Virus record (IMG/VR): IMGVR_UViG_3300028734_000019
Location: 1-64,000 of that record
DNA from: a virus
DNA length: 64,000 nucleotides
Direction: 5' to 3' (one strand)
The translations under genes were made by a program, and so were the position numbers. Positions 1 through 64,000 of the stretch are shown here, piece by piece (within the stretch, counting starts at the first letter, position 1; each line of letters begins with the position of its first letter). The notes beneath the pieces were generated by a model. That model did no database searches. It saw only the letters and a list, made by a program, of their open reading frames with translations, and was not told the origin of the DNA.

Positions 1-46
1 TTTTTAACATTTCATCTATAATTTTAATGATATCAGTTTCTCTCAT
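1..46 (-). CDS. Partial CDS, N-terminus only (runs off the left edge)
   Basis: An ATG on the minus strand at 46 opens a frame (MRETDIIKIIDEMLK) that is still open at the window edge. It overlaps the last codons of the methylase gene upstream (13-14 nt), an arrangement seen throughout this window. Only 15 residues are visible and they look helical; no function can be given. Confidence 0.5.
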   Translation of the reverse strand, partial: MRETDIIKIIDEMLK

Positions 47-545
47 TTGTTATTATTATTTCATTTCTAAAAATAAAATTATCTCCACTATATTTATTAA
101 TATTATAATCTTTATATAATTTTCTTATGAATTGGTTATCCTCATATGATATAATAACTTTTCCTTTGAGCTTATCAATTTCATTTTTTAGTTCTATATG
201 AAAATTTTCATTATAATTCTCACAATTTTCATATAAAAATTCTTTTTTATAATATGGAGGGTCTAAATACCAAAAAATATTTTCAGTATTATACATACTG
301 AAAATTTCTTTATAATCTAAGTGATGAATTATATTAGCATCAATTTTTTTATCATAAGTATTTATGTCATTATAAATTGAAAAATTAGGTTTAATTTTTA
401 AATAATTAAAAACACAGTAGTTACCACCAAATGGCTCACAATACATATCAATTTCATTAGGTATGAAATTTATTATAAATGAGTCATATAACTCTTTCTT
501 TTTATATCCAAATATCATTTCTATTATTTTATTAATGATAACCAT
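33..545 (-). CDS. DNA adenine N6-methyltransferase, D12/Dam class, short form
   Basis: Predicted to methylate adenine N6 in DNA using SAM, as phage Dam enzymes do to evade restriction or mark their genome. The two hallmark motifs are visible: EPFGG (motif I, SAM binding, about residue 37) and DPPYY (motif IV, catalytic, about residue 94), in the order expected for the D12 class. At 170 residues it is shorter than typical Dam proteins (about 260-280), so the target-recognition domain is reduced or lost; its specificity cannot be predicted. The start overlaps the end of the preceding gene (524-1246), suggesting translational coupling. The fold assignment is solid from the motifs; activity is inferred. 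Confidence 0.8.
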   Translation of the reverse strand: MVIINKIIEMIFGYKKKELYDSFIINFIPNEIDMYCEPFGGNYCVFNYLKIKPNFSIYNDINTYDKKIDANIIHHLDYKEIFSMYNTENIFWYLDPPYYKKEFLYENCENYNENFHIELKNEIDKLKGKVIISYEDNQFIRKLYKDYNINKYSGDNFIFRNEIIITNERN

Positions 546-1246
546 TCATTGAAAAAATTTCTAAAATTTTGATCTCCTCCAAGCTCTCTTTTAAATATCT
601 CAAACACTTTACTATCTTTGTATAGTCTATGTTCAATACTTGGAACTTCTTCAATATTATTATTAGTTATTTTTATTTTTTTAAAGTTTAAAAATTTTTT
701 AAATCCAAATGGTTCATCTGATAATATACGATAATCTGTATTACCATTTAAAACTCCATTTAATTCACTATCAGATAGAATTTTCAAATATACAGAAGCA
801 TCTGCCAATGCTGCATATTCAATATTTTCTAAATTTTCTGGTAAAAATACAGAGAATTCTATTTCTGCTTCATCATTAACGAATCCTCTATTTTCAAATT
901 CCTCGTCTATCTTCTTTTGTTCATTTTCAGGTAAATCATCATATTCGTATCCATTATCATCTAGAAAATCTTCCCATGACTGTTTTTTTCCAACTTCAAC
1001 TCTATTTTCAATAAAATTTGTTTCATCTGACAGTAACAGATGCTGTTTTTTCATCCAATCAAATACATTTACATTAATATCAAATCCGTAATTATTAAAC
1101 AACTCTAAAACTTTAGAACCTAATTTTAAATCTAATTCTTTATTGCCTATTTTAATTTTTGGCTGTAGTATATTATTAACACTCCATTTATCAATTTTTG
1201 AGAATGGTACTGTTTTTATTTCTTCGTTAAATCTTTTTATTTCCAT
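524..1246 (-). CDS. Unknown protein with capsid-targeting-like N-terminus
   Basis: A 240-residue protein that I do not recognise. It opens with MEIKRFNEE, which matches the MK/E-I-xx-F-x-E starts of several proteins in this window and resembles the capsid-targeting sequence of T4 internal head proteins, which the prohead protease cuts after an acidic residue. The middle is acidic (a run rich in Glu and Asp around residues 85-125). It lies immediately upstream of the methylase on the same strand. Packaging in the virion is an inference from the N-terminus only. Confidence 0.75.
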   Translation of the reverse strand: MEIKRFNEEIKTVPFSKIDKWSVNNILQPKIKIGNKELDLKLGSKVLELFNNYGFDINVNVFDWMKKQHLLLSDETNFIENRVEVGKKQSWEDFLDDNGYEYDDLPENEQKKIDEEFENRGFVNDEAEIEFSVFLPENLENIEYAALADASVYLKILSDSELNGVLNGNTDYRILSDEPFGFKKFLNFKKIKITNNNIEEVPSIEHRLYKDSKVFEIFKRELGGDQNFRNFFNEWLSLIK

Positions 1247-1330
1247 AATTTCCTTGTTTTTTGTGAAAGTATATATTAATTTTTTGATGAATTTTTTTTT
1301 ATATATACTTGAAAATATAATATAATATTA

Positions 1331-2746
1331 ATGAAAATCTACTCTAATGAATATATTACAGATTTTAACAAATTAAAAAATTCTGTTATAGGGTTTGAAT
1401 TTGAATTTTATACCGATAAATCATATTTTAAATTAATTGAATTATTAAATAATACTCTTGCTCCTATTCAGGTACATGGTTATAGAAAATATCACTCAAC
1501 TTTTACTCCAGATGAAAATAATTTTAAAATTGAACCAGATTTATCAGGTGGTGCTGATCTTGTAGAATTAATTACTGGACCAATACCTTATGTAAATTCT
1601 AAAATAATTTTATTGAAAATTTTAAAAGTTCTTGATAAATATGCTAGAACTGATGAAAAATGCTCTATTCACATCAATATATCTTTTGATGATATAGGTA
1701 ATGGTAAAGTATTAGATAATTTAAATAAGTTAAAATTAATTTTATCTGTAGATGAAGAACGAATATACAACTTTTTTCCTGAAAGAAAAAATAATATCTA
1801 TGCAAAAAGTGTTAAAACATTAATTCCATTCAAAGGTTTTGATTTTTCTACTAATGCAGTAGATATATTACAGAATAATGTACAAATAGGAAATACTAAA
1901 TATTATGGAATAAATTTTATACCAGCAGAAAATATTGAAGCATCTGGACAAAGATTAGAGTGGAGATATATTGGAGGAGATAATTATAATCAGAAATCAT
2001 CTGAGATATTATCATTAATGGATTATTTTATAGCAATTACTTGGAATTGTTGTGATGCTAAATTGGATGATAATGATTTAAAAAAATTACAAAAATATTT
2101 ATTTGAAAATATTAATATATTCAAAACATTTTCAAATTATAATGATTTTATTGCAGAATTTCCAACAATTGATATTCAAGTAGATAAATTGAATGATTAT
2201 AGTATAGTGAAAGCTTATTATGATACTATTTATACTAAGATATTTGACATGGTTAGAAATATTTATAATCTTAAAGATTGTATTATAAATTTAGATACTG
2301 AAGTTAATAGAATTGAATTGGTTGATGCAACTTTTAAAACAATATTTGATTTATATGATTTAGATTTTATTGAATGCTCTATGAATAATGGTAGATATAC
2401 AAGCTGTAATTTTATCTCATCAGAATTAGTTAATGGTACTATTCATGGCGGAGAAATTTCTGATACTGATATATTGAATTCTAAAATTGAAAGTGCTACG
2501 ATTGATTTAGATTCAGAAGTTAGTGATTGTTATTTATATCAATGTATGATTAACTGTAGAGTAAAAGGAAATTCTGTTATAAGAATGTGTAAGCTTGGAC
2601 CAAATGCAATTATAGATGATTCTGTTAAGATTGCAACTGATACTAACAATTATTTTCACACTACACCAACTGGAGAAGATATTAAAAAAGGACCAGAAGA
2701 TTTGAAAGATATGAAAATACCATTCACAAAAGGAAAAAAATGGTAA
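1331..2746 (+). CDS. Amidoligase (COOH-NH2 ligase fold) with a C-terminal beta-helix-like region
   Basis: Matches the phage and bacterial amidoligase family (glutamine-synthetase-like/gamma-glutamylcysteine-ligase-like fold), which forms amide bonds between a carboxylate and an amine using ATP. Visible motifs in order: GFEFEF (about residue 21, metal/ATP-binding glutamates), EPDLSGG...VELITGP (about 68-84), CSIHINIS (about 113-120) and RLEWRYIGG (about 211). These are the family's characteristic E-x-E, D-S...E-x-x-T-P, H-x-N and R-x-E-x-R blocks. After about residue 340 the sequence changes to short repeats with alternating N/C/D/I positions (residues 350-440), like a hexapeptide or small beta-helix, an unusual extension. 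It is first in a run of small genes (2748-4753) whose products share N- and C-terminal motifs; those are candidate substrates. Confidence 0.8.
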   Translation: MKIYSNEYITDFNKLKNSVIGFEFEFYTDKSYFKLIELLNNTLAPIQVHGYRKYHSTFTPDENNFKIEPDLSGGADLVELITGPIPYVNSKIILLKILKVLDKYARTDEKCSIHINISFDDIGNGKVLDNLNKLKLILSVDEERIYNFFPERKNNIYAKSVKTLIPFKGFDFSTNAVDILQNNVQIGNTKYYGINFIPAENIEASGQRLEWRYIGGDNYNQKSSEILSLMDYFIAITWNCCDAKLDDNDLKKLQKYLFENINIFKTFSNYNDFIAEFPTIDIQVDKLNDYSIVKAYYDTIYTKIFDMVRNIYNLKDCIINLDTEVNRIELVDATFKTIFDLYDLDFIECSMNNGRYTSCNFISSELVNGTIHGGEISDTDILNSKIESATIDLDSEVSDCYLYQCMINCRVKGNSVIRMCKLGPNAIIDDSVKIATDTNNYFHTTPTGEDIKKGPEDLKDMKIPFTKGKKW

Positions 2747-2747
2747 T

Positions 2748-3080
2748 ATGAAAATAGAAAAATTTAATGAAAATAATAGAGAAGATTATGACAATTTTGT
2801 AAATAAAGTTAAATCTTTGTTTTTAGAATTATGGGACGATAAATTAGGAATTTCAAGTTTTAAAATAGATACTAATGTCAGATTTAATCTATCTTTTAAT
2901 ATTAGTATGTCTATTACGAGTGATAATTTTGTAGAATATAATGAACTGTGTAATGTTTTAAACGATTCTGATTCAAGATTTCAATTAATTTCTGGCGTTA
3001 TGTATGCAAGCATAACAGATTTTAATAAACTTATTGATAATATTAAACTATTGCTAAATTCAAGAAAATTTAATGTATAA
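2748..3080 (+). CDS. Small protein with MKIEKF start and SRKFNV tail; paralog of 3514-3852
   Basis: 110 residues, starting two bases after the amidoligase stop. N-terminus MKIEKFNEN is T4-capsid-targeting-like; the C-terminus LLNSRKFNV belongs to the SKK[FY]N[VIL] tail family. The body contains a block (LFLELWDD, about residue 24) that is repeated in the product of 3514-3852, so the two are duplicates that diverged. Function unknown. Its position behind the amidoligase and the shared tail make it a candidate partner or substrate, which is inference. Confidence 0.8.
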   Translation: MKIEKFNENNREDYDNFVNKVKSLFLELWDDKLGISSFKIDTNVRFNLSFNISMSITSDNFVEYNELCNVLNDSDSRFQLISGVMYASITDFNKLIDNIKLLLNSRKFNV

Positions 3081-3082
3081 TA

Positions 3083-3514
3083 ATGAAAATAGATAAATTC
3101 AATGAAGGTTTTTTTAGTAAAAAAGATAAAATTTCATTGAAAAAAATAGGAGATTCTAAAGTTATAGATGATAGGATAAAGAAATGTGAAGAATATATAT
3201 CTTTATTAAAAAAAACATTTTTTAGTGATTTAAAATGCTTCATTAAATACGAATATTTTGAAGAATATGACAATTTATTATTAATAATTAATGTTTCAGA
3301 TAAGATAAGTAATTTTTCCAGTGATAAATTAAGGTTATCTAATAATTATAATAATTTTAAACTATTTTTGACTTACATAGAAGACCGTTGTGATTTCGTG
3401 ATATATCCTGGGAGTAATTCATCAACAAAAATTTCTTTGACATTTCATAACAATGTTGAAATATGTTTAGATGATTTATACACAAAAATAGATTCAAAAA
3501 AATTCAACATATAA
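3083..3514 (+). CDS. Small protein with MKIDKFNEG start and SKKFNI tail
   Basis: 143 residues. It begins MKIDKFNEG and ends IDSKKFNI, so it carries both shared termini of this operon while its middle differs from 2748-3080. The gene starts two bases after the previous stop and its own stop overlaps the next start, showing tight coupling. No enzyme motif is visible. Predicted cytoplasmic or head-packaged; no membrane segment. Confidence 0.8.
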   Translation: MKIDKFNEGFFSKKDKISLKKIGDSKVIDDRIKKCEEYISLLKKTFFSDLKCFIKYEYFEEYDNLLLIINVSDKISNFSSDKLRLSNNYNNFKLFLTYIEDRCDFVIYPGSNSSTKISLTFHNNVEICLDDLYTKIDSKKFNI

Positions 3515-3852
3515 TGGAAATAGATAGATTTCAAAGTGAAGGTAAAAATTTAGCTGATGAAGCTAAAGAATTATTTTTAGATTTATGGGATGATTCGTTA
3601 AAATTGTATCAAATGACATGCTATTCTTATATAGATACATCTGATAATATTTTTTATGAAATAAACACTAAAACTCGTGTAGCCATTACAAAAGAATCTT
3701 ATATTGATTATAAAGATATGTTTGATCTTATTCTAAGATGCGGAGAAAATTTTAAATATGAAAAGGATACATTACTGGTAAATTTTGATGATATTAAACC
3801 TTTTATAAAGGAAATGAAAATATTAAAAAACTCAAAAAAATATAATTTATAA
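3514..3852 (+). CDS. Small protein with MEIDRF start and SKKYNL tail; paralog of 2748-3080
   Basis: 112 residues; start overlaps the preceding stop by one base. The body has AKELFLDLWDDSLK near residue 20, closely matching the first small gene of this operon, followed by the same predicted alpha/beta pattern. It ends LKNSKKYNL. Two diverged copies with retained termini suggest that the termini, not only the fold, are under selection. Function unknown. Confidence 0.8.
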   Translation: MEIDRFQSEGKNLADEAKELFLDLWDDSLKLYQMTCYSYIDTSDNIFYEINTKTRVAITKESYIDYKDMFDLILRCGENFKYEKDTLLVNFDDIKPFIKEMKILKNSKKYNL

Positions 3853-4277
3853 TGATTACAAGCTTTGATACTAAATCAACAGATCATAATTTTTATTTTC
3901 CATCTGTTGCAGGGCCAGAAGGTAAAATTCCTTTTGCTGGAACTAATTATGGGGAGGAACCAAGGATAAAGAACTTCAAGCAATATTTTGGAGAATATCG
4001 AAAAGGATCTGATAAATTTGGCAAATTAGTTGAAAGAATAATGGAATTTTTAAGATTACCAGAATTTAAAGATCGTCTTAGTGAGAACGATGGACTAAAA
4101 TTTTTAATTTATGACTTTGAATCAAGATCACATATTAAAGTAGAAAAAATTAAACAATTATTAAGTAATGATACAAACCTTTATAGCTTTGATATTAAGA
4201 TAGATGATAAATTCATAACATTTTCTAATATAAACAAAACTAGAAAAGGTAGATATGTATCAGGTAGAAAAGATTAA
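3852..4277 (+). CDS. Unknown 141-residue protein of the amidoligase operon
   Basis: Starts on the last base of the previous stop. The N-terminal 45 residues are Gly/Pro/aromatic rich and look unstructured (PSVAGPEGKIPFAGTNYGEE), then a helical region with many charged residues. Unlike its neighbours it lacks the SKKFN tail, ending VSGRKD. I do not recognise it. Confidence 0.75.
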   Translation: MITSFDTKSTDHNFYFPSVAGPEGKIPFAGTNYGEEPRIKNFKQYFGEYRKGSDKFGKLVERIMEFLRLPEFKDRLSENDGLKFLIYDFESRSHIKVEKIKQLLSNDTNLYSFDIKIDDKFITFSNINKTRKGRYVSGRKD

Positions 4278-4282
4278 ATCAT

Positions 4283-4753
4283 ATGATAAAAAATTATAGT
4301 GACTATTCTCAAAAATTAAAAACTAATAATTTAGCAAAATCTATATGTGATACATTTACATCTGATACTAATTTTAAAGATTTTGATTGTTTAATATATA
4401 AGGATATACCAACAATATCAAAAAAAGATTATTCTTGTAATATAGAATTCTTTACTAAAGATGAAAAACAGTTAATATATAATTTAGATATTAGTTTTTG
4501 TTTAGATTCTGATAATTATTATATAATATGGATTCGTGATTCTTGGGTAGATTTAGAATATAAATATTTGAAAGTTTTTATGATTTTCATTCAATTCTTA
4601 ATATATTCATTTCATATAATTTCTGGTGGTAGTAAATCATATTTTTCATTTCAAGGTAAATCAGATGATGTTAATGATTTGGACGAAATAATAACTAATA
4701 TTAACCCTGAAAGATATGAAATTTTTAAACAATCAAAAAAATTTAATGTATAA
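4283..4753 (+). CDS. Small protein with SKKFNV tail
   Basis: 156 residues beginning MIKNYSDYSQK, which loosely fits the capsid-targeting pattern (aromatic spacing after MIK), and ending FKQSKKFNV, the tail shared with three other genes in this operon and with 44827-45612. A hydrophobic stretch at about residues 95-112 (FMIFIQFLIYSFHII) might be a membrane segment or a core helix. No known domain recognised. Confidence 0.8.
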   Translation: MIKNYSDYSQKLKTNNLAKSICDTFTSDTNFKDFDCLIYKDIPTISKKDYSCNIEFFTKDEKQLIYNLDISFCLDSDNYYIIWIRDSWVDLEYKYLKVFMIFIQFLIYSFHIISGGSKSYFSFQGKSDDVNDLDEIITNINPERYEIFKQSKKFNV

Positions 4754-4770
4754 CTTTTTAATAAATATTT

Positions 4771-6078
4771 ATGAATAAAAATTTAACTTTTGTGATATTA
4801 TTATCAATTGCTGCATTATCACTAGCAGGTACTGCAGCATATTTTTCGATATTTGGATTGACAAAATTATTTGCATCTGCAGGATTAGGTATAACTATAT
4901 TAGCAGCAGCTTTAGAATTTTCTAAGTTAGTCACAGTATCTTACGTTTATCGTTATTGGAAAAATATAAAGCCAATACTAAGAGCATTCTATGTTTTTGC
5001 TGTTGTGTTTATTATGTTTTTGACATCAGTAGGTATATATGGATTTTTGACTGGTGCTTATCAGCAATCTGCCAATAAATTAGAAAGTAGAGATTCTCAA
5101 ATAAAAATAGTTGAAAGTAAAAAATCACTATTTAAAGTTCAGTTAGATATGATAAATAAATCTATTGAGAGTTCAAATAATAGAATTAATACATTATCTG
5201 GATTGAGAACACAGCAAGAAAAACGTTTAGATGATTTATATACTAAAAAAAATAATAGTATCGCAAAAAGTGCAGAAAGTCATATAACAGGATCAGATAA
5301 TCAGATAAATATGATTAATTCTGATATCACCTTAAAAATGAAGCAAGCAAGTGTATATAATGACTCTATTTCATATTACGAGCAGAAGATTATTAATCTT
5401 AAGTCATCTGATGCAACAAATGAAATAGGTCCTTATAAATTTGTCGCAAAATTAACAGGAATACCTATTGATAATTTAGTTAATATAGTAGCATTACTTA
5501 TTATATGCGTGTTTGATCCATTGGCGATTACTTTATTAATAGGTATTAATCAATTAACAGAAAAAAAGGAGGACGATGAAGTTGAAGAAGATGAAGAAGT
5601 TGAAGAAGTTGAAAAAGAAAAATATAATAAAATAGTTATAGATGTTATAAACTATATTATTAATAATCCTAAATCTTTTGATATAAATACCAATATTGTA
5701 GAACCTATTGTAGAACCTATTGTAGAACCTATTGTAGAACCTATTGTAGAACCTATTGTAGAACCTATTGTAGAACCTATTGTAGAACCTATTGTAGAAC
5801 CTATTGTAGAACCTATTGTAGAACCTATTGATTATATGGATGAAATATACAATGAAATACGTGAGGAATGGTATAATGAAGAATTAGAATATCATTTTGA
5901 TAAATTGAATAATACTGAATTGGATGAAGAACCATTGGTAGAGGAATTAGAAGAATTTATGACTTTGTTTGATAATAATAATAACAACGATGATGATCTT
6001 ATAACAGTAATAAAAAGAGATGATTCTATAACTGAGTATTACTACGAAAATAATAAAAAGAAAAAACCACTCAATTGA
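4771..6078 (+). CDS. Multi-pass membrane protein with coiled coil and VEPI tandem repeat
   Basis: 435 residues. Three hydrophobic segments lie in the first 100 residues (about 5-25, 30-50, 70-95), then a long helical, probably coiled-coil region (about 100-215), then another membrane segment (about 235-260). The rest is acidic and low complexity: a Glu/Asp/Val block, eleven perfect VEPI repeats (about residues 310-353) and an acidic C-terminus. This suggests an inner-membrane protein with a periplasmic or cytoplasmic coiled coil and a flexible acidic tail. Its stop lies inside a hairpin that also ends the opposing gene. Role unknown; possibly a membrane-remodelling or superinfection factor, but nothing in the sequence proves that. 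Confidence 0.8.
   Translation: MNKNLTFVILLSIAALSLAGTAAYFSIFGLTKLFASAGLGITILAAALEFSKLVTVSYVYRYWKNIKPILRAFYVFAVVFIMFLTSVGIYGFLTGAYQQSANKLESRDSQIKIVESKKSLFKVQLDMINKSIESSNNRINTLSGLRTQQEKRLDDLYTKKNNSIAKSAESHITGSDNQINMINSDITLKMKQASVYNDSISYYEQKIINLKSSDATNEIGPYKFVAKLTGIPIDNLVNIVALLIICVFDPLAITLLIGINQLTEKKEDDEVEEDEEVEEVEKEKYNKIVIDVINYIINNPKSFDINTNIVEPIVEPIVEPIVEPIVEPIVEPIVEPIVEPIVEPIVEPIVEPIDYMDEIYNEIREEWYNEELEYHFDKLNNTELDEEPLVEELEEFMTLFDNNNNNDDDLITVIKRDDSITEYYYENNKKKKPLN
5698..5829 (+). repeat. Tandem 12-bp repeat, 11 perfect units, encoding VEPI
   Basis: The unit GTAGAACCTATT is repeated eleven times without a single difference and in frame. Perfect identity at DNA level, including third codon positions, points to recent slippage expansion and a copy number likely to vary between isolates or to be collapsed in assemblies. 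Confidence 0.95.
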
Positions 6079-6085
6079 GTGGTTT
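6064..6085. terminator. Bidirectional terminator between convergent genes
   Basis: Perfect inverted repeat AAACCACTCAATTGAGTGGTTT followed by a T-run on the plus strand and preceded by an A-run, so it can work in both directions. The plus-strand stop codon TGA lies inside it. Confidence 0.85.
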
Positions 6086-6091
6086 ATTTTT

Positions 6092-6844
6092 TTATCTATC
6101 CATAATGAACCAGCCTGTGTTTGTTTCTGATCTAACTTTTTCTACTATAGCATCCATTTTTTCTTTACCTTGAGTAATCATATCAGCAGCGTTATATTGA
6201 AAACTTCCAGGCATATTGAAATTGAATCTTCCAACTGCTTGACCCATTCTCATTTGACATAATCCAATAAGATATTGCTTGAAATATACATTATCAAAAA
6301 GTTCTTCTTCTTCAATTCTTGCATATATCTCTAACATCATATCAGTATCAATCATAGTTAATAAATTTAGATGCTTATTTATGTGATTAAAATTAAATCT
6401 TAATGTATTAGTGGTCATTTTATTTATTTGATCTGCAAATGCACTAATAACTGATCTATATACTCCTAATTCACCTGCTGTTGTTACAAAACTTGTTAAA
6501 AATGGTTGATTAGTTACACCAAGATTTATTGATAATTGCGGAGCTTGTATACCAAGTCTAAACATATTAGGATTATCTATCTTTACAATTCTAACCAAAT
6601 CTTCAACTTCTGGAGGTAAAACAATCGTTTTATTTCTATGATATTCATCCGTGTATATGAAATCTTTTTTTAGATAATAAAACATTTTTATTTTAGAGAA
6701 TTGATAGTTTTTATAGAACCAATCTAATGCTTCTTCTCTAACTAAACGAATTATTTCCATGTCAGGTAAAATTTTATCAAAAAGTCCTGATATTGTCAAA
6801 TCACCTTGAACTATATCGACTAATTGATCAATTGTCATTGCCAT
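6092..6844 (-). CDS. Putative virion neck/head-completion protein
   Basis: 250 residues, helix-rich N-terminus (an amphipathic helix around DMEIIRLVREEALDWFYKNY, about residues 27-46) followed by a beta segment with LPPEVEDLVRIVKI (about 77-90), a pattern I associate with phage neck or head-tail connector proteins. A second helical half includes a hydrophobic run near residue 185 and the C-terminus ends WFIMDR. It stands alone on the minus strand, with its own terminator. Family assignment is by resemblance, not by a diagnostic motif; a tail-completion protein is an alternative. Confidence 0.5.
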   Translation of the reverse strand: MAMTIDQLVDIVQGDLTISGLFDKILPDMEIIRLVREEALDWFYKNYQFSKIKMFYYLKKDFIYTDEYHRNKTIVLPPEVEDLVRIVKIDNPNMFRLGIQAPQLSINLGVTNQPFLTSFVTTAGELGVYRSVISAFADQINKMTTNTLRFNFNHINKHLNLLTMIDTDMMLEIYARIEEEELFDNVYFKQYLIGLCQMRMGQAVGRFNFNMPGSFQYNAADMITQGKEKMDAIVEKVRSETNTGWFIMDR

Positions 6845-7078
6845 AATTATATATTATTATTTTTTATTATATATAAATTTTAAACTTTAATAAATTAAAA
6901 GTAAATTCATATTCTTATTTCATTATTATATTTTTTGATAACATATAGTATTTATGTGTAGATATTTATCATTATATATATTTCAATAATGATTGCTACA
7001 TGTGCTAATTCCCTGAGTTTTTTGATATTCACAAATTTATATATAAAAAATAAGTTAATAAATTATATATATAAATCT

Positions 7079-7720
7079 ATGAAGATATTTAAATTTGAAA
7101 ATTTTGCTATAAATGAAAATATATCACTAATTAATCATGACGGAATATTATTAATCGTTGATGTTCAGTCTAATTTTAAGAAATATTTTCCTACTGATCC
7201 TAATGGTTTCATTAAAAAAATTGACAAATATTGTTTGGATTTTCCATCAGATGAAACAGGAAAAGGAGTGTATCAAATATGGGATTCAAATCAAGGTTCT
7301 AAGCCTACTTATAAATTTAAAAATGAGATAGATTTGATAGAAAAAAAATATGGAGTTAAAAAATTTTATTCTAAATATAAAGGAGGGTTTAAAGAATGGA
7401 TAACACATATTTTTGATAAAAAAACACTTGAAGAATTCAAATCAAGAAATAATGTATTTAAGAAAGGAGATGCATTTAGATTAAAGGAACAAAATGAATT
7501 CTTAATATATATAGGAAATAATCATCAATGGTTTTATGTCAATGATGAATTGGTAGAACTATTTAAAAAATTAAGAAATAAAAAGGTTATAATATGTGGA
7601 GGAGCAGAAGATGAATGCTTAGACGATGTATATATAGCATTAAAGTCGTTTAATGTTAATGTAATTAAAAATCATCAATATATCTATAGTGCTGAAACAG
7701 GTAACTATTTGAAGAAATAA
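7079..7720 (+). CDS. Isochorismatase-like cysteine hydrolase with capsid-targeting-like start
   Basis: The start at 7079 is chosen because it gives MKIFKFENFAINEN, matching the other CTS-like termini; the upstream extension to 6989 has no such feature. After it, GILLIVDVQSNF (the family's D-x-Q block with the catalytic Asp) and later KKVIICGGAEDECLDDV (the strand-loop carrying the nucleophilic Cys, normally G-x-x-T-x-x-C-V) identify an isochorismatase/nicotinamidase fold. The catalytic Cys is present in GGAEDEC. A long insertion lies between the two (about 70-150). Substrate unknown: a role in NAD metabolism is possible for this fold, and head packaging is inferred from the N-terminus. Confidence 0.65.
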   Translation: MKIFKFENFAINENISLINHDGILLIVDVQSNFKKYFPTDPNGFIKKIDKYCLDFPSDETGKGVYQIWDSNQGSKPTYKFKNEIDLIEKKYGVKKFYSKYKGGFKEWITHIFDKKTLEEFKSRNNVFKKGDAFRLKEQNEFLIYIGNNHQWFYVNDELVELFKKLRNKKVIICGGAEDECLDDVYIALKSFNVNVIKNHQYIYSAETGNYLKK

Positions 7721-7737
7721 AAAACAAATAAATTAAA

Positions 7738-8442
7738 ATGTTAAATTCAATACTAGCAGTAAATATCGTCAATATATTTCAAGATTATGGTTTTATAATT
7801 ACAGTTTTTTTAATAATAATACTAATTGCATATATGTTGATAAATAGTTCAGCAAAAAGAATAAAAGAACAAGAAGATAAGATTGATTCATTATATAATA
7901 GATTGGATAATATGATGAAAAAAATGCCAAATGATGACCATTCAGATTTACCAGCAAAATTCATGAATTTTGCTGAAAATGCGAATAAAATACAAATACA
8001 AATGTACCATTTGTTGCAAATATTTGATAGTGAGAGAATATCAATTTTTGAATTTCATAATGGAGGTAAAAATTTAGCAGGAATAGAATTTAAAAAATGT
8101 AGTAATACATACGAAGCAGTATCATTAGAAACTAAACCAATGATAAAAGAGATGCAAAATATGCCATTGAGTATAAATCCTCTTTGGAATCGAATATTAG
8201 CAACAAGAGAAGAAATTTTTATTCCATTAGTATCTAATTTGAAAGACCAATTTTTAAAAGATTATTTAACATCATTAGGAATAAAAACTTACTATTCAAC
8301 AATTTTAGAAGATTATGATAATACTCCAATTGGATTAATAACAATGGAATATTATAATCACACAAAAGAATTGACAACTGAACAATTTTCTGAATTTGCT
8401 GAAACAGCCATAAAAATAGCGGTGTTAATAAATAAAAAATAA
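7738..8442 (+). CDS. Membrane-anchored GAF-like protein
   Basis: 234 residues: one N-terminal membrane helix (about 15-36), a short coiled coil (about 38-62), then a globular domain with ISIFEFHNGGKNLAGIEFKK (about 101-120) and a C-terminal strand IGLITMEYYN, the layout of GAF/PAS-like small-molecule sensor domains. Probably an inner-membrane protein with a cytoplasmic sensor. It is followed directly by a second, diverged membrane-anchored protein of the same layout (8454-9101). No output domain is visible. Confidence 0.6.
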   Translation: MLNSILAVNIVNIFQDYGFIITVFLIIILIAYMLINSSAKRIKEQEDKIDSLYNRLDNMMKKMPNDDHSDLPAKFMNFAENANKIQIQMYHLLQIFDSERISIFEFHNGGKNLAGIEFKKCSNTYEAVSLETKPMIKEMQNMPLSINPLWNRILATREEIFIPLVSNLKDQFLKDYLTSLGIKTYYSTILEDYDNTPIGLITMEYYNHTKELTTEQFSEFAETAIKIAVLINKK

Positions 8443-8453
8443 TTCATAAGAGT

Positions 8454-9101
8454 ATGAATGAAATAGTTATCTGTGTATTTATTACTTTAGTTATTGTTGT
8501 ATTTATTATTATTAGAAAAAATCATAATGCTAACAAAAAAAAATATAGTTCAATAATCGAAATTTTATCAAAAAATATTGAAAAATTATCAAATCATGAA
8601 GATTTGAATTATATGAAAATATTAAAAGAAACTAGTGATATGTTTTCTAATGGCAAAGATTATAACGGTAATGAGTCATCATACAATTCACAATTTAATT
8701 ATATGAGTTTTTTTAAATATAATTATAAAAACGATTATATATCATTAGATTTATTGTTTACAATTAATAATTCTGGTGTAGTTATTGATAATTTTTTATT
8801 AGATGATTTAACCGTTACTGCCAATATAATATCATCATCTATTTTAAAAAGTGATGACAATTTAAATTATATATTTATTGATGATATTAAATCAATTAAA
8901 TATAACAAATCTATATATAGTATTATAAAAGAAAGAGATATATATAAAATATACTTAAAAAAGAATTATGAAGATTTAGAATATGCTGAATCAGATTGCT
9001 TAGGCTTTTTTTATGCTACATATTCAGATGATTATATCATATCAGATAATGAGGAAGAAGTGCTATCAGATGTTGTTTCACAAGTAGTAGAATTGATTTA
9101 A
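8454..9101 (+). CDS. Membrane-anchored protein, diverged partner of 7738-8442
   Basis: 215 residues: N-terminal membrane helix (about 3-20), charged linker, then an alpha/beta domain ending in a strand and helix resembling the GAF-like end of the preceding gene (GFFYATYSDDYI...SDVVSQVVELI). Sequence similarity to its neighbour is low but architecture and position match, so duplication is likely. A hairpin terminator follows at 9127-9155. Confidence 0.6.
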   Translation: MNEIVICVFITLVIVVFIIIRKNHNANKKKYSSIIEILSKNIEKLSNHEDLNYMKILKETSDMFSNGKDYNGNESSYNSQFNYMSFFKYNYKNDYISLDLLFTINNSGVVIDNFLLDDLTVTANIISSSILKSDDNLNYIFIDDIKSIKYNKSIYSIIKERDIYKIYLKKNYEDLEYAESDCLGFFYATYSDDYIISDNEEEVLSDVVSQVVELI

Positions 9102-9126
9102 ATATTAAAATATATTAAATATTTAT

Positions 9127-9155
9127 AATCCTTGATAATATATGTATCAAGGATT
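9127..9155 (+). terminator. Intrinsic terminator after 8454-9101
   Basis: Inverted repeat AATCCTTGATA / TATCAAGGATT with a 7-nt loop followed by a T-run on the plus strand. Confidence 0.85.
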
Positions 9156-9176
9156 TTTTATTAGTCTAAAATGTTG

Positions 9177-9184
9177 TATCTTTG
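9177..9184 (+). promoter_or_regulatory. Bacteroidota-type -7 element for 9207-9710
   Basis: TATCTTTG fits the TANNTTTG -7 box of Bacteroidota promoters and lies about 23 nt before the chosen start codon at 9207. No clear TTG is seen at the -33 position, so this is a single-box match. Confidence 0.45.
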
Positions 9185-9206
9185 TACTATAATTAAAAAC
9201 AAAGAT

Positions 9207-9710
9207 ATGAAAAAAGAAACTCTTTATCAGTTTGAAAATGTCGAAGACATTAAAAATTTCATAGTTGGAGGTAATGCAATTTTAACATTAGAAAGCAAAG
9301 TGACTGGTAATTGGTTTACTTATAAAGTCAGAAAAATGAAAGATGATGATGAAAAATCACCATTATTTGTATATGTACTTACAGGAAGCGATAATGAAGG
9401 CGCATATACTTATATGGGTGCTATTTTTAATTATATTACATTGAGGTTTAAATTAACTCAAAAATCTAAAATTGGTACAGATGCATTATCTTACAAAGCA
9501 TTCACATTTTTCTTTAACTTACTGATGATGAATAAAACTCATAAAGATATGGTAATATATCACAAAGGAATTTGTGGAAGGTGCGGTCGGACGCTCACCA
9601 CACCAGATAGTTTATTAAGAGGTTTAGGACCAGAGTGTTACTCTTTGACTAATAAAGTTTATGAAGTTGGTAATAAAAAATTAAATAGAAAGATTATCAA
9701 GTATGCATGA
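9207..9710 (+). CDS. DUF6011-like zinc-site protein
   Basis: The start at 9207 is chosen because the upstream in-frame ATG at 9171 lies in the promoter. The 167-residue product ends with CGRCGRTLTTPDSLLRGLGPEC (about residues 127-150 of the product), the C-x-x-C-G-x-x-L...S...G-x-G-P-x-C signature of the DUF6011 zinc-binding domain found in many phage and mobile-element proteins. The N-terminal part is an alpha/beta domain with no recognised motif. Probably binds zinc; role unknown. Confidence 0.7.
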   Translation: MKKETLYQFENVEDIKNFIVGGNAILTLESKVTGNWFTYKVRKMKDDDEKSPLFVYVLTGSDNEGAYTYMGAIFNYITLRFKLTQKSKIGTDALSYKAFTFFFNLLMMNKTHKDMVIYHKGICGRCGRTLTTPDSLLRGLGPECYSLTNKVYEVGNKKLNRKIIKYA

Positions 9711-9800
9711 TTTGATATAGTAACCTTTAAATTTTTTGTTTTTATCGCAAAAAATAAAAATATGGCATTGGACTAAAATGTTATTAATTAAAAATAAACT

Positions 9801-9838
9801 AATAGTCTTTTTTCTTATATTATAAGAAAAAGACTATT
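9801..9838. terminator. Terminator hairpin upstream of 9843
   Basis: AATAGTCTTTTT(T)CTTAT / ATAAGAAAAAGACTATT inverted repeat followed by T-run. The next gene starts four bases after it, so that gene needs read-through or a promoter hidden in the same stretch. Confidence 0.8.
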
Positions 9839-9842
9839 TTTT

Positions 9843-10052
9843 ATGTGGAAATTCCTTATTATATCACTTTTTTTCAACGTAATATTATTTTCTACTTATA
9901 AAACATTTGGATTTGAAGTGACAATTATATTTGCGTTAGCTATTATATGTTCAAGCCTTATTAATCCAACAATTTTAAATAAAAAGAAAAAAATAATTCA
10001 AAGACCACCCCAACAATTTTATTCTGCTAATAAAAAACAAGTTAGACGTTAA
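9843..10052 (+). CDS. Small membrane protein, two helices
   Basis: 69 residues with two hydrophobic segments (about 3-20 and 25-45) and a basic tail (KKKKIIQRPP...KKQVRR). Probably an inner-membrane protein with the basic tail in the cytoplasm. It overlaps the start of the ATPase gene by one base. Function unknown; a holin or lysis accessory role is possible by size only. Confidence 0.65.
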   Translation: MWKFLIISLFFNVILFSTYKTFGFEVTIIFALAIICSSLINPTILNKKKKIIQRPPQQFYSANKKQVRR

Positions 10053-10714
10053 TGCTAAGAGATTATCAAAAATGCGCATTCAATAAAATTATTGAATATG
10101 ATAAATCTATAATAATATGGCCAAGACAAACAGGAAAGAGTTTATTAATAAATAAAATTATAGAAAATTTTGTTTTAAATAATAATAATAAGATAATGTT
10201 ATTTATTACTGATTTGAAAAGTTATTTTAGTAATTCGATATCAAGAATACAAACAGATATAGATAATGTTGTTGTTAGATATAAAAAAAATGATATTAAT
10301 TTTATAAATAATAACAAATTAATATTTTTATCAATAAAAGATGATATACCAACAATATTATTAAAATATAAACCAGAATTGATAGTATATGATGGTTATA
10401 TGGGTGTGTATAAGGATGTTAATAAATTTTTAGAATTTAATTCATATTATAGTATTATAAAGTGTAAATTAGTTTTTACTTTTTTTTATAATATAGATTT
10501 AATCAAGACTGCAGATTGTAATAATGATTTTTATATAAATATATTTCCATATGATAAAAATACTAAATCTATATTTGATTCAATCGACTCCAATCTAAAT
10601 TCTGATGTATTAAAAGACTTGAGTTATAAATCTTGTTATTTATTGGATTATTATGATGAATCATATATTAGAAAACAGAAAATACAAGCATTAAATAGTT
10701 TAAATTCTATTTAA
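10052..10714 (+). CDS. Short terminase/helicase-like P-loop ATPase
   Basis: 220 residues opening LRDYQKCAFNKIIEYDKSIIIWPRQTGKS: the L-R-x-Y-Q block and Walker A (PRQTGKS, about residues 25-32) are typical of the ATPase half of T4-like terminase large subunits and of superfamily 2 helicases. A Walker B-like segment (LIVYDGY, about 110) follows. There is no second ATPase lobe or nuclease domain, so it is a truncated relative, about a third of the usual length. It ends YIRKQKIQALNSLNSI, a member of the C-terminal R-K-x-K tail family. Could be an inactive regulator of the packaging motor; that is inference. Confidence 0.55.
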   Translation: MLRDYQKCAFNKIIEYDKSIIIWPRQTGKSLLINKIIENFVLNNNNKIMLFITDLKSYFSNSISRIQTDIDNVVVRYKKNDINFINNNKLIFLSIKDDIPTILLKYKPELIVYDGYMGVYKDVNKFLEFNSYYSIIKCKLVFTFFYNIDLIKTADCNNDFYINIFPYDKNTKSIFDSIDSNLNSDVLKDLSYKSCYLLDYYDESYIRKQKIQALNSLNSI

Positions 10715-10726
10715 TACTTGTATTTT
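10679..10726. terminator. Long inverted repeat shared by two convergent gene ends
   Basis: Arms AAAATACAAGCATTAAATAG (10679-10698) and CTATTTAATACTTGTATTTT (10707-10726) pair along 20 bp with one mismatch. The repeat covers the 3' ends of 10052-10714 (plus) and 10700-11074 (minus), so it encodes similar C-termini (K-I-Q-x-L-N) on both strands and can act as a two-way terminator. Confidence 0.85.
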
Positions 10727-11074
10727 TTTATTCCTGATTATTGAATTGCTTTTTTTGCTCCATTCATTCATATCAAAATATTCTTTACCATAAATACACC
10801 AGTTATTATAATACCAACCAGTAGAAGGTTTTCTAGATATACATGATGAACCGTAAATATTATGCTCTTTTCTATTGCGATAATATGCAATTATTATATC
10901 AAGATTATTGTGTTTATTATTTATTATAAATTTAATATCTTTATATTTTTTGTATTTTTTAGGAATTTTATACCAAAAATTGTGTTCAATGATATTTTCC
11001 CAATTAGAACAACCATCTTCTTCTATTACTAAATAATTTATTCGGTTTTCTACTATTTTATAAATTTTCTTCAT
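10700..11074 (-). CDS. Unknown 124-residue protein with R-x-K-K-I-Q tail
   Basis: Basic, Tyr/Trp/Asn-rich protein (W at several conserved-looking sites, e.g. GWYYNNWCIYG near residue 86). It ends SIIRNKKIQVLNRI, the tail type found across this window. Its start overlaps the end of the SbcC-like gene on the same strand by 17 nt. No known domain recognised. Confidence 0.7.
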   Translation of the reverse strand: MKKIYKIVENRINYLVIEEDGCSNWENIIEHNFWYKIPKKYKKYKDIKFIINNKHNNLDIIIAYYRNRKEHNIYGSSCISRKPSTGWYYNNWCIYGKEYFDMNEWSKKSNSIIRNKKIQVLNRI

Positions 11075-12800
11075 TTATTACTGAGAATGACATTTTTTTG
11101 TTTATTTTTAATATTCTATCAAAATAACTACTCATTGGAGAACTTTCAGTGAAATATACTTTTGGATCCAATATAATTATATTAAGATTAAATTCCTTAG
11201 TGAAATCTTTAAGAACTTTCAAAGCAAATTCAACATTTACTGGACCCATACTTGAAAATACTTCATCTAAAAATAAAATATTAAGTTTTCTAAATTTTAA
11301 TATTAATTTTAAATAAGATAGAGCTATACCAATATTTATTTTCTTTGATTCACCCATTGATAAACTTTCTGAATGTATCTCAGTAGTTAATCTTTCATAT
11401 ATTTTGACATTAAAATTTTCATCTATTTTTACACTATATGTAGATTTCATGTCATCTAAAATTTCTTTTAAATAAACATTTATAGGTTTTACTATATTTT
11501 TAACAATACTTTTTCTAACTCCATTAGTAGAAAAAACTATTTTTAATTCTTCATACACCTGATTTTTTCCTTTTATTTCTAATATTTTTTCGTTATTTTT
11601 GATATTATTATTTTTAAGTTCTATAATGTTTTTTTCTAATTCTGAAATTGATACATGTTCAGTTATTTCTATTAAATCTGATATTTTTTTAGTTATTATT
11701 TTTAAGTCAGAAATCAAATTGTTATATACTAAACTTGTTATATTTTTCTTTTTGTATAATGAATCTCTATTGTTTGAAATCTGAGTCAATTTTAATGTCA
11801 ATTCATTTTTTTCTAAATTTAGTTTTTTGAATTTTTCTTTTTCAATTATAAATTTAGAATTAATTTTACTCAAGTCATGCTTATGATTTTCATCACTCAA
11901 ATTAGTACTACATAATGGACAAGTTCCAGATTCATATATCTCAAGTTTCTCCTCTATATTTTTTATTTCAAATTTTATTTCAATGATATTATTAGATATT
12001 ATATTTCTTTGATTCTCAAAATCCTGCCTTTCTATCTCTAATTTTTTAAATTTTTCTGCATATGATAGCATTTCTTTTTTAGAATTTATATATGGTTCTC
12101 TTTTAGAATTTTTTTCTATCTCTAATTTTTCTTTTTCTTTCTCCTTATCTAATATTCCACTTTTTTTTATATTTTCAATATTTTTACTCAGTGTTATAAT
12201 CGTTTGATTATTAGTTTCTATTATAGATGATAATTTTAATTCTTCTTCTTTGTTTTGCCTAATTAATCCGTTACTTAACGATAGATATTCATCTAAGTCT
12301 TGTAAATTGAATAATCTATTTATTATACTTCTTTTTTCCTCAGGATTTAAGTCTATGAAATTTGCAAAATCAGATACTGACATAGATATAAAACTCTTGT
12401 ATGTATCATAATCAAATCCTATTAATTTATCTCTATCTTCTTTTTTTAAATTTTTAAATTTCCTTGTTTCATCTACGTCATTAATAAAAACTTTTGCATG
12501 ATTTGGCTCCAAACATCTCTGAATTCTGATGTTATCAGACATATTATTGACAAAATGTATTTCAGTTTCTAAATTCTTATTAATTCTATTGGATAATATT
12601 GCTTGTGGAACTCTTTTTCCGCTTTTTCCTCTTACAATACCAAATAGCGAAAAATCAAATGATTGTTGAAAAGATGACTTACCACCACCGTTATCTGCTG
12701 TTAATAATATTAAATCAGATGAATTATCTTCAAATTTTACTGATTGTGTGTTGTTTCCAAATGATTTGAAATTTCTAAGAGATATGGATTTAATTATCAT
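11058..12800 (-). CDS. Rad50/SbcC-type recombination ATPase (T4 gp46-like)
   Basis: 580 residues, close to T4 gp46. N-terminal ATP-binding half with Walker A in TADNGGGKSSFQQ (about residues 34-47), long heptad coiled coil (about 170-420) split by a zinc hook CPLC (about residue 293), then the ABC signature LSMGESKK (about 472) and Walker B LNILFLDEVFSS (about 500). Such proteins work with a Mre11/SbcD-type nuclease (gp47) to process DNA ends in replication-linked recombination. The expected nuclease partner is not in this window. All ATPase motifs are intact. Confidence 0.9.
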   Translation of the reverse strand: MIIKSISLRNFKSFGNNTQSVKFEDNSSDLILLTADNGGGKSSFQQSFDFSLFGIVRGKSGKRVPQAILSNRINKNLETEIHFVNNMSDNIRIQRCLEPNHAKVFINDVDETRKFKNLKKEDRDKLIGFDYDTYKSFISMSVSDFANFIDLNPEEKRSIINRLFNLQDLDEYLSLSNGLIRQNKEEELKLSSIIETNNQTIITLSKNIENIKKSGILDKEKEKEKLEIEKNSKREPYINSKKEMLSYAEKFKKLEIERQDFENQRNIISNNIIEIKFEIKNIEEKLEIYESGTCPLCSTNLSDENHKHDLSKINSKFIIEKEKFKKLNLEKNELTLKLTQISNNRDSLYKKKNITSLVYNNLISDLKIITKKISDLIEITEHVSISELEKNIIELKNNNIKNNEKILEIKGKNQVYEELKIVFSTNGVRKSIVKNIVKPINVYLKEILDDMKSTYSVKIDENFNVKIYERLTTEIHSESLSMGESKKINIGIALSYLKLILKFRKLNILFLDEVFSSMGPVNVEFALKVLKDFTKEFNLNIIILDPKVYFTESSPMSSYFDRILKINKKMSFSVINEENL

Positions 12801-12846
12801 ATATAATTATATAATACTATAATAAAAAAGTTTTCTATAAAAAATG

Positions 12847-12880
12847 TTAATATTATTAATAATATTATTAATAATATTAA
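12847..12880. promoter_or_regulatory. Perfect 34-bp palindrome, probable operator
   Basis: A stretch of TTAATATTA and TAATAATA blocks that is identical to its own reverse complement over 34 bases, 46 nt before the start of a ribbon-helix-helix protein gene and about 46 nt before the divergent SbcC-like gene. It contains regularly spaced TAATA half-sites, as expected for cooperative binding by dimeric RHH repressors. Binding itself is inference. Confidence 0.7.
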
Positions 12881-12926
12881 TTTGAACAATAAAATATTTA
12901 TATATAAACTAAAAACAACTAAAAAC

Positions 12927-13604
12927 ATGAAAACAATAAAAACTTATTCAATTGATGAAACGTTGTATAATGCTTTTGATACATTAGCGACAGAGAAAAA
13001 TATTAATAAAAGTTCTTTTTTTGAAGATGCTATTAAAAAATATTTAAAAGAAAATAATTTAGAAATAGTCGGAGAAGATTATAGATTAAAAACAAATGAT
13101 GCATATATTGTAACAATTCTATCTCAAAATGATAAAATGTGTAATTTGAGTAATGGAGATAAAATTCAAAGAGGACTATTTTATGATTTGTTTATGCCAG
13201 TTGATGGTGTTGATCCAGATGAATTTTTTGGTCGTAGTAATAAAGTATTAGAAGAAGTATTTAGTAAAGTTAAAACATTAAATCCAGATGAAGTAGGAGA
13301 TATTAATTGTGTTCCTACTAATGAACTTTATAGAAAAAGTTTGTTTAATTCGATTAATTCTGAAACTAAATCTGATAATTGTATAGTGTCTATAATTAAA
13401 GAAACTGCAGAAGATGTAAAGGAATTATTTAATATGAATCATAATTATCATACAAAAGAGTATTTTAAATATACAAAACGTGAAATATGTGAAATAATAA
13501 TTAAATTAAAGAAAATGAAATTTGATATGGATAATTCATCAGATAATTTGAGAAATTTGTTAGTAGATATTTATGTGATTTATAAAGACACTATTATAGA
13601 ATAA
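12927..13604 (+). CDS. Ribbon-helix-helix DNA-binding protein with a long C-terminal domain
   Basis: Start at 12927 gives MKTIKTYSIDETLYNAFDTLATEKNINKSSFFEDAIKKYL: a beta strand, two helices and the S-x-x-F/I-E-x-A-I spacing of the RHH (MetJ/Arc) fold in the first 45 residues. The upstream in-frame ATG at 12882 runs into the palindrome and is not used here. The remaining 180 residues are unrecognised, acidic and helical. Likely autoregulates through the perfect palindrome just upstream. Confidence 0.7.
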   Translation: MKTIKTYSIDETLYNAFDTLATEKNINKSSFFEDAIKKYLKENNLEIVGEDYRLKTNDAYIVTILSQNDKMCNLSNGDKIQRGLFYDLFMPVDGVDPDEFFGRSNKVLEEVFSKVKTLNPDEVGDINCVPTNELYRKSLFNSINSETKSDNCIVSIIKETAEDVKELFNMNHNYHTKEYFKYTKREICEIIIKLKKMKFDMDNSSDNLRNLLVDIYVIYKDTIIE

Positions 13605-13640
13605 ATAAAAAGAGATTCATTTGAATCTCTTTTTATTTAT
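13601..13640. terminator. Bidirectional terminator
   Basis: Near-perfect 40-bp inverted repeat (ATAAATAAAAAGAGATTCA and its complement) with an A-run/T-run on either side, between the convergent genes 12927-13604 and 13637-14404. Confidence 0.85.
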
Positions 13641-14404
13641 TTCAATTTCTCAAATCTCCATTTAAAGTAATAATAGTCATTGTTTTCTATATGATAAGTA
13701 TCTTCATTTACTTTCATTATAATATATGGCTTGTTATTACTATTGATATTATATCCTAAAATCTCAACTACTTTATTTTCATTTATTTCGTATAATTTAC
13801 CAATATTATTTTTTACTTTAGTTTCATTTTTCATATTTTTATAAAAACCTTGATCTGGAATGAACCATTTTTCCAATTTCTTATAAAAATAATTACTTAA
13901 TTTTAGTTTATACTCACTATCAAATCTATATAAGTATTCTGGATCAAAATATACTTCAGATTCAAGTGTTGGCCTTATTAATCCATTATAGTTTCTGAAC
14001 ACTCCAAAGTATTCTTCTTTATCAAATTCAAATGATATAAACACATCTAATTTTAAACTATTATTTTCATATATTCTTAAAATTTTGATATTATCGTATA
14101 ATTCGATATCTTCTAAAAAAGGATTACTATCTTTATAAATTAAATTATTTTGACCACGTAAGCTTTTTATTACTCTATCTAAATTCGATACTAATCCAGA
14201 TTGTCTTGCATAAAAATCAGTGTAAGGACTGTCTTGATAATTATAATATGAAGCACCTGGATCCATAGCAAATGCAAAGTCTCCTCCCCCTCCAGCTGTA
14301 CCCATTGGTTCGATTCCGAATTGAAATTGTTGAAATTCAGAATCTTCTGTTATAAGATTTGCTTCCTTTAAAAATGAATATCTACTATATTTTAATACTT
14401 TCAT
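13637..14404 (-). CDS. Candidate internal head or structural protein
   Basis: 255 residues beginning MKVLKYSRYSFLKEANL; the L-K-E-A matches the L/I-x-E cleavage rule of T4 prohead protease and resembles T4 capsid-targeting sequences. It then has a Gly-rich region (GTAGGGGDFAFAMDPG, about residues 36-51), common in phage head proteins, followed by an alpha/beta body. Ends KWRFEKLK. Expected to be processed and packaged, by inference from the N-terminus. Confidence 0.6.
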   Translation of the reverse strand: MKVLKYSRYSFLKEANLITEDSEFQQFQFGIEPMGTAGGGGDFAFAMDPGASYYNYQDSPYTDFYARQSGLVSNLDRVIKSLRGQNNLIYKDSNPFLEDIELYDNIKILRIYENNSLKLDVFISFEFDKEEYFGVFRNYNGLIRPTLESEVYFDPEYLYRFDSEYKLKLSNYFYKKLEKWFIPDQGFYKNMKNETKVKNNIGKLYEINENKVVEILGYNINSNNKPYIIMKVNEDTYHIENNDYYYFKWRFEKLK

Positions 14405-14493
14405 AATGTTATATATAAATTTTTAGATTTATTATTTTAATATATATTTAAAGGAATAATTAATATTAATATATAAAGATAAAAAGAATATTT

Positions 14494-14982
14494 ATGTCAG
14501 AAGAATTAGATAATAATCAAGAAAATAATAAAAATATCAATAATAATAAAAAATTTGATATTGTTGAAAAATATCAATTTAAAGATGATTCTGCTGAGCT
14601 AATAACTGATTCTCCTTCAGAATCATCAATTAAGAAGCATATTAATGATGAATTAATTCAAGATATTCCATCTAAATCACTTAATAAAAAAAGTGAAAAT
14701 AAAAAAAACGAAAAAATCTCAGAAGTGAAAAAAATAGAAAATATTGAATCATCAGTAGTAAAACCTGAAAAAAAATATACTATTATGAAATCTAATAAAG
14801 AATTATATGGATCTTTTATAAATGAATTAAAAAATTATTCATTAAGCATCAATGATGTTATTATTTATGATTCAAGTATAGATAAATCTAAAGATTGCCC
14901 TGTTAAATTTGAAAATGATTATTTTGTATTATTTGGTAAAAAATATTCATATAATGGTCTAAAAATTAAAAAATTAATATAA
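14494..14982 (+). CDS. Hydrophilic low-complexity protein, first gene of a structural cluster
   Basis: 162 residues. The first 100 are Asn/Lys/Ser/Glu-rich and probably disordered; the last 55 form a small alpha/beta unit (ELYGSFINELKNYSLS...). It is 6 nt upstream of the 649-residue gene, so likely co-expressed. No family recognised. Confidence 0.7.
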   Translation: MSEELDNNQENNKNINNNKKFDIVEKYQFKDDSAELITDSPSESSIKKHINDELIQDIPSKSLNKKSENKKNEKISEVKKIENIESSVVKPEKKYTIMKSNKELYGSFINELKNYSLSINDVIIYDSSIDKSKDCPVKFENDYFVLFGKKYSYNGLKIKKLI

Positions 14983-14987
14983 AATAA

Positions 14988-16937
14988 ATGGAATTTAAAA
15001 ATATTCAAAGTCGTAAAGATTTTATTAAAATGAATGAAATATTTGGCGGTACTCAAGGTGGAGTTGGAGCTAGAGATGGATTTGCTAATAATGCTGATTT
15101 GAAAGATACATATTTAGGAAAATTGATGAATGGTTTATTCAAAGGTTTGAGTTGGCTATGGAGAAAGGGTAAAGAAAATTTCATAATTAATAGATTGATT
15201 GCAAAATTAATAAATGAATTGGTACGTGGAGTTATAATATATTGTTTTATTAAAAAAATTAATTTGCAATCAGGTAAAATTGAAGGAGGAGAAGAAAATA
15301 CTAATTCTGATTCATCTGAAAATAAAAATGATGTTAATTTTGAAGCAATTAAAAAAGATATTGGAGAAGATTTATTTAATAGGATGATGAATGGCACAGA
15401 AGGTGAAGATGTTGAAGAATTGATTAAAAAATCAGGAATAAAAACAGATAATGATAGACCTATAATAAAAAATATTAATGATGTAAAAGAAGTTGTAGAT
15501 AAAGAAGAATATGATAGAATGGAATCTGAGACATACGAATTTTTGAAAAAAAATATTCAATATTTTGATGAAATTAAGAAAAACGCAGATGAAGGTGACG
15601 AAGATGCTAAAAAGAAACTTGATATGATAAAAGCTATATATGTTAATTATGAGATAGTTAGAAAATTAAAAGAAAAAGAATCTAAAAGTAAAGGTGCATC
15701 AGAAGCAACATCTACAAATGAAGCATTAGCTCAACTTAAGACAGATTCAAGCGCAGGTAAAATAGGATTAGGATCAAATTCACCAACTATCAGACCAAAA
15801 TCAGGAGTCAAGAGTTGGGTTAGTGTTAAAAGTATAATAACTAAAAGAGATCAAGATAAATATAAAGAACGAGAAGAAGATTTTTCTCTTCCAATATCAG
15901 ATATAAATTTAGCAGAAATAGAAAAAACAATTAATAGAAAAACTGATGTTATGAAAGAAGTTGCATCAAATGTAAATTCAGAAAGCTTGAAAGTTATTCA
16001 ACTTACTGCAAAAGAATTATTTGTCCCAGAAAATCAAGGTCAAGATGTTGAAAAACAAAAATTGAAATTGAGATGGGATAAAGAATTATCAAAAGTATAT
16101 GCAAGTTTTTCTTTGCTTATGGACATACCAATTGTTGATATAAGAGAAGGTAACTATGGATCAACTGTAAATTTATCAGGATCTACATTAAAAGCAAATA
16201 AAGAAGTAAAAAAACTTGGAAGTGACACTGAATCATTAGAGATTGGTGATCAACTTGGTGATTCATTAAATCAATATGAAACTAAGATTGGTGGTTTGGA
16301 AGGAAATTGGCAATATTGTATATTTGATTATCAAGGAATAAATTATAATTCTACAATTGCACCAATTAGTTCAGCGCCATCAAATGGCTTCTATATGTTT
16401 ATGATCACTCAGACAATAAAGAAAATTGAAAATAATATAGTTACATCAAATTTTAAAGAATTTCAAAATATATTTTCATCTACTAATTTTGCAAATGTGA
16501 CTCTTAAAAAAGATGATGTCGTTAATGTATATTTTATGCTAAAGAAAGGTGCAAGCTTACCATCAGGTACAAGTGCAAATACTAATGGACAAAGTAATAG
16601 TTTTTTAGTTTTTAATAATTATATTAGCTCCGATAATAAGACAAATAAATTATTTTTGTGCGAGCCATCAGGTGAAAAATTCATAGCTGATTTAGATCTA
16701 AGTAATCCTAGTAATTCATTTGATGGTGTAATAGCTAGTAATTATCAAAAAGATAAAATAAATATTAAGAGCTGTCGTAAAATTGATAGAGTTAAGTTTT
16801 GGTGGAAAGCATTAAATTTAATATCAGATTCCAATGATAAAAAATTTAGTGCATTTAAAGATGAGGAAAGTAATCCTAATTTTTGGGATAATAAAGTAGT
16901 ATTAGATAATTTGAAAAAAATTGCATCTAAATTTTAA
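14988..16937 (+). CDS. Large probable internal head/virion protein
   Basis: 649 residues. N-terminus MEFKNIQSRKDFIKMNEIFGG has the spaced aromatic residues and M-N-E of a capsid-targeting sequence. Residues 35-75 contain a semi-hydrophobic helical stretch (LMNGLFKGLSWLWRKGKENF...), then a long acidic helical part (100-220) and a beta-rich C-terminal half (330-649). Genes of this size and order (internal head protein followed by low-complexity neighbours) occur in T4-like head clusters. No enzyme motif is visible. Confidence 0.65.
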   Translation: MEFKNIQSRKDFIKMNEIFGGTQGGVGARDGFANNADLKDTYLGKLMNGLFKGLSWLWRKGKENFIINRLIAKLINELVRGVIIYCFIKKINLQSGKIEGGEENTNSDSSENKNDVNFEAIKKDIGEDLFNRMMNGTEGEDVEELIKKSGIKTDNDRPIIKNINDVKEVVDKEEYDRMESETYEFLKKNIQYFDEIKKNADEGDEDAKKKLDMIKAIYVNYEIVRKLKEKESKSKGASEATSTNEALAQLKTDSSAGKIGLGSNSPTIRPKSGVKSWVSVKSIITKRDQDKYKEREEDFSLPISDINLAEIEKTINRKTDVMKEVASNVNSESLKVIQLTAKELFVPENQGQDVEKQKLKLRWDKELSKVYASFSLLMDIPIVDIREGNYGSTVNLSGSTLKANKEVKKLGSDTESLEIGDQLGDSLNQYETKIGGLEGNWQYCIFDYQGINYNSTIAPISSAPSNGFYMFMITQTIKKIENNIVTSNFKEFQNIFSSTNFANVTLKKDDVVNVYFMLKKGASLPSGTSANTNGQSNSFLVFNNYISSDNKTNKLFLCEPSGEKFIADLDLSNPSNSFDGVIASNYQKDKINIKSCRKIDRVKFWWKALNLISDSNDKKFSAFKDEESNPNFWDNKVVLDNLKKIASKF

Positions 16938-16957
16938 ATAAAAATATAAAACATAAA

Positions 16958-18154
16958 ATGAAAAAAACGTATTCAGATTTCATGTTAAATGAAGCAGAAA
17001 CATCAACAGTAATTGCTCCTAGTGTCACAAAAAAAGAAGATACATCTAATAATACAACTTCCACTAATACAATCAAACCAGATGAGTCAGGTGAAGAAAA
17101 AACAGATGAACAATCACCTGATGAAACAAAAAAAAATGATGATACACCAGATACTGTAAGTTCAAGTTTTGATAATATAAAAGGTGAGGAAATAATAAAA
17201 GAAATTCATGATTTTTGGACAAATAAAATAATAACAGAAAATGAATTAAATTTTTCTGGTAATACACTAAAGATTCTTTATGTGAAACAAAAAAATTCAA
17301 AATACACTAAATATAAAGAAAGAATCAATGAAGTTATTAATGATAAGACAGCAGATTGTCAAAAACGATTGGATGATTCTGAAGTAGGAGACTTGTTTTT
17401 CTATAATGAATACCCAGTTAAATTAGAAAAAAAAGGATTAGGAGGAAAACCTAGTATTATTTCATTTTTTGAAAGAAAAAATGACGAAAATTATAATTCA
17501 AAAATAAAAGAAATAATAAATAGTAAAGATTATGTTGATAGTTCAAAATTGAAGGCATTTGAAAAAGGATTACGATTGGATGAATTTGAATTATTAACTG
17601 ATATAGATGAAAATCAAACATATCTATATGATGAACAGCCAGTTGAATTCACATTTGAAAATCATGCTATAAAAACTATGGTTAACGCTGATACAAATCA
17701 ATCAATTAGTTTAGTAGATAAAAACAATGACCCTATATTTGATATTACTAAATTGAAAATATATAATGAATCTAATAAATCAAATAATACCACTACAACA
17801 ACTACAACAGATAGTCAAAAACTGACATTAGTTAAAAACCCAGGTACAGGAACATCAGGAGCAAGTACAGTTGCAACAGGAACATCAGGAACAAGTACAG
17901 TTGAGCCAGGAACATCAGGAACAAGTACAGTTGAGCCAGGAACATCAGGGACAAGTACAGTTGCACCAGGAACATCAGGAGTGAGTAAAGGTACATCAGG
18001 TACAAGTACAGTTGAAGCAGGAACATCAGGAGTGAGTAAAGGTACATCAGGAACAAGTACAGTAACAAATTCTGATAACCCCCATGTTATGTCTAGTAAA
18101 GAATTTAAAAATAGTGAAACTCTACGTAGAGCTAAAAATAAACATCAAAATTAA
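16958..18154 (+). CDS. Capsid-targeted Thr/Ser-rich repeat protein
   Basis: 398 residues. The start MKKTYSDFMLNEAE is the closest match in the window to T4 internal-protein capsid-targeting sequences (MKTYQEF.AEA), with L-N-E as the expected cut site. It continues with a Thr/Asp/Glu-rich disordered part, a globular middle (about 70-260) and a C-terminal Gly-Thr-Ser repeat region of about 80 residues. Predicted to be packaged in the head or to be a virion fibre/linker; inferred from the N-terminus and position. Confidence 0.65.
   Translation: MKKTYSDFMLNEAETSTVIAPSVTKKEDTSNNTTSTNTIKPDESGEEKTDEQSPDETKKNDDTPDTVSSSFDNIKGEEIIKEIHDFWTNKIITENELNFSGNTLKILYVKQKNSKYTKYKERINEVINDKTADCQKRLDDSEVGDLFFYNEYPVKLEKKGLGGKPSIISFFERKNDENYNSKIKEIINSKDYVDSSKLKAFEKGLRLDEFELLTDIDENQTYLYDEQPVEFTFENHAIKTMVNADTNQSISLVDKNNDPIFDITKLKIYNESNKSNNTTTTTTTDSQKLTLVKNPGTGTSGASTVATGTSGTSTVEPGTSGTSTVEPGTSGTSTVAPGTSGVSKGTSGTSTVEAGTSGVSKGTSGTSTVTNSDNPHVMSSKEFKNSETLRRAKNKHQN
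17846..18064 (+). repeat. Imperfect tandem repeat encoding GTSGTSTVEP-type units
   Basis: Units of 30 bp (with 15-bp half units) built on GGAACATCAGGAACAAGTAC encode G-T-S-G-T/V-S-T/K-V/G. The reverse strand is open only because of this composition. Likely flexible linker and prone to copy-number change. Confidence 0.85.
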
Positions 18155-18155
18155 A

Positions 18156-18590
18156 ATGATACATATAAATAATTACGAAATTTTTTTAGAAAACGGAATG
18201 AATAATCCTAACACTACACAAGGTTATATAAATTCATTATCAAATAAAACAAAATTAAAACCAGTTCAAAATAACAATAATCATCAGACAAATAACAATA
18301 AACCAACAGATGGTGTGGATAATATTTTAATAGATACTGAACAACAAAAACAAACCATTTTAGCAAAGAAAGATGTTATTGAAAAAGGATTGTTACAAAA
18401 TATTCAAGATCTAGAGCCAGAAAATCAAAAAGAAGTAAAAACACAAGTTCAAGATTATAAAAATCAAGTACAAGAATTTGATAAAACAGTACAGCAAATA
18501 GATAAATTAAATCAAACACTTAAAAAATCTAATATTAACTCAGTTCCAAACCCTAATATGAAAAAAGTAAGAACCCAAAATAATCTTTAA
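18156..18590 (+). CDS. Small Gln/Asn-rich protein with capsid-targeting-like start
   Basis: Start at 18156 (one base after the previous stop) gives MIHINNYEIFLENGMNN, with F-L-E fitting the prohead protease rule. 144 residues, Gln/Asn/Lys-rich; residues 60-120 form a probable coiled coil (EKGLLQNIQDLEPENQKEVK...). Likely a scaffold-like or internal head component; inference from context. Confidence 0.6.
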   Translation: MIHINNYEIFLENGMNNPNTTQGYINSLSNKTKLKPVQNNNNHQTNNNKPTDGVDNILIDTEQQKQTILAKKDVIEKGLLQNIQDLEPENQKEVKTQVQDYKNQVQEFDKTVQQIDKLNQTLKKSNINSVPNPNMKKVRTQNNL

Positions 18591-18596
18591 TTATAA

Positions 18597-21587
18597 ATGT
18601 CTAAAATAGATGAAAAATACATAGAATCATTAGATACATTCACTACCGCATTAGAGAAAATTGTGGAAATATTAAAAGAACAGCAAAAAACTGGCAAATC
18701 AGACGTCGTTAATGATTTTTTAAAGACTCCTATGAATGATTTGAGTCATGTAGTAAAGGATTTACAGAAAATTACAGAAGACGGATTTAAAAATGTCAAA
18801 ACTGATAATGAAAAAATATTACAGAAAATTGATGGAATAAAGAAGCAAAAAGAATCTGGAATGTTTGGTAGCATAGAAGATCCTAAGAACAAAAATAAGA
18901 TTGTTGATGGTATAAAAGTTGTTGTTTTAATTGCTGCAGGAGTTTTAGCGTTAGGATTGGCATTTAAAATAATAGGAAAAGTAGATTTTCTATCAGTTGT
19001 CGCGTTATCAGTATCTATGATAGCTATGTCATTGGCATATAGTAAAATAGCGGACATAAAAAATTTAAAATATACTAATATACTGTTAATTTCATCTATT
19101 ATGCCATTGATGGCAATTGGCTTAGCATTGTCTGGCTACATATTAAAAGGAATGCCAGACTTTTCAGTAATGCAATCAATGTCAATTCTTCTAATTAGTA
19201 CCGCAATGGGATTAGCTGCGTATCTTATAATGAAATCAGTGTCTAAAATTAGTAGTTCATCATTAAAAATGGTACCATTGCTACCTTTAATATTACCAAT
19301 GATAGCATGGGGCATTGTAAAATCTTCTCATATTTTAAAAGGGGTTGAAAATATATCTTTTATGCAAGTATTATCTGTAGGTATGATAGGATTGGCTTTG
19401 GGTGTAGCAACTATTGGAATTTCTTTAGCATTAAAAGGATTAAAAAATGTGACATATAAAGAAATGTTGGCATTGCCTTTTATGATACCATTAATAGCAG
19501 GAGGTATAGTTTTAGCAAGTGAAATATTTAAAGGATTTGTTCCAATTAGTAATCCATTAGATTTATTAATTGGTAGTGCTGTTATTGGATTATCGTTGCT
19601 GTTTTTTACTCCCGCAATTTATTTTTTAGGTAAAATGAAATTGGAAGATGTTATTACTGGAACATTAATGATTTTGCCAATGTCTATTGCTATTACACAA
19701 TCTAGTATAATTTTTAGTGAATTTATATCTCTTTCTGATCCATTAAATGTTGTATTAAGTACATTAGCAATGGGTATATCAATATTAATTTTTACACCTA
19801 CAGTTATGTTGTTAGGTAAATTATCTCTTTCTGATTTGCTTGTTGGTATAGCAGGAAGTATATTAACATCTATTGCTATTGTAGTCGTTGCTAATATATT
19901 TTCATCATTGCCTACTAATATGATAGCACCTGATTTTATGTGGACATTATCTGCTGGATTAGCAATTGGAGGATTTGCTCTTATTGCTGCTGGAGTTGGA
20001 TTATTTGCTGGAACTAATCCATTTTTCTGGATTGGTCTTGCTGCTATTCTTGCTGTTGCTGGAATTATGGTTCTTGTTTCACATATAATACCAACTGGTG
20101 ATTATACTAAATATCCACCTTTGGATTGGGCATTAGGAGTAGGTGGATCATTAATTGCGTTTAGTTCTGCTATGGTGATAGCATCCGCTGGTAGTATTGC
20201 AGGAGCGATATCAAAAATATTTACTGGTGAAGAAAACCCTTTAATTAAAATAGCAAATACAATGGTTGAAGTATCTTTATTATTACAAAGTGGTAAATGG
20301 GATAGTGGTTATCCAAAATTGGAATGGTCATTGGGAGTTGGTACAGCACTCACATTATTCGCTGCTGCTTATGTTGCTATTACAGGATTGCAAGGAATTA
20401 ATAAAGTATTTTCATTTTTGACTGGTACCAAAGCCCAAAGTTTTAATGATTTTGTAATATCAGCAGCAGGAGCAATGAAAACTGCAAATTCAGAATTATC
20501 TGGTGTTAATTGGAGTACAGCAGGTAGTTATCCATCTAAAGATTATGCTGATGGAGTTGGTGAATTATTAAAATCATTCGCTGAAACATATGCAATAGTA
20601 TCTATCGCAGGCGCTAATATATTTAGTGTGAATCCTGAAAGTTTCAATGTATTTGTTAAAAACGCTGCTTCTTCTATGGTTACAGCAAAAACAATATTAG
20701 ATTCTACAAATTGGAATAATGCTGGACATCCAACTAAAGAATATTCAGAAGGAATTGGTAGCTTTCTTATATCTATGGCTACAGCATATTCTAAAGTTAA
20801 TGATATAGGAATAATGGATATTATAGCTAGATTATTTAATGTTGGTGGTAATAAAATGACAATAACAGATTTTGTGAGAGAATCATCAAATTCAATAGTT
20901 TTAGCATCAAATATATTATCAGACGGTAATTTTACTAATATTCCAGATGCAACTTATTTAACAAATTTTAATAATTTTATAGTTTCAATGGCTAAAAATA
21001 TAAATGATTTTGCAGTAAATATAAATGATGTGATGAATTTTACAAATAATTTAGGTATGCTATTTCCATCTTTAATATTATTGTCAAATGCAACACAAAA
21101 TCCTTTATCAGAACTTTATATTCAAGGATTTGATAAATTAGTTAAATTATTAGATAATATGCCAGATAAAAGTGTTCAAATACATAAATTGGCAGACTCG
21201 TTTGTTGATTTATCTAATTCTTTGAAAGATATTACAACATTTGATAATTTATCAAAAGTTTCAGCTAGTGTTGTTTTATTGAGTGCTGTTGATGATGCAA
21301 AATTGCAAATAGTTCTTGATAAATTAAAAGATAATCAAGATACAATAAAAACTATTTATGGTAACTCTGATTCTACTCCTAATTTAATGAAAACAATTGG
21401 TAATGCATTTAATAACTTAACAGGATCCGATAAAATAGAAGATGAGAAAAAAGCAAAAGAACCTATGGTAGTTGTCACTAAAATTGAACCTCAATTTTAT
21501 TCTGAAATATCTGAGGTTAGAAAATTATTAAAATCAATTAAAAATTCTTTAGATAAGCCAGCACCAGCATCTAGCTTTCATAGATAA
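18597..21587 (+). CDS. 996-residue hydrophobic protein, tape-measure or injected membrane-protein candidate
   Basis: Residues 1-100 are helical and charged (coiled coil); residues 100-620 contain roughly a dozen or more hydrophobic segments rich in Gly, Ala, Ile and Leu, interspersed with repeated short blocks (e.g. PLDWALGVG and KLEWSLGVG, YADGVGELLKSF and YSEGIGSFLISM), indicating an internally repeated fold; residues 620-996 are amphipathic helices ending in a Pro/Ala tail. It is the largest gene here and follows candidate head genes. Tape-measure proteins often have this character, but a membrane-spanning channel is equally compatible. Confidence 0.5.
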   Translation: MSKIDEKYIESLDTFTTALEKIVEILKEQQKTGKSDVVNDFLKTPMNDLSHVVKDLQKITEDGFKNVKTDNEKILQKIDGIKKQKESGMFGSIEDPKNKNKIVDGIKVVVLIAAGVLALGLAFKIIGKVDFLSVVALSVSMIAMSLAYSKIADIKNLKYTNILLISSIMPLMAIGLALSGYILKGMPDFSVMQSMSILLISTAMGLAAYLIMKSVSKISSSSLKMVPLLPLILPMIAWGIVKSSHILKGVENISFMQVLSVGMIGLALGVATIGISLALKGLKNVTYKEMLALPFMIPLIAGGIVLASEIFKGFVPISNPLDLLIGSAVIGLSLLFFTPAIYFLGKMKLEDVITGTLMILPMSIAITQSSIIFSEFISLSDPLNVVLSTLAMGISILIFTPTVMLLGKLSLSDLLVGIAGSILTSIAIVVVANIFSSLPTNMIAPDFMWTLSAGLAIGGFALIAAGVGLFAGTNPFFWIGLAAILAVAGIMVLVSHIIPTGDYTKYPPLDWALGVGGSLIAFSSAMVIASAGSIAGAISKIFTGEENPLIKIANTMVEVSLLLQSGKWDSGYPKLEWSLGVGTALTLFAAAYVAITGLQGINKVFSFLTGTKAQSFNDFVISAAGAMKTANSELSGVNWSTAGSYPSKDYADGVGELLKSFAETYAIVSIAGANIFSVNPESFNVFVKNAASSMVTAKTILDSTNWNNAGHPTKEYSEGIGSFLISMATAYSKVNDIGIMDIIARLFNVGGNKMTITDFVRESSNSIVLASNILSDGNFTNIPDATYLTNFNNFIVSMAKNINDFAVNINDVMNFTNNLGMLFPSLILLSNATQNPLSELYIQGFDKLVKLLDNMPDKSVQIHKLADSFVDLSNSLKDITTFDNLSKVSASVVLLSAVDDAKLQIVLDKLKDNQDTIKTIYGNSDSTPNLMKTIGNAFNNLTGSDKIEDEKKAKEPMVVVTKIEPQFYSEISEVRKLLKSIKNSLDKPAPASSFHR

Positions 21588-21652
21588 TTAACTACAATAA
21601 TACGTCTTTCAAGTAAACTTTAAATTATTTTTAATCTATATGTAATTGAAGT

Positions 21653-21722
21653 AAATAATTTGATATTAATAAATATCAAATTATTTATTGATATAGGCAC
21701 ATTTGAACCTATATCAATAAAT
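21653..21722. terminator. Two overlapping perfect hairpins
   Basis: First hairpin: 15-bp stem 21653-21667 / 21672-21686. Second hairpin: 15-bp stem 21683-21697 / 21708-21722. They share bases 21683-21686, so only one can form fully at a time. They lie between the 996-residue gene and 21743, in a gap of about 155 bases. Termination is likely; the mutual exclusivity could also be regulatory. Confidence 0.7.
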
Positions 21723-21742
21723 ATATAAATAAAAAATAAGAC

Positions 21743-22168
21743 ATGAAAAGATTTTTATATTTGATAAGATATTTTAAGCTTCTTAAGAAGAATAAAAAAG
21801 TTTTGGAAGAATCAAGAATTAATAAAAATATTAATCCTTACGGTATTCAGTATGATTGGATAGGTAGATTATATACAGTATTAAACTTACCTTTAGATGA
21901 TAAAGAAAATATTGATAAGTATGGCTACTATTATGTTGATAATATGGTTAGAAATCATGTGATTGAAATTAATAATTTTTTATTTGAATTAGGAATGCTA
22001 GAATATGTTGAATTAGATACAGATAATATTCAACAAATTGATGATTTAAATATAAGAATAGTATTGAAGTTTAAATATCTAAATACTAAATTTATTGCAA
22101 GATTCATTATAGTATCAATAATCTCATTAATTTTATTTGGAATGTTTTCTTTATTATTTTTATTATAA
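21743..22168 (+). CDS. C-terminally anchored membrane protein
   Basis: 141 residues; basic N-terminus (KRFLYLIRYFKLLKKNKK), soluble middle, and a single hydrophobic segment at the extreme C-terminus (about 118-141, IIVSIISLILFGMFSLLFLL). A tail-anchored arrangement. No family recognised. Confidence 0.7.
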   Translation: MKRFLYLIRYFKLLKKNKKVLEESRINKNINPYGIQYDWIGRLYTVLNLPLDDKENIDKYGYYYVDNMVRNHVIEINNFLFELGMLEYVELDTDNIQQIDDLNIRIVLKFKYLNTKFIARFIIVSIISLILFGMFSLLFLL

Positions 22169-22209
22169 ACTTTATTAAATAATTACAATATATTTAAAAA
22201 ACAAAAAAC

Positions 22210-22647
22210 ATGGCAAAAGAACAATATCACGAATTAGCAGATTATATTATAGACTATTTTAAAGTCTTAGAAGAAAAATTGTGCATCCCAATAAATTTAA
22301 AATTTGTATTTCAAGCGGATGATAAACAAAAAACATTAATAAAAATAGTTAAAATTAATGATAGATATGTAAGTTTATTAAATGCTGAACTTTTAGTCAG
22401 TTTTAATGAAAATTTTTATGACGCATTTGATGATGAAATAAAAAACATTTTAATTGATCAAGAGTTGGCATTAATTGAAACAGATCTTGATAAAGGAACT
22501 ATAAAATTAGGTAAAGCAGATTTAGTAACATCATACGGTATTATTAATAGATATGGAGTTGAAGCAGTTGAAAGAGCAAATAAATGTAGAGATTTATATA
22601 ATAGTCAACAAGCTGAAAAAGAAAAAGAAACAAAAGCAAATAGATAA
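22210..22647 (+). CDS. Putative degenerate phage metallopeptidase-like protein
   Basis: 145 residues. The segment IDQELALIETDLDKGTIKLG...VTSYGIINRYG (about residues 80-115) resembles the region of the phage metallopeptidase family where H-E-L-x-H...D...H-D-V...I-x-x-R-Y-G is expected. Here the zinc-binding His positions read Gln, Ala and Ala-Asp, so if the relation is right the enzyme is inactive. The resemblance is from memory of the family and needs a profile search. Confidence 0.4.
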   Translation: MAKEQYHELADYIIDYFKVLEEKLCIPINLKFVFQADDKQKTLIKIVKINDRYVSLLNAELLVSFNENFYDAFDDEIKNILIDQELALIETDLDKGTIKLGKADLVTSYGIINRYGVEAVERANKCRDLYNSQQAEKEKETKANR

Positions 22648-22671
22648 AATAAAAACAAAAAACAAAAATAA

Positions 22672-23457
22672 ATGATAATGGAAGAAAAAAAATTTTTTAA
22701 TTTTAACGGTGATGAAGCATTCGATTTAAATACAGAATATACAAATTTATTTGTAGATGGAGATAACCAAAAAATTAGTACAAACGATAATAAAATTAAA
22801 GATGCTGAAAAGATTATTTCAGAAACAGGACAGAAATATATTGAAAGTAAATCCCTTCAAAAATATGAATACCTATTTACCAATTTAGATTTATTTTTAA
22901 ATAGATTTCAAACTGATTCAGTAGAAGTAAAATCTATGACTAAAGAAGATAGAGATAAATTGTTTGGATATGGTAGAGAACTATTCTCAACATATCAAAC
23001 TCAATATAGTTCATTGAATTTTAATTTTGAACTCTCTATTAAAGAGTGGAATTATATGGATAATATATTAACAAAAAAATTGTCATATAATGGAAATGAA
23101 CTTTTCAATTTTTGGGAACTTTTCACCAAATTTATTGATCCAACAAGAAATTATATCAAAAGTTTACCAAAAGGAATCGAATCATTCGTTCCAGCTTGCT
23201 CAATACAAAGTTTAGTTTTAGTTAGTCACTTGTTGATGAAACATGAAGAAAAAGGATCAACTGATCATTTCTTTTATTTTAAAAATGTATTAACTGAAGT
23301 TGGTTTGATGACAAGACTTTTTAATGCTTATGGAGTAGTATTAGAAAGATACACCAATATGTTTAACAATTGGGTAGATGCATTAAATACTATGGACGGA
23401 TATAATAACATAGATAGAATAGATGAACCAGGAACAGTATCAGAAACACAGCAATAA
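22672..23457 (+). CDS. Unknown 261-residue protein of the structural cluster
   Basis: Helix-rich, aromatic-rich protein with no recognised motif; a Trp-containing pair of helices at about 120-160 and a hydrophobic helix near 180-200 (SIQSLVLVSHLLMKH). The start could also be two codons later (MEEKKFF). It lies in a plus-strand run with short gaps (20-40 nt) to its neighbours, so likely co-transcribed with 22210 and 23423. Structural role is a guess from position. Confidence 0.7.
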   Translation: MIMEEKKFFNFNGDEAFDLNTEYTNLFVDGDNQKISTNDNKIKDAEKIISETGQKYIESKSLQKYEYLFTNLDLFLNRFQTDSVEVKSMTKEDRDKLFGYGRELFSTYQTQYSSLNFNFELSIKEWNYMDNILTKKLSYNGNELFNFWELFTKFIDPTRNYIKSLPKGIESFVPACSIQSLVLVSHLLMKHEEKGSTDHFFYFKNVLTEVGLMTRLFNAYGVVLERYTNMFNNWVDALNTMDGYNNIDRIDEPGTVSETQQ

Positions 23458-23785
23458 TAAGGAGATTTTTGATGAAATAAGAGACATAATATATAATAAT
23501 AGCGAAAATGCTATTGATATAAGTGATGTTAAGATATCTTCATTGAAAAATCTTTATATTATTGATGAGATAAAAAATCTCAAGGTTATCGAATTAGATA
23601 ACCTTGATGATTTTATGTCTTATGTAAATTATGATCACTACTTGATATTTAAATATAATAATTCTTATTATTTCTGTGATACAGAACTTGCATCGTATTT
23701 AGATAAACTTAGTTTAATTAAAATAACTGATTTTAGCTTATATCTCAGAAAAGATAAAATAAATAAAATAGAGAATTTTAATTGA
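23423..23785 (+). CDS. Small unknown protein overlapping the previous gene
   Basis: 120 residues; begins 34 bases before the previous stop in another frame. No later in-frame ATG gives a sensible length, so the overlap is accepted, though a non-ATG start nearer 23457 is possible. Alternating Ile/Leu strands and a Tyr-rich part (NYDHYLIFKYNNSYYFCD) suggest a beta-rich fold. Confidence 0.65.
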   Translation: MNQEQYQKHSNNKEIFDEIRDIIYNNSENAIDISDVKISSLKNLYIIDEIKNLKVIELDNLDDFMSYVNYDHYLIFKYNNSYYFCDTELASYLDKLSLIKITDFSLYLRKDKINKIENFN

Positions 23786-23819
23786 TTAATCAATTAATAT
23801 AAAATAAAAACATAAAAAT

Positions 23820-24146
23820 ATGCCAAAATCAAAAAATAGAAAAGGACACGATTCTAAAGTTAGAAAATATAACGAAAATAAGAAAGTACAGCAAGAAATA
23901 TTGAAGAAGAAAATGATGGAAAATTATATTAAACTTCAACAGGAGATTATGGCTGGACAAGCACATACATCAACAGAAGATGCTATTGATTCAGATATAA
24001 ATATTGATGAATTGAATACTATAGATGATATATCATTAATTGATATTGATAATCTAAGTGTTATACCAGAAGTAGTTGAAGAAAGTATAATTTCTCCTGA
24101 ATCGGTAGAAATTGTTGATGCTGAATTAGTCGATACTAATAAATAA
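23820..24146 (+). CDS. Small protein with basic N-terminus and acidic tail
   Basis: 108 residues. The start MPKSKNRKGHDSKVRKYN is strongly basic and resembles a small conserved phage protein type; the C-terminal half is acidic (Asp/Glu/Ile). Such bipolar proteins often bind nucleic acid through the N-terminus. No further assignment. Confidence 0.7.
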   Translation: MPKSKNRKGHDSKVRKYNENKKVQQEILKKKMMENYIKLQQEIMAGQAHTSTEDAIDSDINIDELNTIDDISLIDIDNLSVIPEVVEESIISPESVEIVDAELVDTNK

Positions 24147-24155
24147 TTTAATTAT

Positions 24156-25196
24156 ATGATAACCATAACAAACAATAAAATCTATTATAGCGAAGAATCA
24201 ATTTTATACCTAGATTCAATAGATAATGCTGATGTTATTGACCCAAACGATATATTACTTTTTTTGTCAGATACTGTTGAATTAGGTGAGAATTTAATAT
24301 TTAAAAGATTGTTTGATATTATATCACATAATGTTAATGATTTTAATGATATTTTTTATTCATCATTAGATGGATATTATATTGATCCATTTTTACAAGA
24401 AATTGAAAATAATCCAACTGACAAACTTGATATGGATTATCTAGAAGTTAATTGGAGCTGTAATAAGTATGATAATGAATTAAATGTAACATCTACAATT
24501 CACGGCGTATCAAATAACAATTCTGATTTTTATTCAATAGACTTTGTATCTCTTAATAATTTAAAAAAATTAAACATTTCACTCAATAAAAATTTCACTG
24601 TATATGATTATAATAAATTGATAGAGGGTAAAAATGAAGAAGATTCAAAATTTGAGTTAGGAGAAAAAACATTTACATTATTTGATTTGTATAACGCAAT
24701 ATTTAGTGAAATAACATTTCATGGTGGTCCTCTTGATAAAAAAGAAAGATTTGAAGAGCTAGAAAAATGTATTGAAGACGAAGATATTAATCCTGAAGAA
24801 TATAAAGAATTGAAAAGTTCTACACTAAATGATTTGATTGACAAATATGAAAAAGAGGATAAATATTTGGTTAAATATAAAGAGTTTAGAAGTAGAGTTG
24901 ATGAGAATAGAATTCAAATTAATGAAAATTTATCAAAATTGAAAGATTGTTTGTTAAATAAATTGAAGATTTATGATGATATTTATAACTGTGAAGGTAG
25001 TATAAAAAAATATTATAAAAAACTAACTAATATTGAATTTAATATGCAAACTCTTTACGGAGAAGATGAAGATATATTATTTCATAAATTTTGGCAAACT
25101 CCAAGATGTACATGTCCAAAAATTAATAATATTGAAATTTATCCTTCAAAAAAATGTTTAATTGATGATAACTGTCCTATTCATGGTAAAAATTAA
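24156..25196 (+). CDS. Unknown 346-residue protein with C-terminal Cys cluster
   Basis: Acidic alpha/beta body; a helical charged part at about 200-290; the last 35 residues hold C-x-C...C...C-x-I-H (RCTCPKINN...KCLIDDNCPIHG), probably a zinc site. Ends just before the palindromic terminator at 25201. The gene is intact; no family recognised. Confidence 0.7.
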   Translation: MITITNNKIYYSEESILYLDSIDNADVIDPNDILLFLSDTVELGENLIFKRLFDIISHNVNDFNDIFYSSLDGYYIDPFLQEIENNPTDKLDMDYLEVNWSCNKYDNELNVTSTIHGVSNNNSDFYSIDFVSLNNLKKLNISLNKNFTVYDYNKLIEGKNEEDSKFELGEKTFTLFDLYNAIFSEITFHGGPLDKKERFEELEKCIEDEDINPEEYKELKSSTLNDLIDKYEKEDKYLVKYKEFRSRVDENRIQINENLSKLKDCLLNKLKIYDDIYNCEGSIKKYYKKLTNIEFNMQTLYGEDEDILFHKFWQTPRCTCPKINNIEIYPSKKCLIDDNCPIHGKN

Positions 25197-25200
25197 AAAA

Positions 25201-25238
25201 TTAAAAAAGCTTCATATTTAAATATGAAGCTTTTTTAA
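25201..25238. terminator. Perfect 38-bp palindromic bidirectional terminator
   Basis: TTAAAAAAGCTTCATATTT and its exact complement, between convergent genes. On the minus strand it also encodes the last residues (KKLHI and stop) of 25218-25499, so the C-terminal tail of that gene is written in terminator DNA. Confidence 0.9.
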
Positions 25239-25499
25239 TTTCTCTTTTCTTGTGTGCTTAATAGAAAACTCTAAACATTCTTCTGAAATACTTTCATAAG
25301 TTACTCCATTTATTGTCTTATTTGTCATCATTCCTATGTTATCAGAGTCCCAATAATCAGTATAGTAACAATTACCATATTCTGAAAATCCAATAATTGA
25401 CATAGGAATTTTATGATACCAAGGATATTCTTTAATGTCATTGCAAATTTCAGAACAAATAACAATGTCACCTATTTTAAATTTTCTTTCCATTTTCAA
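25218..25499 (-). CDS. Small SH3-like barrel protein with RKEKLKKLHI tail
   Basis: 93 residues. FKIGDIVICSEICND near the start is the G-D-x-V-x-C pattern shared with at least four other small proteins here (55855, 58452, 58772, 62485), predicting a small beta-barrel. It ends THTRKEKLKKLHI, a member of the C-terminal tail family. Overlaps the next upstream gene by 23 nt. Function unknown. Confidence 0.75.
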   Translation of the reverse strand: MKMERKFKIGDIVICSEICNDIKEYPWYHKIPMSIIGFSEYGNCYYTDYWDSDNIGMMTNKTINGVTYESISEECLEFSIKHTRKEKLKKLHI

Positions 25500-25773
25500 T
25501 TGAATCTAAATGCTCTTTTTCAACTTCAGTCCATTTTTGAATAGGACATGTTCCTCCGATATCTTGATATGTTTTAGGTGTGAATATTTTTGCTTTTAAC
25601 GCACAGCCACATAAATTACATCTTGCAAATATATCAATCTCTCCTATATTTAACATCTCTTTATGCTCACACCCATCACATATTTCAATTCTTTTACTTG
25701 CAAGATCTGATTGCTCATCATTTGGGTTGAATGATATTCTCCAAGATTTGAAAATTTCTTCAATTTTATTCAT
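25477..25773 (-). CDS. Small zinc-ribbon-like protein
   Basis: 98 residues with C-x-x-C (ICDGCEHK, about residue 32), C-x-x-C-x-C (RCNLCGCAL, about 52) and a final CPIQKW: five or six Cys arranged as in small phage zinc proteins of the form C-x-x-C...C-x-x-C-G-C...C-P-x-x-K-W. Probably binds one or two zinc ions. Role unknown. Confidence 0.75.
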   Translation of the reverse strand: MNKIEEIFKSWRISFNPNDEQSDLASKRIEICDGCEHKEMLNIGEIDIFARCNLCGCALKAKIFTPKTYQDIGGTCPIQKWTEVEKEHLDSIENGKKI

Positions 25774-25848
25774 TTATTTAATTTTTTAATTTTAAGTTTA
25801 TTAATTAACTTATATATAAAATTAAATTAGTCCAAATTGATTTTTTTG

Positions 25849-25920
25849 TATGCCTAGAAGGACTCGAACCTTCAACTCATCATCCGTAGTGATACGTGTT
25901 ATCCATTACACTATAAGCAC
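25849..25920 (-). tRNA. tRNA-Arg (ACG)
   Basis: Acceptor GTGCTTA/TAGGCAT (with two G-T pairs), D-stem GTGT/ACAC, anticodon stem TATCA/TGATG with loop CTACGGA giving anticodon ACG, T-arm GAAGG-TTCGAGT-CCTTC. No encoded CCA. Confidence 0.9.
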
Positions 25921-25934
25921 ATGTAAGTATTTAC

Positions 25935-26420
25935 TCATTTATTTTTAATGACTTGATTAATGTTTTTTAATTTTTCTTTTCTTGAGTATGCTAATTTGTA
26001 TTTCATAACTCCTTCTATTTTATTATTTAAACATTGTTCCATTAAATATTCAGATTGATGTATTACATATTCTTTAGAACATTTTTCAATACTATCTCCA
26101 TAATGATTAGTATCAAATCCTATCATCCAATAATTATCTAATTTTTTATAATTATCTATTGTTACATCACCATCAATTTCTAAATTATCAATCCATTCTA
26201 AAAATGATTTAGAATCAAAAAATTGACCATATGTTAATCCTCCATGTACACTTATTGTATTCATATCATCATATGAAACTCCATATGATGGATGATTATT
26301 AGGTATTAATATATAACCATTACCCCATCCGAATTCCATTTTTAATGAAAATGTACTTAGTAGAGGTAAATTTTTAGTGATATAATTCTCAATTACTAAT
26401 GTGTAAATTCCGTATTTCAT
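25935..26420 (-). CDS. Unknown 161-residue protein with SRKEKLKNIN tail
   Basis: An aromatic, Gly/Asn-rich alpha/beta protein. Ends AYSRKEKLKNINQVIKNK, a C-terminal tail family member with a short extension. Preceded by a clear Bacteroidota-type promoter (26441-26470), so this gene probably starts the transcript that runs into the small genes and tRNA-Arg at 25.2-25.9 kb. Confidence 0.75.
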   Translation of the reverse strand: MKYGIYTLVIENYITKNLPLLSTFSLKMEFGWGNGYILIPNNHPSYGVSYDDMNTISVHGGLTYGQFFDSKSFLEWIDNLEIDGDVTIDNYKKLDNYWMIGFDTNHYGDSIEKCSKEYVIHQSEYLMEQCLNNKIEGVMKYKLAYSRKEKLKNINQVIKNK

Positions 26421-26440
26421 GTTGATTTTTTAAATAAAAA

Positions 26441-26470
26441 CAAAGATACACAATTTTTTTGTATATTCAA
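26441..26470 (-). promoter_or_regulatory. Bacteroidota-type promoter for 25935-26420
   Basis: On the minus strand TTG, 19 nt, TATCTTTG; the start codon lies about 20 nt downstream of the -7 box. Confidence 0.75.
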
Positions 26471-26483
26471 TATTAAAAATTTT

Positions 26484-26864
26484 TTATTGTTGAATAACTA
26501 CATTATATGTAATTCCACCAGATTTCTTTTTTATTGCGTTTTTTAATTCTTCACTGTCTTTAATATCTTCCAAATTATCATTTTTAATATCATCTTTGAT
26601 TTTACTAATATCAGAATCAACATCCTTTAATTCTCCTTTTATTTCACCTACATTACCTACTATATTATCAACATCAGTATCAACATTTTTTATATTTTGT
26701 TGTATGTCATAAATAATATTTTTTATTTCACTAACTTCATTTGTTATTTGTGCAGTTATTGTGTCTATTTTTTTAGATAACTCTTCTATCTTTGTAATAA
26801 TATCATCAGTTCTTAATGATATATTTTCTTGCTCCGACTTAATATTTTCTACTAAATTATCCAT
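26484..26864 (-). CDS. Soluble coiled-coil protein, paralog of 26936-27475
   Basis: Start chosen at 26864 (MDNLVENIKSEQEN) because it aligns with the start of the neighbouring gene (MNKLVEKFKSSQEK). About 126 residues with 11- or 22-residue repeats of the form D-V-D-x-D-I-x-x-I-K, predicting a long coiled coil; lacks the membrane segments of the paralog. It ends with a short strand (YNVVIQQ). Confidence 0.7.
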   Translation of the reverse strand: MDNLVENIKSEQENISLRTDDIITKIEELSKKIDTITAQITNEVSEIKNIIYDIQQNIKNVDTDVDNIVGNVGEIKGELKDVDSDISKIKDDIKNDNLEDIKDSEELKNAIKKKSGGITYNVVIQQ

Positions 26865-26935
26865 ATCATTTGTCTTTATGTATAAATAGTACAAATTATA
26901 TTAAAATTTTTATACAATGATAATTTTAATGTAAA

Positions 26936-27475
26936 TTATTTTTTTTCTTTTTCTATATTATCTTGAATGTTATTTATGTCAAAGTCTACATTTTTTAAAT
27001 CTTCTTGTATATTATCAACATGATTTTGTATTTCATTAACGTCTGTGTCAGCATACTTTAACTCAATATCTATATCATCAACATGACTTTTTATGTCACT
27101 AACATCAGTATCTACATCTTTTAATTCAATATCAATATCAACTACATGAGTTTTTATGTCATCAACATCAACATTTATATGCTCTGTCATAGCTTCTATT
27201 TTTTCGGATAATTCTTCAATCTTTGATATTATTGCATCAGTTCTACTTCCACTTATCTTAGCAATATATCCTAAAACTGGTAATGCTACTCCTTGAAAGA
27301 AAACTGATACTAAATATTGCATCCATGCAACTAAACCTGATGGCTGACTAAAAAATAATGGAAATATAACTAATATTGTAATTATCCAAAACATTGTCAT
27401 ACTAGATAATGAATCTGATAAAAATATTGCAAATTTTTCTTGTGATGATTTAAATTTCTCGACTAATTTATTCAT
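26936..27475 (-). CDS. Membrane-anchored coiled-coil protein
   Basis: 179 residues: soluble N-terminal helix, two hydrophobic segments (about 25-45 and 50-72, with FFSQPSG between), then a coiled coil made of repeats (DVDDIKTHVVDIDIELKD and variants, about 95-175). Likely spans the inner membrane twice with a cytoplasmic coiled coil. Its soluble paralog is adjacent, which suggests that the two co-assemble. Function unknown. Confidence 0.7.
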   Translation of the reverse strand: MNKLVEKFKSSQEKFAIFLSDSLSSMTMFWIITILVIFPLFFSQPSGLVAWMQYLVSVFFQGVALPVLGYIAKISGSRTDAIISKIEELSEKIEAMTEHINVDVDDIKTHVVDIDIELKDVDTDVSDIKSHVDDIDIELKYADTDVNEIQNHVDNIQEDLKNVDFDINNIQDNIEKEKK

Positions 27476-27543
27476 ATTTTTTTTATTTATATATAAATAG
27501 TGATAATTATATAAATAATATAAATTGTATTAAATATTTTTTG

Positions 27544-27626
27544 TGGTACTAGTTGGGCTCGAACCCACAACCTCCGAAGAGATCAGTTTTACATACTGAC
27601 ATGACTACCTGTGTCATATTAATCAC
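27544..27626 (-). tRNA. tRNA-Tyr (GTA), imperfect acceptor
   Basis: Anticodon stem TCAGT/ACTGA with loop ATGTAAA (anticodon GTA), D-stem TGAC/GTCA, a long variable arm (TCTC-TTCG-GAG) as in tRNA-Tyr, and a T-arm with one mismatch. The acceptor pairs only 5 of 7 positions (GTGATTA against TAGTACC), so this may be a decaying copy; two better Tyr genes exist nearby. Confidence 0.6.
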
Positions 27627-27635
27627 ATATTTTTG

Positions 27636-27760
27636 TGGTAGCAGATGGACTCGAACCATCAACTTCTGAGACATCGGCCCAGCACTCTATCCTTCGCTCG
27701 TTTCAAATTATTTATTCTAGTTTCATAATTATCCCCTTTGTGCTTTTGAGTTACACTACC
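27636..27760 (-). tRNA. tRNA-like gene with a 60-nt D-loop; anticodon position GAT, C33
   Basis: Perfectly placed arms: acceptor GGTAGTG/TGCTACC, D-stem ACTC/GAGT, anticodon stem CTGGG/CTCAG, variable AAGTT, T-arm GATGG-TTCGAGT-CCATC, total 125 nt. The D-loop is about 60 nt instead of 7-11 and contains its own AATTAT/ATAATT inverted repeat. The anticodon loop CCGATGT has C instead of T at position 33. Either an intron-like insertion or a broken gene. Confidence 0.55.
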
Positions 27761-27773
27761 TTGTTGTTTATTG

Positions 27774-27852
27774 TACTGCCGAAGGGACTTGAACCCTCAT
27801 ACACCAATTACCTTGTTAATGACTGGATATAAGCCAGTGGGGATACGACAGT
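27774..27852 (-). tRNA. tRNA-like gene without a normal D-arm; anticodon TAT
   Basis: Perfect 7-bp acceptor ACTGTCG/CGGCAGT and T-arm GAGGG-TTCAAGT-CCCTT. Only 7 nt (TATCCCC) separate the acceptor from a perfect anticodon stem ACTGG/CCAGT with loop CTTATAT (TAT, Ile ATA codon). A 23-nt region follows in place of the short variable loop and contains AAGGTAATTGGT, similar to the same region of 27866-27942. Total length 79 is normal for a tRNA. Confidence 0.55.
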
Positions 27853-27865
27853 GTGTTTTTTATTG

Positions 27866-27942
27866 TTGGTGAAGTGGGAATTGAACCCACATGTGACCAA
27901 TTAACCTTTCTACTACTTATCAGGCAGAGGGTATATTCACCA
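27866..27942 (-). tRNA. tRNA-like gene without a normal D-arm; anticodon position GAT
   Basis: Perfect acceptor TGGTGAA/TTCACCA and T-arm GTGGG-TTCAATT-CCCAC. The spacer between acceptor and anticodon arm is 7 nt (TATACCC). The anticodon hairpin is CTGC-CTGATAA-GTAG (4 bp). A 21-nt region with AAGGTTAATTGGT replaces the variable loop. Same unusual plan as 27774-27852. Confidence 0.5.
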
Positions 27943-27953
27943 ATGTTATTTAG

Positions 27954-28027
27954 TAGTCCTGGTGAGACTTGAACTCACGACCTCCATCTTATCAGGATGA
28001 CAATCTAACCGACTGATATACAAGACT
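27954..28027 (-). tRNA. tRNA-Ile (GAT)
   Basis: Canonical: acceptor AGTCTTG/CAGGACT, D-loop AGTCGGTTA, anticodon stem TCATC/GATGG with loop CTGATAA (GAT), T-arm GTGAG-TTCAAGT-CTCAC. Confidence 0.9.
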
Positions 28028-28094
28028 ATTTTAGTTTATTTTTATTAATCATAACATACTATTAGTATGATACTAGTCATAATAATAAACTCTG

Positions 28095-28165
28095 TACCGA
28101 ATATGAGGTTCGAACTCATTTGGATTTCCTTATGAGAGAAATCTCTTTTCCACTAAGCTTCGGCA
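28095..28165 (-). tRNA. tRNA-Met (CAT), elongator-like or Ile2
   Basis: Anticodon stem TTTCT/GGAAA (extendable to 7 bp) with loop CTCATAA gives CAT. D-arm CTT-AGTGGAA-AAG, T-arm ATGAG-TTCGAAC-CTCAT. The acceptor can pair as TGCCGAA with TTCGGTA, which leaves one extra base next to the T-stem. CAT could be Met or a lysidine-modified Ile tRNA. Confidence 0.75.
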
Positions 28166-28177
28166 TAATGTTCATTG

Positions 28178-28251
28178 AGGCCAAGGTGGGACTCGAACCC
28201 ACACAATATAGTTTTGCAGACTATCCCTTTATTCCATTCGGGCACTCGGTC
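28178..28251 (-). tRNA. tRNA-Cys (GCA)
   Basis: Anticodon stem ATAGT/ACTAT with loop CTGCAAA (GCA); D-stem CCC/GGG; T-arm GTGGG-TTCGAGT-CCCAC; discriminator T as usual for Cys. One acceptor mismatch (A-C at pair 2). Confidence 0.85.
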
Positions 28252-28258
28252 ATTTTTG

Positions 28259-28340
28259 TGGAAATAGAGGGACTCGAACCCACGAACTTGTGAAAGAACT
28301 GATTTACAGTCAGTTGCAATTGCCACTATGCGATATTTCC
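28259..28340 (-). tRNA. tRNA-Tyr (GTA), second copy
   Basis: Perfect acceptor GGAAATA/TATTTCC, anticodon stem ACTGA/TCAGT with loop CTGTAAA (GTA), long variable arm, T-loop TTCGAGT. 82 nt, normal for bacterial tRNA-Tyr. Confidence 0.9.
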
Positions 28341-28350
28341 ATTATCTTTG

Positions 28351-28436
28351 CGGTTCTGAGGAAAGTCGAATTCCCTATATCCCTTACGAGAAGCCTGAGT
28401 GACAGTCAGGTACACCAGCCGTTATGCGCCAGAACC
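28351..28436 (-). tRNA. tRNA with Asp anticodon (GTC) but a long variable arm
   Basis: Acceptor GGTTCTG/CAGAACC, anticodon stem CCTGA/TCAGG with loop CTGTCAC (GTC, C38 as in tRNA-Asp), discriminator G, T-arm GGGAA-TTCGACT-TTCCT. The variable region is about 18 nt (86 nt in total), as in class II tRNAs (Ser, Leu, Tyr), which is not expected for Asp. The upstream HNH gene ends inside the 5' part of this tRNA. Confidence 0.75.
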
Positions 28437-29246
28437 ATTTTTATTTTTTATTTCATAATGTATTTCTGTGTGACAATTTTTACACACTAACATACATTTA
28501 TCAACTTCTTTTTTTAATCTTTCATATGAATAAGATTTTGCACTTATTCCAAAATCTTTTTGAGTAGGATCTTTATGATGAAAATCAAATACATCTATAC
28601 ATTTATCATATCCACACCTTTCGCATTTTCCTCCTTTATATTCAACAAGTTTCCTTTTTTTATCTTTTCTCCAACTAATAACATTATTTACAATATCATT
28701 TTTTCTTTTTATTTTATACTCTTCTTTAGATAATTTTTCTTTTTTATTTATAATTAAAATTTTAGATATTTGATATCTACCAATATTGAATTTTTTAGAT
28801 ACTTTTCTTGTACTTTTACATTCATCATAGTATTTTTGCATTTCAATAACGTCATCATTATTAACGTTTTCATATATTTTACAATAATTATTTTTTTTAT
28901 AATTACCATCATTGATATTATTTAATCTGCATATTTTTTTAATTTTATCTAAAGATAATTTAGTTTTTTCTATTATTTCTTCATATGTATTACCATTTAT
29001 TCGATATTCAATAACTTTTTTAAAAATCTCATCAGATATCTCATCACCAAAATCTATATTTGGTATATTTTTTAATTTTTTTAAATTTGATAATTTTGTG
29101 TTTTTTTTATTTAATTCAATATTATTATATAATTTTTTACAATGATAAGATATTGTACCTTTTGAACAATTTAATAATTCTGATATTTCATTGTATGTTT
29201 TTCCTTCTTTTCTTAATGATAATATTTTAGTTTTAATGCTTTCCAT
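28422..29246 (-). CDS. HNH homing endonuclease with helix-turn-helix repeats
   Basis: 274 residues. Residues 1-40 and about 70-100 and 140-165 look like helix-turn-helix units (KEGKTYNEISELLNCSKGTISYH). The C-terminal 80 residues form the HNH nuclease: C-x-x-C (CERCGYD), D-F-H-H-K-D-P, and C-x-x-C-H-x-E-I-H. This is a free-standing mobile endonuclease of the kind found in phage tRNA arrays. It sits between tRNA-Asp and tRNA-Asn, and its stop codon lies within the first 15 nt of the tRNA at 28351-28436. Confidence 0.85.
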   Translation of the reverse strand: MESIKTKILSLRKEGKTYNEISELLNCSKGTISYHCKKLYNNIELNKKNTKLSNLKKLKNIPNIDFGDEISDEIFKKVIEYRINGNTYEEIIEKTKLSLDKIKKICRLNNINDGNYKKNNYCKIYENVNNDDVIEMQKYYDECKSTRKVSKKFNIGRYQISKILIINKKEKLSKEEYKIKRKNDIVNNVISWRKDKKRKLVEYKGGKCERCGYDKCIDVFDFHHKDPTQKDFGISAKSYSYERLKKEVDKCMLVCKNCHTEIHYEIKNKNGSGA

Positions 29247-29326
29247 AATTTATTTATATTTTTATTGTATATATAAAAATATATAATATTAAAAAAGATT
29301 AAAGTTTAAAGTTAATCATTTATTCG

Positions 29327-29398
29327 CGGGAGTGGGGAATTGCGACATCCCAACACTTTCGTTAACAGCGAAACGCTCTACCTTTGAGCTACACTCCC
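29327..29398 (-). tRNA. tRNA-Asn (GTT), atypical T-loop
   Basis: Perfect acceptor GGGAGTG/CACTCCC, D-arm GCTC-AAAGGTA-GAGC, anticodon stem TTTCG/CGAAA with loop CTGTTAA (GTT), discriminator G. The T-arm reads GGGAT-GTCGCAA-TTCCC, so the usual TTC of the T-loop is shifted or lost. Confidence 0.85.
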
Positions 29399-29404
29399 TT
29401 TTTG

Positions 29405-29492
29405 CGCACTGGATAGGATTCGAACCTACGTTGAAGATTACTCTTACTGGTTTAACAGACCAGACTTTTCGACCGACTAAAGCAACCAATGC
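29405..29492 (-). tRNA. tRNA with Asn anticodon (GTT) but a long variable arm
   Basis: Acceptor GCATTGG/CCAGTGC (one G-T), anticodon stem CTGGT/ACCAG with loop CTGTTAA, T-arm GTAGG-TTCGAAT-CCTAT, discriminator G. A 17-nt variable region forms AAGA-GTAA-TCTT, giving an 88-nt class II tRNA with an Asn anticodon. Confidence 0.75.
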
Positions 29493-29515
29493 ATTTTTAA
29501 TTTTTTGATAATAAG

Positions 29516-29588
29516 CGGGATATACGAGATTCGAACTCGCTCCGTGCACCGTGACGGGGTGACATCTTAACCATTTGACCTATATCCC
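29516..29588 (-). tRNA. tRNA-Asp (GTC), C33
   Basis: Perfect acceptor GGGATAT/ATATCCC, anticodon arm CACC-CCGTCAC-GGTG (GTC, C38), normal 5-nt variable loop, T-loop TTCGAAT, discriminator G. Position 33 is C instead of the near-universal T. Confidence 0.8.
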
Positions 29589-29596
29589 ATTTTTTG

Positions 29597-29668
29597 TAAT
29601 GCGTATGAGAGTTGAACTCATCTTGCTAGGTTGAAAACCTAGAGTACTTTCCGATATACGAACGCATC
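29597..29668 (-). tRNA. tRNA-Glu (TTC)
   Basis: Acceptor GATGCGT/ACGCATT (G-T at the first pair), D-stem GTAT/GTAC, anticodon stem CTAGG/CCTAG with loop TTTTCAA (TTC), T-arm ATGAG-TTCAACT-CTCAT. Confidence 0.85.
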
Positions 29669-29678
29669 GTGTTTTTTG

Positions 29679-29761
29679 TGGGAGCAGCCAGATTCGAACT
29701 GACGACCTAAAAGGTTACAAAATTTACAGTTTTGCGCCTGACCAATTTGAGCATTACTCCC
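29679..29761 (-). tRNA. tRNA-Tyr (GTA), third copy
   Basis: Acceptor GGGAGTA/TGCTCCC, anticodon stem CAAAA/TTTTG with loop CTGTAAA, variable arm ACCT-TTT-AGGT, T-arm GTCAG-TTCGAAT-CTGGC. Confidence 0.9.
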
Positions 29762-29804
29762 ATTTATTATTCATTATCTAGTATTTCAAAGAGCATTTAA
29801 AAAT

Positions 29805-29842
29805 AAAAAACTCAGTTCTTATTTTTAAGAACTGAGTTTTTT
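29805..29842. terminator. Terminator hairpin inside the tRNA region
   Basis: AAAAAACTCAGTTCTT and its complement around ATTTT, with T-run on both readings. It separates the upstream small ORF and tRNA-fMet from the main tRNA array, so transcription of the array may need read-through or an internal promoter. Confidence 0.8.
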
Positions 29843-29868
29843 TATTATTCACATAATAATTTTTTAAC

Positions 29869-30003
29869 TTATCCAGTTCTTCCTACATTATTTTCATCAT
29901 CATTAATATAATCATTATTAATCATATTAATACATATCTCTTCCATATTGTAATTAATATTACAATTGCGATAAATGCTGTATATGTTATTAATGTTATT
30001 CAT
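29869..30003 (-). CDS. 44-residue Asn/Ile-rich micropeptide, paralog of 30492-30581
   Basis: An ATG-started frame of 45 codons. Its core (YRN-C-NINYNMEEICINMINN) matches that of the peptide at 30492-30581 (YRN-L-YINEEMCNNEIINN), so these appear to be duplicated short genes rather than chance frames. Function unknown. Confidence 0.5.
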   Translation of the reverse strand: MNNINNIYSIYRNCNINYNMEEICINMINNDYINDDENNVGRTG

Positions 30004-30032
30004 GATATTTACTTTTAATTTATTATTTTTAA

Positions 30033-30110
30033 AAAAACTATTTTGAGTTTAGCTGCTAGTGTACTCGCATTGTCCCCATTACCAGTGAGGTGCTGTTCAA
30101 TATAGTTTTT
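30033..30110 (-). ncRNA. tRNA-like structured RNA with Thr(GGT)-type hairpin
   Basis: A GC-richer block whose ends pair over about 12 bp (AAAACTATATTGA with TCAAAATAGTTTT, one mismatch). Inside, CCTCA-CTGGTAA-TGGGG is a 5-bp, 7-nt-loop hairpin that would read GGT (Thr). No TTC-type T-loop and no D-arm are visible. Could be a degenerate tRNA-Thr or another small RNA. Confidence 0.4.
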
Positions 30111-30116
30111 TAATTG

Positions 30117-30188
30117 TTGCGCAGGCTGGACTCAAACCAGCGTTCTCAAGGTTATGAGCCTTGCGGGGTATCACTTCCCTACCGCGCG
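30117..30188 (-). tRNA. Initiator-like tRNA-Met (CAT)
   Basis: Anticodon stem CAAGG/CCTTG with loop CTCATAA (CAT). The acceptor CGCGCGG/CTGCGCA has the C1-A72 mismatch that marks bacterial initiator tRNA. The anticodon stem has only two of the three G-C pairs of host initiators. T-arm GCTGG-TTTGAGT-CCAGC. Confidence 0.8.
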
Positions 30189-30195
30189 ATATATT

Positions 30196-30429
30196 TTAAT
30201 CTTTTTCTTTATCTATTTTCTTATAAAGTTTCTTAGCAATCTCTTTTGCTTTTGAATTCATTCCTTTTTCTGTTTTAGGAACTTCACTATAATCAATTTT
30301 GATTTTATCAGCAAACATTATAAATTTTTCAGTTCTATCAGATTTCCTTTTCAGTTCATCATAATTTTTTTGAATTTTATTTACTACTTCTGCTGATTCA
30401 TCAATTTTATTTTCTTTAACTTTTTTCAT
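30196..30429 (-). CDS. Small charged helical protein
   Basis: Start at 30429 (MKKVKENK) is preferred because the upstream in-frame ATG at 30447 lies inside a terminator hairpin. 77 residues, Lys/Glu-rich, helical; the C-terminus ends KKIDKEKD. Lies just upstream of tRNA-fMet. No family recognised. Confidence 0.65.
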   Translation of the reverse strand: MKKVKENKIDESAEVVNKIQKNYDELKRKSDRTEKFIMFADKIKIDYSEVPKTEKGMNSKAKEIAKKLYKKIDKEKD

Positions 30430-30433
30430 AACA

Positions 30434-30465
30434 AAAAATCCAGTCATTTTTTAATTGACTGGATT
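30434..30465. terminator. Hairpin between 30492 and 30429
   Basis: AATCCAGTCA ... TGACTGGATT inverted repeat with A- and T-rich flanks. It lies directly before the start chosen for 30196-30429. Confidence 0.7.
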
Positions 30466-30491
30466 TATAATTATAGGCATAAGCCTTAATT

Positions 30492-30581
30492 TTATTTCTC
30501 AGTCAATTGGGATGTATCATCAATATTATTGATAATTTCGTTGTTACACATTTCCTCATTTATATATAGATTACGATACAT
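30492..30581 (-). CDS. 29-residue micropeptide, paralog of 29869-30003
   Basis: ATG-started frame of 30 codons sharing the YRN...EEMCNNEIINN core with 29869-30003. It is the first possible gene behind the two tandem promoters at 30.7-30.8 kb, which supports expression. Confidence 0.45.
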   Translation of the reverse strand: MYRNLYINEEMCNNEIINNIDDTSQLTEK

Positions 30582-30695
30582 CTTGTTTTGCTTTTTTATA
30601 TTAGTTTTTATTTTCTATAAAGTTTATTCTTTGTTATATATAATAGAAAAAAAGTCATTTTTTTCTATTTTTTATTTTCTTTTAATATGATAGTA

Positions 30696-30726
30696 CAAAA
30701 GTAATAAAAAGTTTTCATTCTACCAA
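30696..30726 (-). promoter_or_regulatory. Bacteroidota-type promoter, copy 1 of a tandem pair
   Basis: Minus strand: TTG, 20 nt, TACTTTTG. The surrounding 40 bp are repeated almost exactly at 30787-30826. These probably drive the tRNA-region transcript. Apart from this pair, the roughly 280 bases between 30581 and 30860 hold nothing that I recognise. Confidence 0.7.
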
Positions 30727-30794
30727 ACATTTTTCAATCTTTTTTTTATATTAATGAAAAACTATCATTTTTTTCTACTTTTAATATGATAGTA

Positions 30795-30825
30795 CAAAAG
30801 TAATAAAAAGTTTTTAATCTACCAA
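30795..30825 (-). promoter_or_regulatory. Bacteroidota-type promoter, copy 2 of a tandem pair
   Basis: Minus strand: TTG, 20 nt, TACTTTTG, in a block almost identical to 30688-30727. Tandem promoters about 99 bp apart imply strong or redundant expression of the downstream tRNA region. Confidence 0.7.
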
Positions 30826-30859
30826 ATGTTTCTAAACTTATTATTTAAATAAATAAAAA

Positions 30860-31096
30860 TTATAATATTGGTTCAATGACTATTGAATTTTCATAATTTT
30901 TTAATTCATCATAATATTCTTCTTCATCACATTCGTTTAGTTCACAATATTCTTCTTTTGATTCTCCCATATACACTTTTATGTACTCTGTTTTTGCATC
31001 ACTGGCTTCTTTAGGAGTATTAAATATACCTATGAAATCATTGTCTGACATTGTACCAGTGCTTGTGTAATAATCTACTTTATATTTCATATTCAA
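30860..31096 (-). CDS. Small acidic protein
   Basis: 78 residues: N-terminal strand (KYKVDYYTSTG), a helix (TPKEASDAKTEYIKVYM), then a Cys-containing very acidic segment (CELNECDEEEYYDELKNYE). No family recognised. The start could also be at the second ATG (31090). Confidence 0.7.
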   Translation of the reverse strand: MNMKYKVDYYTSTGTMSDNDFIGIFNTPKEASDAKTEYIKVYMGESKEEYCELNECDEEEYYDELKNYENSIVIEPIL

Positions 31097-31169
31097 TTAT
31101 TTTTAATTTGGAGTATAAAAGTAATAAAAAATTATCAATTTACAAAATGTTTATAATCTTATTTTTATA

Positions 31170-31210
31170 AAAATAACCTTTCTTTTCAATTAAGAAAAAA
31201 AGGTTATTTT
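31170..31210. terminator. Terminator hairpin
   Basis: AAAATAACCTTTCTTTT / AAGAAAAAAAGGTTATTTT inverted repeat with flanking T-run, downstream of 31233-31403 on the minus strand. Confidence 0.75.
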
Positions 31211-31232
31211 TTATACTATATTATTTTTTATA

Positions 31233-31403
31233 TTACATTGCAAGTTCTTTTTCTTTCTTTGCATAAAATGAGAAGCCACCAACTTCTTTATTTATTCCTG
31301 GAACTCTGGTGAAATTTTTAAGGTTTACTACCTCTTTAATAACATTATACTCATTTTGAGTCAAAAAGAAAACTTTTGTTGATTTACTTGAATTAGTTGT
31401 CAT
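31233..31403 (-). CDS. 56-residue protein, near-copy of 31497-31661
   Basis: Starts MTTNSSKSTKVFFLTQNEYN and shares VVNLKNFTRVPG-x-NKEVGGFSFYAKK with the neighbouring gene (about 85 percent identity by eye). A tandem duplication; each copy has its own TTG-N-TANNTTTG promoter. Compact alpha/beta; function unknown. Confidence 0.75.
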   Translation of the reverse strand: MTTNSSKSTKVFFLTQNEYNVIKEVVNLKNFTRVPGINKEVGGFSFYAKKEKELAM

Positions 31404-31450
31404 AATGTTTAATTTAAATGATTTAAATGATTATTGTTTTATTTTCAATA

Positions 31451-31480
31451 CAAAATTACTATATTTTTTTAAATTGTCAA
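31451..31480 (-). promoter_or_regulatory. Promoter of 31233-31403
   Basis: Minus strand TTG, 19 nt, TAATTTTG, about 48 nt before the start codon. Confidence 0.65.
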
Positions 31481-31496
31481 AATATTTTATGATTTT

Positions 31497-31661
31497 TTAT
31501 AGAACATTTTCTTTCTTTGCATAAAATGAGAAGCCACCAACTTCTTTATTTGCACCTGGAACTCTGGTGAAATTTTTTAGATTTACAACTTCTTTAATTC
31601 CATTGTATTCTGATTTAGTCAAAAAGAAAACTTTTTCTGATTTACTTGAATTAGTAGTCAT
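31497..31661 (-). CDS. 54-residue protein, near-copy of 31233-31403
   Basis: Start at 31661 (MTTNSSKSEKVFFLTKSEYN) is chosen because it aligns with the duplicate and lies downstream of the promoter; the in-frame ATG at 31739 would be inside the -33 box. Ends FSFYAKKENVL. Function unknown. Confidence 0.75.
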   Translation of the reverse strand: MTTNSSKSEKVFFLTKSEYNGIKEVVNLKNFTRVPGANKEVGGFSFYAKKENVL

Positions 31662-31708
31662 AATTTTTAATTTAGATGATTTAAATGATTGTTGTTTTAA
31701 TTTCAATA

Positions 31709-31739
31709 CAAATGTACTTCGGTTTGAATTGTTTACCAA
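31709..31739 (-). promoter_or_regulatory. Promoter of 31497-31661
   Basis: Minus strand TTTGG, about 20 nt, TACATTTG; supports the downstream start at 31661. Confidence 0.7.
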
Positions 31740-31839
31740 ATATTTTATTGTTTTTTAATATTTTACTTATATTTTCATTTATATTTTATAGTTTGATAAC
31801 ATTACAATATAAATATATACTGAAAATGATATTATAAAC

Positions 31840-32082
31840 ATGAAAATGATGAAAAATTTTATAGATTATAAATCTATGAATGAAAAATGGGATGAGAAAG
31901 TTAAAGTTAAACATACTGGTGAACATGCAGGTAAAACTATTGATGAGTTGGAGAGTGAATTATCATCACTTAAAAAAAGAAGTAAGAAATATCAAGATGA
32001 AGGCAAAGATGTTCCAAAGAGTATTATTGATCAAGAACAAGAAATTAATTTTGCTATTAGAGCAAAAAGAAATTGGAAATAA
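31840..32082 (+). CDS. Small conserved phage protein with HTGEHAGKT motif
   Basis: 80 residues: CTS-like start MKMMKNFIDYKSMNEK, then HTGEHAGKTIDELESEL and a C-terminal LRAKxxW-like end (AIRAKRNWK). This combination recurs in small proteins of T4-like and other phages; I know of no established function. Followed by a hairpin terminator. Confidence 0.7.
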   Translation: MKMMKNFIDYKSMNEKWDEKVKVKHTGEHAGKTIDELESELSSLKKRSKKYQDEGKDVPKSIIDQEQEINFAIRAKRNWK

Positions 32083-32111
32083 AAAAAGCTTCTTTTTAGA
32101 AGCTTTTTTAT
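32081..32111. terminator. Bidirectional terminator
   Basis: AAAAAAGCTTCT / AGAAGCTTTTTT hairpin between convergent genes 31840-32082 and 32116-32640. Confidence 0.85.
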
Positions 32112-32115
32112 TTAA

Positions 32116-32640
32116 TCAATGACAATTGACAGTTATATTTTTTAATTTGTTGAATATTCCATCATGTTCAAGTGCACTATAATATTCTCCATCATTATCT
32201 GAAAAACTAAAACAATACATCACTCCATCATTTACCTCTTTACCATCAATAACTTGAAGTTTTAATTTTCTTACATTGAAAAATTCTTTAAGTAATTTTT
32301 TTGAATATTTATCTTTAGCTTCTGCAAATGCTTCCCATCTTTCATTTCTATCTTCAATATATTTAAAATCATCAAAATCAGGAGCATCATTTTCCATTTC
32401 CAAATATCCATTCGATATTATTTCACTTGCCTTATCAATATCATTCTTAGTTTGATCACATATATCATTCCAGATAGTTTCTGAAACTTTATTTACAGAA
32501 TAATTTTCATCTCCATAATATAACTGTTCTTCCCTAAAAAGAATTTTTTTTACATCTTCCATACATTTCGGTTCAAATGGGAAGATAACTACAAAACTAC
32601 TTGATGATGAATTGCTTACAAATCCAGTTCTTATTTTCAT
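32116..32640 (-). CDS. SNSSSSS-tag protein 1
   Basis: 174 residues starting MKIRTGFVSNSSSSSFVVIF. The first 17 residues are nearly identical in seven genes here (32116, 32906, 33562, 33886, 35899, 36309, 36754) while the bodies differ. This body is acidic and helical in the middle (DAPDFDDFKYIEDRNERWEAFAEA), with a final beta part ending INKLKNITVNCH-like. I know this N-terminal tag from unrelated hypothetical phage and bacterial proteins but know of no function. No membrane segment or signal peptide cleavage site. Confidence 0.8.
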   Translation of the reverse strand: MKIRTGFVSNSSSSSFVVIFPFEPKCMEDVKKILFREEQLYYGDENYSVNKVSETIWNDICDQTKNDIDKASEIISNGYLEMENDAPDFDDFKYIEDRNERWEAFAEAKDKYSKKLLKEFFNVRKLKLQVIDGKEVNDGVMYCFSFSDNDGEYYSALEHDGIFNKLKNITVNCH

Positions 32641-32641
32641 A

Positions 32642-32833
32642 CTATTTTTTATTATCTGTTTTATCTGTTTTATCTGGTTTATCTTTTTTATCTGTTAAAT
32701 CTATTCTAATCTCTGACTTTTTAAAAATTGCGTTGAATATTTCCACTATAAAACTTCCAATTACAGAAATTATGAAAAAACAAAATATAAATGTCCAAAA
32801 ATCTGAAGTAGCATATTTTAATAATTCTAACAT
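32642..32833 (-). CDS. Small single-pass membrane protein
   Basis: 63 residues with one hydrophobic segment (about 8-35) and a Lys/Asp-rich repeated tail (DKKDKPDKTDKTDNKK). Likely inner membrane with a cytoplasmic charged tail. Ends 2 nt before the start of the tagged gene 32116-32640, so co-expressed with it. Confidence 0.7.
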   Translation of the reverse strand: MLELLKYATSDFWTFIFCFFIISVIGSFIVEIFNAIFKKSEIRIDLTDKKDKPDKTDKTDNKK

Positions 32834-32905
32834 ATATTTTTATTTTTATTTTTATTTACAAAATTATAAAAAATATTTGATATTATAATATTTTAATCAA
32901 AAATA

Positions 32906-33544
32906 TTATAAATTTTTAGTTATTTCATCTAATTTATCTTTTCTTTTATATACTGTATTACATACTGGACATATAAGACCGTGCTTTTTTGTTTCCCACA
33001 TATAATTAAAATCTCCTTTTTTATCACATATTGGACAAGATTCATAACTTTCTTTTCCTAATAATTGATAATCTAAAGAATAATAATCATTATCAAAAGA
33101 ATAAAATTCACTATCACCATCAAGTAGACTGGTTATGCTGCACCATTCATCATCATCTTCCTTATATTTTTGTAATAATATTCGTAATTCTGATTTTGCA
33201 TCATCAGTTAATTTAGTGCTAAATTGCCATAAATCCCAATCTTCGTTATTACTAGTAGAAACTAAATAGCAATCTGCTACTTTTTTTATATAAGTATCAT
33301 AGTTACAACTTTGAAATGTTATTGCCTGATTTTTGTCTATATTTTTTAGCCCATTAATGTATAAATCATGCTCTTTTATTCTATATTTATCATATTGTTT
33401 ATCTCTTCCAGTATTACCCATATAATCATCATATTTCGATTTAATCATATGCGTAGCAAGATCACGTAAACTTTCAAAATTGTTGTTAGAAATTATAAAG
33501 CTACTAGATGATGAGTTACTTACAAATCCATTTCTTATTTTCAT
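32906..33544 (-). CDS. SNSSSSS-tag protein 2 with zinc ribbon
   Basis: 212 residues: tag MKIRNGFVSNSSSSSFI, an alpha/beta body, then a C-terminal zinc ribbon C-x-x-C (CPICDKKG, about residue 171) and C-x-x-C (CPVCNTVYKRK, about 194), ending DKLDEITKNL. A nucleic-acid- or protein-binding module is likely. The body is not shared with the other tagged proteins. Confidence 0.8.
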   Translation of the reverse strand: MKIRNGFVSNSSSSSFIISNNNFESLRDLATHMIKSKYDDYMGNTGRDKQYDKYRIKEHDLYINGLKNIDKNQAITFQSCNYDTYIKKVADCYLVSTSNNEDWDLWQFSTKLTDDAKSELRILLQKYKEDDDEWCSITSLLDGDSEFYSFDNDYYSLDYQLLGKESYESCPICDKKGDFNYMWETKKHGLICPVCNTVYKRKDKLDEITKNL

Positions 33545-33561
33545 ATTTTATATTATTTATA

Positions 33562-33864
33562 TTAACAATATCTAGTTCCAGTTATTAATTCTACTTCACT
33601 AATATCAACATTTAATGTTTCTGCTACTATTTTTGACTTTTCCATTATAACAGATATTGGTGTTATACTAGAATTTAATTCTTCACCATTTGAAATTATA
33701 TATCCAACAATATATCCATAATTAGACATTTCAACATCAAGTGCTTCTATTCCATTTTCAAATCCATTTTCAACTTCTTCTTCTGTACAATCTAATCTTT
33801 TGACTCCAATTATAACAAAACTACTTGATGATGAATTGCTAACAAATCCATTTCTTATTTTCAT
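33562..33864 (-). CDS. SNSSSSS-tag protein 3
   Basis: 100 residues. After the tag MKIRNGFVSNSSSSSFVIIGV comes an acidic region (CTEEEVENGFENGIEALDVEM) and a small alpha/beta end. It is the shortest family member. Function unknown. Confidence 0.8.
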   Translation of the reverse strand: MKIRNGFVSNSSSSSFVIIGVKRLDCTEEEVENGFENGIEALDVEMSNYGYIVGYIISNGEELNSSITPISVIMEKSKIVAETLNVDISEVELITGTRYC

Positions 33865-33885
33865 ATTTTATTTTTATTTTATTTT

Positions 33886-34347
33886 TTATCCATTTCGACC
33901 TGCACCAAAATAAACTTCTGATTTATTTAAGTCCAATCCCGATTTATTACTATAAAATGCATTATAAACGTTTTTATCATTTTTATTAAAGAATGACATA
34001 TCAATATCATAATCAATATCATCATAATCAGATGTCATAAAATCTGAATCACCTTCATTATTACATATATTAACAACTAAAAATAAATCTTCATCTTTAC
34101 AATCTTTAATATCTAAATTTGCATCTGTTTGAAATGAATCTACATAAATTTTATTGTTATTAAAATGTATATCATAATTAGTACTTTCTTTAATATTAGA
34201 TAAGGTTAATACTTTAACATCATAATCTAATTTAATATTATTATCTTTTGTGTATTGTGTAAATTCATTGTAATCATTAATCTTGGCTATGCCAACAATA
34301 AAACTACTTGATGATGAATTACTAACAAATCCATTTCTTATTTTCAT
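33886..34347 (-). CDS. SNSSSSS-tag protein 4
   Basis: 153 residues; tag MKIRNGFVSNSSSSSFIVG, then a beta-rich, very acidic body (DGDSDF...DYDDIDYDIDMSFF) and a Gly-rich end. Function unknown. Confidence 0.8.
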   Translation of the reverse strand: MKIRNGFVSNSSSSSFIVGIAKINDYNEFTQYTKDNNIKLDYDVKVLTLSNIKESTNYDIHFNNNKIYVDSFQTDANLDIKDCKDEDLFLVVNICNNEGDSDFMTSDYDDIDYDIDMSFFNKNDKNVYNAFYSNKSGLDLNKSEVYFGAGRNG

Positions 34348-34365
34348 GTTATCATGTTTTTATTT

Positions 34366-35403
34366 TTATAATAAATGTGGTCTTGCTTCAGCAATTCCAG
34401 CATTTGTTACTTGATACCATTTAGGGTGATATTCAGATAAATTTTTTGCACCTCCATAAGATAATGCAGAACGAACACCGTTTATTAATCCTTCAATTAC
34501 AAATTTGACTCCTCCTTTAAATGGAATTGTTGTTGACTCTCCTTCCACATTTCTTTCCGCTTGACCATGAACAGTTTTTGTTTCTAATGATGCAGAGCCT
34601 CTATATCGTTTATATAAGCCATTAGGACTCTCTATAACCTTTCCTGGTGATTCTTCTGTTCCAGCTAATAGTGAGCCTAACATAATAGTAGATGAACCTA
34701 ATGCAAGAGCCTTTGATATATCTCCACTTGTTCTAATTCCACCATCAGCCATAACTGGTACTTTTGCAACATTTAAAATTTCTATTAAACTTGTAACATT
34801 TGGAACACCAAATCCTGTCTTGATTCTAGTTGTACAAAGACTTCCGCCACCAATACCACATCTTAGTCCATCAGCTCCCCAATTTTGCAAATCAATTGCG
34901 GCTTCTGCAGTTGCAATATTACCTGCAATTATATCCACTCCTAAATTCAATCCTTTTATTTCTTTAATCGCTTTTTTGACATTTATGTGATGTCCATGAG
35001 CAACATCAATAAGAATTACATTTACTCCAGATTCTATTAATGATTTAGACCTTTCTAAAAAATCTCCATTTGAGCCTACTGATGCCATTATTGGAATATT
35101 CTGTACATTAATAAAAGGATTATATAAACTATAATCAATTAATTTTTTTAATTTTTTGATTTCATCAACTTGTTCTTCAATAGTCATGAATCTATGAATA
35201 CATCCTACTCCTCCTAATTGAAACATTTTAAACGCCATTTCATGCTCACAAACGGTATCCATAGGTGATGCTACCAATGGTATCATCAACTCATAATTTG
35301 TAGATAGTTTTGTTGTTAATGAAATTTTATTTCTATGTTCTACTTCACTATAAAATGGTATAAGTTGAATATCATCATACGTTAACGCTATATTATTTGT
35401 CAT
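34366..35403 (-). CDS. guaB: IMP dehydrogenase catalytic domain without CBS module
   Basis: 345 residues. Matches the TIM-barrel of IMPDH: LTYDDIQLIPFYSE at the N-terminus, PLVASPMDTV, the catalytic loop GIGGGSLCTTRIKTGFGVP with the active Cys (about residue 189), MADGGIRTSGDI...LAGTEESPG, and EARPHLL at the end as in IMPDH T-N-A-G...E-S-H-P-H. The CBS pair (about 120 residues) that regulates bacterial IMPDH is absent, as is common in GMP reductase; the ESPG and C-terminal segments favour IMPDH. It would make XMP for GTP synthesis during infection and escape nucleotide feedback through CBS. GMP reductase remains an alternative. Confidence 0.85.
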   Translation of the reverse strand: MTNNIALTYDDIQLIPFYSEVEHRNKISLTTKLSTNYELMIPLVASPMDTVCEHEMAFKMFQLGGVGCIHRFMTIEEQVDEIKKLKKLIDYSLYNPFINVQNIPIMASVGSNGDFLERSKSLIESGVNVILIDVAHGHHINVKKAIKEIKGLNLGVDIIAGNIATAEAAIDLQNWGADGLRCGIGGGSLCTTRIKTGFGVPNVTSLIEILNVAKVPVMADGGIRTSGDISKALALGSSTIMLGSLLAGTEESPGKVIESPNGLYKRYRGSASLETKTVHGQAERNVEGESTTIPFKGGVKFVIEGLINGVRSALSYGGAKNLSEYHPKWYQVTNAGIAEARPHLL

Positions 35404-35423
35404 TCTTTTATTTTCTTTTGTTT

Positions 35424-35870
35424 TTATTTTAGTGATAATAACTTTAAATATCTACTATCAAAATCAATACTTTTATTTATATGTATTAATAATGTTGGAT
35501 GCAATTTAAAACTCAAATCTAAATCAGGAATGATATTAATATCTCCAATATATTTTTTAAAGTTTTGAATCACATTTTTAGTATCAGTAATATTTGAATT
35601 TAATATAAAATTAATAATATTTAACAATTCAAAATTGTTTTTATCAATATGCCATATTTGACAATATGATAACCAAAATTCAGTAGTGTAATCTAGTTTT
35701 TGAGAACGATATATATTTTTAATATTAGATATAAATTCATCTTTTCCTAATTTACTAAAAAATGCATTAGCTTTTTCTATTAAATAATCAGGTGATGTAT
35801 TTATAATTTTATTATCATTTATCATAATTCCAAGAAAGTAAAATATGTTATGAGTTTGATTATTTGTCAT
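35424..35870 (-). CDS. Unknown helical protein
   Basis: 148 residues, mainly helical, Asn/Ile/Lys-rich (SPDYLIEKANAFFSKLGKDEF...). Lies between the IMPDH gene and tagged gene 35899-36291 on the same strand. No motif recognised and no SNSSSSS tag. Confidence 0.7.
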   Translation of the reverse strand: MTNNQTHNIFYFLGIMINDNKIINTSPDYLIEKANAFFSKLGKDEFISNIKNIYRSQKLDYTTEFWLSYCQIWHIDKNNFELLNIINFILNSNITDTKNVIQNFKKYIGDINIIPDLDLSFKLHPTLLIHINKSIDFDSRYLKLLSLK

Positions 35871-35898
35871 AATATTATTAATTCTATTTTAAACTGGT

Positions 35899-36291
35899 TT
35901 AATAATTGTCGTTACTCACCATTTGAATATATGTGTTAATTACTCCTGTAATTCCATATTTTTCAAATTTTTGACGTAATGCATCATCTTCTTCTGTTGT
36001 ACGATCTTTAAATTCTGTTACTTCTCCATCTTCTAATCCACCTAGTGAATCACCTACAATAAGAGTATTGTAATCTTTTTCTCCAAAATAATTACCATCT
36101 GCTTCAATTCTAAATTCATCATCAAGTTTATTTGAAAAAAATTCAAATTTATCATAATCATCTTCAATTTCTTCAAATTCTTCATTTTTTATATTCAAGC
36201 ATTTTGCTAAATCATATATTGTAAGTTTAATTCCTCTTACTACAAATGATGAACTACTTGAATTACTTACAAATCCATTTCTTATTTTCAT
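35899..36291 (-). CDS. SNSSSSS-tag protein 5
   Basis: 130 residues; tag MKIRNGFVSNSSSSSFVVRG, then LTIYDLAKCLNIKNEEF (helix-loop-helix-like), an acidic part and an end predicted helical (DDALRQKFEKYGITGVINTYIQ). The EE/DD density matches the other tagged proteins. Function unknown. Confidence 0.8.
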   Translation of the reverse strand: MKIRNGFVSNSSSSSFVVRGIKLTIYDLAKCLNIKNEEFEEIEDDYDKFEFFSNKLDDEFRIEADGNYFGEKDYNTLIVGDSLGGLEDGEVTEFKDRTTEEDDALRQKFEKYGITGVINTYIQMVSNDNY

Positions 36292-36308
36292 ATTTTTAAT
36301 TTATTTTT

Positions 36309-36749
36309 TTAATAATCTCCTCCACTTTGAATGTGAATTAAATCATTGTTGACATTTATTCCTGTTTCACATAAATAAGTTTCTAATCCATCTCCAGAAT
36401 CATCAGATGCTGAACCTTCATAATAACGATATTCTTTTCTTAATATTCTTAACAAATCTTCTCTAGATATATTAGGATATCCTTGTTCAATTATTTCATC
36501 TATCATTTCTTCATCTGATAAATTCTTACCTGAATCACAATAATTTTCAAATATATCTTTAATGCTCATTTCTTTAAGATTGTTAATCATCCAATCCGAT
36601 AATCCATTTGCAAAGTTGAATAATATAGAATTTTCGTCTAAATCAAATAACTTCATAAGAATATTTTTTGATATTTTTTCTCCATTTTTAATAGTAACAA
36701 TAAAAGAACTACTGCTACTATTACTTACAAATCCATTTCTTACTTTCAT
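36309..36749 (-). CDS. SNSSSSS-tag protein 6
   Basis: 146 residues; MKVRNGFVSNSSSSSFIV (Val for Ile at position 3), then helical acidic segments (DEEMIDEIIEQGYPNISREDLLRILRKEYRY) and a Gly/Ser/Asp turn (GSASDDSGDGLE). Function unknown. Confidence 0.8.
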   Translation of the reverse strand: MKVRNGFVSNSSSSSFIVTIKNGEKISKNILMKLFDLDENSILFNFANGLSDWMINNLKEMSIKDIFENYCDSGKNLSDEEMIDEIIEQGYPNISREDLLRILRKEYRYYEGSASDDSGDGLETYLCETGINVNNDLIHIQSGGDY

Positions 36750-36753
36750 AATT

Positions 36754-37107
36754 TTATTTCTTTTTTAAAATTTCATTGATTTTTTTAGTATCAGCAATAA
36801 TAATTTGTCCTTCATCTGGACCACCTTCAACCTCTGCAATTATGTATGGACGAATAACATCATTTAAACTATCAGGTAAATCATAATCTTCCACGTCATT
36901 AGATATTATATACTCATAAATATCATAATTATATAATCCATTTTCATCAATAAGTTTTTTCAATAATTCTTTAAACGTGTCTAATGGAAAATCTTCATCA
37001 CCATCAGTAATTTTATCATAATCAACAATTTCAAGAAAATTCTCAGGTAATAAAATTACAAAAGATGAGCTACTTGAGTTACTCACAAATCCACTTCTTA
37101 TTTTCAT
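36754..37107 (-). CDS. SNSSSSS-tag protein 7
   Basis: 117 residues; MKIRSGFVSNSSSSSFVILL, acidic helical body and a C-terminal strand-turn (AEVEGGPDEGQIIIADTKK). First tagged gene of the run in transcription order, just downstream of the HisRS-like gene. Confidence 0.8.
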   Translation of the reverse strand: MKIRSGFVSNSSSSSFVILLPENFLEIVDYDKITDGDEDFPLDTFKELLKKLIDENGLYNYDIYEYIISNDVEDYDLPDSLNDVIRPYIIAEVEGGPDEGQIIIADTKKINEILKKK

Positions 37108-37152
37108 ATTATTTTTAATTTAATTATTTATATTCAATATTTTATTTATAGT

Positions 37153-37791
37153 TTATATTAATCTGTCAATTCCTATTGCAAATCCAACTCCTCCATCATA
37201 TTCTCCTCCTCCACAAATCTGTTTTGATGATCCTAATTTTTCGCAAGTTATTTCAAATCCCTTACCATTTTTGTAATAATCAAGTCCTCTTTTTACATCA
37301 TTGTTAATAACATAATCATCAATATTATCAGTGAAATTTTTTGTTAATAATTTCATTGCTAAATGTTGTAAGTTTGCTCCTTCTGATAGATAATCATGAG
37401 TAGGATTTAATATTTCAACTCCAAATTGAGTGAATTGACGAAATCTTCCATGCTGTGGTTTTTCTCCACGAAAGCATTCACAAACATAGAATAATAATAC
37501 ATCTTTTTCATTTTTGTATGTTGTTTTAGATAGTTTTTGAACAACTGCAGTATATTCAGGAGCTAAGCATAAATCTCTATCTCCTCTATCTTTAAAATTG
37601 TACATCATATTGTTATTTTCTTCTCCTACCTTATTTTGAAACAATTCTTGAAATTGAATGATTGGTATTTGAATTTCCTGAAAATGATATTCATCAATTA
37701 ATATTTTAATCATTGAATTTATTAATTCTCTTTTTTCTCCTCCGACTAAAATTCTAGTTCCTTTATAACAAGTTTCTTTTATTATTTTCAT
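37153..37791 (-). CDS. Histidyl-tRNA synthetase-like catalytic core, truncated
   Basis: 212 residues. Class II aaRS core of the HisRS/HisZ type: APEYTA (about 76, motif of the ATP/His site), motif 2 CFRGEKPQHGRFRQFTQFGVEIL (about residues 107-129, with the key Arg), RGLDYY (His-binding R-G-x-x-Y-Y), and motif 3 GFAIGIDRL with its Arg at the very C-terminus. The anticodon-binding domain (about 90 residues) is missing, and the protein stops directly after motif 3. It may charge a reduced substrate, act as a HisZ-like sensor or make adenylates. No tRNA-His is seen in the window. Confidence 0.75.
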   Translation of the reverse strand: MKIIKETCYKGTRILVGGEKRELINSMIKILIDEYHFQEIQIPIIQFQELFQNKVGEENNNMMYNFKDRGDRDLCLAPEYTAVVQKLSKTTYKNEKDVLLFYVCECFRGEKPQHGRFRQFTQFGVEILNPTHDYLSEGANLQHLAMKLLTKNFTDNIDDYVINNDVKRGLDYYKNGKGFEITCEKLGSSKQICGGGEYDGGVGFAIGIDRLI

Positions 37792-38675
37792 TTATTGATT
37801 TCACTCCATTCTTTAAGTAAACTACCATATTTCCAACATTGTACAAGAATTGATTGAGCTGCATAAAACATTGATCCTGATATTCCTAAAAAATCCATTT
37901 CAAATGATGTTTTACTTGCAATTTCTTTTAGTAATTCAATATCAATTTCTTTACTTTTTGATTTTGCTTCTGATTGCATTAATTTAGCCCATCCTTCAGC
38001 ATATTCAAATACACAATTTCCGTATGAATCTTTATTTTTTAACTTCCAATCATCCCAATCTTTTTGATTTAATAGTTCAATATCAATTCCTTTTATTTTT
38101 TCTTTATACTTTCTTTTAACTTCAATATCTTTTTTGTGTTCTTCAATTCTTCTTTTTATAGATTTTTCCTCAGATATTTTTAATTTTTTTTCATACTCAA
38201 TTTTAGTTTTATCATCATATTCATCATCACATATAGGACCAATTTTAGCCCATTCCATCAAATGAGCATCATTATAATACTTATATAAATTATTGAGATT
38301 TGTACTTTTGTCAATTAAACAAATTATACCATTAAAATTGAAACTGCAAATTACGTTGTTTGTATTTGAGAAATTTTTTGCTGTTTCAGAAGTGTGATTA
38401 AAATCAGAACCACACATAACATCCATTCTCACACCTGGTGTAGACTGACTAATAATTTCTAAAATTTGTTGTTCTTCATAACTAATTTTTATGTTATTTA
38501 GAACTTTTAATTTTAATTTTCTTGGAATGTTATTATTAACACTGAAAGTTATATACTCACCATATTCGCATTCATGATAACTTGAAAATTTTATATTAGT
38601 TACAATAAGATATTTAATAAAAAGATAATTTTTATCTTTTTTGTCTTTTATTGTATATGTGAAATATTTATTCAT
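37788..38675 (-). CDS. Phage protein of unknown function with conserved C-terminal region
   Basis: 295 residues: N-terminal beta-rich part with PRKLKLKVLN inside it, a coiled coil (about 165-200), and a C-terminal part (FEYAEGWAKLMQ...GISGSMFYAAQSILVQCWKYGSLLKEWSE) that I recognise from phage proteins of unknown function. The start overlaps the next gene upstream by a few bases, and it overlaps the HisRS-like gene downstream by 4 nt. Role unknown. Confidence 0.7.
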   Translation of the reverse strand: MNKYFTYTIKDKKDKNYLFIKYLIVTNIKFSSYHECEYGEYITFSVNNNIPRKLKLKVLNNIKISYEEQQILEIISQSTPGVRMDVMCGSDFNHTSETAKNFSNTNNVICSFNFNGIICLIDKSTNLNNLYKYYNDAHLMEWAKIGPICDDEYDDKTKIEYEKKLKISEEKSIKRRIEEHKKDIEVKRKYKEKIKGIDIELLNQKDWDDWKLKNKDSYGNCVFEYAEGWAKLMQSEAKSKSKEIDIELLKEIASKTSFEMDFLGISGSMFYAAQSILVQCWKYGSLLKEWSEINK

Positions 38676-38957
38676 CTATTTTAATTTTATTAATCCTAAT
38701 CCTGAATCATCAGTATTCCACAATTCAAATTGTATTTTTTTAATATTAATTATAATCTCTTTATCAATATCATAATCTTTATTTAGGATTATAATTAAAT
38801 TATCATAAGCGTCAGATTGAGCTTTTTTGCAGATATAAACTGCATCACTTCTATCTAAAAATTTTCTATTATCAAAATCATTATTTAGTAAATTTTTCCA
38901 AAATCTACCAGAACCAATTTGTCTAATAAAAATATCTTTCCATGTATCTTCTTTCAT
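38676..38957 (-). CDS. Small unknown protein
   Basis: 93 residues, N-terminal helical (WKDIFIRQIGSGRFWKNLL), no recognised motif. Abuts the next gene (stop and start share bases with 37788-38675). Confidence 0.7.
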   Translation of the reverse strand: MKEDTWKDIFIRQIGSGRFWKNLLNNDFDNRKFLDRSDAVYICKKAQSDAYDNLIIILNKDYDIDKEIIINIKKIQFELWNTDDSGLGLIKLK

Positions 38958-38960
38958 AAA

Positions 38961-39413
38961 TTATCTACGATAGTTTCTGTTATTGTTGTATTGTTTTATT
39001 TTTTGACTATACATTTTTGATTTGTTTTTGTTGCTTTCTAATTTTTCAACTCTTAACATTTCTCTTTCTTCAAATAGTATATCATTTCCAACATCTGAGT
39101 TATACCAATAATTAGGATTAGGATAATGAAATTCTTTTTTATCATTAAGAGTCTTTGATTTTTCAATAAAACTTAATATTAAATCTTCTTTGCTATTATG
39201 TTTTATTTGATTTGCTACACTCATCAATTTCAATTTACGTATCAATTTAATATCAATACTATAATTTACAACACAGGTAAATGTGCTATTAAATTTCAGA
39301 CCAGGATATTCTATTTTTACAAACTTATAAATTTCTCCTTTATAATATTTAAGACGAGGACCATTAAATCCTGATGCATCGAAAGTTAAAAATAAAACAT
39401 TTTCATCAATCAT
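38961..39413 (-). CDS. Small unknown protein, basic C-terminus
   Basis: 150 residues; beta-rich N-terminal half (ENVLFLTFDASGFNGPRLKYYKGEIYKF), helical basic tail (KNKSKMYSQKIKQYNNNRNYRR). Contains IRKLKLMSVANQIK in the middle, reminiscent of the tail family but not at the C-terminus. Overlaps the next gene by 4 nt. Confidence 0.7.
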   Translation of the reverse strand: MIDENVLFLTFDASGFNGPRLKYYKGEIYKFVKIEYPGLKFNSTFTCVVNYSIDIKLIRKLKLMSVANQIKHNSKEDLILSFIEKSKTLNDKKEFHYPNPNYWYNSDVGNDILFEEREMLRVEKLESNKNKSKMYSQKIKQYNNNRNYRR

Positions 39414-39712
39414 TTTTCTAAATCTTTTTTAGCGATATATTCAACAACTTCTTTTGATTTTTTAATCTCAGATATTACCAATAAATATAATGAATCTTTG
39501 ATAACTATTTTTTCTCCGTCAGATGAACTTTCTAACATTGTTAATAAATTATATATAGGACTTAATTTATTTCGAACAGACGCAAGTTCTTCAAATTGAA
39601 TTTTTTCAATCTCTTTTAATAAGTCTTGTTTATCATTCCAGCTTGATGATGGTTGTTGTTCAGAATCAAATTTCCAAAAACTATTTACTAAATTTAAAAT
39701 ATTTTTTTGCAT
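39410..39712 (-). CDS. Small helical protein
   Basis: 100 residues, helical, with a W-containing start (NSFWKFDSEQQPSSSW). No family recognised. Its stop overlaps the following start (ATGA). Confidence 0.7.
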   Translation of the reverse strand: MQKNILNLVNSFWKFDSEQQPSSSWNDKQDLLKEIEKIQFEELASVRNKLSPIYNLLTMLESSSDGEKIVIKDSLYLLVISEIKKSKEVVEYIAKKDLEK

Positions 39713-39719
39713 ATGATTA

Positions 39720-39974
39720 TTATTTTGTGAGTTCTAATTCTTTTAATTTTTTATATCTCAATATCTTAATATTATAATCTTTCATTTTTTTAATAAATAT
39801 TTCTTCATCAGTAAAGCTTCCTAGATAATTATCGTAACCTCCGTAATATAAATGAAATTCGTTATGTGTCTGAAATTCCACAAACTTTACTCTAAAACTA
39901 TTATATCTATGATAAAAAATATTATCTTCAATATCGAAAAAGAAATTATTAAGACTTAGTGTAAATATTGTCAT
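39720..39974 (-). CDS. Small protein with RYKKLKELELTK tail
   Basis: 84 residues, beta-rich (TIFTLSLNNFFFDIEDN...). Ends YNIKILRYKKLKELELTK, a divergent C-terminal tail member. A TATCTTTA box upstream (about 39989) is a weak promoter match. Confidence 0.7.
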   Translation of the reverse strand: MTIFTLSLNNFFFDIEDNIFYHRYNSFRVKFVEFQTHNEFHLYYGGYDNYLGSFTDEEIFIKKMKDYNIKILRYKKLKELELTK

Positions 39975-40018
39975 TTATAATATTATTAAAGATACAAACT
40001 ATTTTTGTAATTACCAAA

Positions 40019-40228
40019 TTATTTTTCAATTTTTTTTATTTCGTACCCTATTTTATTCAATTCACTTACTATATCTTCCACCATCTTCTCAGCTTCTTCT
40101 ACTTGAAGTACTGCATATAATCCTTCTTTGTTTTCTGTCCATCTCATAATATAAATAGCATTATAAAGTGCAGAATCAATTAATTCCAATTCTTCTTTAA
40201 AAGATAAATCTTCTATTTTTATTTTCAT
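40019..40228 (-). CDS. Small helical protein
   Basis: 69 residues, two helices (EELELIDSALYNAIYIMRW and EEAEKMVEDIVSELNKI). MKIKIEDLSF start. No family recognised. Confidence 0.7.
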   Translation of the reverse strand: MKIKIEDLSFKEELELIDSALYNAIYIMRWTENKEGLYAVLQVEEAEKMVEDIVSELNKIGYEIKKIEK

Positions 40229-40277
40229 TTTTTAAAAAATTAAATTTGATAATAAATATATACAATAAAAATAAACT

Positions 40278-40760
40278 ATGAATAATTTAATTTTATATTT
40301 AATTATGAATACTTTTTTCATTTCATATGTATTATCAATGTTTTTAACATATGGAGTATTGTCATCAGTTTCATTGAGTTATTATAAACTTCCAAGAAAT
40401 TTACAATTTCTTTTTACTATTGCGATGTGGGGATATGCAATTCCTGCTATTATGATTGGAGTTCCGTTATCTGGATTGATGTTTTTAGCTGGATCAGGTA
40501 TATGCTTTGTTGGTGCTGCTCCTGCTTTTAAAGATTTAAAAATGGAAAATACAGTTCACTCAATTGGAGCTATAGTTGGTATATTTTTCTCCCAAATATT
40601 TATTACATTCATTATGAATCAATGGTATTTAACTGCAGGCTTATTGTTATTGACTGCTATAACATATTTAATACCAAAAATGAAGCCAAATATAGTTTGG
40701 TGGATAGAAATATTTACATTTTTAACTGTTTCAATATCATATTTTTTATTAATATTCTAA
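40278..40760 (+). CDS. Multi-pass membrane protein, five helices
   Basis: 160 residues almost entirely hydrophobic: segments at about 5-28, 38-58, 62-80, 92-112 and 116-155. Contains a charged loop with KMENTVHSIGA (about residue 90), where a His in a membrane-adjacent loop may be functional. Single plus-strand gene among minus-strand neighbours. The fold family is not recognised. Confidence 0.7.
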   Translation: MNNLILYLIMNTFFISYVLSMFLTYGVLSSVSLSYYKLPRNLQFLFTIAMWGYAIPAIMIGVPLSGLMFLAGSGICFVGAAPAFKDLKMENTVHSIGAIVGIFFSQIFITFIMNQWYLTAGLLLLTAITYLIPKMKPNIVWWIEIFTFLTVSISYFLLIF

Positions 40761-40774
40761 ATTTAGAATATTAA
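40749..40774. terminator. Perfect 26-bp palindrome at the end of 40278-40760
   Basis: TTAATATTCTAAA and its complement followed by an A/T run; includes the stop codon of the membrane-protein gene and separates it from the convergent radical SAM gene. Confidence 0.8.
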
Positions 40775-40790
40775 TAAAAAATTATATAAA

Positions 40791-41867
40791 TTAAATTTCA
40801 TAAATTGAACAACTTTTAGCACAGTTCCTACATTTTATGACACCATCACGGAATTTTTTTGTTTTTTCATTTTGCCAAATATCTTCAATGAAATCATTAC
40901 AATCAATTACAGATAATCCTTTTTCCCAACCTTCTGTATCAGGTGAAAATGAACATGGAAAGAAATTGCCATTGACATCAACATATAAGCTATATAGTGT
41001 GCTTTCACAAGGTTCTGCACATTGAATCATTTTTTCTTCATTTACATGTCCTTTAATTGCTTTCATGAATTTTTGTGCTGAGCAAGAATCAAATCCCATA
41101 GGAACAGAATTAGTAAGAGCATAATTAGTAAGATTAGAAAATTGTTCTTGAGTCAATTGATGAAATTTGCCTTTGCTTCTACCTTTTGTTTTTAAACTCA
41201 AAAATACTAATGCTCCTAATTTTTCAAGTCTTGGATCAGTTTTTATATCATCCATTATTTCAAATGCCTTTTCATATGTTTCTTGACTAATCATATAGTG
41301 AATATTCACTTGTTTCATTCCACGATCAGTAAGTTTTTTAATAGCGTCATATGATAGATTTTTATCATAAATAGAAACTGCACATGCTCCGCACATCTCA
41401 GAAATTTTATCAAATTCATCATCATCAACGTCACCATTTATTGTCAAATTTGGTGTGACACCATTATCTTTCGCATATTTGAAAATTTCCCACATTTCAG
41501 GATGTCTTCTCAATGTACCACAACCAAATGCGATTTGTCCAATACTTGATGGTAATTTATCGAAAACTTTTTTGAATGTTTCTAATGACATATTATGTCC
41601 ATGATTACCATTACTCTTATAGCAGAATTTACATGGCCCTATTCCAGGAACACCTTCACAAATTTCAGCAATTTCGATATCTGCAATTTCAGGTAATCCA
41701 AGATTTAAATCTCCATCATCTTCTTCTGTTTTACCCCATCTGGCAAAGAATCCTGTTTTTTTATTAAATAGAAAATTGTAGTTTTCTGATTTTAAAATTT
41801 TCACTTCATTGTTATCAACAATTAGTGCTTTTTCTCCGTTTGCCAGTTTTAAATTAGTTTTTTTCAT
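40791..41867 (-). CDS. Radical SAM enzyme with SPASM-like C-terminus
   Basis: 358 residues. The iron-sulfur motif is C-x8-C-x2-C (CEGVPGIGPCKFC, about residue 70), a variant spacing of the radical SAM C-x3-C-x2-C site that I recognise from phage relatives. Downstream are the partial TIM-barrel (GQIAFGCGTLRRHPE, LTINGDVDD, VSIYDK) and a C-terminal Cys-rich part (CAEPC...YVDVNGNFFPCSF, CRNCAKSC) that fits an auxiliary cluster of the SPASM/twitch type used by peptide-modifying enzymes. Substrate unknown. It is within 10 kb of the seven tagged proteins, which makes them candidates. Confidence 0.8.
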   Translation of the reverse strand: MKKTNLKLANGEKALIVDNNEVKILKSENYNFLFNKKTGFFARWGKTEEDDGDLNLGLPEIADIEIAEICEGVPGIGPCKFCYKSNGNHGHNMSLETFKKVFDKLPSSIGQIAFGCGTLRRHPEMWEIFKYAKDNGVTPNLTINGDVDDDEFDKISEMCGACAVSIYDKNLSYDAIKKLTDRGMKQVNIHYMISQETYEKAFEIMDDIKTDPRLEKLGALVFLSLKTKGRSKGKFHQLTQEQFSNLTNYALTNSVPMGFDSCSAQKFMKAIKGHVNEEKMIQCAEPCESTLYSLYVDVNGNFFPCSFSPDTEGWEKGLSVIDCNDFIEDIWQNEKTKKFRDGVIKCRNCAKSCSIYEI

Positions 41868-42120
41868 ATTTTTTCAAGTTGTTTAATTTTTGTCTTCTTT
41901 CAAATTTCAATGATGTTTCAAATAATCCAATATAATATAATGAATATGGTTTTTCTTTTATTCCAACACGTATAATGACATTATCAATTAATCCTTTATG
42001 TATCTCAGATATAGTATAAGTTTCATCAACACTCAAATCTGATGGTATTCCAAATTCCTCAAATATATTTGAAGGTTTTTTTAGAATAATTTTATCTCCA
42101 ATATTCAAATTTGTTATCAT
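41854..42120 (-). CDS. Small SH3-like protein with RRQKLNNLKK tail
   Basis: 88 residues: NIGDKIILKKP at the start (barrel-like G-D-x-I), TYTISEI, and the end KFERRQKLNNLKKYEKN, a tail family member. Overlaps the start of the radical SAM gene by 14 nt, so it is expressed with it. Confidence 0.75.
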   Translation of the reverse strand: MITNLNIGDKIILKKPSNIFEEFGIPSDLSVDETYTISEIHKGLIDNVIIRVGIKEKPYSLYYIGLFETSLKFERRQKLNNLKKYEKN

Positions 42121-42136
42121 TTTTTATACTAATTAT

Positions 42137-42391
42137 TTAGCATTCAAATTTTTCAATTTCATTTATTTCATTTATATCACAAAAATGAGTTTTCAAAACA
42201 TCTAATGCTGAATTGAAATTGTTTTCAGTGGTATCTACGACATCTTTATATTCTGATGAGCTATCAGCAAATAAAATTGTCCAGCCATTTTCTCCTGCAT
42301 CAATTGTTACTGTTAATTGACCAGCTCCAACTTTAAAACTTTTACTTTTTTTTACCTCACTTGAAGGCATCATACCAAAAAATCTATTCAT
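42137..42391 (-). CDS. Small unknown protein
   Basis: 84 residues, alternating hydrophobic strands (KVGAGQLTVTIDAGENGWTILFA) and a helix. Ends EIEKFEC. No family recognised. Co-directional with the radical SAM gene. Confidence 0.7.
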   Translation of the reverse strand: MNRFFGMMPSSEVKKSKSFKVGAGQLTVTIDAGENGWTILFADSSSEYKDVVDTTENNFNSALDVLKTHFCDINEINEIEKFEC

Positions 42392-42411
42392 ATTTTCAAT
42401 TTTTAATTATT

Positions 42412-42552
42412 TTATTCTTCTATTCTTTTATCAACTTTTCTTTTTGATGCATTATAGAATCCTAATCTTTTAATTTTTATTGTTTTGTTTTTTAACCAAC
42501 TTTTAACACAATAAGAATTTTTCAATTTCCTTTTTTTGTTTTCTGATGACAT
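42412..42552 (-). CDS. 46-residue basic protein
   Basis: An ATG-started frame (MSSENKKRKLKNSYCVKSW...) of 47 codons ending RKVDKRIEE, in the gap between 42391 and 42564. About a third Lys/Arg, with KNKTIKIKRLGFYNASKRK. The composition and tight fit in the operon support a real gene; possibly nucleic-acid binding. Confidence 0.55.
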   Translation of the reverse strand: MSSENKKRKLKNSYCVKSWLKNKTIKIKRLGFYNASKRKVDKRIEE

Positions 42553-42563
42553 AATTTTATTTT

Positions 42564-42881
42564 TTAAAGTGAAAATACAAAATCCGCTGACATTTTATGC
42601 TCAACTTGTTCTCCAATACTATTTTGAAAAGTGAAATATAAACTATGAATATATTCAGTCTTCAAAAATTTATAAGTTTCATCACCTTCAAATAAATCAT
42701 CCAATAAACAAGCTTCTTCTATTATATAATCAATAACTTCTTTAGACTCTAATTTATCTTTTATTTCATTATAAGCATTAATATATGTATCTGTGTTTTC
42801 AACTTTAAAAACAAGCCCATTAGATACCCAGTAATCTTCTCTGTCTACATTTGAGAATAAAATTGCATTTTTAGTTTTCAT
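42564..42881 (-). CDS. Small unknown protein
   Basis: 105 residues; beta strands around a helical acidic middle (DYIIEEACLLDDLFEGDETY). No motif recognised. Confidence 0.7.
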   Translation of the reverse strand: MKTKNAILFSNVDREDYWVSNGLVFKVENTDTYINAYNEIKDKLESKEVIDYIIEEACLLDDLFEGDETYKFLKTEYIHSLYFTFQNSIGEQVEHKMSADFVFSL

Positions 42882-42885
42882 ATTT

Positions 42886-43149
42886 TTATTTTTCGAATAA
42901 ATTATCTGGAAATATAGTCTTATCTATTTTATTGAGTCTTTCAGTTAACTCTTTATCCTTTTTTATTTTATTTTTTAGCATAACTTTACAGACTTTATCA
43001 ATTTCTTCAATTATATTATTGATAAATCCTAACTTGATAACTTTTATTTCATCTCCGTTATCAATGATTGCTACTATTGATTTTTTTTTATATTTGAGTT
43101 CAATTTCAACTTCATATTCATCAACTAATTTTAAAATTTTACTTTCCAT
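42886..43149 (-). CDS. Small charged protein
   Basis: 87 residues, Lys/Glu/Ile-rich; two strands (YEVEIELKYKKKSIVAIIDNG) and a long helix. No motif recognised. Confidence 0.7.
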   Translation of the reverse strand: MESKILKLVDEYEVEIELKYKKKSIVAIIDNGDEIKVIKLGFINNIIEEIDKVCKVMLKNKIKKDKELTERLNKIDKTIFPDNLFEK

Positions 43150-43174
43150 AATTTATAGTATTTAATTTTTATTG

Positions 43175-43543
43175 TCAAATCTCTTTCAAAACTCCATATT
43201 TAATTAAATCTGTATAATCAAATGTGGTTACATTACTTTTAATTAAACATTCAGAAATTATAATATGTGAGCCATATTTTTTTTCATGATTAAATATGAT
43301 TTGTTTATCTCCATATTGTTTCATAAATTTTTTATTGTCCGATATACAAGGATACCATTCTACATTTTTATCAAGATAACATTCCATATCTTTAGAATAT
43401 TTTAATAATAAGCCATCCTTTGTTTTTTCGTGAATCATATTTAATAATTCATCTTCGTTTAGATTAGAACAAATAAATTCAGTCGATAATGTTTCTAATT
43501 TTGTTTCTAAATCTCTAAACTTTGTTATTTTATATATGTTCAT
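43175..43543 (-). CDS. Unknown 122-residue protein
   Basis: Alpha/beta with several Cys (TEFICSNLN, MECYLDKNVEWYPCI, IISECLIK). No motif recognised. Confidence 0.7.
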   Translation of the reverse strand: MNIYKITKFRDLETKLETLSTEFICSNLNEDELLNMIHEKTKDGLLLKYSKDMECYLDKNVEWYPCISDNKKFMKQYGDKQIIFNHEKKYGSHIIISECLIKSNVTTFDYTDLIKYGVLKEI

Positions 43544-43605
43544 ATATTTTAATATTTTATTTCTATAATTATTGATTTAAAAATAATCATTAGTTTATTT
43601 TTTCT

Positions 43606-43830
43606 TTATTTCTCAATAACTTCAACTGTTTCATCTGAATGAATGAAAAGTTCATTATCATTATCAGGATCATCTGTTTTAAAAGTGATGTAATAATCTT
43701 TAAATGCTCCATTACATTCAAATGGACCATCAACAATAAGAATAGTTTTTTTTGTTCTTTTCATTGTTCTTTCACTTATAAAAGGTCTTACTAAGTCTCC
43801 AGCCTTTAATTCATTTGCAGGTATTATCAT
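43606..43830 (-). CDS. Small SH3-like barrel protein
   Basis: 74 residues beginning MIIPANELKAGDLVRPF, with a barrel-like G-D-x-V and alternating strands (YITFKTDDPDNDNELFIHSDETVEVIEK). Related in plan to the other small barrel proteins but lacking the RKxKL tail. Confidence 0.7.
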   Translation of the reverse strand: MIIPANELKAGDLVRPFISERTMKRTKKTILIVDGPFECNGAFKDYYITFKTDDPDNDNELFIHSDETVEVIEK

Positions 43831-43835
43831 ACTAT

Positions 43836-44150
43836 TTATTTTTTTACAGCTAAAATAGCATTACCACAAGAGTTATATACTTCAATACCAACATAAATTG
43901 AATCTTCATGTAACGTGAAATAATCACGACTACTACCTACTGTATAAACTCCGTTGATACCAGTTTTGTAATAATTAGTTTTGTCAATAATAGAAGTTTC
44001 TTTCCAACTATTATCATTACAACTTTCAACACAATCTGTCATTCCATCAAATGAACTAATATTTTTTACGAATAGATTTTCACTATTTCTTTTTGCAAAT
44101 CCTTTTAATGTTGCAAGCGTAATTTTTTTTGTGTCTTTTAACTGTTTCAT
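43836..44150 (-). CDS. Small conserved phage/mobile-element protein with SSFDGMTD motif
   Basis: 104 residues: N-terminal helix with a Lys-rich start (TLATLKGFAKRNSENLFVK), then SSFDGMTDCVE, which I recognise from small proteins of phages and mobile elements, and a beta-rich end (YVGIEVYNSCGNAILAVKK). Function unknown. A strong promoter lies upstream (44174-44203). Confidence 0.7.
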   Translation of the reverse strand: MKQLKDTKKITLATLKGFAKRNSENLFVKNISSFDGMTDCVESCNDNSWKETSIIDKTNYYKTGINGVYTVGSSRDYFTLHEDSIYVGIEVYNSCGNAILAVKK

Positions 44151-44173
44151 ATTGTTTATGTTTTAATTGAATA

Positions 44174-44203
44174 CAAAGATACTAATAATAATTATATAAA
44201 CAA
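44174..44203 (-). promoter_or_regulatory. Bacteroidota-type promoter for 43836-44150
   Basis: Minus strand TTG, 19 nt, TATCTTTG, about 23 nt before the start codon. Confidence 0.8.
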
Positions 44204-44207
44204 AAAA

Positions 44208-44240
44208 TCATAAATAAATTTATGATTTTTTAATTATCAG
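44208..44240. terminator. Terminator hairpin downstream of 44243-44824
   Basis: AAAAATCATAAAT / ATTTATGATTTTT hairpin with T-run on both readings. It isolates the 44.2-46.4 kb genes from the promoter at 44174. Confidence 0.75.
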
Positions 44241-44242
44241 AA

Positions 44243-44824
44243 TTAATCTTCGTGTAGACTCCACAACAGAAGTTTATCTCCAAAAGATATTGAATCAATT
44301 TCTACAATATCAGAGTCTTTTAGATAATGATTTTCAATCTTCAAATTTGGTTCGTCTAAATATTTTTCAATATCATCACACATCCAGCCACCCCAAGATT
44401 CCAAATCAGACCTAAATTCATCAACACCCTGATAAATCAAATTAGCATATGCATCACTATCTTCTTTGTCTACTTTGGTGGTTATCCATTTACCTGATTG
44501 ATATTCATCTAATAGATATTCAGAAAATTCTTTTTGACTTTTAATTTTATCAATTGTTTTAATTTTACCACTATTTCCACCTGTGAAATTTTTAAAATTT
44601 GTAATCATACTAAAATCTTTATCACTAACTTCAAAAATTTCAGAGTCACTAGATCTTACATATATTTCTCTATTTGAAACTTTGTTTTGAAATTTGCGTA
44701 TGATATTATCATCTTTTCCTGATTTTGAAATTCTTTTCCAATCTTTTGAATTTGTGAAATTATTTTCTTTCTCAATTAGATATTTAACTATTGAGTTAAT
44801 ACAATCTTCTGTGGTTACTTTCAT
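44243..44824 (-). CDS. Unknown 193-residue protein
   Basis: N-terminal helices with a short basic segment, then NFTGGNSGKIKTIDKIKSQKE and an acidic Trp-rich end (LESWGGWMCDDIEKYLDEP). No domain recognised. Its start lies 2 nt after the stop of 44827-45612. Confidence 0.7.
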   Translation of the reverse strand: MKVTTEDCINSIVKYLIEKENNFTNSKDWKRISKSGKDDNIIRKFQNKVSNREIYVRSSDSEIFEVSDKDFSMITNFKNFTGGNSGKIKTIDKIKSQKEFSEYLLDEYQSGKWITTKVDKEDSDAYANLIYQGVDEFRSDLESWGGWMCDDIEKYLDEPNLKIENHYLKDSDIVEIDSISFGDKLLLWSLHED

Positions 44825-44826
44825 TT

Positions 44827-45612
44827 TTATAAATTATATTTTTTTGAGTCTTTTTTTAACTCTTTTTTTTCCAAATATTCAACATAAAATTCCAGAACAT
44901 TAAAATCAACAGGAATTCCAACTTTTGAATTATTGTCATATCTAATGATTTTAACATTTTTACAATCATTTTTACTTAATGTTGTTGAACTAGAATCCGA
45001 AATGTAATATGGCACACCATCTTCATTATCATTATCATTATCATTACTATTTTGAAACCCAAATGCATTTAGTAAAGCAAGCTTGATTCTTCCCATGTTA
45101 GTATAATATTTTGATTTCAATGGTTCTCCGTTTAAGAATATCTTATACTTAGAAACAACTAAATTTTCATCTTTAGCTTCACCAACCAAGCAAGTTCTAA
45201 AATCAGATAACTTTGCTTCAAATTTTTCACCAGCATATGGACCATCTAAAATTTCAATTATCAAATTGTATTTTTCATCGACAACTTTAATTTTTGTGTC
45301 TTTTTTAATAGTAAATGCTGGTTTTGGGCTACCACCTTTTGATAATGCATACTCATACAACCAATCTTTTTTCTGTTTACTCATATAGTCCAATTTAGAT
45401 GTGTCAGCTACCCAAGAATCAGCGCCATTTGGTAAATTACAGCCATTTTCATCATTTTTAATACGATGATCACACACCCATTTATAATAGTAGTGTAAAT
45501 CAAAATCCTTTGCTGCTCTCCAATCAATGTCTAATTTCATTGTTTGCTTAGTAAAAGGTACTTTTGATTGAACTGTAGAATTATGTTCGTCAAATGTTTT
45601 TATTTTTTTCAT
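44827..45612 (-). CDS. Protein with capsid-targeting-like start and SKKYNL tail
   Basis: 261 residues. The start MKKIKTFDEHNS fits the capsid-targeting pattern; the end ELKKDSKKYNL is the same tail as the amidoligase operon genes 40 kb away. Body: aromatic region with WRAAKDFDLHYYYKWVCDHR, then a beta-rich half with KIKVVDEKYNLIIEILDGPYAGEKFEAKLSDF (barrel-like, KOW/SH3-type). Two shared termini on one protein strengthen the case for functional tags. Confidence 0.75.
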   Translation of the reverse strand: MKKIKTFDEHNSTVQSKVPFTKQTMKLDIDWRAAKDFDLHYYYKWVCDHRIKNDENGCNLPNGADSWVADTSKLDYMSKQKKDWLYEYALSKGGSPKPAFTIKKDTKIKVVDEKYNLIIEILDGPYAGEKFEAKLSDFRTCLVGEAKDENLVVSKYKIFLNGEPLKSKYYTNMGRIKLALLNAFGFQNSNDNDNDNEDGVPYYISDSSSTTLSKNDCKNVKIIRYDNNSKVGIPVDFNVLEFYVEYLEKKELKKDSKKYNL

Positions 45613-45642
45613 ATAATAATTTTATTTCTATATATTTTAAAT

Positions 45643-46434
45643 TTATTTATTTTCAGGAAAAATATACTCCAAATAATATCTTGTCAATGAATAGATATCA
45701 GACCATTCTGCCTTACTACCAGGAAAATTTGTATTAATGAATGATAAGCCAGTACTATAAAAATACTCTTCATCAATATCTTTTTTTACTTCTGTTATCT
45801 TATATGCATCACCTAACATATCACCAACATTAAATTCAGCTATTTTATTAGCCATTTCGTTTTCAGAAAATAATTCGCAATTCATACGAAAGACTTCATC
45901 ACATGCAAAAAGTAATAAATCTAAGCTGTGAGTATTTTCTCCTATTTGAGCTATTTTAACTTCTGTATATTCAGGTCTAACCAATGAAAGAGGATTCCAA
46001 ATTGTATGTACGTTATCTTTTTTAATTATTTCTAATAGTGAAGGAAAAATTTCCTCCATTGTTAAATAATTATTATCACAATGCTCGTCACTTGTTTTGT
46101 CATCCATTTTTTTACGATCATCATTGATTGTAAAAACAGACATTCTACTATGATATGAAATCTCTTTATCTTTATTAATACAAATAAATGTGAAATGACC
46201 ACCATATTGTCTTACCAATAATTGAATATCATCTTTAACTAAGAAAAACCAATCATAATTTTTACCCTCCCTAATTTTTATATCATCAAAAGAGAATTTA
46301 TCATCAACAGTGTTGATAGGTAAATACTTTAGTAAATAATCAAAACTATATTTTAACTTCTTAATAAGTTTATTTTCATAAACTATGTCATTTTTAAAAC
46401 TGTCTTCACTGAACTTAAAAATTTCTTTTAGCAT
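45643..46434 (-). CDS. Unknown protein with CTS-like start
   Basis: Start at 46434 (MLKEIFKFSEDSFKND) is preferred over the ATG at 46461, which lies in a promoter-like TATCTTTG. 263 residues, alpha/beta, with a Trp-rich middle and an end YLEYIFPENK. No enzyme motif. The F-x-F-S-E-D start resembles capsid-targeting peptides. Confidence 0.65.
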   Translation of the reverse strand: MLKEIFKFSEDSFKNDIVYENKLIKKLKYSFDYLLKYLPINTVDDKFSFDDIKIREGKNYDWFFLVKDDIQLLVRQYGGHFTFICINKDKEISYHSRMSVFTINDDRKKMDDKTSDEHCDNNYLTMEEIFPSLLEIIKKDNVHTIWNPLSLVRPEYTEVKIAQIGENTHSLDLLLFACDEVFRMNCELFSENEMANKIAEFNVGDMLGDAYKITEVKKDIDEEYFYSTGLSFINTNFPGSKAEWSDIYSLTRYYLEYIFPENK

Positions 46435-46504
46435 TTTGTTTATGTTTTTAATTATGTACAAAGATACTAATTAAATTTGATATAAAAAAATAATATATAA
46501 CTTT

Positions 46505-47128
46505 ATGAAAATATTATTTGAAGAATTTATATTAGAGTCAAAAAATTATAATCTTTATAAGGGAGTTAATGAATTAAAAAATATTTTACTTGACGGCAAA
46601 ATAAAATTACTAAAAAGCGAATGGGGTAACCAATGGAGTTCTGATATGAGAAGAAATTTAGGAATAAAAGATGGAATTGGAATATCAGTGACTAGAAATT
46701 TTTCAACTGCAGTAGGTTATGGTAATTGCGTTATTGAATTTGATACTCAGAAACTAAGTGATAAATATAAGATTATTCCTATTGTTGAAAATTTGGATTA
46801 TTACCTAAAATTACCAAAAAATAAAACTAAAGGATTATCAATTGCACAAGAACTTAGATTAAAAGAATTTGGAAAAGAATATTGGGATATTAAAACAAAT
46901 AAAGATGCATATGATTTTAATATATCAGAAGAAATTATAGTATCAAATGAAGTTTCAATAAAATATATAAAAAAAGTATATATTATTTATAGTAATAGAG
47001 ATAGATCAAATGAAATTGAATTACTAAAAAAAAATAATATTCCTTATGAAATAATATCAAACGACGATAAATATTTATCCAAAGTCAAATATAGAAAAAA
47101 TAAGATTAATACTTATTCACAGATGTGA
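46505..47128 (+). CDS. ADP-ribosyltransferase-like protein with capsid-targeting start
   Basis: 207 residues. MKILFEEFILESKNYN carries a good capsid-targeting sequence (F-I-L-E cut site). The body matches a phage family with ART-like layout: LYKGVNELKNILLDGKIK (NAD-site entry), ISVTRNFSTAVGYGNCVIEFDTQKL (the S-T-R-like strand), and SEEIIVSNEV (E-E-x-x-x with a candidate catalytic Glu). T4 packages ART enzymes (Alt) in the head by the same kind of signal. The catalytic triad is not certain. Confidence 0.5.
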   Translation: MKILFEEFILESKNYNLYKGVNELKNILLDGKIKLLKSEWGNQWSSDMRRNLGIKDGIGISVTRNFSTAVGYGNCVIEFDTQKLSDKYKIIPIVENLDYYLKLPKNKTKGLSIAQELRLKEFGKEYWDIKTNKDAYDFNISEEIIVSNEVSIKYIKKVYIIYSNRDRSNEIELLKKNNIPYEIISNDDKYLSKVKYRKNKINTYSQM

Positions 47129-47303
47129 TATTATTATCTTTAAATTCTATTTCTAAATTATTTGAGAATATTTCTACAACCTCATCATCTTTCATATAAA
47201 CATAATCTTCACTTGAAGGTAGCCAGCCATTCAAAGATTCATTTAATCTACAAGATTTTTTAAGTCTTAATTGTAAAATTTCGTCTAATTCTTTAAATTT
47301 CAT
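47106..47303 (-). CDS. Small acidic protein
   Basis: 65 residues; helical N-terminus with RLKKSCRLNES, acidic end (DDEVVEIFSNNLEIEFKDNN). Overlaps the convergent ART-like gene by 23 nt. Preceded by a TATCTTTG box at about 47326 without a clear -33 TTG. Confidence 0.6.
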   Translation of the reverse strand: MKFKELDEILQLRLKKSCRLNESLNGWLPSSEDYVYMKDDEVVEIFSNNLEIEFKDNNITSVNKY

Positions 47304-47703
47304 TGTGTTTACATTTATAATGATTATGAATGCAAAGATACTTCTTTATATTCATTATATTCATTATATAAATGACTATTGTGATTGTTTAATGATTTTT
47401 AACTATGATATTAAAATTCTGATTATTAGTTAATTACAAATAAAGATAAACTATTTATTTATTTGTACCTATACAATAACATACTGAGTTAATTTATGGT
47501 AACTATTTATTACTATATAATAACATATACAATAATTATAAATCAAATTAGAATCACCTAATTTTATAATTAATTGATGATTTTTAATCTGCTGATTTCC
47601 TTACTGCGAATCATATCTTATAGGCAGATTTAACTATTTTATTACTTTGGATTTATACAACATCCTATTTTTTGAAATCATCAATCAAAAACAAATTAAA
47701 GAC
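47304..47703. other. Intergenic stretch of about 400 bases
   Basis: No gene of supportable length. It holds the TATCTTTG box of the leftward gene near its left end and, near 47590-47630, an AATCTGC...GCAGATT inverted repeat upstream of the lysin gene. The rest is AT-rich with nothing that I recognise. Confidence 0.6.
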
Positions 47704-48168
47704 ATGAGAAAAATTTTAATAGGCATAATAATGCTATTGGCTTTTAGTATGTATACTAATTCACAAACAGTCCAAACAAAATTTATAGATAAATTCGATA
47801 AATTATCTATGTCACTAAGCAATGAGTTTAAAATTCCAGTTAGTGTAATTCTTTCAATTTCTCTATGGGAAAGTGGATCTGGAACAAGTAAATTAAGTAA
47901 AACTAAGCATAATTACTTTGGAGTAAAACAAGGAAATCATTATAAACGTTATGAAAATGATTCAACATCATTTAGACATTTTTGTGAATTTATTTCAAAA
48001 AGAAAGTATTATAATACTTTAATTACAAATAATGTTACTGATTATAATATATGGGTACATAATATTAAAAGAGGAGGATATTCAGAAACCAGAACATGGG
48101 ACAAACATATAATTTATATGATCAAAATGTACAATTTGAATAAGTTTGATGAAAATACTGAAAAATAA
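47704..48168 (+). CDS. Secreted glucosaminidase-type peptidoglycan hydrolase
   Basis: Start at 47704 gives an N-terminal signal peptide (MRKILIGIIMLLAFSMYTNS, likely cut near the following Gln). The 154-residue product continues with the glucosaminidase/FlgJ-type core: PVSVILSISLWESGSGTSKLS (catalytic Glu in LWESG), HNYFGVK (N-x-F-G-x-K, diagnostic) and RHFCEFISKRKYYN (F-x-x-Y/F). It cleaves the glycan backbone and probably acts in lysis or in opening the wall. An in-frame ATG at 47647 lacks the signal. Confidence 0.85.
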   Translation: MRKILIGIIMLLAFSMYTNSQTVQTKFIDKFDKLSMSLSNEFKIPVSVILSISLWESGSGTSKLSKTKHNYFGVKQGNHYKRYENDSTSFRHFCEFISKRKYYNTLITNNVTDYNIWVHNIKRGGYSETRTWDKHIIYMIKMYNLNKFDENTEK

Positions 48169-48169
48169 T

Positions 48170-48325
48170 TTATAGATTATTTAATCTATTTATTTTTTCT
48201 ATTCTATCATTTTTAAGTTTTTTTATTTCAGCTTCTCTATCATATATTATTTTAAATGTACAGTTATAAAATGCTGGATTTGCTACTATATCATAAGTGA
48301 AAAGTTTACGTAAGTTTACTTCCAA
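48170..48325 (-). CDS. Short protein with TTG start and R-I-E-K-I-N tail
   Basis: An open frame of 52 codons beginning with TTG, overlapping the end of 48306-48617 in another frame. It encodes LRKLFTYDIVANPAFYNC and ends KNDRIEKINRLNNL, resembling the C-terminal tail family. The frame has no ATG, so it may be a gene with TTG start or the end of a frameshifted larger gene. Confidence 0.45.
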   Translation of the reverse strand: MEVNLRKLFTYDIVANPAFYNCTFKIIYDREAEIKKLKNDRIEKINRLNNL

Positions 48326-48617
48326 TTTGTTTCAATTTTTTTTTTCTTAGATGCTTAACATACTCATTTGGAAAGTTATCATAATCTAATACTGGTTTTT
48401 TAGTTGCTTCTTTTATGACATCTAATTGCCATTGTATTGATTCAATTGGATCTTCACATTCACCTTCATATGATAATATTGTTATTGGATTTTCTGTACA
48501 AGCTTCAGGTATATTAGTTTCATCATTATAATACACCTCATAAACACCAAAATGTACATCTGAGTATGAATCTGATGCTATTCTTCTTGCTAATATTCTA
48601 TAATTCCAATTTGACAT
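48306..48617 (-). CDS. Small conserved phage protein with LRKKKLKQIG tail
   Basis: 103 residues: MSNWNYRILARR start, FGVYEVYYNDE, and a middle W-Q-L-D-V-I-K-E-A-x-x-K-P-V-L-D motif (about residues 62-77) that recurs in small phage and bacterial proteins of unknown function. Ends EYVKHLRKKKLKQIGSKLT, a tail family member with a short extension. Confidence 0.7.
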   Translation of the reverse strand: MSNWNYRILARRIASDSYSDVHFGVYEVYYNDETNIPEACTENPITILSYEGECEDPIESIQWQLDVIKEATKKPVLDYDNFPNEYVKHLRKKKLKQIGSKLT

Positions 48618-48653
48618 AATATTTGTATATATATAAGATGAAATAGTTTAATA

Positions 48654-48686
48654 AAAAAGTCAGAATAAATATTCTGACTTTTTTAA
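48654..48686. terminator. Terminator hairpin
   Basis: AAAAAAGTCAGAATA / TATTCTGACTTTTTT hairpin with T-run, between 48617 and 48701, ending the long leftward transcript from 48.7-53.9 kb. Confidence 0.85.
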
Positions 48687-48700
48687 TGACTTTTTTATTT

Positions 48701-48898
48701 TTATCCAACATTCAACCATTGAGCGAGTGGCTGAACAATATACATAGAAAATAGAAAAATCATTAATATAATAATTGCTGTTGTTGGATATAATTTCCAA
48801 TGAAATTTTATTTTAGTAATAAATGATGATAAATGACATATAATGCATATCATAAGTGATATAATTTCTAAAAAAAGTAGAACATTTAGTTTTTCCAT
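48701..48898 (-). CDS. Small two-helix membrane protein
   Basis: 65 residues with two hydrophobic segments (about 4-26 and 38-58). The size suits a holin or a small inner-membrane factor, but no feature identifies it. Last gene before the terminator at 48654. Confidence 0.65.
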   Translation of the reverse strand: MEKLNVLLFLEIISLMICIICHLSSFITKIKFHWKLYPTTAIIILMIFLFSMYIVQPLAQWLNVG

Positions 48899-48900
48899 GA

Positions 48901-49194
48901 TTAATTTATTAAATTTAATTTATTTAATTTATTCTTTCTTGTTACATTTATTATTGCAATGTCAATGAGTTTATCAGTGTATTCATCTTTATAATATCTG
49001 AATTTATATGAATTCTTCATAATTTCCAATTGATGCACGTTAGCATTCATCAATTTATTAAGAATACCTTCCTCCAATTTTTTGTAGAAAAGCATTTCTC
49101 CGACTACTTTAATATCCTTATATTTTAAAGTAAGTTCAGAAATTAATTCTAAGTCATCACAACTTTTTTTTAATTGTTCAATTAATTCCTTCAT
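48901..49194 (-). CDS. Small helical protein with RKNKLNKLNLIN tail
   Basis: 97 residues, helical throughout (DDLELISELTLKYKDIKV...). Ends INVTRKNKLNKLNLIN, a clear tail family member. Confidence 0.75.
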   Translation of the reverse strand: MKELIEQLKKSCDDLELISELTLKYKDIKVVGEMLFYKKLEEGILNKLMNANVHQLEIMKNSYKFRYYKDEYTDKLIDIAIINVTRKNKLNKLNLIN

Positions 49195-49202
49195 TTAATT
49201 AT

Positions 49203-49535
49203 TTAGATTAAACTTATTTTATATCCTAATTTTTTTAAACCTTTATGAAAATTGTCAATATCTAAAACTCCACTATTTTTTAGTAAAATATTAATATTAT
49301 CTATTTCCTTTTTTTCTTCAATTTCAAATTCTAATTGACCTTTCACAAATCTTATGACATCTGAATCATTAGGATATAAATTAACAATTTCTTTTAAATC
49401 ATCAGTAGTTAAATCGTATTTATTCATCATATCGCCTACTTCTGATAAATAGTCAAACACTGAATATCCTTCATTATCATCACTATTCACAAAATTTTTC
49501 ATTTCATTGTAGAATTTTTCTAATTTTACTTTCAT
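49203..49535 (-). CDS. Small helical acidic protein
   Basis: 110 residues, two helical domains; CTS-like MKVKLEKFYNEMKNF start. No family recognised and no tail. Confidence 0.7.
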   Translation of the reverse strand: MKVKLEKFYNEMKNFVNSDDNEGYSVFDYLSEVGDMMNKYDLTTDDLKEIVNLYPNDSDVIRFVKGQLEFEIEEKKEIDNINILLKNSGVLDIDNFHKGLKKLGYKISLI

Positions 49536-49536
49536 G

Positions 49537-50049
49537 TTACATTATTTTTTTAGATGTTTTATTGAATATTGGTGCACAATTTTTTAATTTACACCATTGA
49601 ACAGAATTTAATGTTTTTGTGTCATACAAACTACCTGTTTTCTCTCCATTATATGAAATGTCATGATAGTAAACTTTACCCCAATGATACACAAGAATCA
49701 TATTTCTTTTGTGATCAGGATTATACCTACTTGGAATTTCATGAAATGGTACTTCTTTGCCAAGATTATAATTATCTGATAAATTATAATCCTTATATTC
49801 AAAGTTATCTAAACTTTGATATTCTGTACCATCAAACATCCAAGAATCTTTAATACTATTGAAATGAATATTCATTAATCTACAGAACTCTTGAGATTTT
49901 ATGATAGTAGTGTTAAGAAGACGAAATTCATTAATTGATATTCTTTTGTCTACTTTTTTTGTTTCATTTCTTATAGAAAAAGTATCAGTATTTTCATTAT
50001 ACTGTATCAATTTTTTACAATCTGTTTTATAATATACTTTTTTGTTCAT
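49537..50049 (-). CDS. Unknown 170-residue protein
   Basis: Tyr/His/Asn-rich alpha/beta protein (YRLNPDHKRNMILVYHWGKVYYHD-like centre). No family recognised. Closely spaced (one to four bases) to both neighbours. Confidence 0.7.
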   Translation of the reverse strand: MNKKVYYKTDCKKLIQYNENTDTFSIRNETKKVDKRISINEFRLLNTTIIKSQEFCRLMNIHFNSIKDSWMFDGTEYQSLDNFEYKDYNLSDNYNLGKEVPFHEIPSRYNPDHKRNMILVYHWGKVYYHDISYNGEKTGSLYDTKTLNSVQWCKLKNCAPIFNKTSKKIM

Positions 50050-50052
50050 TAT

Positions 50053-50388
50053 TTATTTTTTAAGAGTAATTAGATAATACTCATCTTCAATTATCATTGA
50101 TTTGTATGATAAATCAGAAGTACATTGATAATTACCAGAAGGTAACATCATCAATATGTCTTGTTCTTCAATAGGTAAATCAAGTTGTTCATAATCACCA
50201 TCTAAGAAAACAGGAATATCAAATTCTGCTAATTCTTCAGCATCACCATGTATGTATGCACCTTTTCCTTTTGCTGAGTAATTACTTAGAACTCCTAAAT
50301 TAATATCATCAGTAGATATTAATAATTCTCTGTCACTTGAAGAGAACATACCATGTGGATTTGTTGTCGTAAATCTTAATTGCTTCAT
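50053..50388 (-). CDS. Unknown 111-residue protein
   Basis: Beta-rich, with GMFSSSDRELLISTDDIN near the start. No family recognised. Confidence 0.7.
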   Translation of the reverse strand: MKQLRFTTTNPHGMFSSSDRELLISTDDINLGVLSNYSAKGKGAYIHGDAEELAEFDIPVFLDGDYEQLDLPIEEQDILMMLPSGNYQCTSDLSYKSMIIEDEYYLITLKK

Positions 50389-50403
50389 AAATATATTGTG
50401 TTA

Positions 50404-50919
50404 TTATTCTTCAATGAAATTGCATATTAAATTATCACTAAATAAACTATCTGACTTTATGAAAATCACATATCCATTTTCAATTTTATTTATAAAATCA
50501 TTATAATTATTTTCAATTGTGCCTTTTATTTCTTTCAATTCAATACAATCAAAAAATTTAAAAGCATCATAATCATCATCTGATTTTTTTATTAACCATT
50601 CAGTTCTTTCTTCTTTTGTTTTAAAAGATACGTGACCATATCTGTGTTCATATGCAATGAAGTCATTATCAACTAATTCTAAATAATTCTCATCAATTAG
50701 ATTGTATGATTTCTCCGTCAATTTAGATTTAATTATACTTCTATCATATTCAAATAACAATGAATCAACACTACCGTCTTTTTCAACAAATTTAGATAAA
50801 AAATATTTTCTGAATTCTTCATCTTCACACGTTGTTTTTTTGTATTCTTCAATAAGTTCTTGCCTAATTTTCAAATATCTTGAAATTAAATCATTATCTT
50901 TATTTACAATTGATTTCAT
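50404..50919 (-). CDS. Unknown 171-residue acidic helical protein
   Basis: Helical N-terminal half rich in Glu/Lys, Asp-rich middle (KKSDDDYDAFKFFDCIE). No motif recognised. Confidence 0.7.
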   Translation of the reverse strand: MKSIVNKDNDLISRYLKIRQELIEEYKKTTCEDEEFRKYFLSKFVEKDGSVDSLLFEYDRSIIKSKLTEKSYNLIDENYLELVDNDFIAYEHRYGHVSFKTKEERTEWLIKKSDDDYDAFKFFDCIELKEIKGTIENNYNDFINKIENGYVIFIKSDSLFSDNLICNFIEE

Positions 50920-50922
50920 ATA

Positions 50923-51348
50923 TTAATTATCATATAATTGAGTTAATTTGCAAATTTCAAGTATTGTTATGTCTTTTGATACATCTTTACCTATGCTTCT
51001 ATTATATGGTATCTCAACTGTGAAATAGTAATCTTTCCTAATATCCCACATTATTGATTTTCTATTACCCCAAAATATCACAACATATGAGCTATCTGAT
51101 TTAAGTTTAATTGTCATATCAGTATAATAACTATCTTTGAAATACATTTGAAATACTTTGTTTTTTAAGTTATTATATTCACCTGATTTTAAGTGTTCTC
51201 CATTTTCAATAATACAATCTTTATATTTAGAATTGATAAAATCTGATTTTTCTGATAATTTAACAGAATAAGAATATATTAATCCTGAAATTACAGTAAA
51301 TAATAATGTGAACCAAATTATAAATAAAATGTTTTCAAATGTTTTCAT
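50923..51348 (-). CDS. Membrane-anchored paralog of 51335-51649
   Basis: 141 residues with an N-terminal membrane helix (about 5-25), followed by a beta domain sharing YYTDMTIKL...WGNR...W-x-x-R-x-D/E-x-x-F with its neighbour (YYTDITINL...WGNRDSWLW). One copy is membrane-anchored and one soluble, like the coiled-coil pair at 26.4-27.5 kb. Confidence 0.7.
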   Translation of the reverse strand: MKTFENILFIIWFTLLFTVISGLIYSYSVKLSEKSDFINSKYKDCIIENGEHLKSGEYNNLKNKVFQMYFKDSYYTDMTIKLKSDSSYVVIFWGNRKSIMWDIRKDYYFTVEIPYNRSIGKDVSKDITILEICKLTQLYDN

Positions 51349-51649
51349 AATAATATTTTTTTGCTTTAAGAATATTTATTATCTGAGTGTCTATTTCTGT
51401 GTGCTTACTTTTTCTGATGATGTTTTCTGTGAATATAAAATCTTCTCTAAAAATCCATAACCATGAATCTCTATTACCCCAATAACAAACTGTGTAAAAC
51501 CTATCATCATCACCACAAGTCGATAGATTAATAGTTATATCTGTATAATAACCATTTTTCTTATGAAGAAAAAAATGTTCATTCTTACTATCATATTCAA
51601 ACTTATCAAAGTTTCTCAGTATGAATTTTTTGCATCTTGATTTTATCAT
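51335..51649 (-). CDS. Soluble paralog of 50923-51348
   Basis: 104 residues; basic start (IKSRCKKFILRNFDK), then the shared YYTDITINL...CYWGNRDSWLWIFREDF core. It overlaps the membrane-anchored paralog by 14 nt. Confidence 0.7.
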   Translation of the reverse strand: MIKSRCKKFILRNFDKFEYDSKNEHFFLHKKNGYYTDITINLSTCGDDDRFYTVCYWGNRDSWLWIFREDFIFTENIIRKSKHTEIDTQIINILKAKKYYYENI

Positions 51650-52020
51650 TGTTCTATTTTTAACTCACCAAAAATATCATTATCCATATCTACCATTTCT
51701 TGTAGTTGTTTTTCTCTTGAGTCCATTTTAAATCCATTTAAATAAAGTTGAGCGACATCATTTAAATCCATTATAATCAAGTGTGTATATAACAAGTCAA
51801 TTTTCATTTCTTCTATGTTCCACCCTTTATTATTTCTAATTCCATCTGATAATACATCAATAACACAAAACTCTCCACAAATTGACTTTATTAATATTGC
51901 AAGTGCAGAGTTATAAACTTTTTCTTTGTGACATCTTGTTATTATAGAGTCAGCTTTTTCTCTAAATTTCTCTAAAACTTCTTTGAAATTTCCAAGTGGT
52001 TTAATATCTTCTATTTTCAT
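51646..52020 (-). CDS. Small helical protein
   Basis: 124 residues, all-helical (KEVLEKFREKADSIITRCHKEK...). Ends NDIFGELKIEQ. Overlaps 51335-51649 by 4 nt. No family recognised. Confidence 0.7.
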   Translation of the reverse strand: MKIEDIKPLGNFKEVLEKFREKADSIITRCHKEKVYNSALAILIKSICGEFCVIDVLSDGIRNNKGWNIEEMKIDLLYTHLIIMDLNDVAQLYLNGFKMDSREKQLQEMVDMDNDIFGELKIEQ

Positions 52021-52036
52021 GATTATTTAATTTTTA

Positions 52037-52342
52037 TTATAAATTCCTGATGATATCTATCTTTCCATCTTTCATATACACCACAGTTTTATCATATGTC
52101 CATTTTTCTTTACCATTTGACATTTTAACAATATTTAAAGGTCTTTCATATGTTCTGTTCATGTATTGAATGGACATTCCTTTTGATAATGTATATGTCT
52201 TGTTGGTTTCAAGCATCATGGCTGTATTAATAGTTGTATCTTTAATAGATATAAGTGTAACTCCTACCGATGTAGTCACTCTATTCTGAGATGAAACATA
52301 ACTACTCATAAATAAAAATAGAATAAATATGATATTTTTCAC
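52037..52342 (-). CDS. Secreted small protein
   Basis: 101 residues with an N-terminal signal peptide (MKNIIFILFLFMSSYVSSQ, cleavage near SSQ) and a beta-rich mature part (TTSVGVTLISIKD..., TYERPLNIVKM). Probably periplasmic. Function unknown. Confidence 0.7.
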   Translation of the reverse strand: MKNIIFILFLFMSSYVSSQNRVTTSVGVTLISIKDTTINTAMMLETNKTYTLSKGMSIQYMNRTYERPLNIVKMSNGKEKWTYDKTVVYMKDGKIDIIRNL

Positions 52343-52353
52343 TTCTGAAGTAT

Positions 52354-52860
52354 TTAATGATTTAGTTTTGAATCATATTCCATACCAATTGATATTAACC
52401 AATCATTAGCAGATTCAATAGTAGTAAAATGATCAGTTTCAAAAATATTCTCTTGAACACAATCCCAATATTCATTAAAATCTGGATGATTAACACATTC
52501 AATATCATCGTATGATTCATCTTCTGCTTTATAATCAATAACACAACAAATGACATCATCTTCAACATAACATAAAAATATAGCTTCATCAGTATTTATT
52601 TCACTTCTGTCCCTACCCTTATACTTTTCTTCAATCCTATTGTCTTTTATTGATAATACTTCATCATCATTCGCATCAGTGACTAAAGGACTCCATATTT
52701 CAGTTCCATTAATTACTGTCACAAAGGCTTTATAACCATCTTTGTTTTTGAATCTATAGTGTGTAACGACATCATTGTCAGGCTGAACTACAACAAACTC
52801 CCAATCAATAATACCAAAACATTCTTCTATTTTTTTCTTGCAATTTTCTAATATATTCAT
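52354..52860 (-). CDS. Unknown 168-residue acidic protein
   Basis: Acidic alpha/beta protein (VVQPDNDVVTHYRFKNKDGYKAFVTVIN at the start; Cys in CYVEDDVICCVID). Last helix ESANDWLISIGMEYDSKLNH. No family recognised. Confidence 0.7.
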   Translation of the reverse strand: MNILENCKKKIEECFGIIDWEFVVVQPDNDVVTHYRFKNKDGYKAFVTVINGTEIWSPLVTDANDDEVLSIKDNRIEEKYKGRDRSEINTDEAIFLCYVEDDVICCVIDYKAEDESYDDIECVNHPDFNEYWDCVQENIFETDHFTTIESANDWLISIGMEYDSKLNH

Positions 52861-52863
52861 AAA

Positions 52864-53091
52864 TTATTTAAATTTATATTTTTTCTTAGTTTCTTCAATG
52901 TCTTTATTCATTTTTTCAATAATAGAACTGATTTTGTTCTCTCTTTGTTCAGAACAACTTACATCTTCACCTCCATACTCTCCTATATTATCACATTCAT
53001 AATAATCAAACTTATATTTTGGATTATAAATTTTAGCAATATTATTTAATGCTTCATTTTTAATTTGCTGTAAAATTTCATCTTTCGTCAT
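52864..53091 (-). CDS. Small helical protein with two Cys
   Basis: 75 residues, helical ends around DYYECDNIGEYGGEDVSCSEQ. No family recognised. Confidence 0.7.
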   Translation of the reverse strand: MTKDEILQQIKNEALNNIAKIYNPKYKFDYYECDNIGEYGGEDVSCSEQRENKISSIIEKMNKDIEETKKKYKFK

Positions 53092-53106
53092 ATAAATATA
53101 TTTAGA

Positions 53107-53286
53107 TTATTTATCAAATCCAGCGAGTTCAATAACGATATCTTCTTTTAATTTACCAGTGCAAATAGCAAGAACCTCACTAATTTCAAAAATAGAAATT
53201 CTATTTTCTACATCTTCTTGATTTTTGCTTGATCGAACAAATGCTCTTGCATTTTTAATCATCATTTGATAATAAGGATTTTCCAT
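53107..53286 (-). CDS. Small unknown protein
   Basis: Start at 53286 (MENPYYQMMIKNARAFVRSSKNQEDV) is chosen because the in-frame ATG at 53322 overlaps the promoter. 59 residues, helical, ending GKLKEDIVIELAGFDK. No family recognised. Confidence 0.65.
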   Translation of the reverse strand: MENPYYQMMIKNARAFVRSSKNQEDVENRISIFEISEVLAICTGKLKEDIVIELAGFDK

Positions 53287-53311
53287 TTGATTTAGTTTTA
53301 TAATTATGATA

Positions 53312-53340
53312 CAAAGATACAACTATTTTTTATGCTTCAA
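53312..53340 (-). promoter_or_regulatory. Bacteroidota-type promoter for 53107-53286
   Basis: Minus strand TTG, 18 nt, TATCTTTG, lying at the end of the upstream gene 53330-53629. Confidence 0.65.
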
Positions 53341-53629
53341 GTAAAATATTATTATTTTTTGTGATTTTTTGTGATTCTTCTATTTGTTTTAATTTTACTT
53401 TCCTTTCTTCTTTCTCAGAATAAAAAAATCTATTAAAATTAGGAAGTGAATCATAATCATCTTCTAATGAGAAACAATAATAATTATATTGATAATTAAC
53501 AATAATACGCATCTCAATCATATATGTGTATATCTCATTAATTTCATAATATTTATTTATTATAAAACCATATATTGATTCTTTGCAACGATATTTCCTT
53601 TCTTTATTTATTTTTTTATTATCTGACAT
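53330..53629 (-). CDS. Small protein with EERKVKLKQIEES tail; paralog of 53619-53861
   Basis: 99 residues, Tyr-rich beta body (YGFIINKYYEINEIYTYMIEMRIIVNYQYNYYCF) and the end YSEKEERKVKLKQIEESQK..., shared with the next gene (YTEKEERKLKLENIKNVR). The conserved K-E-E-R-K-x-K-L shows that the tail is recognised beyond the last ten residues. Confidence 0.75.
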   Translation of the reverse strand: MSDNKKINKERKYRCKESIYGFIINKYYEINEIYTYMIEMRIIVNYQYNYYCFSLEDDYDSLPNFNRFFYSEKEERKVKLKQIEESQKITKNNNILLEA

Positions 53630-53861
53630 TTTTAATATTTTCTAATTTTAATTTCCTTTCTTCCTTCTCAGTATAAAAATAATCATAAAAATTTAAATAT
53701 GTATAATAACCTTCCTCAAATATAAAATTTTCATAAATAGGATAATTATCCAAATATATTGAAATACAATTAAAAGATATCATATGAATATCATAAATAT
53801 TACCTTTAATACAATACTTTGAGTTTTTCTTACAAAGATGTTTCCTATTTATATTGAACAT
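53619..53861 (-). CDS. Small protein with EERKLKLENIKN tail; paralog of 53330-53629
   Basis: 80 residues with the same plan as its neighbour: Cys/Lys/Tyr-rich start, alternating hydrophobic strands, and the tail YTEKEERKLKLENIKNVR. It overlaps the neighbour by 11 nt. Confidence 0.75.
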   Translation of the reverse strand: MFNINRKHLCKKNSKYCIKGNIYDIHMISFNCISIYLDNYPIYENFIFEEGYYTYLNFYDYFYTEKEERKLKLENIKNVR

Positions 53862-53903
53862 GTTTTATAATTTTTTAATATTCGTGATACAAAGATATAT
53901 AAA

Positions 53904-53930
53904 AAAAGCCAGAACTAATCTGACTTTATT
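53904..53930. terminator. Imperfect terminator hairpin upstream of the 53.8 kb genes
   Basis: AAAGCCAGA / TCTGACTTT with one mismatch and T-runs, directly downstream of dnaK on the minus strand. Confidence 0.6.
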
Positions 53931-53956
53931 TTTTATTTTAAATTATTTTAAAAAAA

Positions 53957-55843
53957 TTATTTTACTTCCTCAAAATCTACGTCTGTCACATTTTCAGAAT
54001 CATCTTTATTAGGTGATTGAGTTTCATTTGTTGGATTAGAATCATTTGTTGACTCATTTTGAGATTTTTCATAAAGCTTAGAACTAATATTTTGCCAAGA
54101 ATCATTCAATTCTTTAATGCAGTTATCAATAGTATCAACATTTTGAGTTTTGTGAGCTTCTTTAAGATTACCAAGCTTAGAATTCAATTCAGTTTTGTTT
54201 TCTTCAGTTAACTTATCAGAAAAATCTTCAATTTGTTTTTCTGTTTGAAAAATCATAGAATCTGCTTGATTAAGTTTATCAACTTTCTCTTTTTCTTTTT
54301 TATCTGAATCAGCATTTTGTTCAGCTTCATTCTTCATTCTTTCAATCTCTTCTTTTGTTAACGATGATTTACCTTCAATTCTAATATCATTGGATTTTCC
54401 AGTTGCTTTATCAACAGCTTTGACTGTTAGAATAGAATTGCTATCAATGCTGAATGTGATTTCTACTTGTGGTGTACCTCTACGAGCAGGTGGAACATCA
54501 AGTGAAAATGTACCTAAGTGTTTGTTGTTTACATACATAGGTCTTTCTCCTGTACAAACATTAACCTGGACACTTGGTTGGTTATCCGAAGCCGTACTGA
54601 ATACCTGTGACTTACTTGTCGGTATTGTAGTATTTGCTTCTATCATTTTAGTTGATACACCACCCATGGTTTCAATACAGAAGCTCAACGCTGTAACATC
54701 AAGTAATAATATGTCAGTTGTATCTCCAGCAAGAACGGATCCTTGTATAGCAGCCCCTGATGCTATGGCAGTATCAGCGTTAAGAGACTTGTTAGATTTC
54801 TTACCAAAATATTTTTCAATGTTATCTACTAAATATGGTATTCTTGTGCTACCTCCTACAAGAACAATTTCATCAATATCACTTATATTCTTATTGCTTT
54901 TTTTAATTGATGATTTAATTAATTTCATTGTTTCGTCAACATAAAATTGAATTAATTGTTCAAATTTGGCACGAGTTATAGTTTTAACTAAATGTTTTGG
55001 CGTTCCGTCAACTGCAGTAATATAAGGTAAATTGATTTCTGTTTGTGTAACATTAGATAACTCAATTTTTGCTTTTTCTGCTGCTTCTGTGACACGTTGA
55101 AGAGCCATAGGATCTTTTCTTATATCTACTCCTGATTCTTTTAAAAAATCATCAGAAATGTAATTAACAAGTGCATCATCAATTAAATTACCTCCAAGAT
55201 CTAAACTACCATCTGTTGCTATTACTTCAAATAAGCCATCTTCAATTGAAATTGAACTAAAATCTGATGTACAACCACCACTATCTATTATAAAATATAA
55301 TTTATCAGTTTCATTTTTTATGTTTAATGAAGCAGCAGTTGGTTCTGATATAATTCTTTCTACTTTTAATCCAGCAATTTCTCCTGCTACTTTTGTGCTA
55401 CTTCTTTCATCTGAATTAAAATACGCTGGTACTGTTATTACAGCACTTTCTACATTTGCTCCAAGATAATCCTCTGCTGTTTTTTTCATTTTTTGAAGAA
55501 TGATTGCAGATATTTCTTCTGGTGAATATATTCTATCTCCAATTTTTACAGCAGCTTTACCATTATTATCTACAATGTCATAAGGACGTTTTAGATGTTT
55601 AACTTCGTCATAAGTTCTACCAATAAGTCTTTTGATATTAAAAATTGTGTTTTTTGGATTTAATGCTGCTTGCCTTTTAGCTGCATCACCAACTTTAATT
55701 TCTCCTGTTTTCACATCAAATGCAACAACAGATGGTGTTGATACTGATCCTTCTGAATTAGGTATGACAATTGTTTGTCCACCTTCTACAATAGATACTG
55801 CTGAGTTATATGAACCCAAGTCAATTCCAATAATTTTTCCCAT
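53957..55843 (-). CDS. dnaK: DnaK/Hsp70 chaperone
   Basis: 628 residues, full-length. GIDLGSYNSAVSIVEGGQTIVIPNSEG (phosphate 1 loop; Tyr-Asn in place of the usual T-T-N-S), PAYFNSDERSSTK (phosphate/adenosine region), FIIDSGGCTSDFS (phosphate 2; D-G-G-C for D-x-G-G-G-T), VGGSTRIPYL (adenosine loop), then the substrate-binding domain from about residue 370 and a helical lid; the C-terminus DVDFEEVK matches bacterial DnaK tails. Variation at the active-site G-G-T region (SGGCTS) may alter ATPase kinetics. Supplied by the phage for virion-protein folding or to modify host chaperone use. No dnaJ or grpE is seen in the window. Confidence 0.92.
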   Translation of the reverse strand: MGKIIGIDLGSYNSAVSIVEGGQTIVIPNSEGSVSTPSVVAFDVKTGEIKVGDAAKRQAALNPKNTIFNIKRLIGRTYDEVKHLKRPYDIVDNNGKAAVKIGDRIYSPEEISAIILQKMKKTAEDYLGANVESAVITVPAYFNSDERSSTKVAGEIAGLKVERIISEPTAASLNIKNETDKLYFIIDSGGCTSDFSSISIEDGLFEVIATDGSLDLGGNLIDDALVNYISDDFLKESGVDIRKDPMALQRVTEAAEKAKIELSNVTQTEINLPYITAVDGTPKHLVKTITRAKFEQLIQFYVDETMKLIKSSIKKSNKNISDIDEIVLVGGSTRIPYLVDNIEKYFGKKSNKSLNADTAIASGAAIQGSVLAGDTTDILLLDVTALSFCIETMGGVSTKMIEANTTIPTSKSQVFSTASDNQPSVQVNVCTGERPMYVNNKHLGTFSLDVPPARRGTPQVEITFSIDSNSILTVKAVDKATGKSNDIRIEGKSSLTKEEIERMKNEAEQNADSDKKEKEKVDKLNQADSMIFQTEKQIEDFSDKLTEENKTELNSKLGNLKEAHKTQNVDTIDNCIKELNDSWQNISSKLYEKSQNESTNDSNPTNETQSPNKDDSENVTDVDFEEVK

Positions 55844-55854
55844 AATTTACTTTT

Positions 55855-56088
55855 TTATTTTTTATTTAATTTTTCTAATTTTAATTTTCTATATTCTTTA
55901 ACAGACATGAATCTTGTTACTCTGAATCTTCCTTTTATATCAGTTAATGAAACACTAATAGTATTAAAATAATATCCGTCATTCTTTACCTCATATGTTG
56001 AGTATTTTTTTAAATTTTTATATGGTTCATATGTAGTAGTATCATCACTATCATCAATACAAACTACAATTTCTCCTAATTTAAACAT
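55855..56088 (-). CDS. Small SH3-like protein with EYRKLKLEKLNKK tail
   Basis: 77 residues. FKLGEIVVCIDDSDD (barrel start), GYYFNTISVSLTDIKGRFRVTRF, then SVKEYRKLKLEKLNKK, one of the cleanest tails in the set. Lies 12 nt before dnaK on the same strand. Confidence 0.8.
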   Translation of the reverse strand: MFKLGEIVVCIDDSDDTTTYEPYKNLKKYSTYEVKNDGYYFNTISVSLTDIKGRFRVTRFMSVKEYRKLKLEKLNKK

Positions 56089-56184
56089 TATTATTTAATT
56101 ACTTCTTATTATTCAAATCTTATGCCAAAACAAATATAATGACAATGAGTCATAGTATATGACAAATTGACATTATATATTTTT

Positions 56185-56463
56185 TTAACTGTCAAAAACA
56201 ATCATCATTTTATTTATCCAAGGATGTGCTTCAAAAAAAGCTAATACCCAATAATATGCTTCTGTGTCATAATCATCTCTATTTTCTTCAATTAATTCAG
56301 ATTTTATCCAATGAGATATACCTTCTACTGATGATATATTATGCTCTCTTATATAATCGCAACAGTCGTTCCATTCCATGTTAGAATTTATTGTTATAAA
56401 TTCTATAATCTCACATTCATCTACATAATGAATCTGTTTAGTTTCATCTAATACTTGTTTCAT
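56185..56463 (-). CDS. Small unknown protein
   Basis: 92 residues, alpha/beta, with a WNDCCDYIREHN segment and an end AHPWINKMMIVFDS. No family recognised. Confidence 0.7.
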   Translation of the reverse strand: MKQVLDETKQIHYVDECEIIEFITINSNMEWNDCCDYIREHNISSVEGISHWIKSELIEENRDDYDTEAYYWVLAFFEAHPWINKMMIVFDS

Positions 56464-56473
56464 ATTTTTAAGA

Positions 56474-56656
56474 TTAATAATACCAACAATTTAAACAAGC
56501 TTCAATATTATCATCAATTTCAACTAATGATTCTAAATCTTGACTTCCATGTGGAAAAATCTCATTACTTGAAATTTTTTCTCTTAAATCATCAATATGC
56601 TTTAATAGATTTTCTCTAAGAGTTACTTCATATTTTTTTCTATCTTCTTCTGTCAT
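56474..56656 (-). CDS. Small helical protein
   Basis: 60 residues, helical, ending EACLNCWYY (C-x-x-C at the C-terminus). First gene behind the promoter at 56671-56701. Confidence 0.65.
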   Translation of the reverse strand: MTEEDRKKYEVTLRENLLKHIDDLREKISSNEIFPHGSQDLESLVEIDDNIEACLNCWYY

Positions 56657-56670
56657 TTTTATATTTTGTG

Positions 56671-56701
56671 CAAAGATAATAAAATTATTTGTATCTTACA
56701 A
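56671..56701 (-). promoter_or_regulatory. Bacteroidota-type promoter between rtcB and the dnaK run
   Basis: Minus strand TTG, 20 nt, TATCTTTG, 15 nt before the start of 56474-56656. It separates the dnaK transcript from rtcB. Confidence 0.7.
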
Positions 56702-56709
56702 ATTTTCGC

Positions 56710-56745
56710 AAAAAAAAAGGATGAAAATAATTTTTTCATCCTTTT
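56710..56745. terminator. Terminator downstream of rtcB
   Basis: AAAAAGGATGAAAA / TTTTTCATCCTTTTT hairpin with T-run. Confidence 0.85.
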
Positions 56746-56749
56746 TTAT

Positions 56750-58144
56750 TTAGAATTTTTTCATCTTTTGATAAGAAACTTCATTTCTTTCGTTGTTACG
56801 TTGCTTATCTTTCTTTTTTTGCTCTTTCTTATCTTTCCAAGATGTACCTTCAGATTTATCTTTTATGTTTAAGATTGGTTTTATTTTATCAAGAATTAAT
56901 GCAGTAGGCTCGATAGCTTTTTCAATCATATCAGAGTTTTTGTAAGCAAATGGTGATTCATCAATTGTACTTTTACATACAGATGTTGAATATATACCTT
57001 TCATTACTTTCTGAAAATCTTTTAAATCAATTGACTCTTTTGCTTTTGATCTTGACATCAAACGACCAGACCCATGTGGTGCTGAGTTGTTCCAATCTTC
57101 ATTTGATTTACCTTCGCATATAAGTATTCCATCTCTCATATTGAATGGTATAATCATTTTTTCACCAACATAAGATGAGATTGCACCTTTTCTTATGATA
57201 AAATCTTTGAAATCAACATAGTTATGTATTGAATGAATTTCTTCATCAAACTTTTTGATATTCAATGCTTTTTTTATCAATGATAACATTGTTTTTCTAC
57301 TCCATAGAGCATATTGTTGAGCAAAAATCATATCAAATAGATATCCAATAAGATACTCACCATCTAAATATTCTTTGTCAATATTAAGACTGTATCTTGT
57401 CCTTAATTCTTTTATTTTTTTATCAATATCAGATTTAGGATAAGTATTCATTGTAATGTCATCCAATTCCATGTTATATTCTTTGGTTGCAACGAATACT
57501 TTACCTCTTGCAACTTTAGTCCAGTATTCCGCAATTTTAAGTCCAAAGTTTCTTGACCCAGAGTGGACTGTTACCCAATAATCATTAGTCTTATCTGACT
57601 TACCAAGTTCAATAAAGTGGTTACCACCTCCTAATGTACCAATAGATTTGTAAAATTTACCTTCATCAATTCCAATATCTTTCAATTTAGATGTTAGCCA
57701 TTTATCATTGTATGATGGAGAATCATAAGATGTCCCAAATTTTTCGTTAAATTTTACAATGAAGTTATCTGCAATTACTTGAACATCACCAAAAGGGATA
57801 TTTTTAAATTTGATATCTTCGTGCATACCAAATCCCATAGGAACATTTTCACGTATCAGATTATCAATTTTTTCTAAATCTAATGTGGTTCTACCTGAAA
57901 ATCTAGCACTTAGCATCCCGCAGCCGATATCCACACCTATAGTGCTTGGTTTGAGATACTTACCCAATTCCATGGAAAACCCAATACAAATATCTGAGCC
58001 AACATGCACGTCTGGCATTAGTCTGACTTTCAACCCATTAGATGTTTCTGAGTTAATGACATTGTATATTTGTGTATAGACTCCTTCTTCAACTTCATCT
58101 ATAAATATTTTAGCGTCTGTATATTTACCTTTTAACTCAATCAT
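56750..58144 (-). CDS. rtcB: RNA ligase RtcB
   Basis: 464 residues, complete. Conserved blocks: DVHVGSDICIGFSME (N-terminal), VGVDIGCGMLSARF (metal-binding Asp/Cys), GGGNHFIEL (metal/His), VHSGSRNFG, and APHGSGRLMSR (the guanylated active-site His and P-H-G-x-G-R loop). RtcB joins 2',3'-cyclic-phosphate or 3'-phosphate RNA ends to 5'-OH ends with GTP and Mn, repairing cleaved tRNAs and, in archaea and animals, joining spliced tRNA halves. Its own promoter is at 58197-58226. Probably counters tRNA-cleaving host defence; a role on the abnormal tRNAs of this phage is a hypothesis. Confidence 0.93.
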   Translation of the reverse strand: MIELKGKYTDAKIFIDEVEEGVYTQIYNVINSETSNGLKVRLMPDVHVGSDICIGFSMELGKYLKPSTIGVDIGCGMLSARFSGRTTLDLEKIDNLIRENVPMGFGMHEDIKFKNIPFGDVQVIADNFIVKFNEKFGTSYDSPSYNDKWLTSKLKDIGIDEGKFYKSIGTLGGGNHFIELGKSDKTNDYWVTVHSGSRNFGLKIAEYWTKVARGKVFVATKEYNMELDDITMNTYPKSDIDKKIKELRTRYSLNIDKEYLDGEYLIGYLFDMIFAQQYALWSRKTMLSLIKKALNIKKFDEEIHSIHNYVDFKDFIIRKGAISSYVGEKMIIPFNMRDGILICEGKSNEDWNNSAPHGSGRLMSRSKAKESIDLKDFQKVMKGIYSTSVCKSTIDESPFAYKNSDMIEKAIEPTALILDKIKPILNIKDKSEGTSWKDKKEQKKKDKQRNNERNEVSYQKMKKF

Positions 58145-58196
58145 AATTTTACCTACTTTTTTTAATTAATTTAATTCTATTTTTTAATATTTTTTG

Positions 58197-58226
58197 CAAA
58201 TGTACAACAATTAATCCAATTCACAA
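58197..58226 (-). promoter_or_regulatory. Bacteroidota-type promoter of rtcB
   Basis: Minus strand TTTG, 19 nt, TACATTTG, overlapping the end of 58211-58462 and about 52 nt before the rtcB start. Confidence 0.75.
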
Positions 58227-58462
58227 AATATTTTATTCAATTTATTCAATTTATTTTTTCTTAAAATTCTTTTACTAATGAAAAATGAATAAAATATTAT
58301 ATCGCATATGATACCAACATCTGTCATTATTGTTATTGTACTATAATTTCTACCTATTTCTAATACTTTATATTCTTTATTTACTGTTATGAGGTTATCA
58401 TTTGTATAATCATTTTTAATGCAAATTAAAAAATCTCCAACTATAATTTTGTCATATTTCAT
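58211..58462 (-). CDS. Small SH3-like protein with LRKNKLNKLNK tail
   Basis: 83 residues: GDFLICIKNDYTNDN, TVNKEYKVLEIG, and the end SKRILRKNKLNKLNKIFCELD. Barrel family with tail. Its start overlaps the preceding gene's stop (ATGA). Confidence 0.8.
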   Translation of the reverse strand: MKYDKIIVGDFLICIKNDYTNDNLITVNKEYKVLEIGRNYSTITIMTDVGIICDIIFYSFFISKRILRKNKLNKLNKIFCELD

Positions 58463-58784
58463 TTAATTTTTTTAGTTTTGATGTTCTATATTCTTTTAAC
58501 CCAATAAATCTATTTATATCAAAAACTGTATATCCATATATTTCCTCAACTTCTTCTAACATATATGAAGTATTTTGATATCTACTGCTAGTATCATCAA
58601 GTAATTCATAGCAATTTCCATCATCATCCCAATATGATTGAATTTTTTTAATGGTATATGTTTTATTTATTTCTAAAGGATTTGATTTTTTGTATTTTAA
58701 ACAATATGAAATGAAATCATAAAAAATGTTATCAGATTTAGGCGTATTATCAATACAAACCATAATATCTCCTACTTTGTACAT
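58452..58784 (-). CDS. Small SH3-like protein with EYRTSKLKKLNEI tail
   Basis: 110 residues: VGDIMVCIDNT, a longer central insertion, then GLKEYRTSKLKKLNEI at the exact C-terminus. The last codons contain the next gene's ATG, so tail and start site overlap. Confidence 0.8.
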   Translation of the reverse strand: MYKVGDIMVCIDNTPKSDNIFYDFISYCLKYKKSNPLEINKTYTIKKIQSYWDDDGNCYELLDDTSSRYQNTSYMLEEVEEIYGYTVFDINRFIGLKEYRTSKLKKLNEI

Positions 58785-59041
58785 ATTTTATTCAGTTTTT
58801 CTAATTTCATTTTTCTAATTATTTTTTTATCAGAAAAAAATCGTATTGGTACAAATTGACTCAATTTTTTGTTATCACTTCTTACCACAATTTTATTTTC
58901 AAAATGCCAATCAATATCCTCAATTTTATATTTTTTCCCTACTGTCAAATGTTGATCCCAGTAATCATTATCATCAAATGTTACACAAGTGACAATTTGT
59001 CCTACTTTAAAATCATCGTTAGTTAATTCTGTGTCTTTCAT
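58772..59041 (-). CDS. Small SH3-like protein with IRKMKLEKLNK tail
   Basis: 89 residues: FKVGQIVTCVTFDDND, LTVGKKYKIEDI, FVPIRFF, and the end DKKIIRKMKLEKLNKICTK. One of the clearest barrel-plus-tail members. Confidence 0.8.
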   Translation of the reverse strand: MKDTELTNDDFKVGQIVTCVTFDDNDYWDQHLTVGKKYKIEDIDWHFENKIVVRSDNKKLSQFVPIRFFSDKKIIRKMKLEKLNKICTK

Positions 59042-59300
59042 TTATTTTATTTAGTTTAGATATTCTCAATATTGAAATCACTTGAAGTTCAGTTAAAATT
59101 TTAATTTCATAACTATCATGTTTACTATTATAATGAAATATAATAACTACAGTATAAAGTGATGAATTGAATTCTTTAACTATTTCACGAATACTAAAAT
59201 CATATTTATTATTGAATTTTTTGTTATAATATTTTTTCAATTCTCTTAATAACAGTAGATATGATTTAGTATCTAAATTAGATACTATGTTGTCTGACAT
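59019..59300 (-). CDS. Small alpha/beta protein with LRISKLNKIN tail; paralog of 59285-59575
   Basis: 93 residues with a body different from the barrel group (YLLLLRELKKYYNKK helix, then strands), ending LQVISILRISKLNKINERHRIN. It shares the LLxELKxYY helix and the tail with 59285-59575. Overlaps both neighbours by 16-23 nt. Confidence 0.8.
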   Translation of the reverse strand: MSDNIVSNLDTKSYLLLLRELKKYYNKKFNNKYDFSIREIVKEFNSSLYTVVIIFHYNSKHDSYEIKILTELQVISILRISKLNKINERHRIN

Positions 59301-59575
59301 AATTTATTCAGTTTATTTATTCTGCTTATATTATTTAATTGAAGTTCAGATAAATAATGATGTTCTATAACATAATGATATCCTGTTAATTTATATTTTT
59401 TTTCTAATTTAACAGAAACAATATAATCATAATTGTTATTATCACTTTTCATAAATCTTAATACACTATATACATTATATCCGAACTCTGATTCTTTAAG
59501 TATATTTATATAATATAATTTTAATTCTTCAAGTAATTTTTGATATTCTGGTGAATTGCTGTTGTATTTATACAT
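59285..59575 (-). CDS. Small alpha/beta protein with SRINKLNKL tail; paralog of 59019-59300
   Basis: 96 residues; YQKLLEELKLYYINIL helix, then strands, ending LSELQLNNISRINKLNKLCQTT. The tail is present on a fold other than the SH3-like barrel, showing that it is not simply part of one domain. Confidence 0.8.
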   Translation of the reverse strand: MYKYNSNSPEYQKLLEELKLYYINILKESEFGYNVYSVLRFMKSDNNNYDYIVSVKLEKKYKLTGYHYVIEHHYLSELQLNNISRINKLNKLCQTT

Positions 59576-59903
59576 TAATTTCTATTAATTTCTGTTTTCT
59601 CATAAAAATATTATGTTCATTAACATTATCAAATTCATACAACTTATCATTAAATACTTCATAATCATTAAATGAAAGAATCACAGTTCCATGTTTTTCA
59701 AATTTAAAATAAATCTTTTTTTCACTCAAAAGAGACATTTCAAATCTCTCATTAAATTTAGTATTCAAACAATTTATTAATGCAGATAAAATAAATTCAT
59801 TTCTTTCTTCTAATTGAAAATAGTGTTCGATATAATAACAATTTTTAGGCATACCCCACAAACCATTATCTTGTTTTTTTGATTTTATAGGTATTATTTT
59901 CAT
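59568..59903 (-). CDS. Small protein with MRKQKLIEINV tail
   Basis: 111 residues, alpha/beta, Asn/Lys-rich, ending NEHNIFMRKQKLIEINV (exact C-terminus). A further body type carrying the tail. Start MKIIPIKSKK. Confidence 0.75.
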   Translation of the reverse strand: MKIIPIKSKKQDNGLWGMPKNCYYIEHYFQLEERNEFILSALINCLNTKFNERFEMSLLSEKKIYFKFEKHGTVILSFNDYEVFNDKLYEFDNVNEHNIFMRKQKLIEINV

Positions 59904-59913
59904 AATATTTAGA

Positions 59914-60423
59914 TTAATGTATATTACCTAAATTGTTCAATTCATCGTTTAATTTTGTACCAAGTGCTTCTAAATTTTTCAATTGATTTTTAACTTGATC
60001 TATACTATTATTAAATTCTTCTTTGATGTCTTCATTGTAATCAGATAATTCATCATTATTCATCAATTCATCTAATTTTTTATATAATTCTTTGTTTTCT
60101 ATGTTATTCGCAATATAATCAAATTCATCATTTTCATAATCTTGTCCATATTGGTATTCATTTTCAGATATTTTTTTATTTAAAGTTAGTATCTCATTTT
60201 TTGTTTTATCAGAAAATTCTTTAAATTTAAAAGTATAATCATCATTTATAAGAGGACACCATTTTGGTTTATATTCATTTTCATTCAAATCAATATAAGG
60301 ATTATTTAATTTTAAATAATTTGACAATACACATACATCAGTGTCTGGTTTTCCTATTGTATCATAATCATACTCAGTATGACAAAAAGGACAATTTAAA
60401 CATCCATTTACTATTTTTTTCAT
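59914..60423 (-). CDS. Protein with N-terminal Cys cluster and acidic helical C-terminus
   Basis: 169 residues: GCLNCPFCHTEYDYD and later KPDTDVCVLS...KPKWCPL give a probable zinc site (residues 8-58), then a long acidic helical region (about 75-165). N-terminal Cys arrangements of this type occur in small phage proteins. Its ATG overlaps the stop of 60420-60590. Confidence 0.7.
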   Translation of the reverse strand: MKKIVNGCLNCPFCHTEYDYDTIGKPDTDVCVLSNYLKLNNPYIDLNENEYKPKWCPLINDDYTFKFKEFSDKTKNEILTLNKKISENEYQYGQDYENDEFDYIANNIENKELYKKLDELMNNDELSDYNEDIKEEFNNSIDQVKNQLKNLEALGTKLNDELNNLGNIH

Positions 60424-60590
60424 TTTAAGTTATTTATTTTTTCAAGCTTTTGCCGTCTTTTTTCATTTGTTTTTTTTCTATTTAGCTCAGCAATCAATCG
60501 TTCATCAATTTTAAATGAGGATGGATATAAGCTTGCAAAATCTAAGTTAACTACATTAAAAATATTTTCATTTTTTTTATTCTTTTTCAC
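60420..60590 (-). CDS. 56-residue protein with DFASLYPS motif and RRQKLEKINNLK tail
   Basis: GTG-started frame of 57 codons between 60577-61230 and 59914-60423, with a 14-nt overlap at its start and an ATGA overlap at its end. It contains NVVNLDFASLYPSS (about residues 12-25), identical in form to motif A of family B DNA polymerases (D-x-x-S-L-Y-P-S), but nothing else of a polymerase. It ends EKRRQKLEKINNLK, a clean tail member. The overlaps and tail argue for a real gene. Confidence 0.6.
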   Translation of the reverse strand: MKKNKKNENIFNVVNLDFASLYPSSFKIDERLIAELNRKKTNEKRRQKLEKINNLK

Positions 60591-61230
60591 TATAATTTAT
60601 CTTTTTCAATTTTAATTTTCTATTGAATTGTATCAATAGTTCAGTATTCTTATATCTTAATACTGACAATTCAAAGCCATTAGTATTATAATGACTTTCT
60701 AATTTAGATATGAACATTTCAAAATCTTCAGATAGAATACCATTTTTTTCAAATAATTTTGGCTTTCTATTTTTATTTTCAAATATTCCTCTAATTAGAA
60801 TTTTACTTATTTCTGTTGAAAATTTTACATAATTATTATCATTGCAGATTTTCCAATTTTGATTTGATATTAATTCTTTGAATTTTTTGTTAGAATTTCC
60901 AATAATTCCCCAATAGTGATATTTTTTTTCATCATCATCGTCATCGTTACAACTACTTATGAATATTACATATGGAGTATCTTCATGTAAAGTTTTAAAT
61001 AATTCATATTTAGATTTACAATCTAAATCAAAAACAGGATAAATAACATCTTTAAATTTTGATTCTATTGATAATCCACATTTTTCATCAATATCAATCA
61101 TTTTTCTGAAGTATTTCATAATACTATCAATTGATTCATATTTCATTTTTTCTGATGAATCATAATCACTATGATGTGTATATTGACGTAAATATGTCAA
61201 TTCATTTATTTTACTTTTAAAAAAAAACAT
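60577..61230 (-). CDS. Unknown protein with NRKLKLKKIN tail
   Basis: 217 residues, alpha/beta with an acidic middle (CNDDDDDEKKYHYWGIIGNS). Ends LIQFNRKLKLKKINYSEKE: the tail with four extra residues. Largest tail-bearing protein apart from the ATPase at 10052. No enzyme motif recognised. Confidence 0.75.
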   Translation of the reverse strand: MFFFKSKINELTYLRQYTHHSDYDSSEKMKYESIDSIMKYFRKMIDIDEKCGLSIESKFKDVIYPVFDLDCKSKYELFKTLHEDTPYVIFISSCNDDDDDEKKYHYWGIIGNSNKKFKELISNQNWKICNDNNYVKFSTEISKILIRGIFENKNRKPKLFEKNGILSEDFEMFISKLESHYNTNGFELSVLRYKNTELLIQFNRKLKLKKINYSEKE

Positions 61231-61232
61231 AA

Positions 61233-61457
61233 TTATTTTACTTTATATTGATTACTTCTATTGTGCTTCCAAGTTTTATACATTCTTATTTGATACATTA
61301 GCAATTGTTTCTTTTTAAACTTTCTTGTTATTCTTGATTGTTCTGGATAAAAGTGTAATCCTTCGTCCCAATAAGGATCTGTATTATCATTATTTAGAAT
61401 GTTGTAGGTTCTGTTGTCAGTTACTACATCTGATTTTTTACATTTGATTCTTTTCAT
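61233..61457 (-). CDS. Small basic protein
   Basis: 74 residues, strongly basic, with a WDEGLHFYPEQSRITRKFKKKQLLMYQ centre and end KHNRSNQYKVK. First gene of the leftward operon behind the promoter at 61645-61674. Possibly nucleic-acid binding. Confidence 0.7.
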   Translation of the reverse strand: MKRIKCKKSDVVTDNRTYNILNNDNTDPYWDEGLHFYPEQSRITRKFKKKQLLMYQIRMYKTWKHNRSNQYKVK

Positions 61458-61461
61458 TTTT

Positions 61462-61489
61462 TATTAGATTATTTTTTAATAATCTAATA
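61462..61489. terminator. Hairpin in the leader of the leftward operon
   Basis: TATTAGATTATT / AATAATCTAATA inverted repeat located between the promoter at 61645 and the first gene at 61457 on the minus strand. It could be an attenuator in the 180-nt leader or part of a terminator. Confidence 0.55.
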
Positions 61490-61644
61490 TTTATCTAATT
61501 TTTTCTTCATTTTATGTATTATTTTATCTTTAATTTTTATATATACTTTTTTGAATTGAATGTTTTTAAAAAATATAAAACTTTTTTTATTTATGTGATA
61601 TAAGTGATATAATTTTAAACCGAACTAGACTCAACTAGATTTTG

Positions 61645-61674
61645 CAAAGATAACAAAATTATTTAATAACACAA
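61645..61674 (-). promoter_or_regulatory. Bacteroidota-type promoter of the 56.7-61.5 kb leftward run
   Basis: Minus strand TTTG, 19 nt, TATCTTTG. The leader to the first start codon is about 180 nt and has one hairpin; the 224-base gap 61458-61681 contains no other feature that I recognise. Confidence 0.75.
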
Positions 61675-61681
61675 ACTTTTT

Positions 61682-61969
61682 ATGACAAAATACATTTTAA
61701 ACGGACAAAAAGGTGATTTTGATTGGAATCACAATAAAGAATATAAAACATGTCCATATTGTGGTTCTTCTTGTGATCACGGAGGTAAAGGATTTAATGA
61801 TTGGAATAGAGTATATAATTGTGGATCAATTATAACTGCAGAATGGAGTAATGATGGTTACACAGTAAATTATGATATAAAATGTGACACGCCAGAAGGA
61901 ATTTATAGTAATATAGAAGTTAGTGGAAGAGTTTTTGCATCAGTTCATCATAATTATAATTATAAATAA
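61682..61969 (+). CDS. Small zinc-site protein
   Basis: 95 residues; CPYCGSSCDHGGKGF (C-x-x-C...C-x-H, about residue 24) followed by strands with further Cys (YNCGSIITAEW, YDIKCDTPEG). Probably binds zinc. Role unknown; first gene of a rightward operon. Confidence 0.7.
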   Translation: MTKYILNGQKGDFDWNHNKEYKTCPYCGSSCDHGGKGFNDWNRVYNCGSIITAEWSNDGYTVNYDIKCDTPEGIYSNIEVSGRVFASVHHNYNYK

Positions 61970-61977
61970 AAAATCAT

Positions 61978-62268
61978 ATGACAAATAATAAAGTTGAAAG
62001 ACTTTTAGCTGGAGAAACAATTATTAGTAAAGAGCCAGGAAACTCAATGCTTCCATTAATAAAATCAAAACAACCTGTAACATTAGAACCAGCTACTTGG
62101 GAATCAGTAAATGTAGGAGATATTGTTTATTGTAAATATCACGGAAAATTATATACTCACTTAGTAAAATCAAAAAACTTAGAACAAGGAGTTCTTATCG
62201 GTAACAATAAAGGACACATAAATGGCTGGACCAAAAATGTATATGGTAAAGTAATAAATATATTATAA
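61978..62268 (+). CDS. S24/S26 peptidase-fold protein
   Basis: 96 residues. GNSMLPLIKSKQPVTLEPA (Ser of G-x-S-M-x-P, about residue 23), VGDIVYCKYHGKLYTHLVKSK (G-D-x-V and the candidate catalytic Lys after HLV), IGNNKGHINGW and a final YGKVINI strand: the minimal signal-peptidase/LexA beta fold found in many phages. The catalytic Ser and a candidate Lys are present. It could process a phage or host protein; no membrane anchor is visible. Confidence 0.7.
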   Translation: MTNNKVERLLAGETIISKEPGNSMLPLIKSKQPVTLEPATWESVNVGDIVYCKYHGKLYTHLVKSKNLEQGVLIGNNKGHINGWTKNVYGKVINIL

Positions 62269-62285
62269 AAAATAAATAAATAATA

Positions 62286-62474
62286 ATGAGAGCTATATGT
62301 AAGCTAGATTACGGGCAGTTTGAAAATAACAAAACCTACAATTATTCACACACCAAAGACAATAAATATCATGTTGATGGACAATATGGAGACACAGAAT
62401 TTAACAAGAGACAATTCGATGCATTATTCACATCAGAAAAACCAAAAACACAAAACAAATCATTTAATTTTTAA
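62286..62474 (+). CDS. Small unknown protein
   Basis: 62 residues, mixed; begins MRAICKLDYGQFENNKTYNYSH, compatible with a small barrel. No family recognised. Confidence 0.65.
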   Translation: MRAICKLDYGQFENNKTYNYSHTKDNKYHVDGQYGDTEFNKRQFDALFTSEKPKTQNKSFNF

Positions 62475-62484
62475 TATCTAAAAT

Positions 62485-62739
62485 ATGAAGTTTCATGTTG
62501 GTGATAACGTTATATTCATAAATAATTCTAAAAATATTTATGGATGGAATCTCAAGGAGTATAAAACATATAAAATATATGGATATTCATATCGATATTC
62601 AGATAATTTATCTGATATTTTATATTCTGTAAAATTTGGAACCACTATTCAAAGTTGGTATCTTGAATGTGATTTTATGTCAATAAAAGAATATAGAAAA
62701 TTAAAAATAAAAATGTTGAATAGTTATGGGATGTGGTAG
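62485..62739 (+). CDS. Small SH3-like protein with EYRKLKIKMLN tail
   Basis: 84 residues: FHVGDNVIFINNSKN, LKEYKTYKIYGY, and MSIKEYRKLKIKMLNSYGMW. The block SIKEYRKLKIKML matches SVKEYRKLKLEKL of 55855-56088 although the genes are 6 kb apart on opposite strands. Confidence 0.75.
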   Translation: MKFHVGDNVIFINNSKNIYGWNLKEYKTYKIYGYSYRYSDNLSDILYSVKFGTTIQSWYLECDFMSIKEYRKLKIKMLNSYGMW

Positions 62740-62989
62740 AGAAACACAAAATTTATTTCATTATATTAAATATAAGAATTGGAATAAAACTTGGAAATTA
62801 ATTAAAAATTTTGATAGAATTACTTTTGATGATACATTTATGCCATTGATTTGTAAAATAAATGGTCACAAACCATATCAACCAGATAAACAATATGAGC
62901 CAGATAGTTGGGCTTGTAATAGATGTCACAGATATATAAATTACAATTCAAGAAAAGAAAAATTAAAAAAATTAAAAAAATTAAAATGA
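62726..62989 (+). CDS. Small zinc-ribbon protein with SRKEKLKKLKKLK tail
   Basis: 87 residues with CKINGHKPY...CNRCHRYI (C-x-x-x-G-H-K...C-x-x-C, about 41-70), a short zinc ribbon of the DUF1660-like type, and the end NSRKEKLKKLKKLK. The tail codons (AAAATTAAAAAAATTAAAATGA) also form the A-rich leader and ATGA overlap of the next gene. Confidence 0.7.
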   Translation: MGCGRETQNLFHYIKYKNWNKTWKLIKNFDRITFDDTFMPLICKINGHKPYQPDKQYEPDSWACNRCHRYINYNSRKEKLKKLKKLK

Positions 62990-63303
62990 AACTTTTTAAA
63001 GATATAATAAAAACTATAATCAATTCAATTAATCCATTTTATGAAAGTAATAAACAGTTCGAACAAATCAATAAATTATTTAAAGAATTAAAAAAAAATC
63101 AATTAGATGTTTATAGATGTGAAATTGATAGACTTCTGAATATGACTGAAGATGAAAAAAAAAATGAGCATGAAAAATTGTTGATATTAGAAGCAAATCA
63201 AATCATAAATAAATTAGAATCTGATACAGAATTATACAAAGTATTTAATAATATATTAAGAAGAAATAAACTTGGAAAAATAGTAGATAATAAAAATGAG
63301 TAA
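62986..63303 (+). CDS. Small helical protein with ILRRNKLGKI tail
   Basis: Start at 62986 is chosen because the preceding stop overlaps it (ATGA); the upstream in-frame codons only run through the previous gene. 105 residues, helical, ending NNILRRNKLGKIVDNKNE, a divergent tail member. Confidence 0.75.
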   Translation: MKLFKDIIKTIINSINPFYESNKQFEQINKLFKELKKNQLDVYRCEIDRLLNMTEDEKKNEHEKLLILEANQIINKLESDTELYKVFNNILRRNKLGKIVDNKNE

Positions 63304-63880
63304 TTTAATAGAACACGCTAAAAGAGAATTTCTAAAAATAGGTTATAAACCTGTTGAAGAATGTGAAAATGATCCAGATAAATGGGTACAAGAAAATGTG
63401 TTAGAGTTACTAGAAGTTTTTTCTAAACAAGGACATTCTGGGTTTTCAGCGTCATATGCTATTAGTTATTTTACAAAATTAGCTAATTTTAAGCCAATTG
63501 CACCTATCATGTGTACTGATGATGAATGGATTGATGTGACTATGGATGATAGTGAAATGTTATTTCAGAATAATCGTTGTAGTGCTGTTTTTAAAGTATC
63601 AACTGATGGTAGTCCATATTATTTGGATGCAATTGTTTTTGTTGATGAAAATAATTCATCATATACTGGCGGAGCACTTAATAATAAGAATGAAAGTATT
63701 ACAAGCAAACAAACAATAAAAATTCCTTTCACACCAAAAACATTTTATGTTAATGTTATAGAGATTGATGATGAAAGTCGTATTAAAGATGAATCTCAAT
63801 TGAAAGAAATTTGGAGTTATTATGAACATCAAGAAACAAAATCATATATTAGATATAAAAAATTAAAAAAATTAAAATGA
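63296..63880 (+). CDS. Conserved phage protein with FSKQGHSGFSA motif; RYKKLKKLK tail
   Basis: 194 residues. HAKREFLKIG at the start, LLEVFSKQGHSGFSASYAISYFTKLANFKPIAP, YQN/QNNRCSAVFKVSTDG and PFTPKTFYVNVIEI are blocks that I recognise from a widespread phage protein of unknown function. It ends TKSYIRYKKLKKLK, the tail family, and overlaps the next start (ATGA). Confidence 0.75.
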   Translation: MSNLIEHAKREFLKIGYKPVEECENDPDKWVQENVLELLEVFSKQGHSGFSASYAISYFTKLANFKPIAPIMCTDDEWIDVTMDDSEMLFQNNRCSAVFKVSTDGSPYYLDAIVFVDENNSSYTGGALNNKNESITSKQTIKIPFTPKTFYVNVIEIDDESRIKDESQLKEIWSYYEHQETKSYIRYKKLKKLK

Positions 63881-64000
63881 AAATAACAATAGACGAAACA
63901 AAATTTGATGTTAAATTCAGTCGAGATGAATTACCTGATCAAATAAAGACAAATTCAGTTACTAGCATGTTAAAGGAGTGGACTATATTAAGTCAACAAT
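63877..64000 (+). CDS. Partial CDS running off the right edge
   Basis: ATG at 63877 overlapping the previous stop; 41 codons visible (MKITIDETKFDVKFSRDELP...). No motif can be judged from the fragment. Confidence 0.55.
   Translation, partial: MKITIDETKFDVKFSRDELPDQIKTNSVTSMLKEWTILSQQ

Follow-up and report, generated by a model that had tools for sequence, protein, structure and literature searches.

A recurrent C-terminal tail on unrelated small proteins of a huge phage, a candidate docking or sorting label

The tail and its bearers in the window

The window, a 64-kb stretch out of a 76-kb huge-phage record, carries many genes whose products share a C-terminal tail, together with genes of a second class and a phage DnaK gene (Table 1). 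ORFs were picked mechanically, longest first, and are not gene calls. Among window ORFs of at least 45 aa, 27 have the motif, four of them beyond the initial annotation, and an extra motif ORF (63877-64095) spans the window edge. All 23 genes named earlier have R-x-x-K-[LIVM]-x-x-[LIVMF] within their last 25 residues, with 62986 read as the ORF 62923-63303.

Table 1. Tailed ORFs, second-class ORFs and the DnaK gene of the window
Coordinates	Strand	Length (aa)	Tail or tag	Remarks
2748..3080	+		N-tag MKIEKFNE, C-tail SRKFNV	second class
3083..3514	+		N-tag MKIDKFNE, C-tail SKKFNI	second class
3514..3852	+		C-tail SKKYNL	second class
4283..4753	+		C-tail SKKFNV	second class
10052..10714	+	220	IRKQKIQALNSLNSI	weak P-loop ATPase-like; tail-coding DNA forms one arm of a bidirectional terminator-like hairpin
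10700..11074	-	124	IIRNKKIQVLNRI	convergent with 10052..10714
23423..23785	+	120	YLRKDKINKIENFN	not in initial annotation; G003 orthologue has identical tail
25218..25499	-	93	TRKEKLKKLHI	tail DNA is 5' arm of a terminator-like hairpin
25935..26420	-	161	SRKEKLKNINQVIKNK	TAnnTTTG 28 nt 5' of start
32906..33544	-	212	KRKDKLDEITKNL	not in initial annotation; weaker member
35424..35870	-	148	SRYLKLLSLK	not in initial annotation; weak member, possibly chance
39720..39974	-	84	ILRYKKLKELELTK	
41854..42120	-	88	ERRQKLNNLKKYEKN	
44827..45612	-		N-tag MKKIKTFDE, C-tail SKKYNL	second class
48170..48325	-	51	NDRIEKINRLNNL	not in initial annotation
48306..48617	-	103	LRKKKLKQIGSKLT	
48901..49194	-	97	TRKNKLNKLNLIN	
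53330..53629	-	99	EERKVKLKQI	motif ends 16 residues before C-terminus
53619..53861	-	80	EERKLKLENIKNVR	TAnnTTTG 36 nt 5' of start
53957..55843	-	628	no tail	phage DnaK; anchor for finding relatives
55855..56088	-	77	VKEYRKLKLEKLNKK	TAnnTTTG 50 nt 5' of start
58211..58462	-	83	LRKNKLNKLNKIFCELD	
58452..58784	-	110	LKEYRTSKLKKLNEI	modelled, at low confidence, as strands followed by helices 72-83 and 90-109
58772..59041	-	89	IIRKMKLEKLNKICTK	
59019..59300	-	93	ILRISKLNKINERHRIN	
59285..59575	-	96	ISRINKLNKLCQTT	
59568..59903	-	111	FMRKQKLIEINV	
60420..60590	-	56	KRRQKLEKINNLK	peptide
60577..61230	-	217	FNRKLKLKKINYSEKE	
62485..62739	+	84	IKEYRKLKIKMLNSYGMW	
62726..62989	+	87	SRKEKLKKLKKLK	
62923..63303	+	126	LRRNKLGKIVDNKNE	earlier-named start 62986 in same frame
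63296..63880	+	194	end IRYKKLKKLK	Tad3-like (anti-Thoeris); C-terminal extension

The tail was originally described as R-K-x-K-L-x-K-L-N. It does recur, but that literal string is merely its favourite form: the part common to 26 aligned tails is R0, K3, L/I4 and L/I7, whereas Lys at +1 (14 tails), Lys at +6 (13) and Asn at +8 (14) are favoured but variable. The core mostly starts 9-20 residues upstream of the C-terminus, and a K-E-Y-R extension upstream of it is found on both strands, as had been noticed (55855 and 58452, minus; 62485, plus).

Across the 76-kb record, the core R-x-x-K-[LI]-x-x-[LI] lies at the end of 26 of the 140 ORFs; with the last 20 residues shuffled 2000 times, the count averaged 0.76 and never exceeded 5. 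Read in the +1, +2 or antisense frame, this DNA yields 1, 0 and 0 matches, respectively, control 20-mers give one match (N-terminal) and none (middle), and the motif rate in protein interiors is 53-fold below that in tails. Counts vary slightly with the choice of the last 20 or 25 residues, with V/M/F permitted or not, and with the record joined or in separate pieces (26 or 27 here; 119, 121 or 122 in LR756502; 93, 94 or 96 in G003); the 20-residue rule applied to the window alone gives 25 tails. Once the ends are removed, the 26 proteins fall into 26 clusters (blastp E<0.01), so the claim that the bearers are mutually unrelated stands. The folds proposed for them, SH3-like and zinc-ribbon included, are less secure: the P-loop ATPase suggested for 10052-10714 has Pfam matches, all below cut-off, and eight of ten tailed window proteins scanned against Pfam had no match.

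Spread among related phages

When 39 phage records are ranked by DnaK, the 642-kb phage LR756502 comes first (58% identity), and by this ranking the window phage is related to the Mahaphages, with predicted Bacteroidetes hosts. Al-Shayeb et al. (2020) assign Lak and their largest genomes (634, 636, 642 and 735 kb) to Mahaphage, with Bacteroidetes as predicted hosts. The tail is present in 119 of the 980 LR756502 ORFs (7.0 expected) and 94 times in the relative G003 (3.4 expected). No enrichment is seen over the whole LR756501 record (3 tails, 4.7 expected), and the tail is absent from the 50 kb of Lak-A1 examined. Of 80 related loci, 23 are tail-enriched. These represent 18 distinct loci, namely the window's own phage and 17 others, because L007, L008 and L019 have the same tails as the window record, and L009/L016, L010/L011 and L036/L037 each count once. 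C-terminal enrichments in phage G and in G007 were rejected as tails, being a small and a large repeated family, respectively.

The core is found across records of 24 to 36% GC, and its bearers elsewhere are again largely unrelated (86 blastp clusters per 94 proteins in G003, 115 per 119 in LR756502). The core is common to LR756502 and G003, but its flanking residues differ: LR756502 prefers RDxKLxxLGI or RDxKIxxIL, and 102 of its 119 tails have Asp, Asn or Glu at +1. A given protein core can occur tailed or untailed, depending on the phage. Two of three G003 homologues and both LR756501 homologues of tailed LR756502 proteins lack the tail, as do all five Tad3 homologues fetched from 25 matched records (two Vibrio phages and Rhizobium, Enterococcus and crAss phages). 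Nor does a common function emerge from Pfam or PHROGs: the 119 LR756502 proteins include five Pfam and eight PHROGs families, and 80 of the 94 G003 proteins include three Pfam families, each with a single member. The presumed host phylum of LR756501 and Lak-A1 is the same as that of the tailed phages, yet the whole LR756501 record and the 50-kb Lak-A1 stretch are without the tail.

A second gene class and its promoter motifs

The second class of proteins carries an N-terminal tag or a KFN-type end. The tag resembles the T4 capsid-targeting sequence, and its bearers look like virion cargo. The N-tag pattern is loose, matching 121 ORFs in LR756502, 96 in G003 and 9 in the 76-kb record; 99 of the 103 members of the KFN set were scanned. 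Tail and N-tag/KFN classes overlap far less than expected, in 3 cases against 14.9 in LR756502 (P 5.5e-5) and in 4 against 20 in G003 (P 7.7e-7); several of these 3 + 4 overlaps are judged chance matches, and all are counted. Adjacent same-strand pairs in LR756502 comprise 33 tail-tail, 40 N-N and 0 tail-N pairs.

The two classes also differ in their promoter motifs, compared after exclusion of dual-class operons (4 in LR756502, 6 in G003, 1 in the 76-kb record). A late-type motif precedes 50 of 72 N-tag operons but 4 of 70 tailed operons in LR756502 (P 3e-16), and 5 of 6 N-tag operons but 0 of 13 tailed operons in the 76-kb record. It lies directly upstream of the portal and tail sheath genes; it was not seen directly upstream of the terminase, the head maturation protease (in LR756502 a phrog_207 match, with Peptidase_S77 below cut-off) or an endolysin-like gene. 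Conversely, TAnnTTTG shows a modest enrichment on tailed operons, with 16 of 70 against 4 of 72 N-tag operons in LR756502 (P 0.0035; other operons 39 of 267), weaker in G003 (P 0.07) and in the 76-kb record (3 of 13 against 0 of 6, P 0.52). Judging from these motifs, the tailed genes are probably expressed early.

Selection on the tail and its possible function

The tail is selected as amino acids. Orthologues retain the anchors (R at 46/46, K at 45/46 and a hydrophobic residue at 92/92 positions), compared with R 55/98, K 279/460 (R and K thus 56-61%) and hydrophobic 647/769 for body residues, while synonymous codon changes affect 31 of the 159 unchanged anchor residues and 631 of the 2595 in the body. 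Tails are also present on genes with no close downstream gene (in the 76-kb record, 5 of the 32 convergent genes and 3 of the 19 whose downstream gap exceeds 60 nt). The initial annotation had proposed both comparisons, and neither gave the outcome that it had named as refuting, which upholds its view that the tail is more than A-rich drift. Drift, off-frame reading and an A-rich leader are rejected as general causes, being opposed by the shuffles, frame controls and downstream contexts.

We favour, with the chances about even, the reading that the tail is a short linear motif docking or sorting unrelated, probably early proteins to one common receptor. The two aliphatic residues, together with R0 and K3, would form a single recognition face for this receptor, putatively a phage hub or a host protein. 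Early in infection, small takeover proteins would in this way be docked, sorted or concentrated at a single site or machine, in the manner of the T4 capsid-targeting sequence, which gathers unrelated internal proteins into the head. Because tailed proteins are almost disjoint from the class with the N-tag and the late-type motif, early proteins of host takeover are most likely what the tail labels. The earlier suggestion of a docking, degradation or sorting signal is supported in so far as the signal lies in the protein; of the three, we favour docking or sorting over degradation. A search for the receptor by phyletic pattern over three genomes, too few to count as evidence, gave 15 LR756502 genes with a homologue in G003 but not in LR756501, none of which stands out.

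A nucleotide-level signal, serving the neighbouring gene as A-rich leader, ribosome entry or terminator, would explain why tails are enriched among overlapping genes (13 of 25 in the 76-kb record, and in G003 57 of 193), why strong hairpins at 10676-10740 and 25180-25245 contain three window tails (z -7.0 to -8.6), and why A-ending codons are over-represented at anchors relative to bodies and untailed gene ends, most clearly in LR756502 (AAA 80% against 61% and 69%, TTA 62% against 38% and 43%, ATA 69% against 50% and 50%). The codon excess does indicate some nucleotide preference on top of protein selection, and with the overlapping genes it lends the annotation's alternative of A-rich leaders some foundation. 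As a general explanation it is contradicted, and we consider it extremely remote: tails are not confined to sites before a start codon, their Arg and Leu do not change freely, other frames are nearly empty of matches, and the peptide core persists over the whole GC range; the hairpin cases can be compatible with it locally. Shared 3' ends might instead be recombination or gene-conversion handles at which early genes arrive, the peptide being a by-product. Some tail regions are indeed 77-84% identical in DNA across 49-70 bases and tailed genes lie in overlapping strings, but a DNA handle would be expected to conserve DNA, whereas codons change under constant anchors, residues around the core differ between G003 and LR756502, and DNA identity is lost, as shown in part, while the four anchors stay. 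We regard this as quite improbable. A basic amphipathic helix, the form suggested in the initial annotation, is a remote prospect as a non-specific binder of membrane, DNA or RNA. The 13-mers are basic (net charge +3.4 in the 76-kb record and G003, +0.7 to +0.8 at untailed ends), but their mean helical hydrophobic moment (Eisenberg scale) is 0.21-0.23, below the mean of 0.32-0.33 for shuffled tails, on which ground a membrane-type helix was rejected, and outside the anchors LR756502 tails average a net charge of -0.5, with the acidic or Asn preference at +1. Two structure models (pLDDT 43 and 45) predict a helical tail and are too poor to show a free helix.

Degradation is an unlikely candidate, in which the tail is a C-terminal degron and an AAA+ protease of host or phage clears early proteins at the late phase. 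Degrons such as ssrA are likewise short C-terminal peptides that work on any fold, and the tailed genes lack the late-type motif; in LR756502 the motif sits at the very end, 57 times exactly two residues before the C-terminus, and Leu (65 of 119) or Gly (31 of 119) is preferred at +8. The ssrA tag, however, ends in Ala-Ala, which is read by ClpX, and this end occurs in 0 of 239 tails (0/26, 0/94 and 0/119); here an Arg, a Lys and two aliphatic residues serve as anchors, and the tail is encoded in each gene. Most G003 motifs stop 1-12 residues short of the C-terminus, and because this distance varies, the tail does not include a fixed free end. Tad3, as a defence inhibitor, would moreover be expected to persist. 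As a possible reader, a homologue of phrog_4871 (labelled ATP-dependent protease) is present in LR756502 and in 9 of 14 records overall, but it also occurs in tail-less LR756501, is not found in G000-G004 (fragments), and is not specific, since all 14 control genomes match the family too; its distribution does not track the tail, and it was rejected. A second capsid-targeting or virion-cargo signal is very improbable. The T4 capsid-targeting sequence (Mullaney and Black 1996; PMC9026906, PMC3012670) is N-terminal, cleaved, leads into the prohead and is common to many unrelated small proteins, including counter-defence proteins. Like it, the tail is a short peptide that would act as an address label on unrelated small phage proteins, the same phages have the large N-tagged class resembling cargo, and some head genes too have no late-type motif directly upstream. 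Cargo must, however, be made late, whereas tailed operons largely lack the late-type motif (LR756502 and the 76-kb record), and the tail is C-terminal, not within the first ~10 residues; the T4 signal is better matched by the separate, likewise N-terminal tag.

Docking or sorting has other parallels. Peroxisomal PTS1 is a C-terminal address on unrelated proteins, read by one receptor for a eukaryotic organelle; the likeness is one of working, not kinship, and in the phage both receptor and compartment are putative. Import into a phiKZ-type phage nucleus is likewise protein sorting in large phages, but a phiKZ-like nucleus was rejected: the tubulin family was detected in 0 of 14 records, and homologues of the phiKZ query, which we take to be the shell protein (chimallin), in 0 of 11, with phiKZ itself recovered; a remote homologue could escape such a search, and several of the records are fragments. 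The open-access literature, so far as it was accessible, yielded neither a shared C-terminal peptide for such import nor a report of a shared C-terminal tail in huge phages.

With the tail on about one-eighth of the ORFs of the 642-kb phage, it offers a single handle on small proteins of large phages, most of which are currently without known function; one receptor, once found, would give a presumed host-takeover class a shared place of action. In uncultured huge phages the tail also offers a sequence rule by which "early effector" and "virion cargo" genes can be told apart, and it might serve as a portable tag with which to direct proteins in Bacteroidota. A rather unlikely extension is a two-label scheme with a C-terminal docking label early and an N-terminal label late. 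If the early label were interchangeable, an acquired small host-binding protein would thereby become an adaptor to a putative phage-controlled hub, perhaps a machine for degradation or sequestration or one at the replication site. Different labels may be in use in other lineages, for instance DPYGEExW in the 735-kb phage or, in G003, a KFN[LI] end.

The C-terminal tail and its spread among related phages

The tail is a C-terminal core, R-x-x-K-[LI]-x-x-[LI], with four anchors (R0, K3, L/I4 and L/I7), and it is real and above chance. For all 23 genes named in the initial annotation, the last 25 residues of the product contain R-x-x-K-[LIVM]-x-x-[LIVMF], and a full scan finds 27 tailed ORFs in the window (ORFs in all counts were chosen mechanically, longest first). 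In the whole 76,108-base record, of which the window is bases 1-64000, the tail lies within the last 20 residues of 26/140 ORFs; 2000 rounds of shuffling those residues gave 0.76 on average and never more than 5. Other frames of the same DNA yield one (+1), zero (+2) and zero (antisense) matches, and the motif rate within protein interiors is 53 times below the C-terminal rate. The bearers are indeed unrelated, as originally claimed: the 26 proteins form 26 clusters once their ends are removed.

The window DNA has 24-25% GC. Its DnaK matches 39 phage records, among which the 642-kb uncultured phage LR756502 ranks top (58% identity), and a relative is encoded on 225 IMG/VR stretches, 80 of which were kept (DnaK identity 100 to 53%). 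According to excerpts of Al-Shayeb et al. (PMC7162821), the Mahaphage clade takes in genomes of 634, 636, 642 and 735 kb, with Bacteroidetes as predicted hosts. By inference, the window comes from a Mahaphage-like huge phage.

The tail is found on 119/980 ORFs of LR756502 (shuffled mean 7.0, maximum 19) and 94/584 of the 330-kb relative G003 (mean 3.4, maximum 11); the 735-kb phage LR756501 shows no excess, with only 3/1019 versus a shuffled mean of 4.7. Enrichment is seen at 23/80 DnaK-anchored loci (permutation p<0.01), 18 of them distinct, including the window's own phage; 28 of the 57 non-enriched loci hold fewer than 20 genes. Sampled stretches of LR756504 (28/269), LR745206 (36/259) and the records G006 (8/95), G008 (23/173) and G009 (18/130) carry the tail, and that of G005 has a slight excess (4/106 versus 0.2 expected). 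Counts are not notable in the G004 sample (2/131), G007 (2/343 and 0/111), LR756508 (0/102, 50 kb) or 50-kb stretches of Lak-A1 (0/78), phage G (0/76), T4 (0/86) and phiKZ (0/65).

LR756502 favors [IL]-R-[DNE]-x-K-[LI]-x-x-[IL]-[LG], with Asp, Asn or Glu at +1 in 102/119 tails and Leu or Gly at +8 in 96/119. Its sub-forms are KLxxLGI and KIxxIL; Leu +4 pairs with Gly +8 (29 L-G, 2 I-G, 39 I-L, 26 L-L), and the Gly form clusters at both record ends (28/31 within 580-642 kb and 0-25 kb).

The same cores occur both with and without the tail. Homologues of tailed LR756502 proteins are also tailed in 6/9 cases in the LR745206 sample, 5/9 in the G008 sample, 1/3 in G003 and 0/2 in LR756501, and the LR756504 sample has no such homologues. 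The window Tad3-like protein is matched in 25 phage records, and the tail is absent from all five homologues examined (two Vibrio, Rhizobium, Enterococcus and crAss). Three of these stop shortly past the conserved domain (138, 143 and 159 aa), the tblastn match of the phi50-12 homologue extending beyond its stop codon into sequence outside the protein. The other two extend further (195 and 260 aa); the 195-aa one, from Vibrio, ends in a stretch that is loosely alignable to the window extension but has no anchors.

Features discussed in the text (window positions unless stated)
Feature	Location	Remark
Terminator-like AT-rich hairpin	10676-10740	Tail codons plus post-stop sequence
Terminator-like AT-rich hairpin	25180-25245	Tail codons plus post-stop sequence
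DnaK	53957-55843	Query for finding relatives
Tad3-like protein	63296-63880	Pfam Tad3, E 3e-37, residues 2-125
N-tag/KFN class	L121-L137 (G003 loci); 2748-4753, 44827-45612	
Portal	LR756502 222545-224260	Late-type motif upstream
Tail sheath	LR756502 192321-196172	Late-type motif upstream
G007 paralogous family	L177, L221-L224, L178, L225-L228 (loci)	

Constraint on the peptide and on the nucleotides

Orthologue comparison indicates that selection acts on the tail as protein. In 47 pairs between tailed window proteins and four relatives (25, 14, 6 and 2; non-independent where a single gene contributes several orthologues), amino acids change at 25/184 aligned anchor sites (plus 4 in gaps), 226/547 in the remaining tail and 1699/4294 in the body, while synonymous changes affect 31/159 unchanged anchor residues versus 631/2595 in the body; the anchors are held as residues while their codons vary. 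With exchanges among L, I, V, M and F scored as kept, conservation is 46/46 for anchor R, 45/46 for K and 92/92 for hydrophobic residues, versus 55/98, 279/460 and 647/769 in the body (P = 2e-9, 2e-8 and 7e-7). Rare codons are also used, CGT encoding anchor Arg in 11/119 LR756502 tails versus 7% in the body.

The initial annotation had also suggested an A-rich leader for the next gene. A-ending codons are over-represented at the anchors, and therefore some nucleotide preference exists on top of peptide selection. In LR756502, Lys is AAA in 80% (body 61%, untailed gene ends 69%), Leu is TTA in 62% (38% and 43%) and Ile is ATA in 69% (50% and 50%). The excess in G003 and the 76-kb record is confined to Ile (69% and 75%, versus 45-52%) and Arg (AGA, 86% and 92%, versus 75-84%). 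In all three, the anchor excess exceeds untailed gene ends and is unexplained by protein-level selection. A downstream gene is not required for the tail, which occurs on 13/25 overlapping genes, 5/32 convergent genes and 3/19 genes followed by more than 60 nt of gap in the 76-kb record, on 57/193, 14/124 and 9/84 in G003, and on 60/275, 15/268 and 8/98 in LR756502. In overlapping strings the next gene's start lies directly past the motif, and this could account for the variability of the final residues. The two hairpins (20-23 pairs, z-scores -7.0 to -8.6) take in three of the window's tails as arms, implying a local DNA-level constraint.

A second label class and expression timing

A loose N-terminal pattern resembling the T4 capsid-targeting sequence (N-tag) is present on 121 LR756502 ORFs, most commonly as M-K-[HY]-L-K-x-[YF], with mostly Leu or Ile at position 4, Tyr or Phe at position 7, and often Glu at positions 8-11. 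In the T4 sequence, residues 4 and 7 are reported to be the most important ones for targeting (excerpts of PMC9026906); T-even internal proteins are described as diverse defence proteins in which that sequence alone is conserved (excerpts of PMC3012670). About 120 N-tag ORFs of LR756502.1 (loci L088-L120), mostly under the late-type motif described below, make a candidate virion-cargo list. In G003, 96 ORFs have the N-tag, 103/584 a C-terminal [KS]-[FY]-N-[LIVF] end (KFN), and 75 both; KFN cores include ankyrin (11/99 scanned), leucine-rich (2) and others. The second-last Asn is AAC in 51/103 KFN ends versus a 13% background, so an added RNA-level constraint may exist.

Fewer ORFs than expected belong to both the tail and the N-tag/KFN class. 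Overlaps number 3 versus 14.9 expected in LR756502 (P = 5.5e-5), 4 versus 20 in G003 (P = 7.7e-7) and 0 versus 2.4 in the 76-kb record (P = 0.06). Among neighboring ORFs on one strand, with pairs containing a doubly matched ORF kept separate, LR756502 has 33 tail-tail, 40 N-N and 0 tail-N pairs; the corresponding counts are 36, 78 and 5 for G003 and 9, 5 and 1 for the 76-kb record.

Promoters were compared after excluding operons with both classes. A motif read as late-type, TAATATATA or TTTATATATA within 45 nt of the operon's first start, precedes 50/72 N-tag versus 4/70 tailed operons in LR756502 (P = 3e-16; others 72/267), 22/31 versus 2/39 in G003, and 5/6 versus 0/13 in the 76-kb record; it is not upstream of the LR756502 terminase, head maturation protease or endolysin-like gene. 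These counts argue strongly that tailed genes are not late. TAnnTTTG, the Bacteroidota -7 element (excerpts of PMC7366714), lies within 90 nt of 16/70 tailed, 4/72 N-tag and 39/267 other operons in LR756502 and 11/39, 3/31 and 27/150 in G003, a modest enrichment from which tailed genes are likely early.

Possible roles of the tail

If the tail is helical, R0, K3, L4 and L7 would share one face; two low-confidence predicted models have a C-terminal helix (mean pLDDT 43 and 45). The basic amphipathic helix suggested by the initial annotation is not supported, as the tails' hydrophobic moment is lower than that of shuffled tails and the non-anchor positions of LR756502 tails are net negative. The same two properties favor a specific pocket over membrane or nucleic-acid binding. 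A single putative receptor reading the tail on all bearers would best account for a label that these unrelated proteins share, keep to four residues and do not combine with the presumed virion label. We give docking or sorting an even chance of being the tail's role; a degron ranks below it and is rather unlikely. A phiKZ-type nucleus as destination is not supported: tubulin was detected in 0/14 records and a phiKZ shell-protein homologue in 0/11. Among precedents, the T4 capsid-targeting sequence comes nearest; the tail differs from it in protein end, expression class and presumably destination. Targeted searches of open-access papers yielded no report of a shared C-terminal tail of this kind.

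Other shared sequences are seen in the window and in other records. LR756501.1 (735 kb) has a nearly invariant octamer, D-P-Y-G-E-E-x-W (loci L139, L148-L155 and L193-L220), possibly that lineage's own linear label or processing site; of the 103 copies of its YGEExW core, spread over 88/1019 ORFs, 44 lie no more than 20 residues from the C-terminus, 18 are close to the N-terminus, 36 are central and 5 fall between these zones. Scattered over bases 1-200000 of G007 is a large paralogous family whose members start like MKNLITKEEKDQIDLICKKY and end like WNDDLTLNEENFQELLDEIKDGLE. In the window, the neighboring minus-strand ORFs 31233-31403 and 31497-31739 have FTRVPGxNKEVGGFSFYAKKE as their common end, which looks like a local duplication.

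Follow-up and report, generated by a model that had tools for sequence, protein, structure and literature searches.

Two tRNA-like genes, t1 and t2, lie next to each other on the minus strand within positions 27774-27942 of the window, the 64,000-nt stretch of DNA analysed here, which comes from a virus record of 76 kb and has a GC content of 24.6%. Both are located inside the minus-strand tRNA array of the window (approximately 25.8-30.2 kb), in which a canonical tRNA-Ile(GAU) is followed, on the same strand, by t2 and then by t1 (Table 1). An earlier note on this DNA had described two adjacent tRNA-like genes, each with the anticodon arm placed directly after the acceptor strand. The presence of the two genes is borne out by their sequence, by the scores of the Rfam tRNA model and by conservation in relatives; the 7 nt between acceptor strand and anticodon arm and the total lengths of 79 (t1) and 77 (t2) hold as well, whereas the acceptors, said to be perfect, do comprise 7 bp in both genes but include one G.T pair in t1. 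The Rfam tRNA model assigns 31.1 bits to t2 and 29.4 bits to t1, both above the gathering cut-off of 29, and ARAGORN, a check proposed in the note, calls neither gene on the window. In the Rfam alignments inspected (the window t2, and the identical t1 and one-base-different t2 of the related locus L003), the D-arm is deleted and an insert of 18-20 nt is put in the variable region.

Table 1. Features of the window discussed in the text; parts of t2 and t1 are listed with their tRNA numbering.
Feature	Position	Strand	Remarks
t2, permuted tRNA	27866-27942	minus	anticodon GAU (Ile); 77 nt including A73
t2, sequence			TGGTGAA TA T ACC C T CTGC CTGATAA GTAG T AGAAA GGT T AATTGGTCACAT GTGGG TTCAATT CCCAC TTCACCA A
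t2, acceptor 5' strand TGGTGAA	27936-27942	minus	7 bp with 27867-27873
t2, D-stem 3' strand TACC (22-25)	27930-27933	minus	precedes the anticodon arm; positions 23-25 pair with 10-12 at 27904-27906; homologues show covariation of this helix
t2, anticodon arm TCTGC CTGATAA GTAGT	27912-27928	minus	T27.T43 mismatch; GAT at 27919-27921; 4-bp stem of this type covaries among homologues
t2, variable region AGAAA	27907-27911	minus	nGAAA in 143/143 class I genes, GAAA being pattern-fixed
t2, D-stem 5' strand GGTT (10-13)	27903-27906	minus	transposed to 3' of the variable region; covaries with 23-25
t2, transposed D-loop and linker AATTGGTCACAT	27891-27902	minus	A14, G18, G19, T20 ... T48; homologue columns
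t2, T-arm GTGGG TTCAATT CCCAC	27874-27890	minus	from sequence; covaries
t1, permuted tRNA	27774-27852	minus	anticodon UAU (Ile); 79 nt including A73; longer variable region CATTAACA
t1, sequence			ACTGTCG TA T CCC C ACTGG CTTATAT CCAGT CATTAACA AGG T AATTGGTGTAT GAGGG TTCAAGT CCCTT CGGCAGT A
t1, D-stem 3' strand TCCC (22-25)	27840-27843	minus	23-12 and 24-11 Watson-Crick; 25-10 is C.A
t1, anticodon arm ACTGG CTTATAT CCAGT	27822-27838	minus	anticodon TAT at 27829-27831
t1, D-stem 5' strand AGGT (10-13), transposed	27810-27813	minus	layout as in Yaboi 86686 and L033 5269
t1, transposed D-loop and linker AATTGGTGTAT	27799-27809	minus	from sequence
t1, T-arm GAGGG TTCAAGT CCCTT	27782-27798	minus	from sequence
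Canonical tRNA-Ile(GAU)	27953-28027	minus	directly upstream of t2; ARAGORN; Rfam 58.0 bits
Ordinary tRNA-Arg(ACG)	25848-25920		ARAGORN
tRNA splicing ligase RtcB family protein	56750-58144	minus	phrog_1075, E 1.4e-116

The earlier note had likened both genes to D-armless mitochondrial tRNAs in which a segment of 21-23 nt replaces the variable loop. The lengths of this segment (21 and 23 nt) are correct, but it holds more than a variable region: it comprises the variable region, the 5' strand of the D-stem and the D-loop. The nucleotides following T8-A9 pair with those 3' of the variable region, directly 5' of the AA..GG motif; judged from sequence, the D-arm is permuted, not missing, its strands being located in the 7-nt spacer and after the variable region. 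The order of segments is acceptor / D-stem 3' strand - anticodon arm - variable region / D-stem 5' strand - D-loop / T-arm, that is 1-9, 22-47, 10-21, 48-73 in tRNA numbering (the D-loop and linker numbering of t2, with A14, G18, G19, T20 and T48, is an assignment made in this analysis). The likeness to D-armless tRNAs is thus incomplete, since a D-arm is present with its strands exchanged and its helix covaries; the proposal that the GG-bearing segment stands in for the D-loop proved correct. The observation of the note is real and its interpretation partly supported. The layout of t1 recurs at Yaboi 86686 (D strands TCGC/GCGT, variable region CGTTAACA) and L033 5269 (TCCC/GGGT), with which t1 has its longer variable region (CRTTAAYM) in common.

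The arrangement is wider than these two genes: it defines a family in many phages. A first pattern, combining the shared segment with the T-loop, retrieved 38 viral stretches, 31 of which, judged by eye, contain complete tRNA-like genes built in the same way. With t2 as BLAST query, 81 phage records were found to carry the gene (RefSeq duplicates counted): 77 of Streptomyces phages, Kehishuvirus 'tikkala' (crAss-like), bajarodcaudo virus 1 and two of uncultured phages. The four records examined (Jay2Jay, EGole, Yaboi and StarPlatinum) are Stanwilliamsviridae. The crAss-like phage cr130_1, found with a different query, also carries a relative, bringing to two the crAss-like phages with relatives.

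For a systematic survey, two class I patterns, with either the D-stem or the anticodon left free, were scanned over phage collections. Class I comprises at least 146 distinct genes, or at least 143 after three with weak acceptors (L155, L206, L218) were dropped, and 118 of the 143 come solely from loci fetched by these two scans, which fixed neither any of the six D-stem positions 10-12/23-25 nor the T-loop. The patterns did fix T8-A9, C26, T27.T43, U33, GAAA, A14-A15 and G18-G19, so that invariance at these positions is not independent. Class II, identified with both a model and a pattern, comprises 65 genes with a longer linker that ends in AAAT. Its scan returned 97 stretches with 102 pattern places, 66 distinct fits and 29 places without a fit; most of the 25 no-fit places viewed resemble coding sequence, yet L285, L317, L330 and L350 are member-like, the acceptor rule having missed them or the sequence being cut. 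The fit in L289 was dropped as it is without D pairs, which leaves 65.

Covariance model R1 was built from class I representatives, 61 of 62 being aligned and one L206 copy left out; its E values are roughly calibrated. R1 assigns 94.9 bits to t2, whose twin in L001 belongs to the training set, and it finds t1, which does not, with 54.2 bits (E 4.6e-12). To canonical tRNAs of the window, R1 gives 23.2 and 17.7 bits. With a further model, R2, matches taken as permuted lie above a gap, at 44 bits or more, the exception being a truncated L206 copy (36.9). A match in L195 (39.8 bits) falls below this gap and was rejected, ARAGORN calling it tRNA-Leu; other sub-gap matches reach at most 33.3. Scanning the loci and the window with a descriptor yielded 146 candidates, and none on reversed or complement-only strands; one of the 146, in L018 (Phe AAA), is a canonical tRNA by eye and was rejected.

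The permuted genes keep company with ordinary tRNA genes: a canonical tRNA lies no more than 1 kb away from 182 of 217 occurrences (some contigs counted twice), and in 182/182 cases it is on the same strand. Among 1,189 bacterial genomes in three phyla (395, 396 and 398), one convincing class I match was obtained, in the seed genome. In the phylum of the seed MAG, 29 of 395 genomes pass E 0.001 with R1 and only the seed genome exceeds 33.3 bits; in the two other phyla, sets without a positive control, 0/396 and 0/398 genomes pass E 1e-6. These bacterial runs used stricter filters and scored 12 candidates per genome. A pattern scan of genome contigs returned 47 stretches, of which only L075 is member-like by eye; its contig (147,646 bases) is apparently a phage contig in the MAG, with the same tRNA as the viral L016 contig (147,693). 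The family looks phage-borne, occurring in phages whose recorded hosts are Streptomyces and Bacteroides. In the open-access literature searched, no description of such tRNAs was found.

Carriers mostly lack annotation of the permuted genes, and at 60 places listed the sole annotation is a tRNA-Leu in EGole, in both its records. ARAGORN calls overlap 4 of the 217 occurrences, three of which are read as Ile(UAU). The EGole gene (L094 2495-2571), a tRNA-Leu (codon UUA) in GenBank, has the permuted reading Ile(GAU), and Yaboi 86686-86764 (L283 487-565), a tRNA-Val(aac) in GenBank, has the permuted reading Arg(UCU) with anticodon TCT. Judging from these overlaps and annotations, counts of tRNAs in phages are probably too low, and the genes sometimes carry a wrong label.

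The permuted D-helix is a consistent property of class I. Pairs 10-25, 11-24 and 12-23 are standard in 413 of 414 instances in 138 equal-length sequences, compared with a mean of 285.4 and a maximum of 306 in 2000 shuffles (a test that treats related sequences as independent), in 428/429 in all 143 genes and in 354/354 in the 118 scan-only genes. All three pairs are Watson-Crick in 140/143, and 12 different stems are seen, with few near variants: TCTC/GAGT, TCCC/GGGT, TACC/GGTT, TCGG/CCGT, TCCG/CGGT, TTCC/GGAT, TCCT/AGGT, TAAC/GTTT, TAGG/CCTT, TCGC/GCGT, TCAC/GTGT and TCCA/TGGT; pair 13-22 is T.T in 136/138. In the 61 representatives, the D-helix is 99.5% paired and all three of its pairs vary on both sides, pairing over the whole structure reaches 97.8% versus 37-47% in slid controls, and compensatory changes occur in all four helices, acceptor and T stems included. 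Parsimony counts 8, 29 and 16 pair-state changes in the D-helix on a tree made without the D columns, and RNAalifold, without prompting, returns exactly the permuted structure. The sizes of the elements are standard, with two nucleotides at 8-9, D strands of four positions and, in class I, a five-nucleotide nGAAA variable region; the transposed D-loop of class I carries A14, G18 and G19, all pattern-fixed. The T-loop of the 118 scan-only genes has T54 in 116, T55 in 118, C56 in 118 and A58 in 116.

An alternative fold with a conventional D-arm, which the note had put forward as the way to overturn its reading, can be drawn for 0/143 homologues and for neither window gene, versus 857/940 ARAGORN tRNAs of the same loci; what does not stand is the premise of the note that the D-arm is absent. 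Class II is less regular: in a fixed register, 27 of 66 fits have just two of three Watson-Crick pairs at 10-12/23-25, and 49 of 65 genes have at least three pairs among the four positions 10-13. When 7 permuted RNAs were folded singly, the minimum-energy structure had the permuted D-helix in 2 of them (t2 and L092) and lacked it in t1; with weak folding z-scores (-1.06 for t1, -1.50 for t2), energy alone would have missed the permuted helix.

In close relatives, both genes are retained while their surroundings drift. L001 and L002 contain identical copies of t1 and t2. In L003-L005, t1 is identical at 79/79 and t2 at 76/77 positions versus 87.4% over the 594-nt aligned region around the genes, the spacers differ and a nearby protein is 88% identical; together with the R1 match to t1, this near-identity despite drifting flanks indicates that t1 and t2 are more than chance. 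In the more distant L006 (78%), t1 and t2 were found neither by BLAST nor by R1 across the whole 140 kb record, and an ordinary tRNA-Ile(UAU) lies in their place between tRNA-Ile(GAU) and tRNA-Tyr. With R2, a permuted tRNA-Arg(ACG) is found in L003 (51.6 bits) and L006 (50.9 bits), whereas the window has an ordinary one (Table 1); in the record to which the window belongs, t1 and t2 are the only R2 matches above 27 bits.

The anticodons of the 143 class I genes are UAU (94), GAU (37), CAU (11) and UAC (1); the CAU members are read as Ile2 by context and may alternatively be Met. Class II (65) includes Arg members with UCU (23), UCG (11), ACG (6) and CCU (3), Ile members with GAU (15) and UAU (4), and genes with CAU (2) and CUU (1). 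Nucleotide 20, which follows the GG of the D-loop, is linked to isotype: it is A in 43/43 Arg genes, all of class II, versus 2/165 others of both sets (Fisher 1.3e-42, relatedness ignored), and within class II alone in 43/43 Arg genes versus 2/22 others (Fisher 8e-15, relatedness likewise ignored). The two non-Arg genes with A20 are Ile members. Nine further hand-listed Arg members, obtained as model matches, also have A20, and a tenth (L003 12955) is without the GG. A73 is present in 143/143 class I genes and in 150/150 Ile genes of both sets (131 + 19). PMC9976931 names A20 as the main determinant of arginine identity in E. coli and gives, for isoleucine, the discriminator, the anticodon and positions including D20; T73, found in 22/43 class II Arg members, lies outside the A/G73 set given there and speaks against charging. 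The isotype-specific nucleotide 20 is the best evidence for charging and for normal placement of the D-loop: A20 at the transposed site suggests that the D-loop occupies its usual place and is read by ArgRS. Ile codons are mostly AUA (47%) and AUU (47%) and 78% of Arg codons are AGA (43 of 78 listed window ORFs), and in view of this heavy use by the phage a supply of Ile and Arg tRNAs makes sense.

We consider t1 and t2 to be, very probably, working phage isoleucine tRNAs (UAU and GAU) with a rewired backbone connectivity. The D/anticodon domain would be circularly permuted and inserted in the acceptor/T domain: the chain would run from the acceptor strand through T8-A9, position 22, the D-stem 3' strand, position 26, the anticodon arm and the variable region to the D-stem 5' strand (10-13) and the D-loop (14-21), and then into the T-arm. 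The D-helix is predicted to form and to stack on the anticodon arm, with the GG of the D-loop expected to dock on the T-loop, so that the L shape, the elbow and the identity nucleotides would be kept although three backbone connections would differ from those of standard tRNA. Tertiary contacts of tRNA bring together positions 9 and 23, 45 and 10, and 15 and 48; an L shape is plausible since the three new backbone joints would link residues that are neighbours in folded tRNA. The contacts G18-Psi55, G19-C56 and U8-A14 are described in PMC7609411. The RNAs would presumably be matured by RNase P and CCA addition, charged by host IleRS (ArgRS for the Arg members) and used in decoding of Ile codons. 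On a broader scale, it is likely that the family represents a phage lineage of fully functional domain-permuted tRNAs that retained the L shape together with synthetase identity, came to be spread among phages with distant hosts and branched into Ile, Arg and Val members, perhaps escaping host tRNA-cleaving defences or quality control.

A different use of the same permuted fold is conceivable but unlikely: instead of serving elongation, the RNAs could act as decoys or signals, for example by baiting host anticodon nucleases or tRNA-sensing defences. The sampled bacterial chromosomes gave no convincing match, the permuted genes sit in phage tRNA arrays and the RtcB-like RNA ligase of the window phage is a possible repair enzyme for cut RNA, all of which would suit such a role; the isotype-linked nucleotide 20, the invariant A73 of the Ile genes and the covarying acceptor and T stems, on the other hand, are what charging needs, and the anticodons fit heavily used codons. 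Somewhat less credible still is a mitochondrial-like D-armless tRNA with an extended anticodon stem and the AATTGGT segment as a long variable region. The helix of the two D strands can formally be drawn as an upper anticodon arm, and the Rfam model does align t1 and t2 without a D-arm; yet the segment keeps the order and content of a D-arm (a stem strand, then AA..GG), has A20 in Arg members and rarely elsewhere, and retains the T-loop partners. That the gene alone is permuted and its RNA is cut and religated by RtcB to standard order, in the way the permuted tRNA genes of algae and archaea are restored by ligation, is very improbable in spite of the RtcB family protein, given that the acceptor ends are already in normal order, that restoring the order would require two internal segments to swap places and that the permuted helix covaries as it stands. 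Decay into pseudogenes after tRNA-gene rearrangement, of which the damaged Tyr-like gene of the array might be a sign, is refuted for the family, whose 143 distinct homologues show compensatory changes in each of the four helices, and deserves hardly any credence for t1 and t2, which are conserved while their flanks diverged.

Textbook tRNAs share one common strand order. With canonical tRNA (RF00005), the permuted tRNAs have in common a 7-bp acceptor, a 5-bp T-arm with a TTCRA loop and an anticodon arm with a 7-nt loop and U33 (pattern-fixed in the scans); with tRNA-Ile and tRNA-Arg in particular, they share the D-loop GG and, respectively, A73 and A20. They differ from it in that the D-stem strands are exchanged, that no D-arm hairpin separates the acceptor strand from the anticodon arm, that the D-loop lies between variable region and T-arm and that the junction is three-way instead of four-way. 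The circularly permuted tRNA genes of algae and archaea also have a non-standard order of segments, but there the 3' half lies upstream of the 5' half and the permutation affects the gene and is reversed by processing, whereas in t1 and t2 the acceptor strands are in standard order and an internal domain would be permuted in the RNA itself. The term 'circularly permuted tRNA' is named in PMC13092985. The D-armless mitochondrial tRNA-Ser(AGY) (type III; PMC7609411) likewise has few nucleotides between acceptor and anticodon arm, but the permuted genes have a D-helix, a D-loop and a normal length of 77-79 nt. Allo-tRNAs, non-canonical tRNAs known from metagenomes in which the UAU anticodon is frequent, have 8/4 or 9/3 stems (same source), in contrast to the 7/5 stems found here.

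These genes would be a natural family that breaks the standard tRNA strand order, a reading supported by compensatory changes in more than 100 sequences. If it is true, the translation machinery reads the L fold and not the path of the chain, which would support the view of tRNA as two joined domains; cultured Streptomyces phages make the role of backbone connectivity directly testable.

The array of the window holds further unusual tRNA-like sequences. At approximately 28351-28436 (minus), a tRNA-like sequence was recognized by eye that has a long variable region and, in the loop CTGTCAC, a GTC anticodon; it received no call from ARAGORN or Rfam. At 27543-27626 (minus) lies a Tyr-like tRNA whose acceptor stem is damaged; ARAGORN calls its L003 counterpart (14167-14250) tRNA-Tyr. 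Next to it, a tRNA-like gene at 27636-27760 (minus), also present in L003 (14260-14384, minus), has the acceptor GGTAGTG/TGCTACC and an extra-long D-loop stretch of 57 nt, compared with 4 in the Rfam model; the copies of the two phages are near-identical by eye, and Rfam aligns the whole tRNA model to that of L003 with 39 bits.
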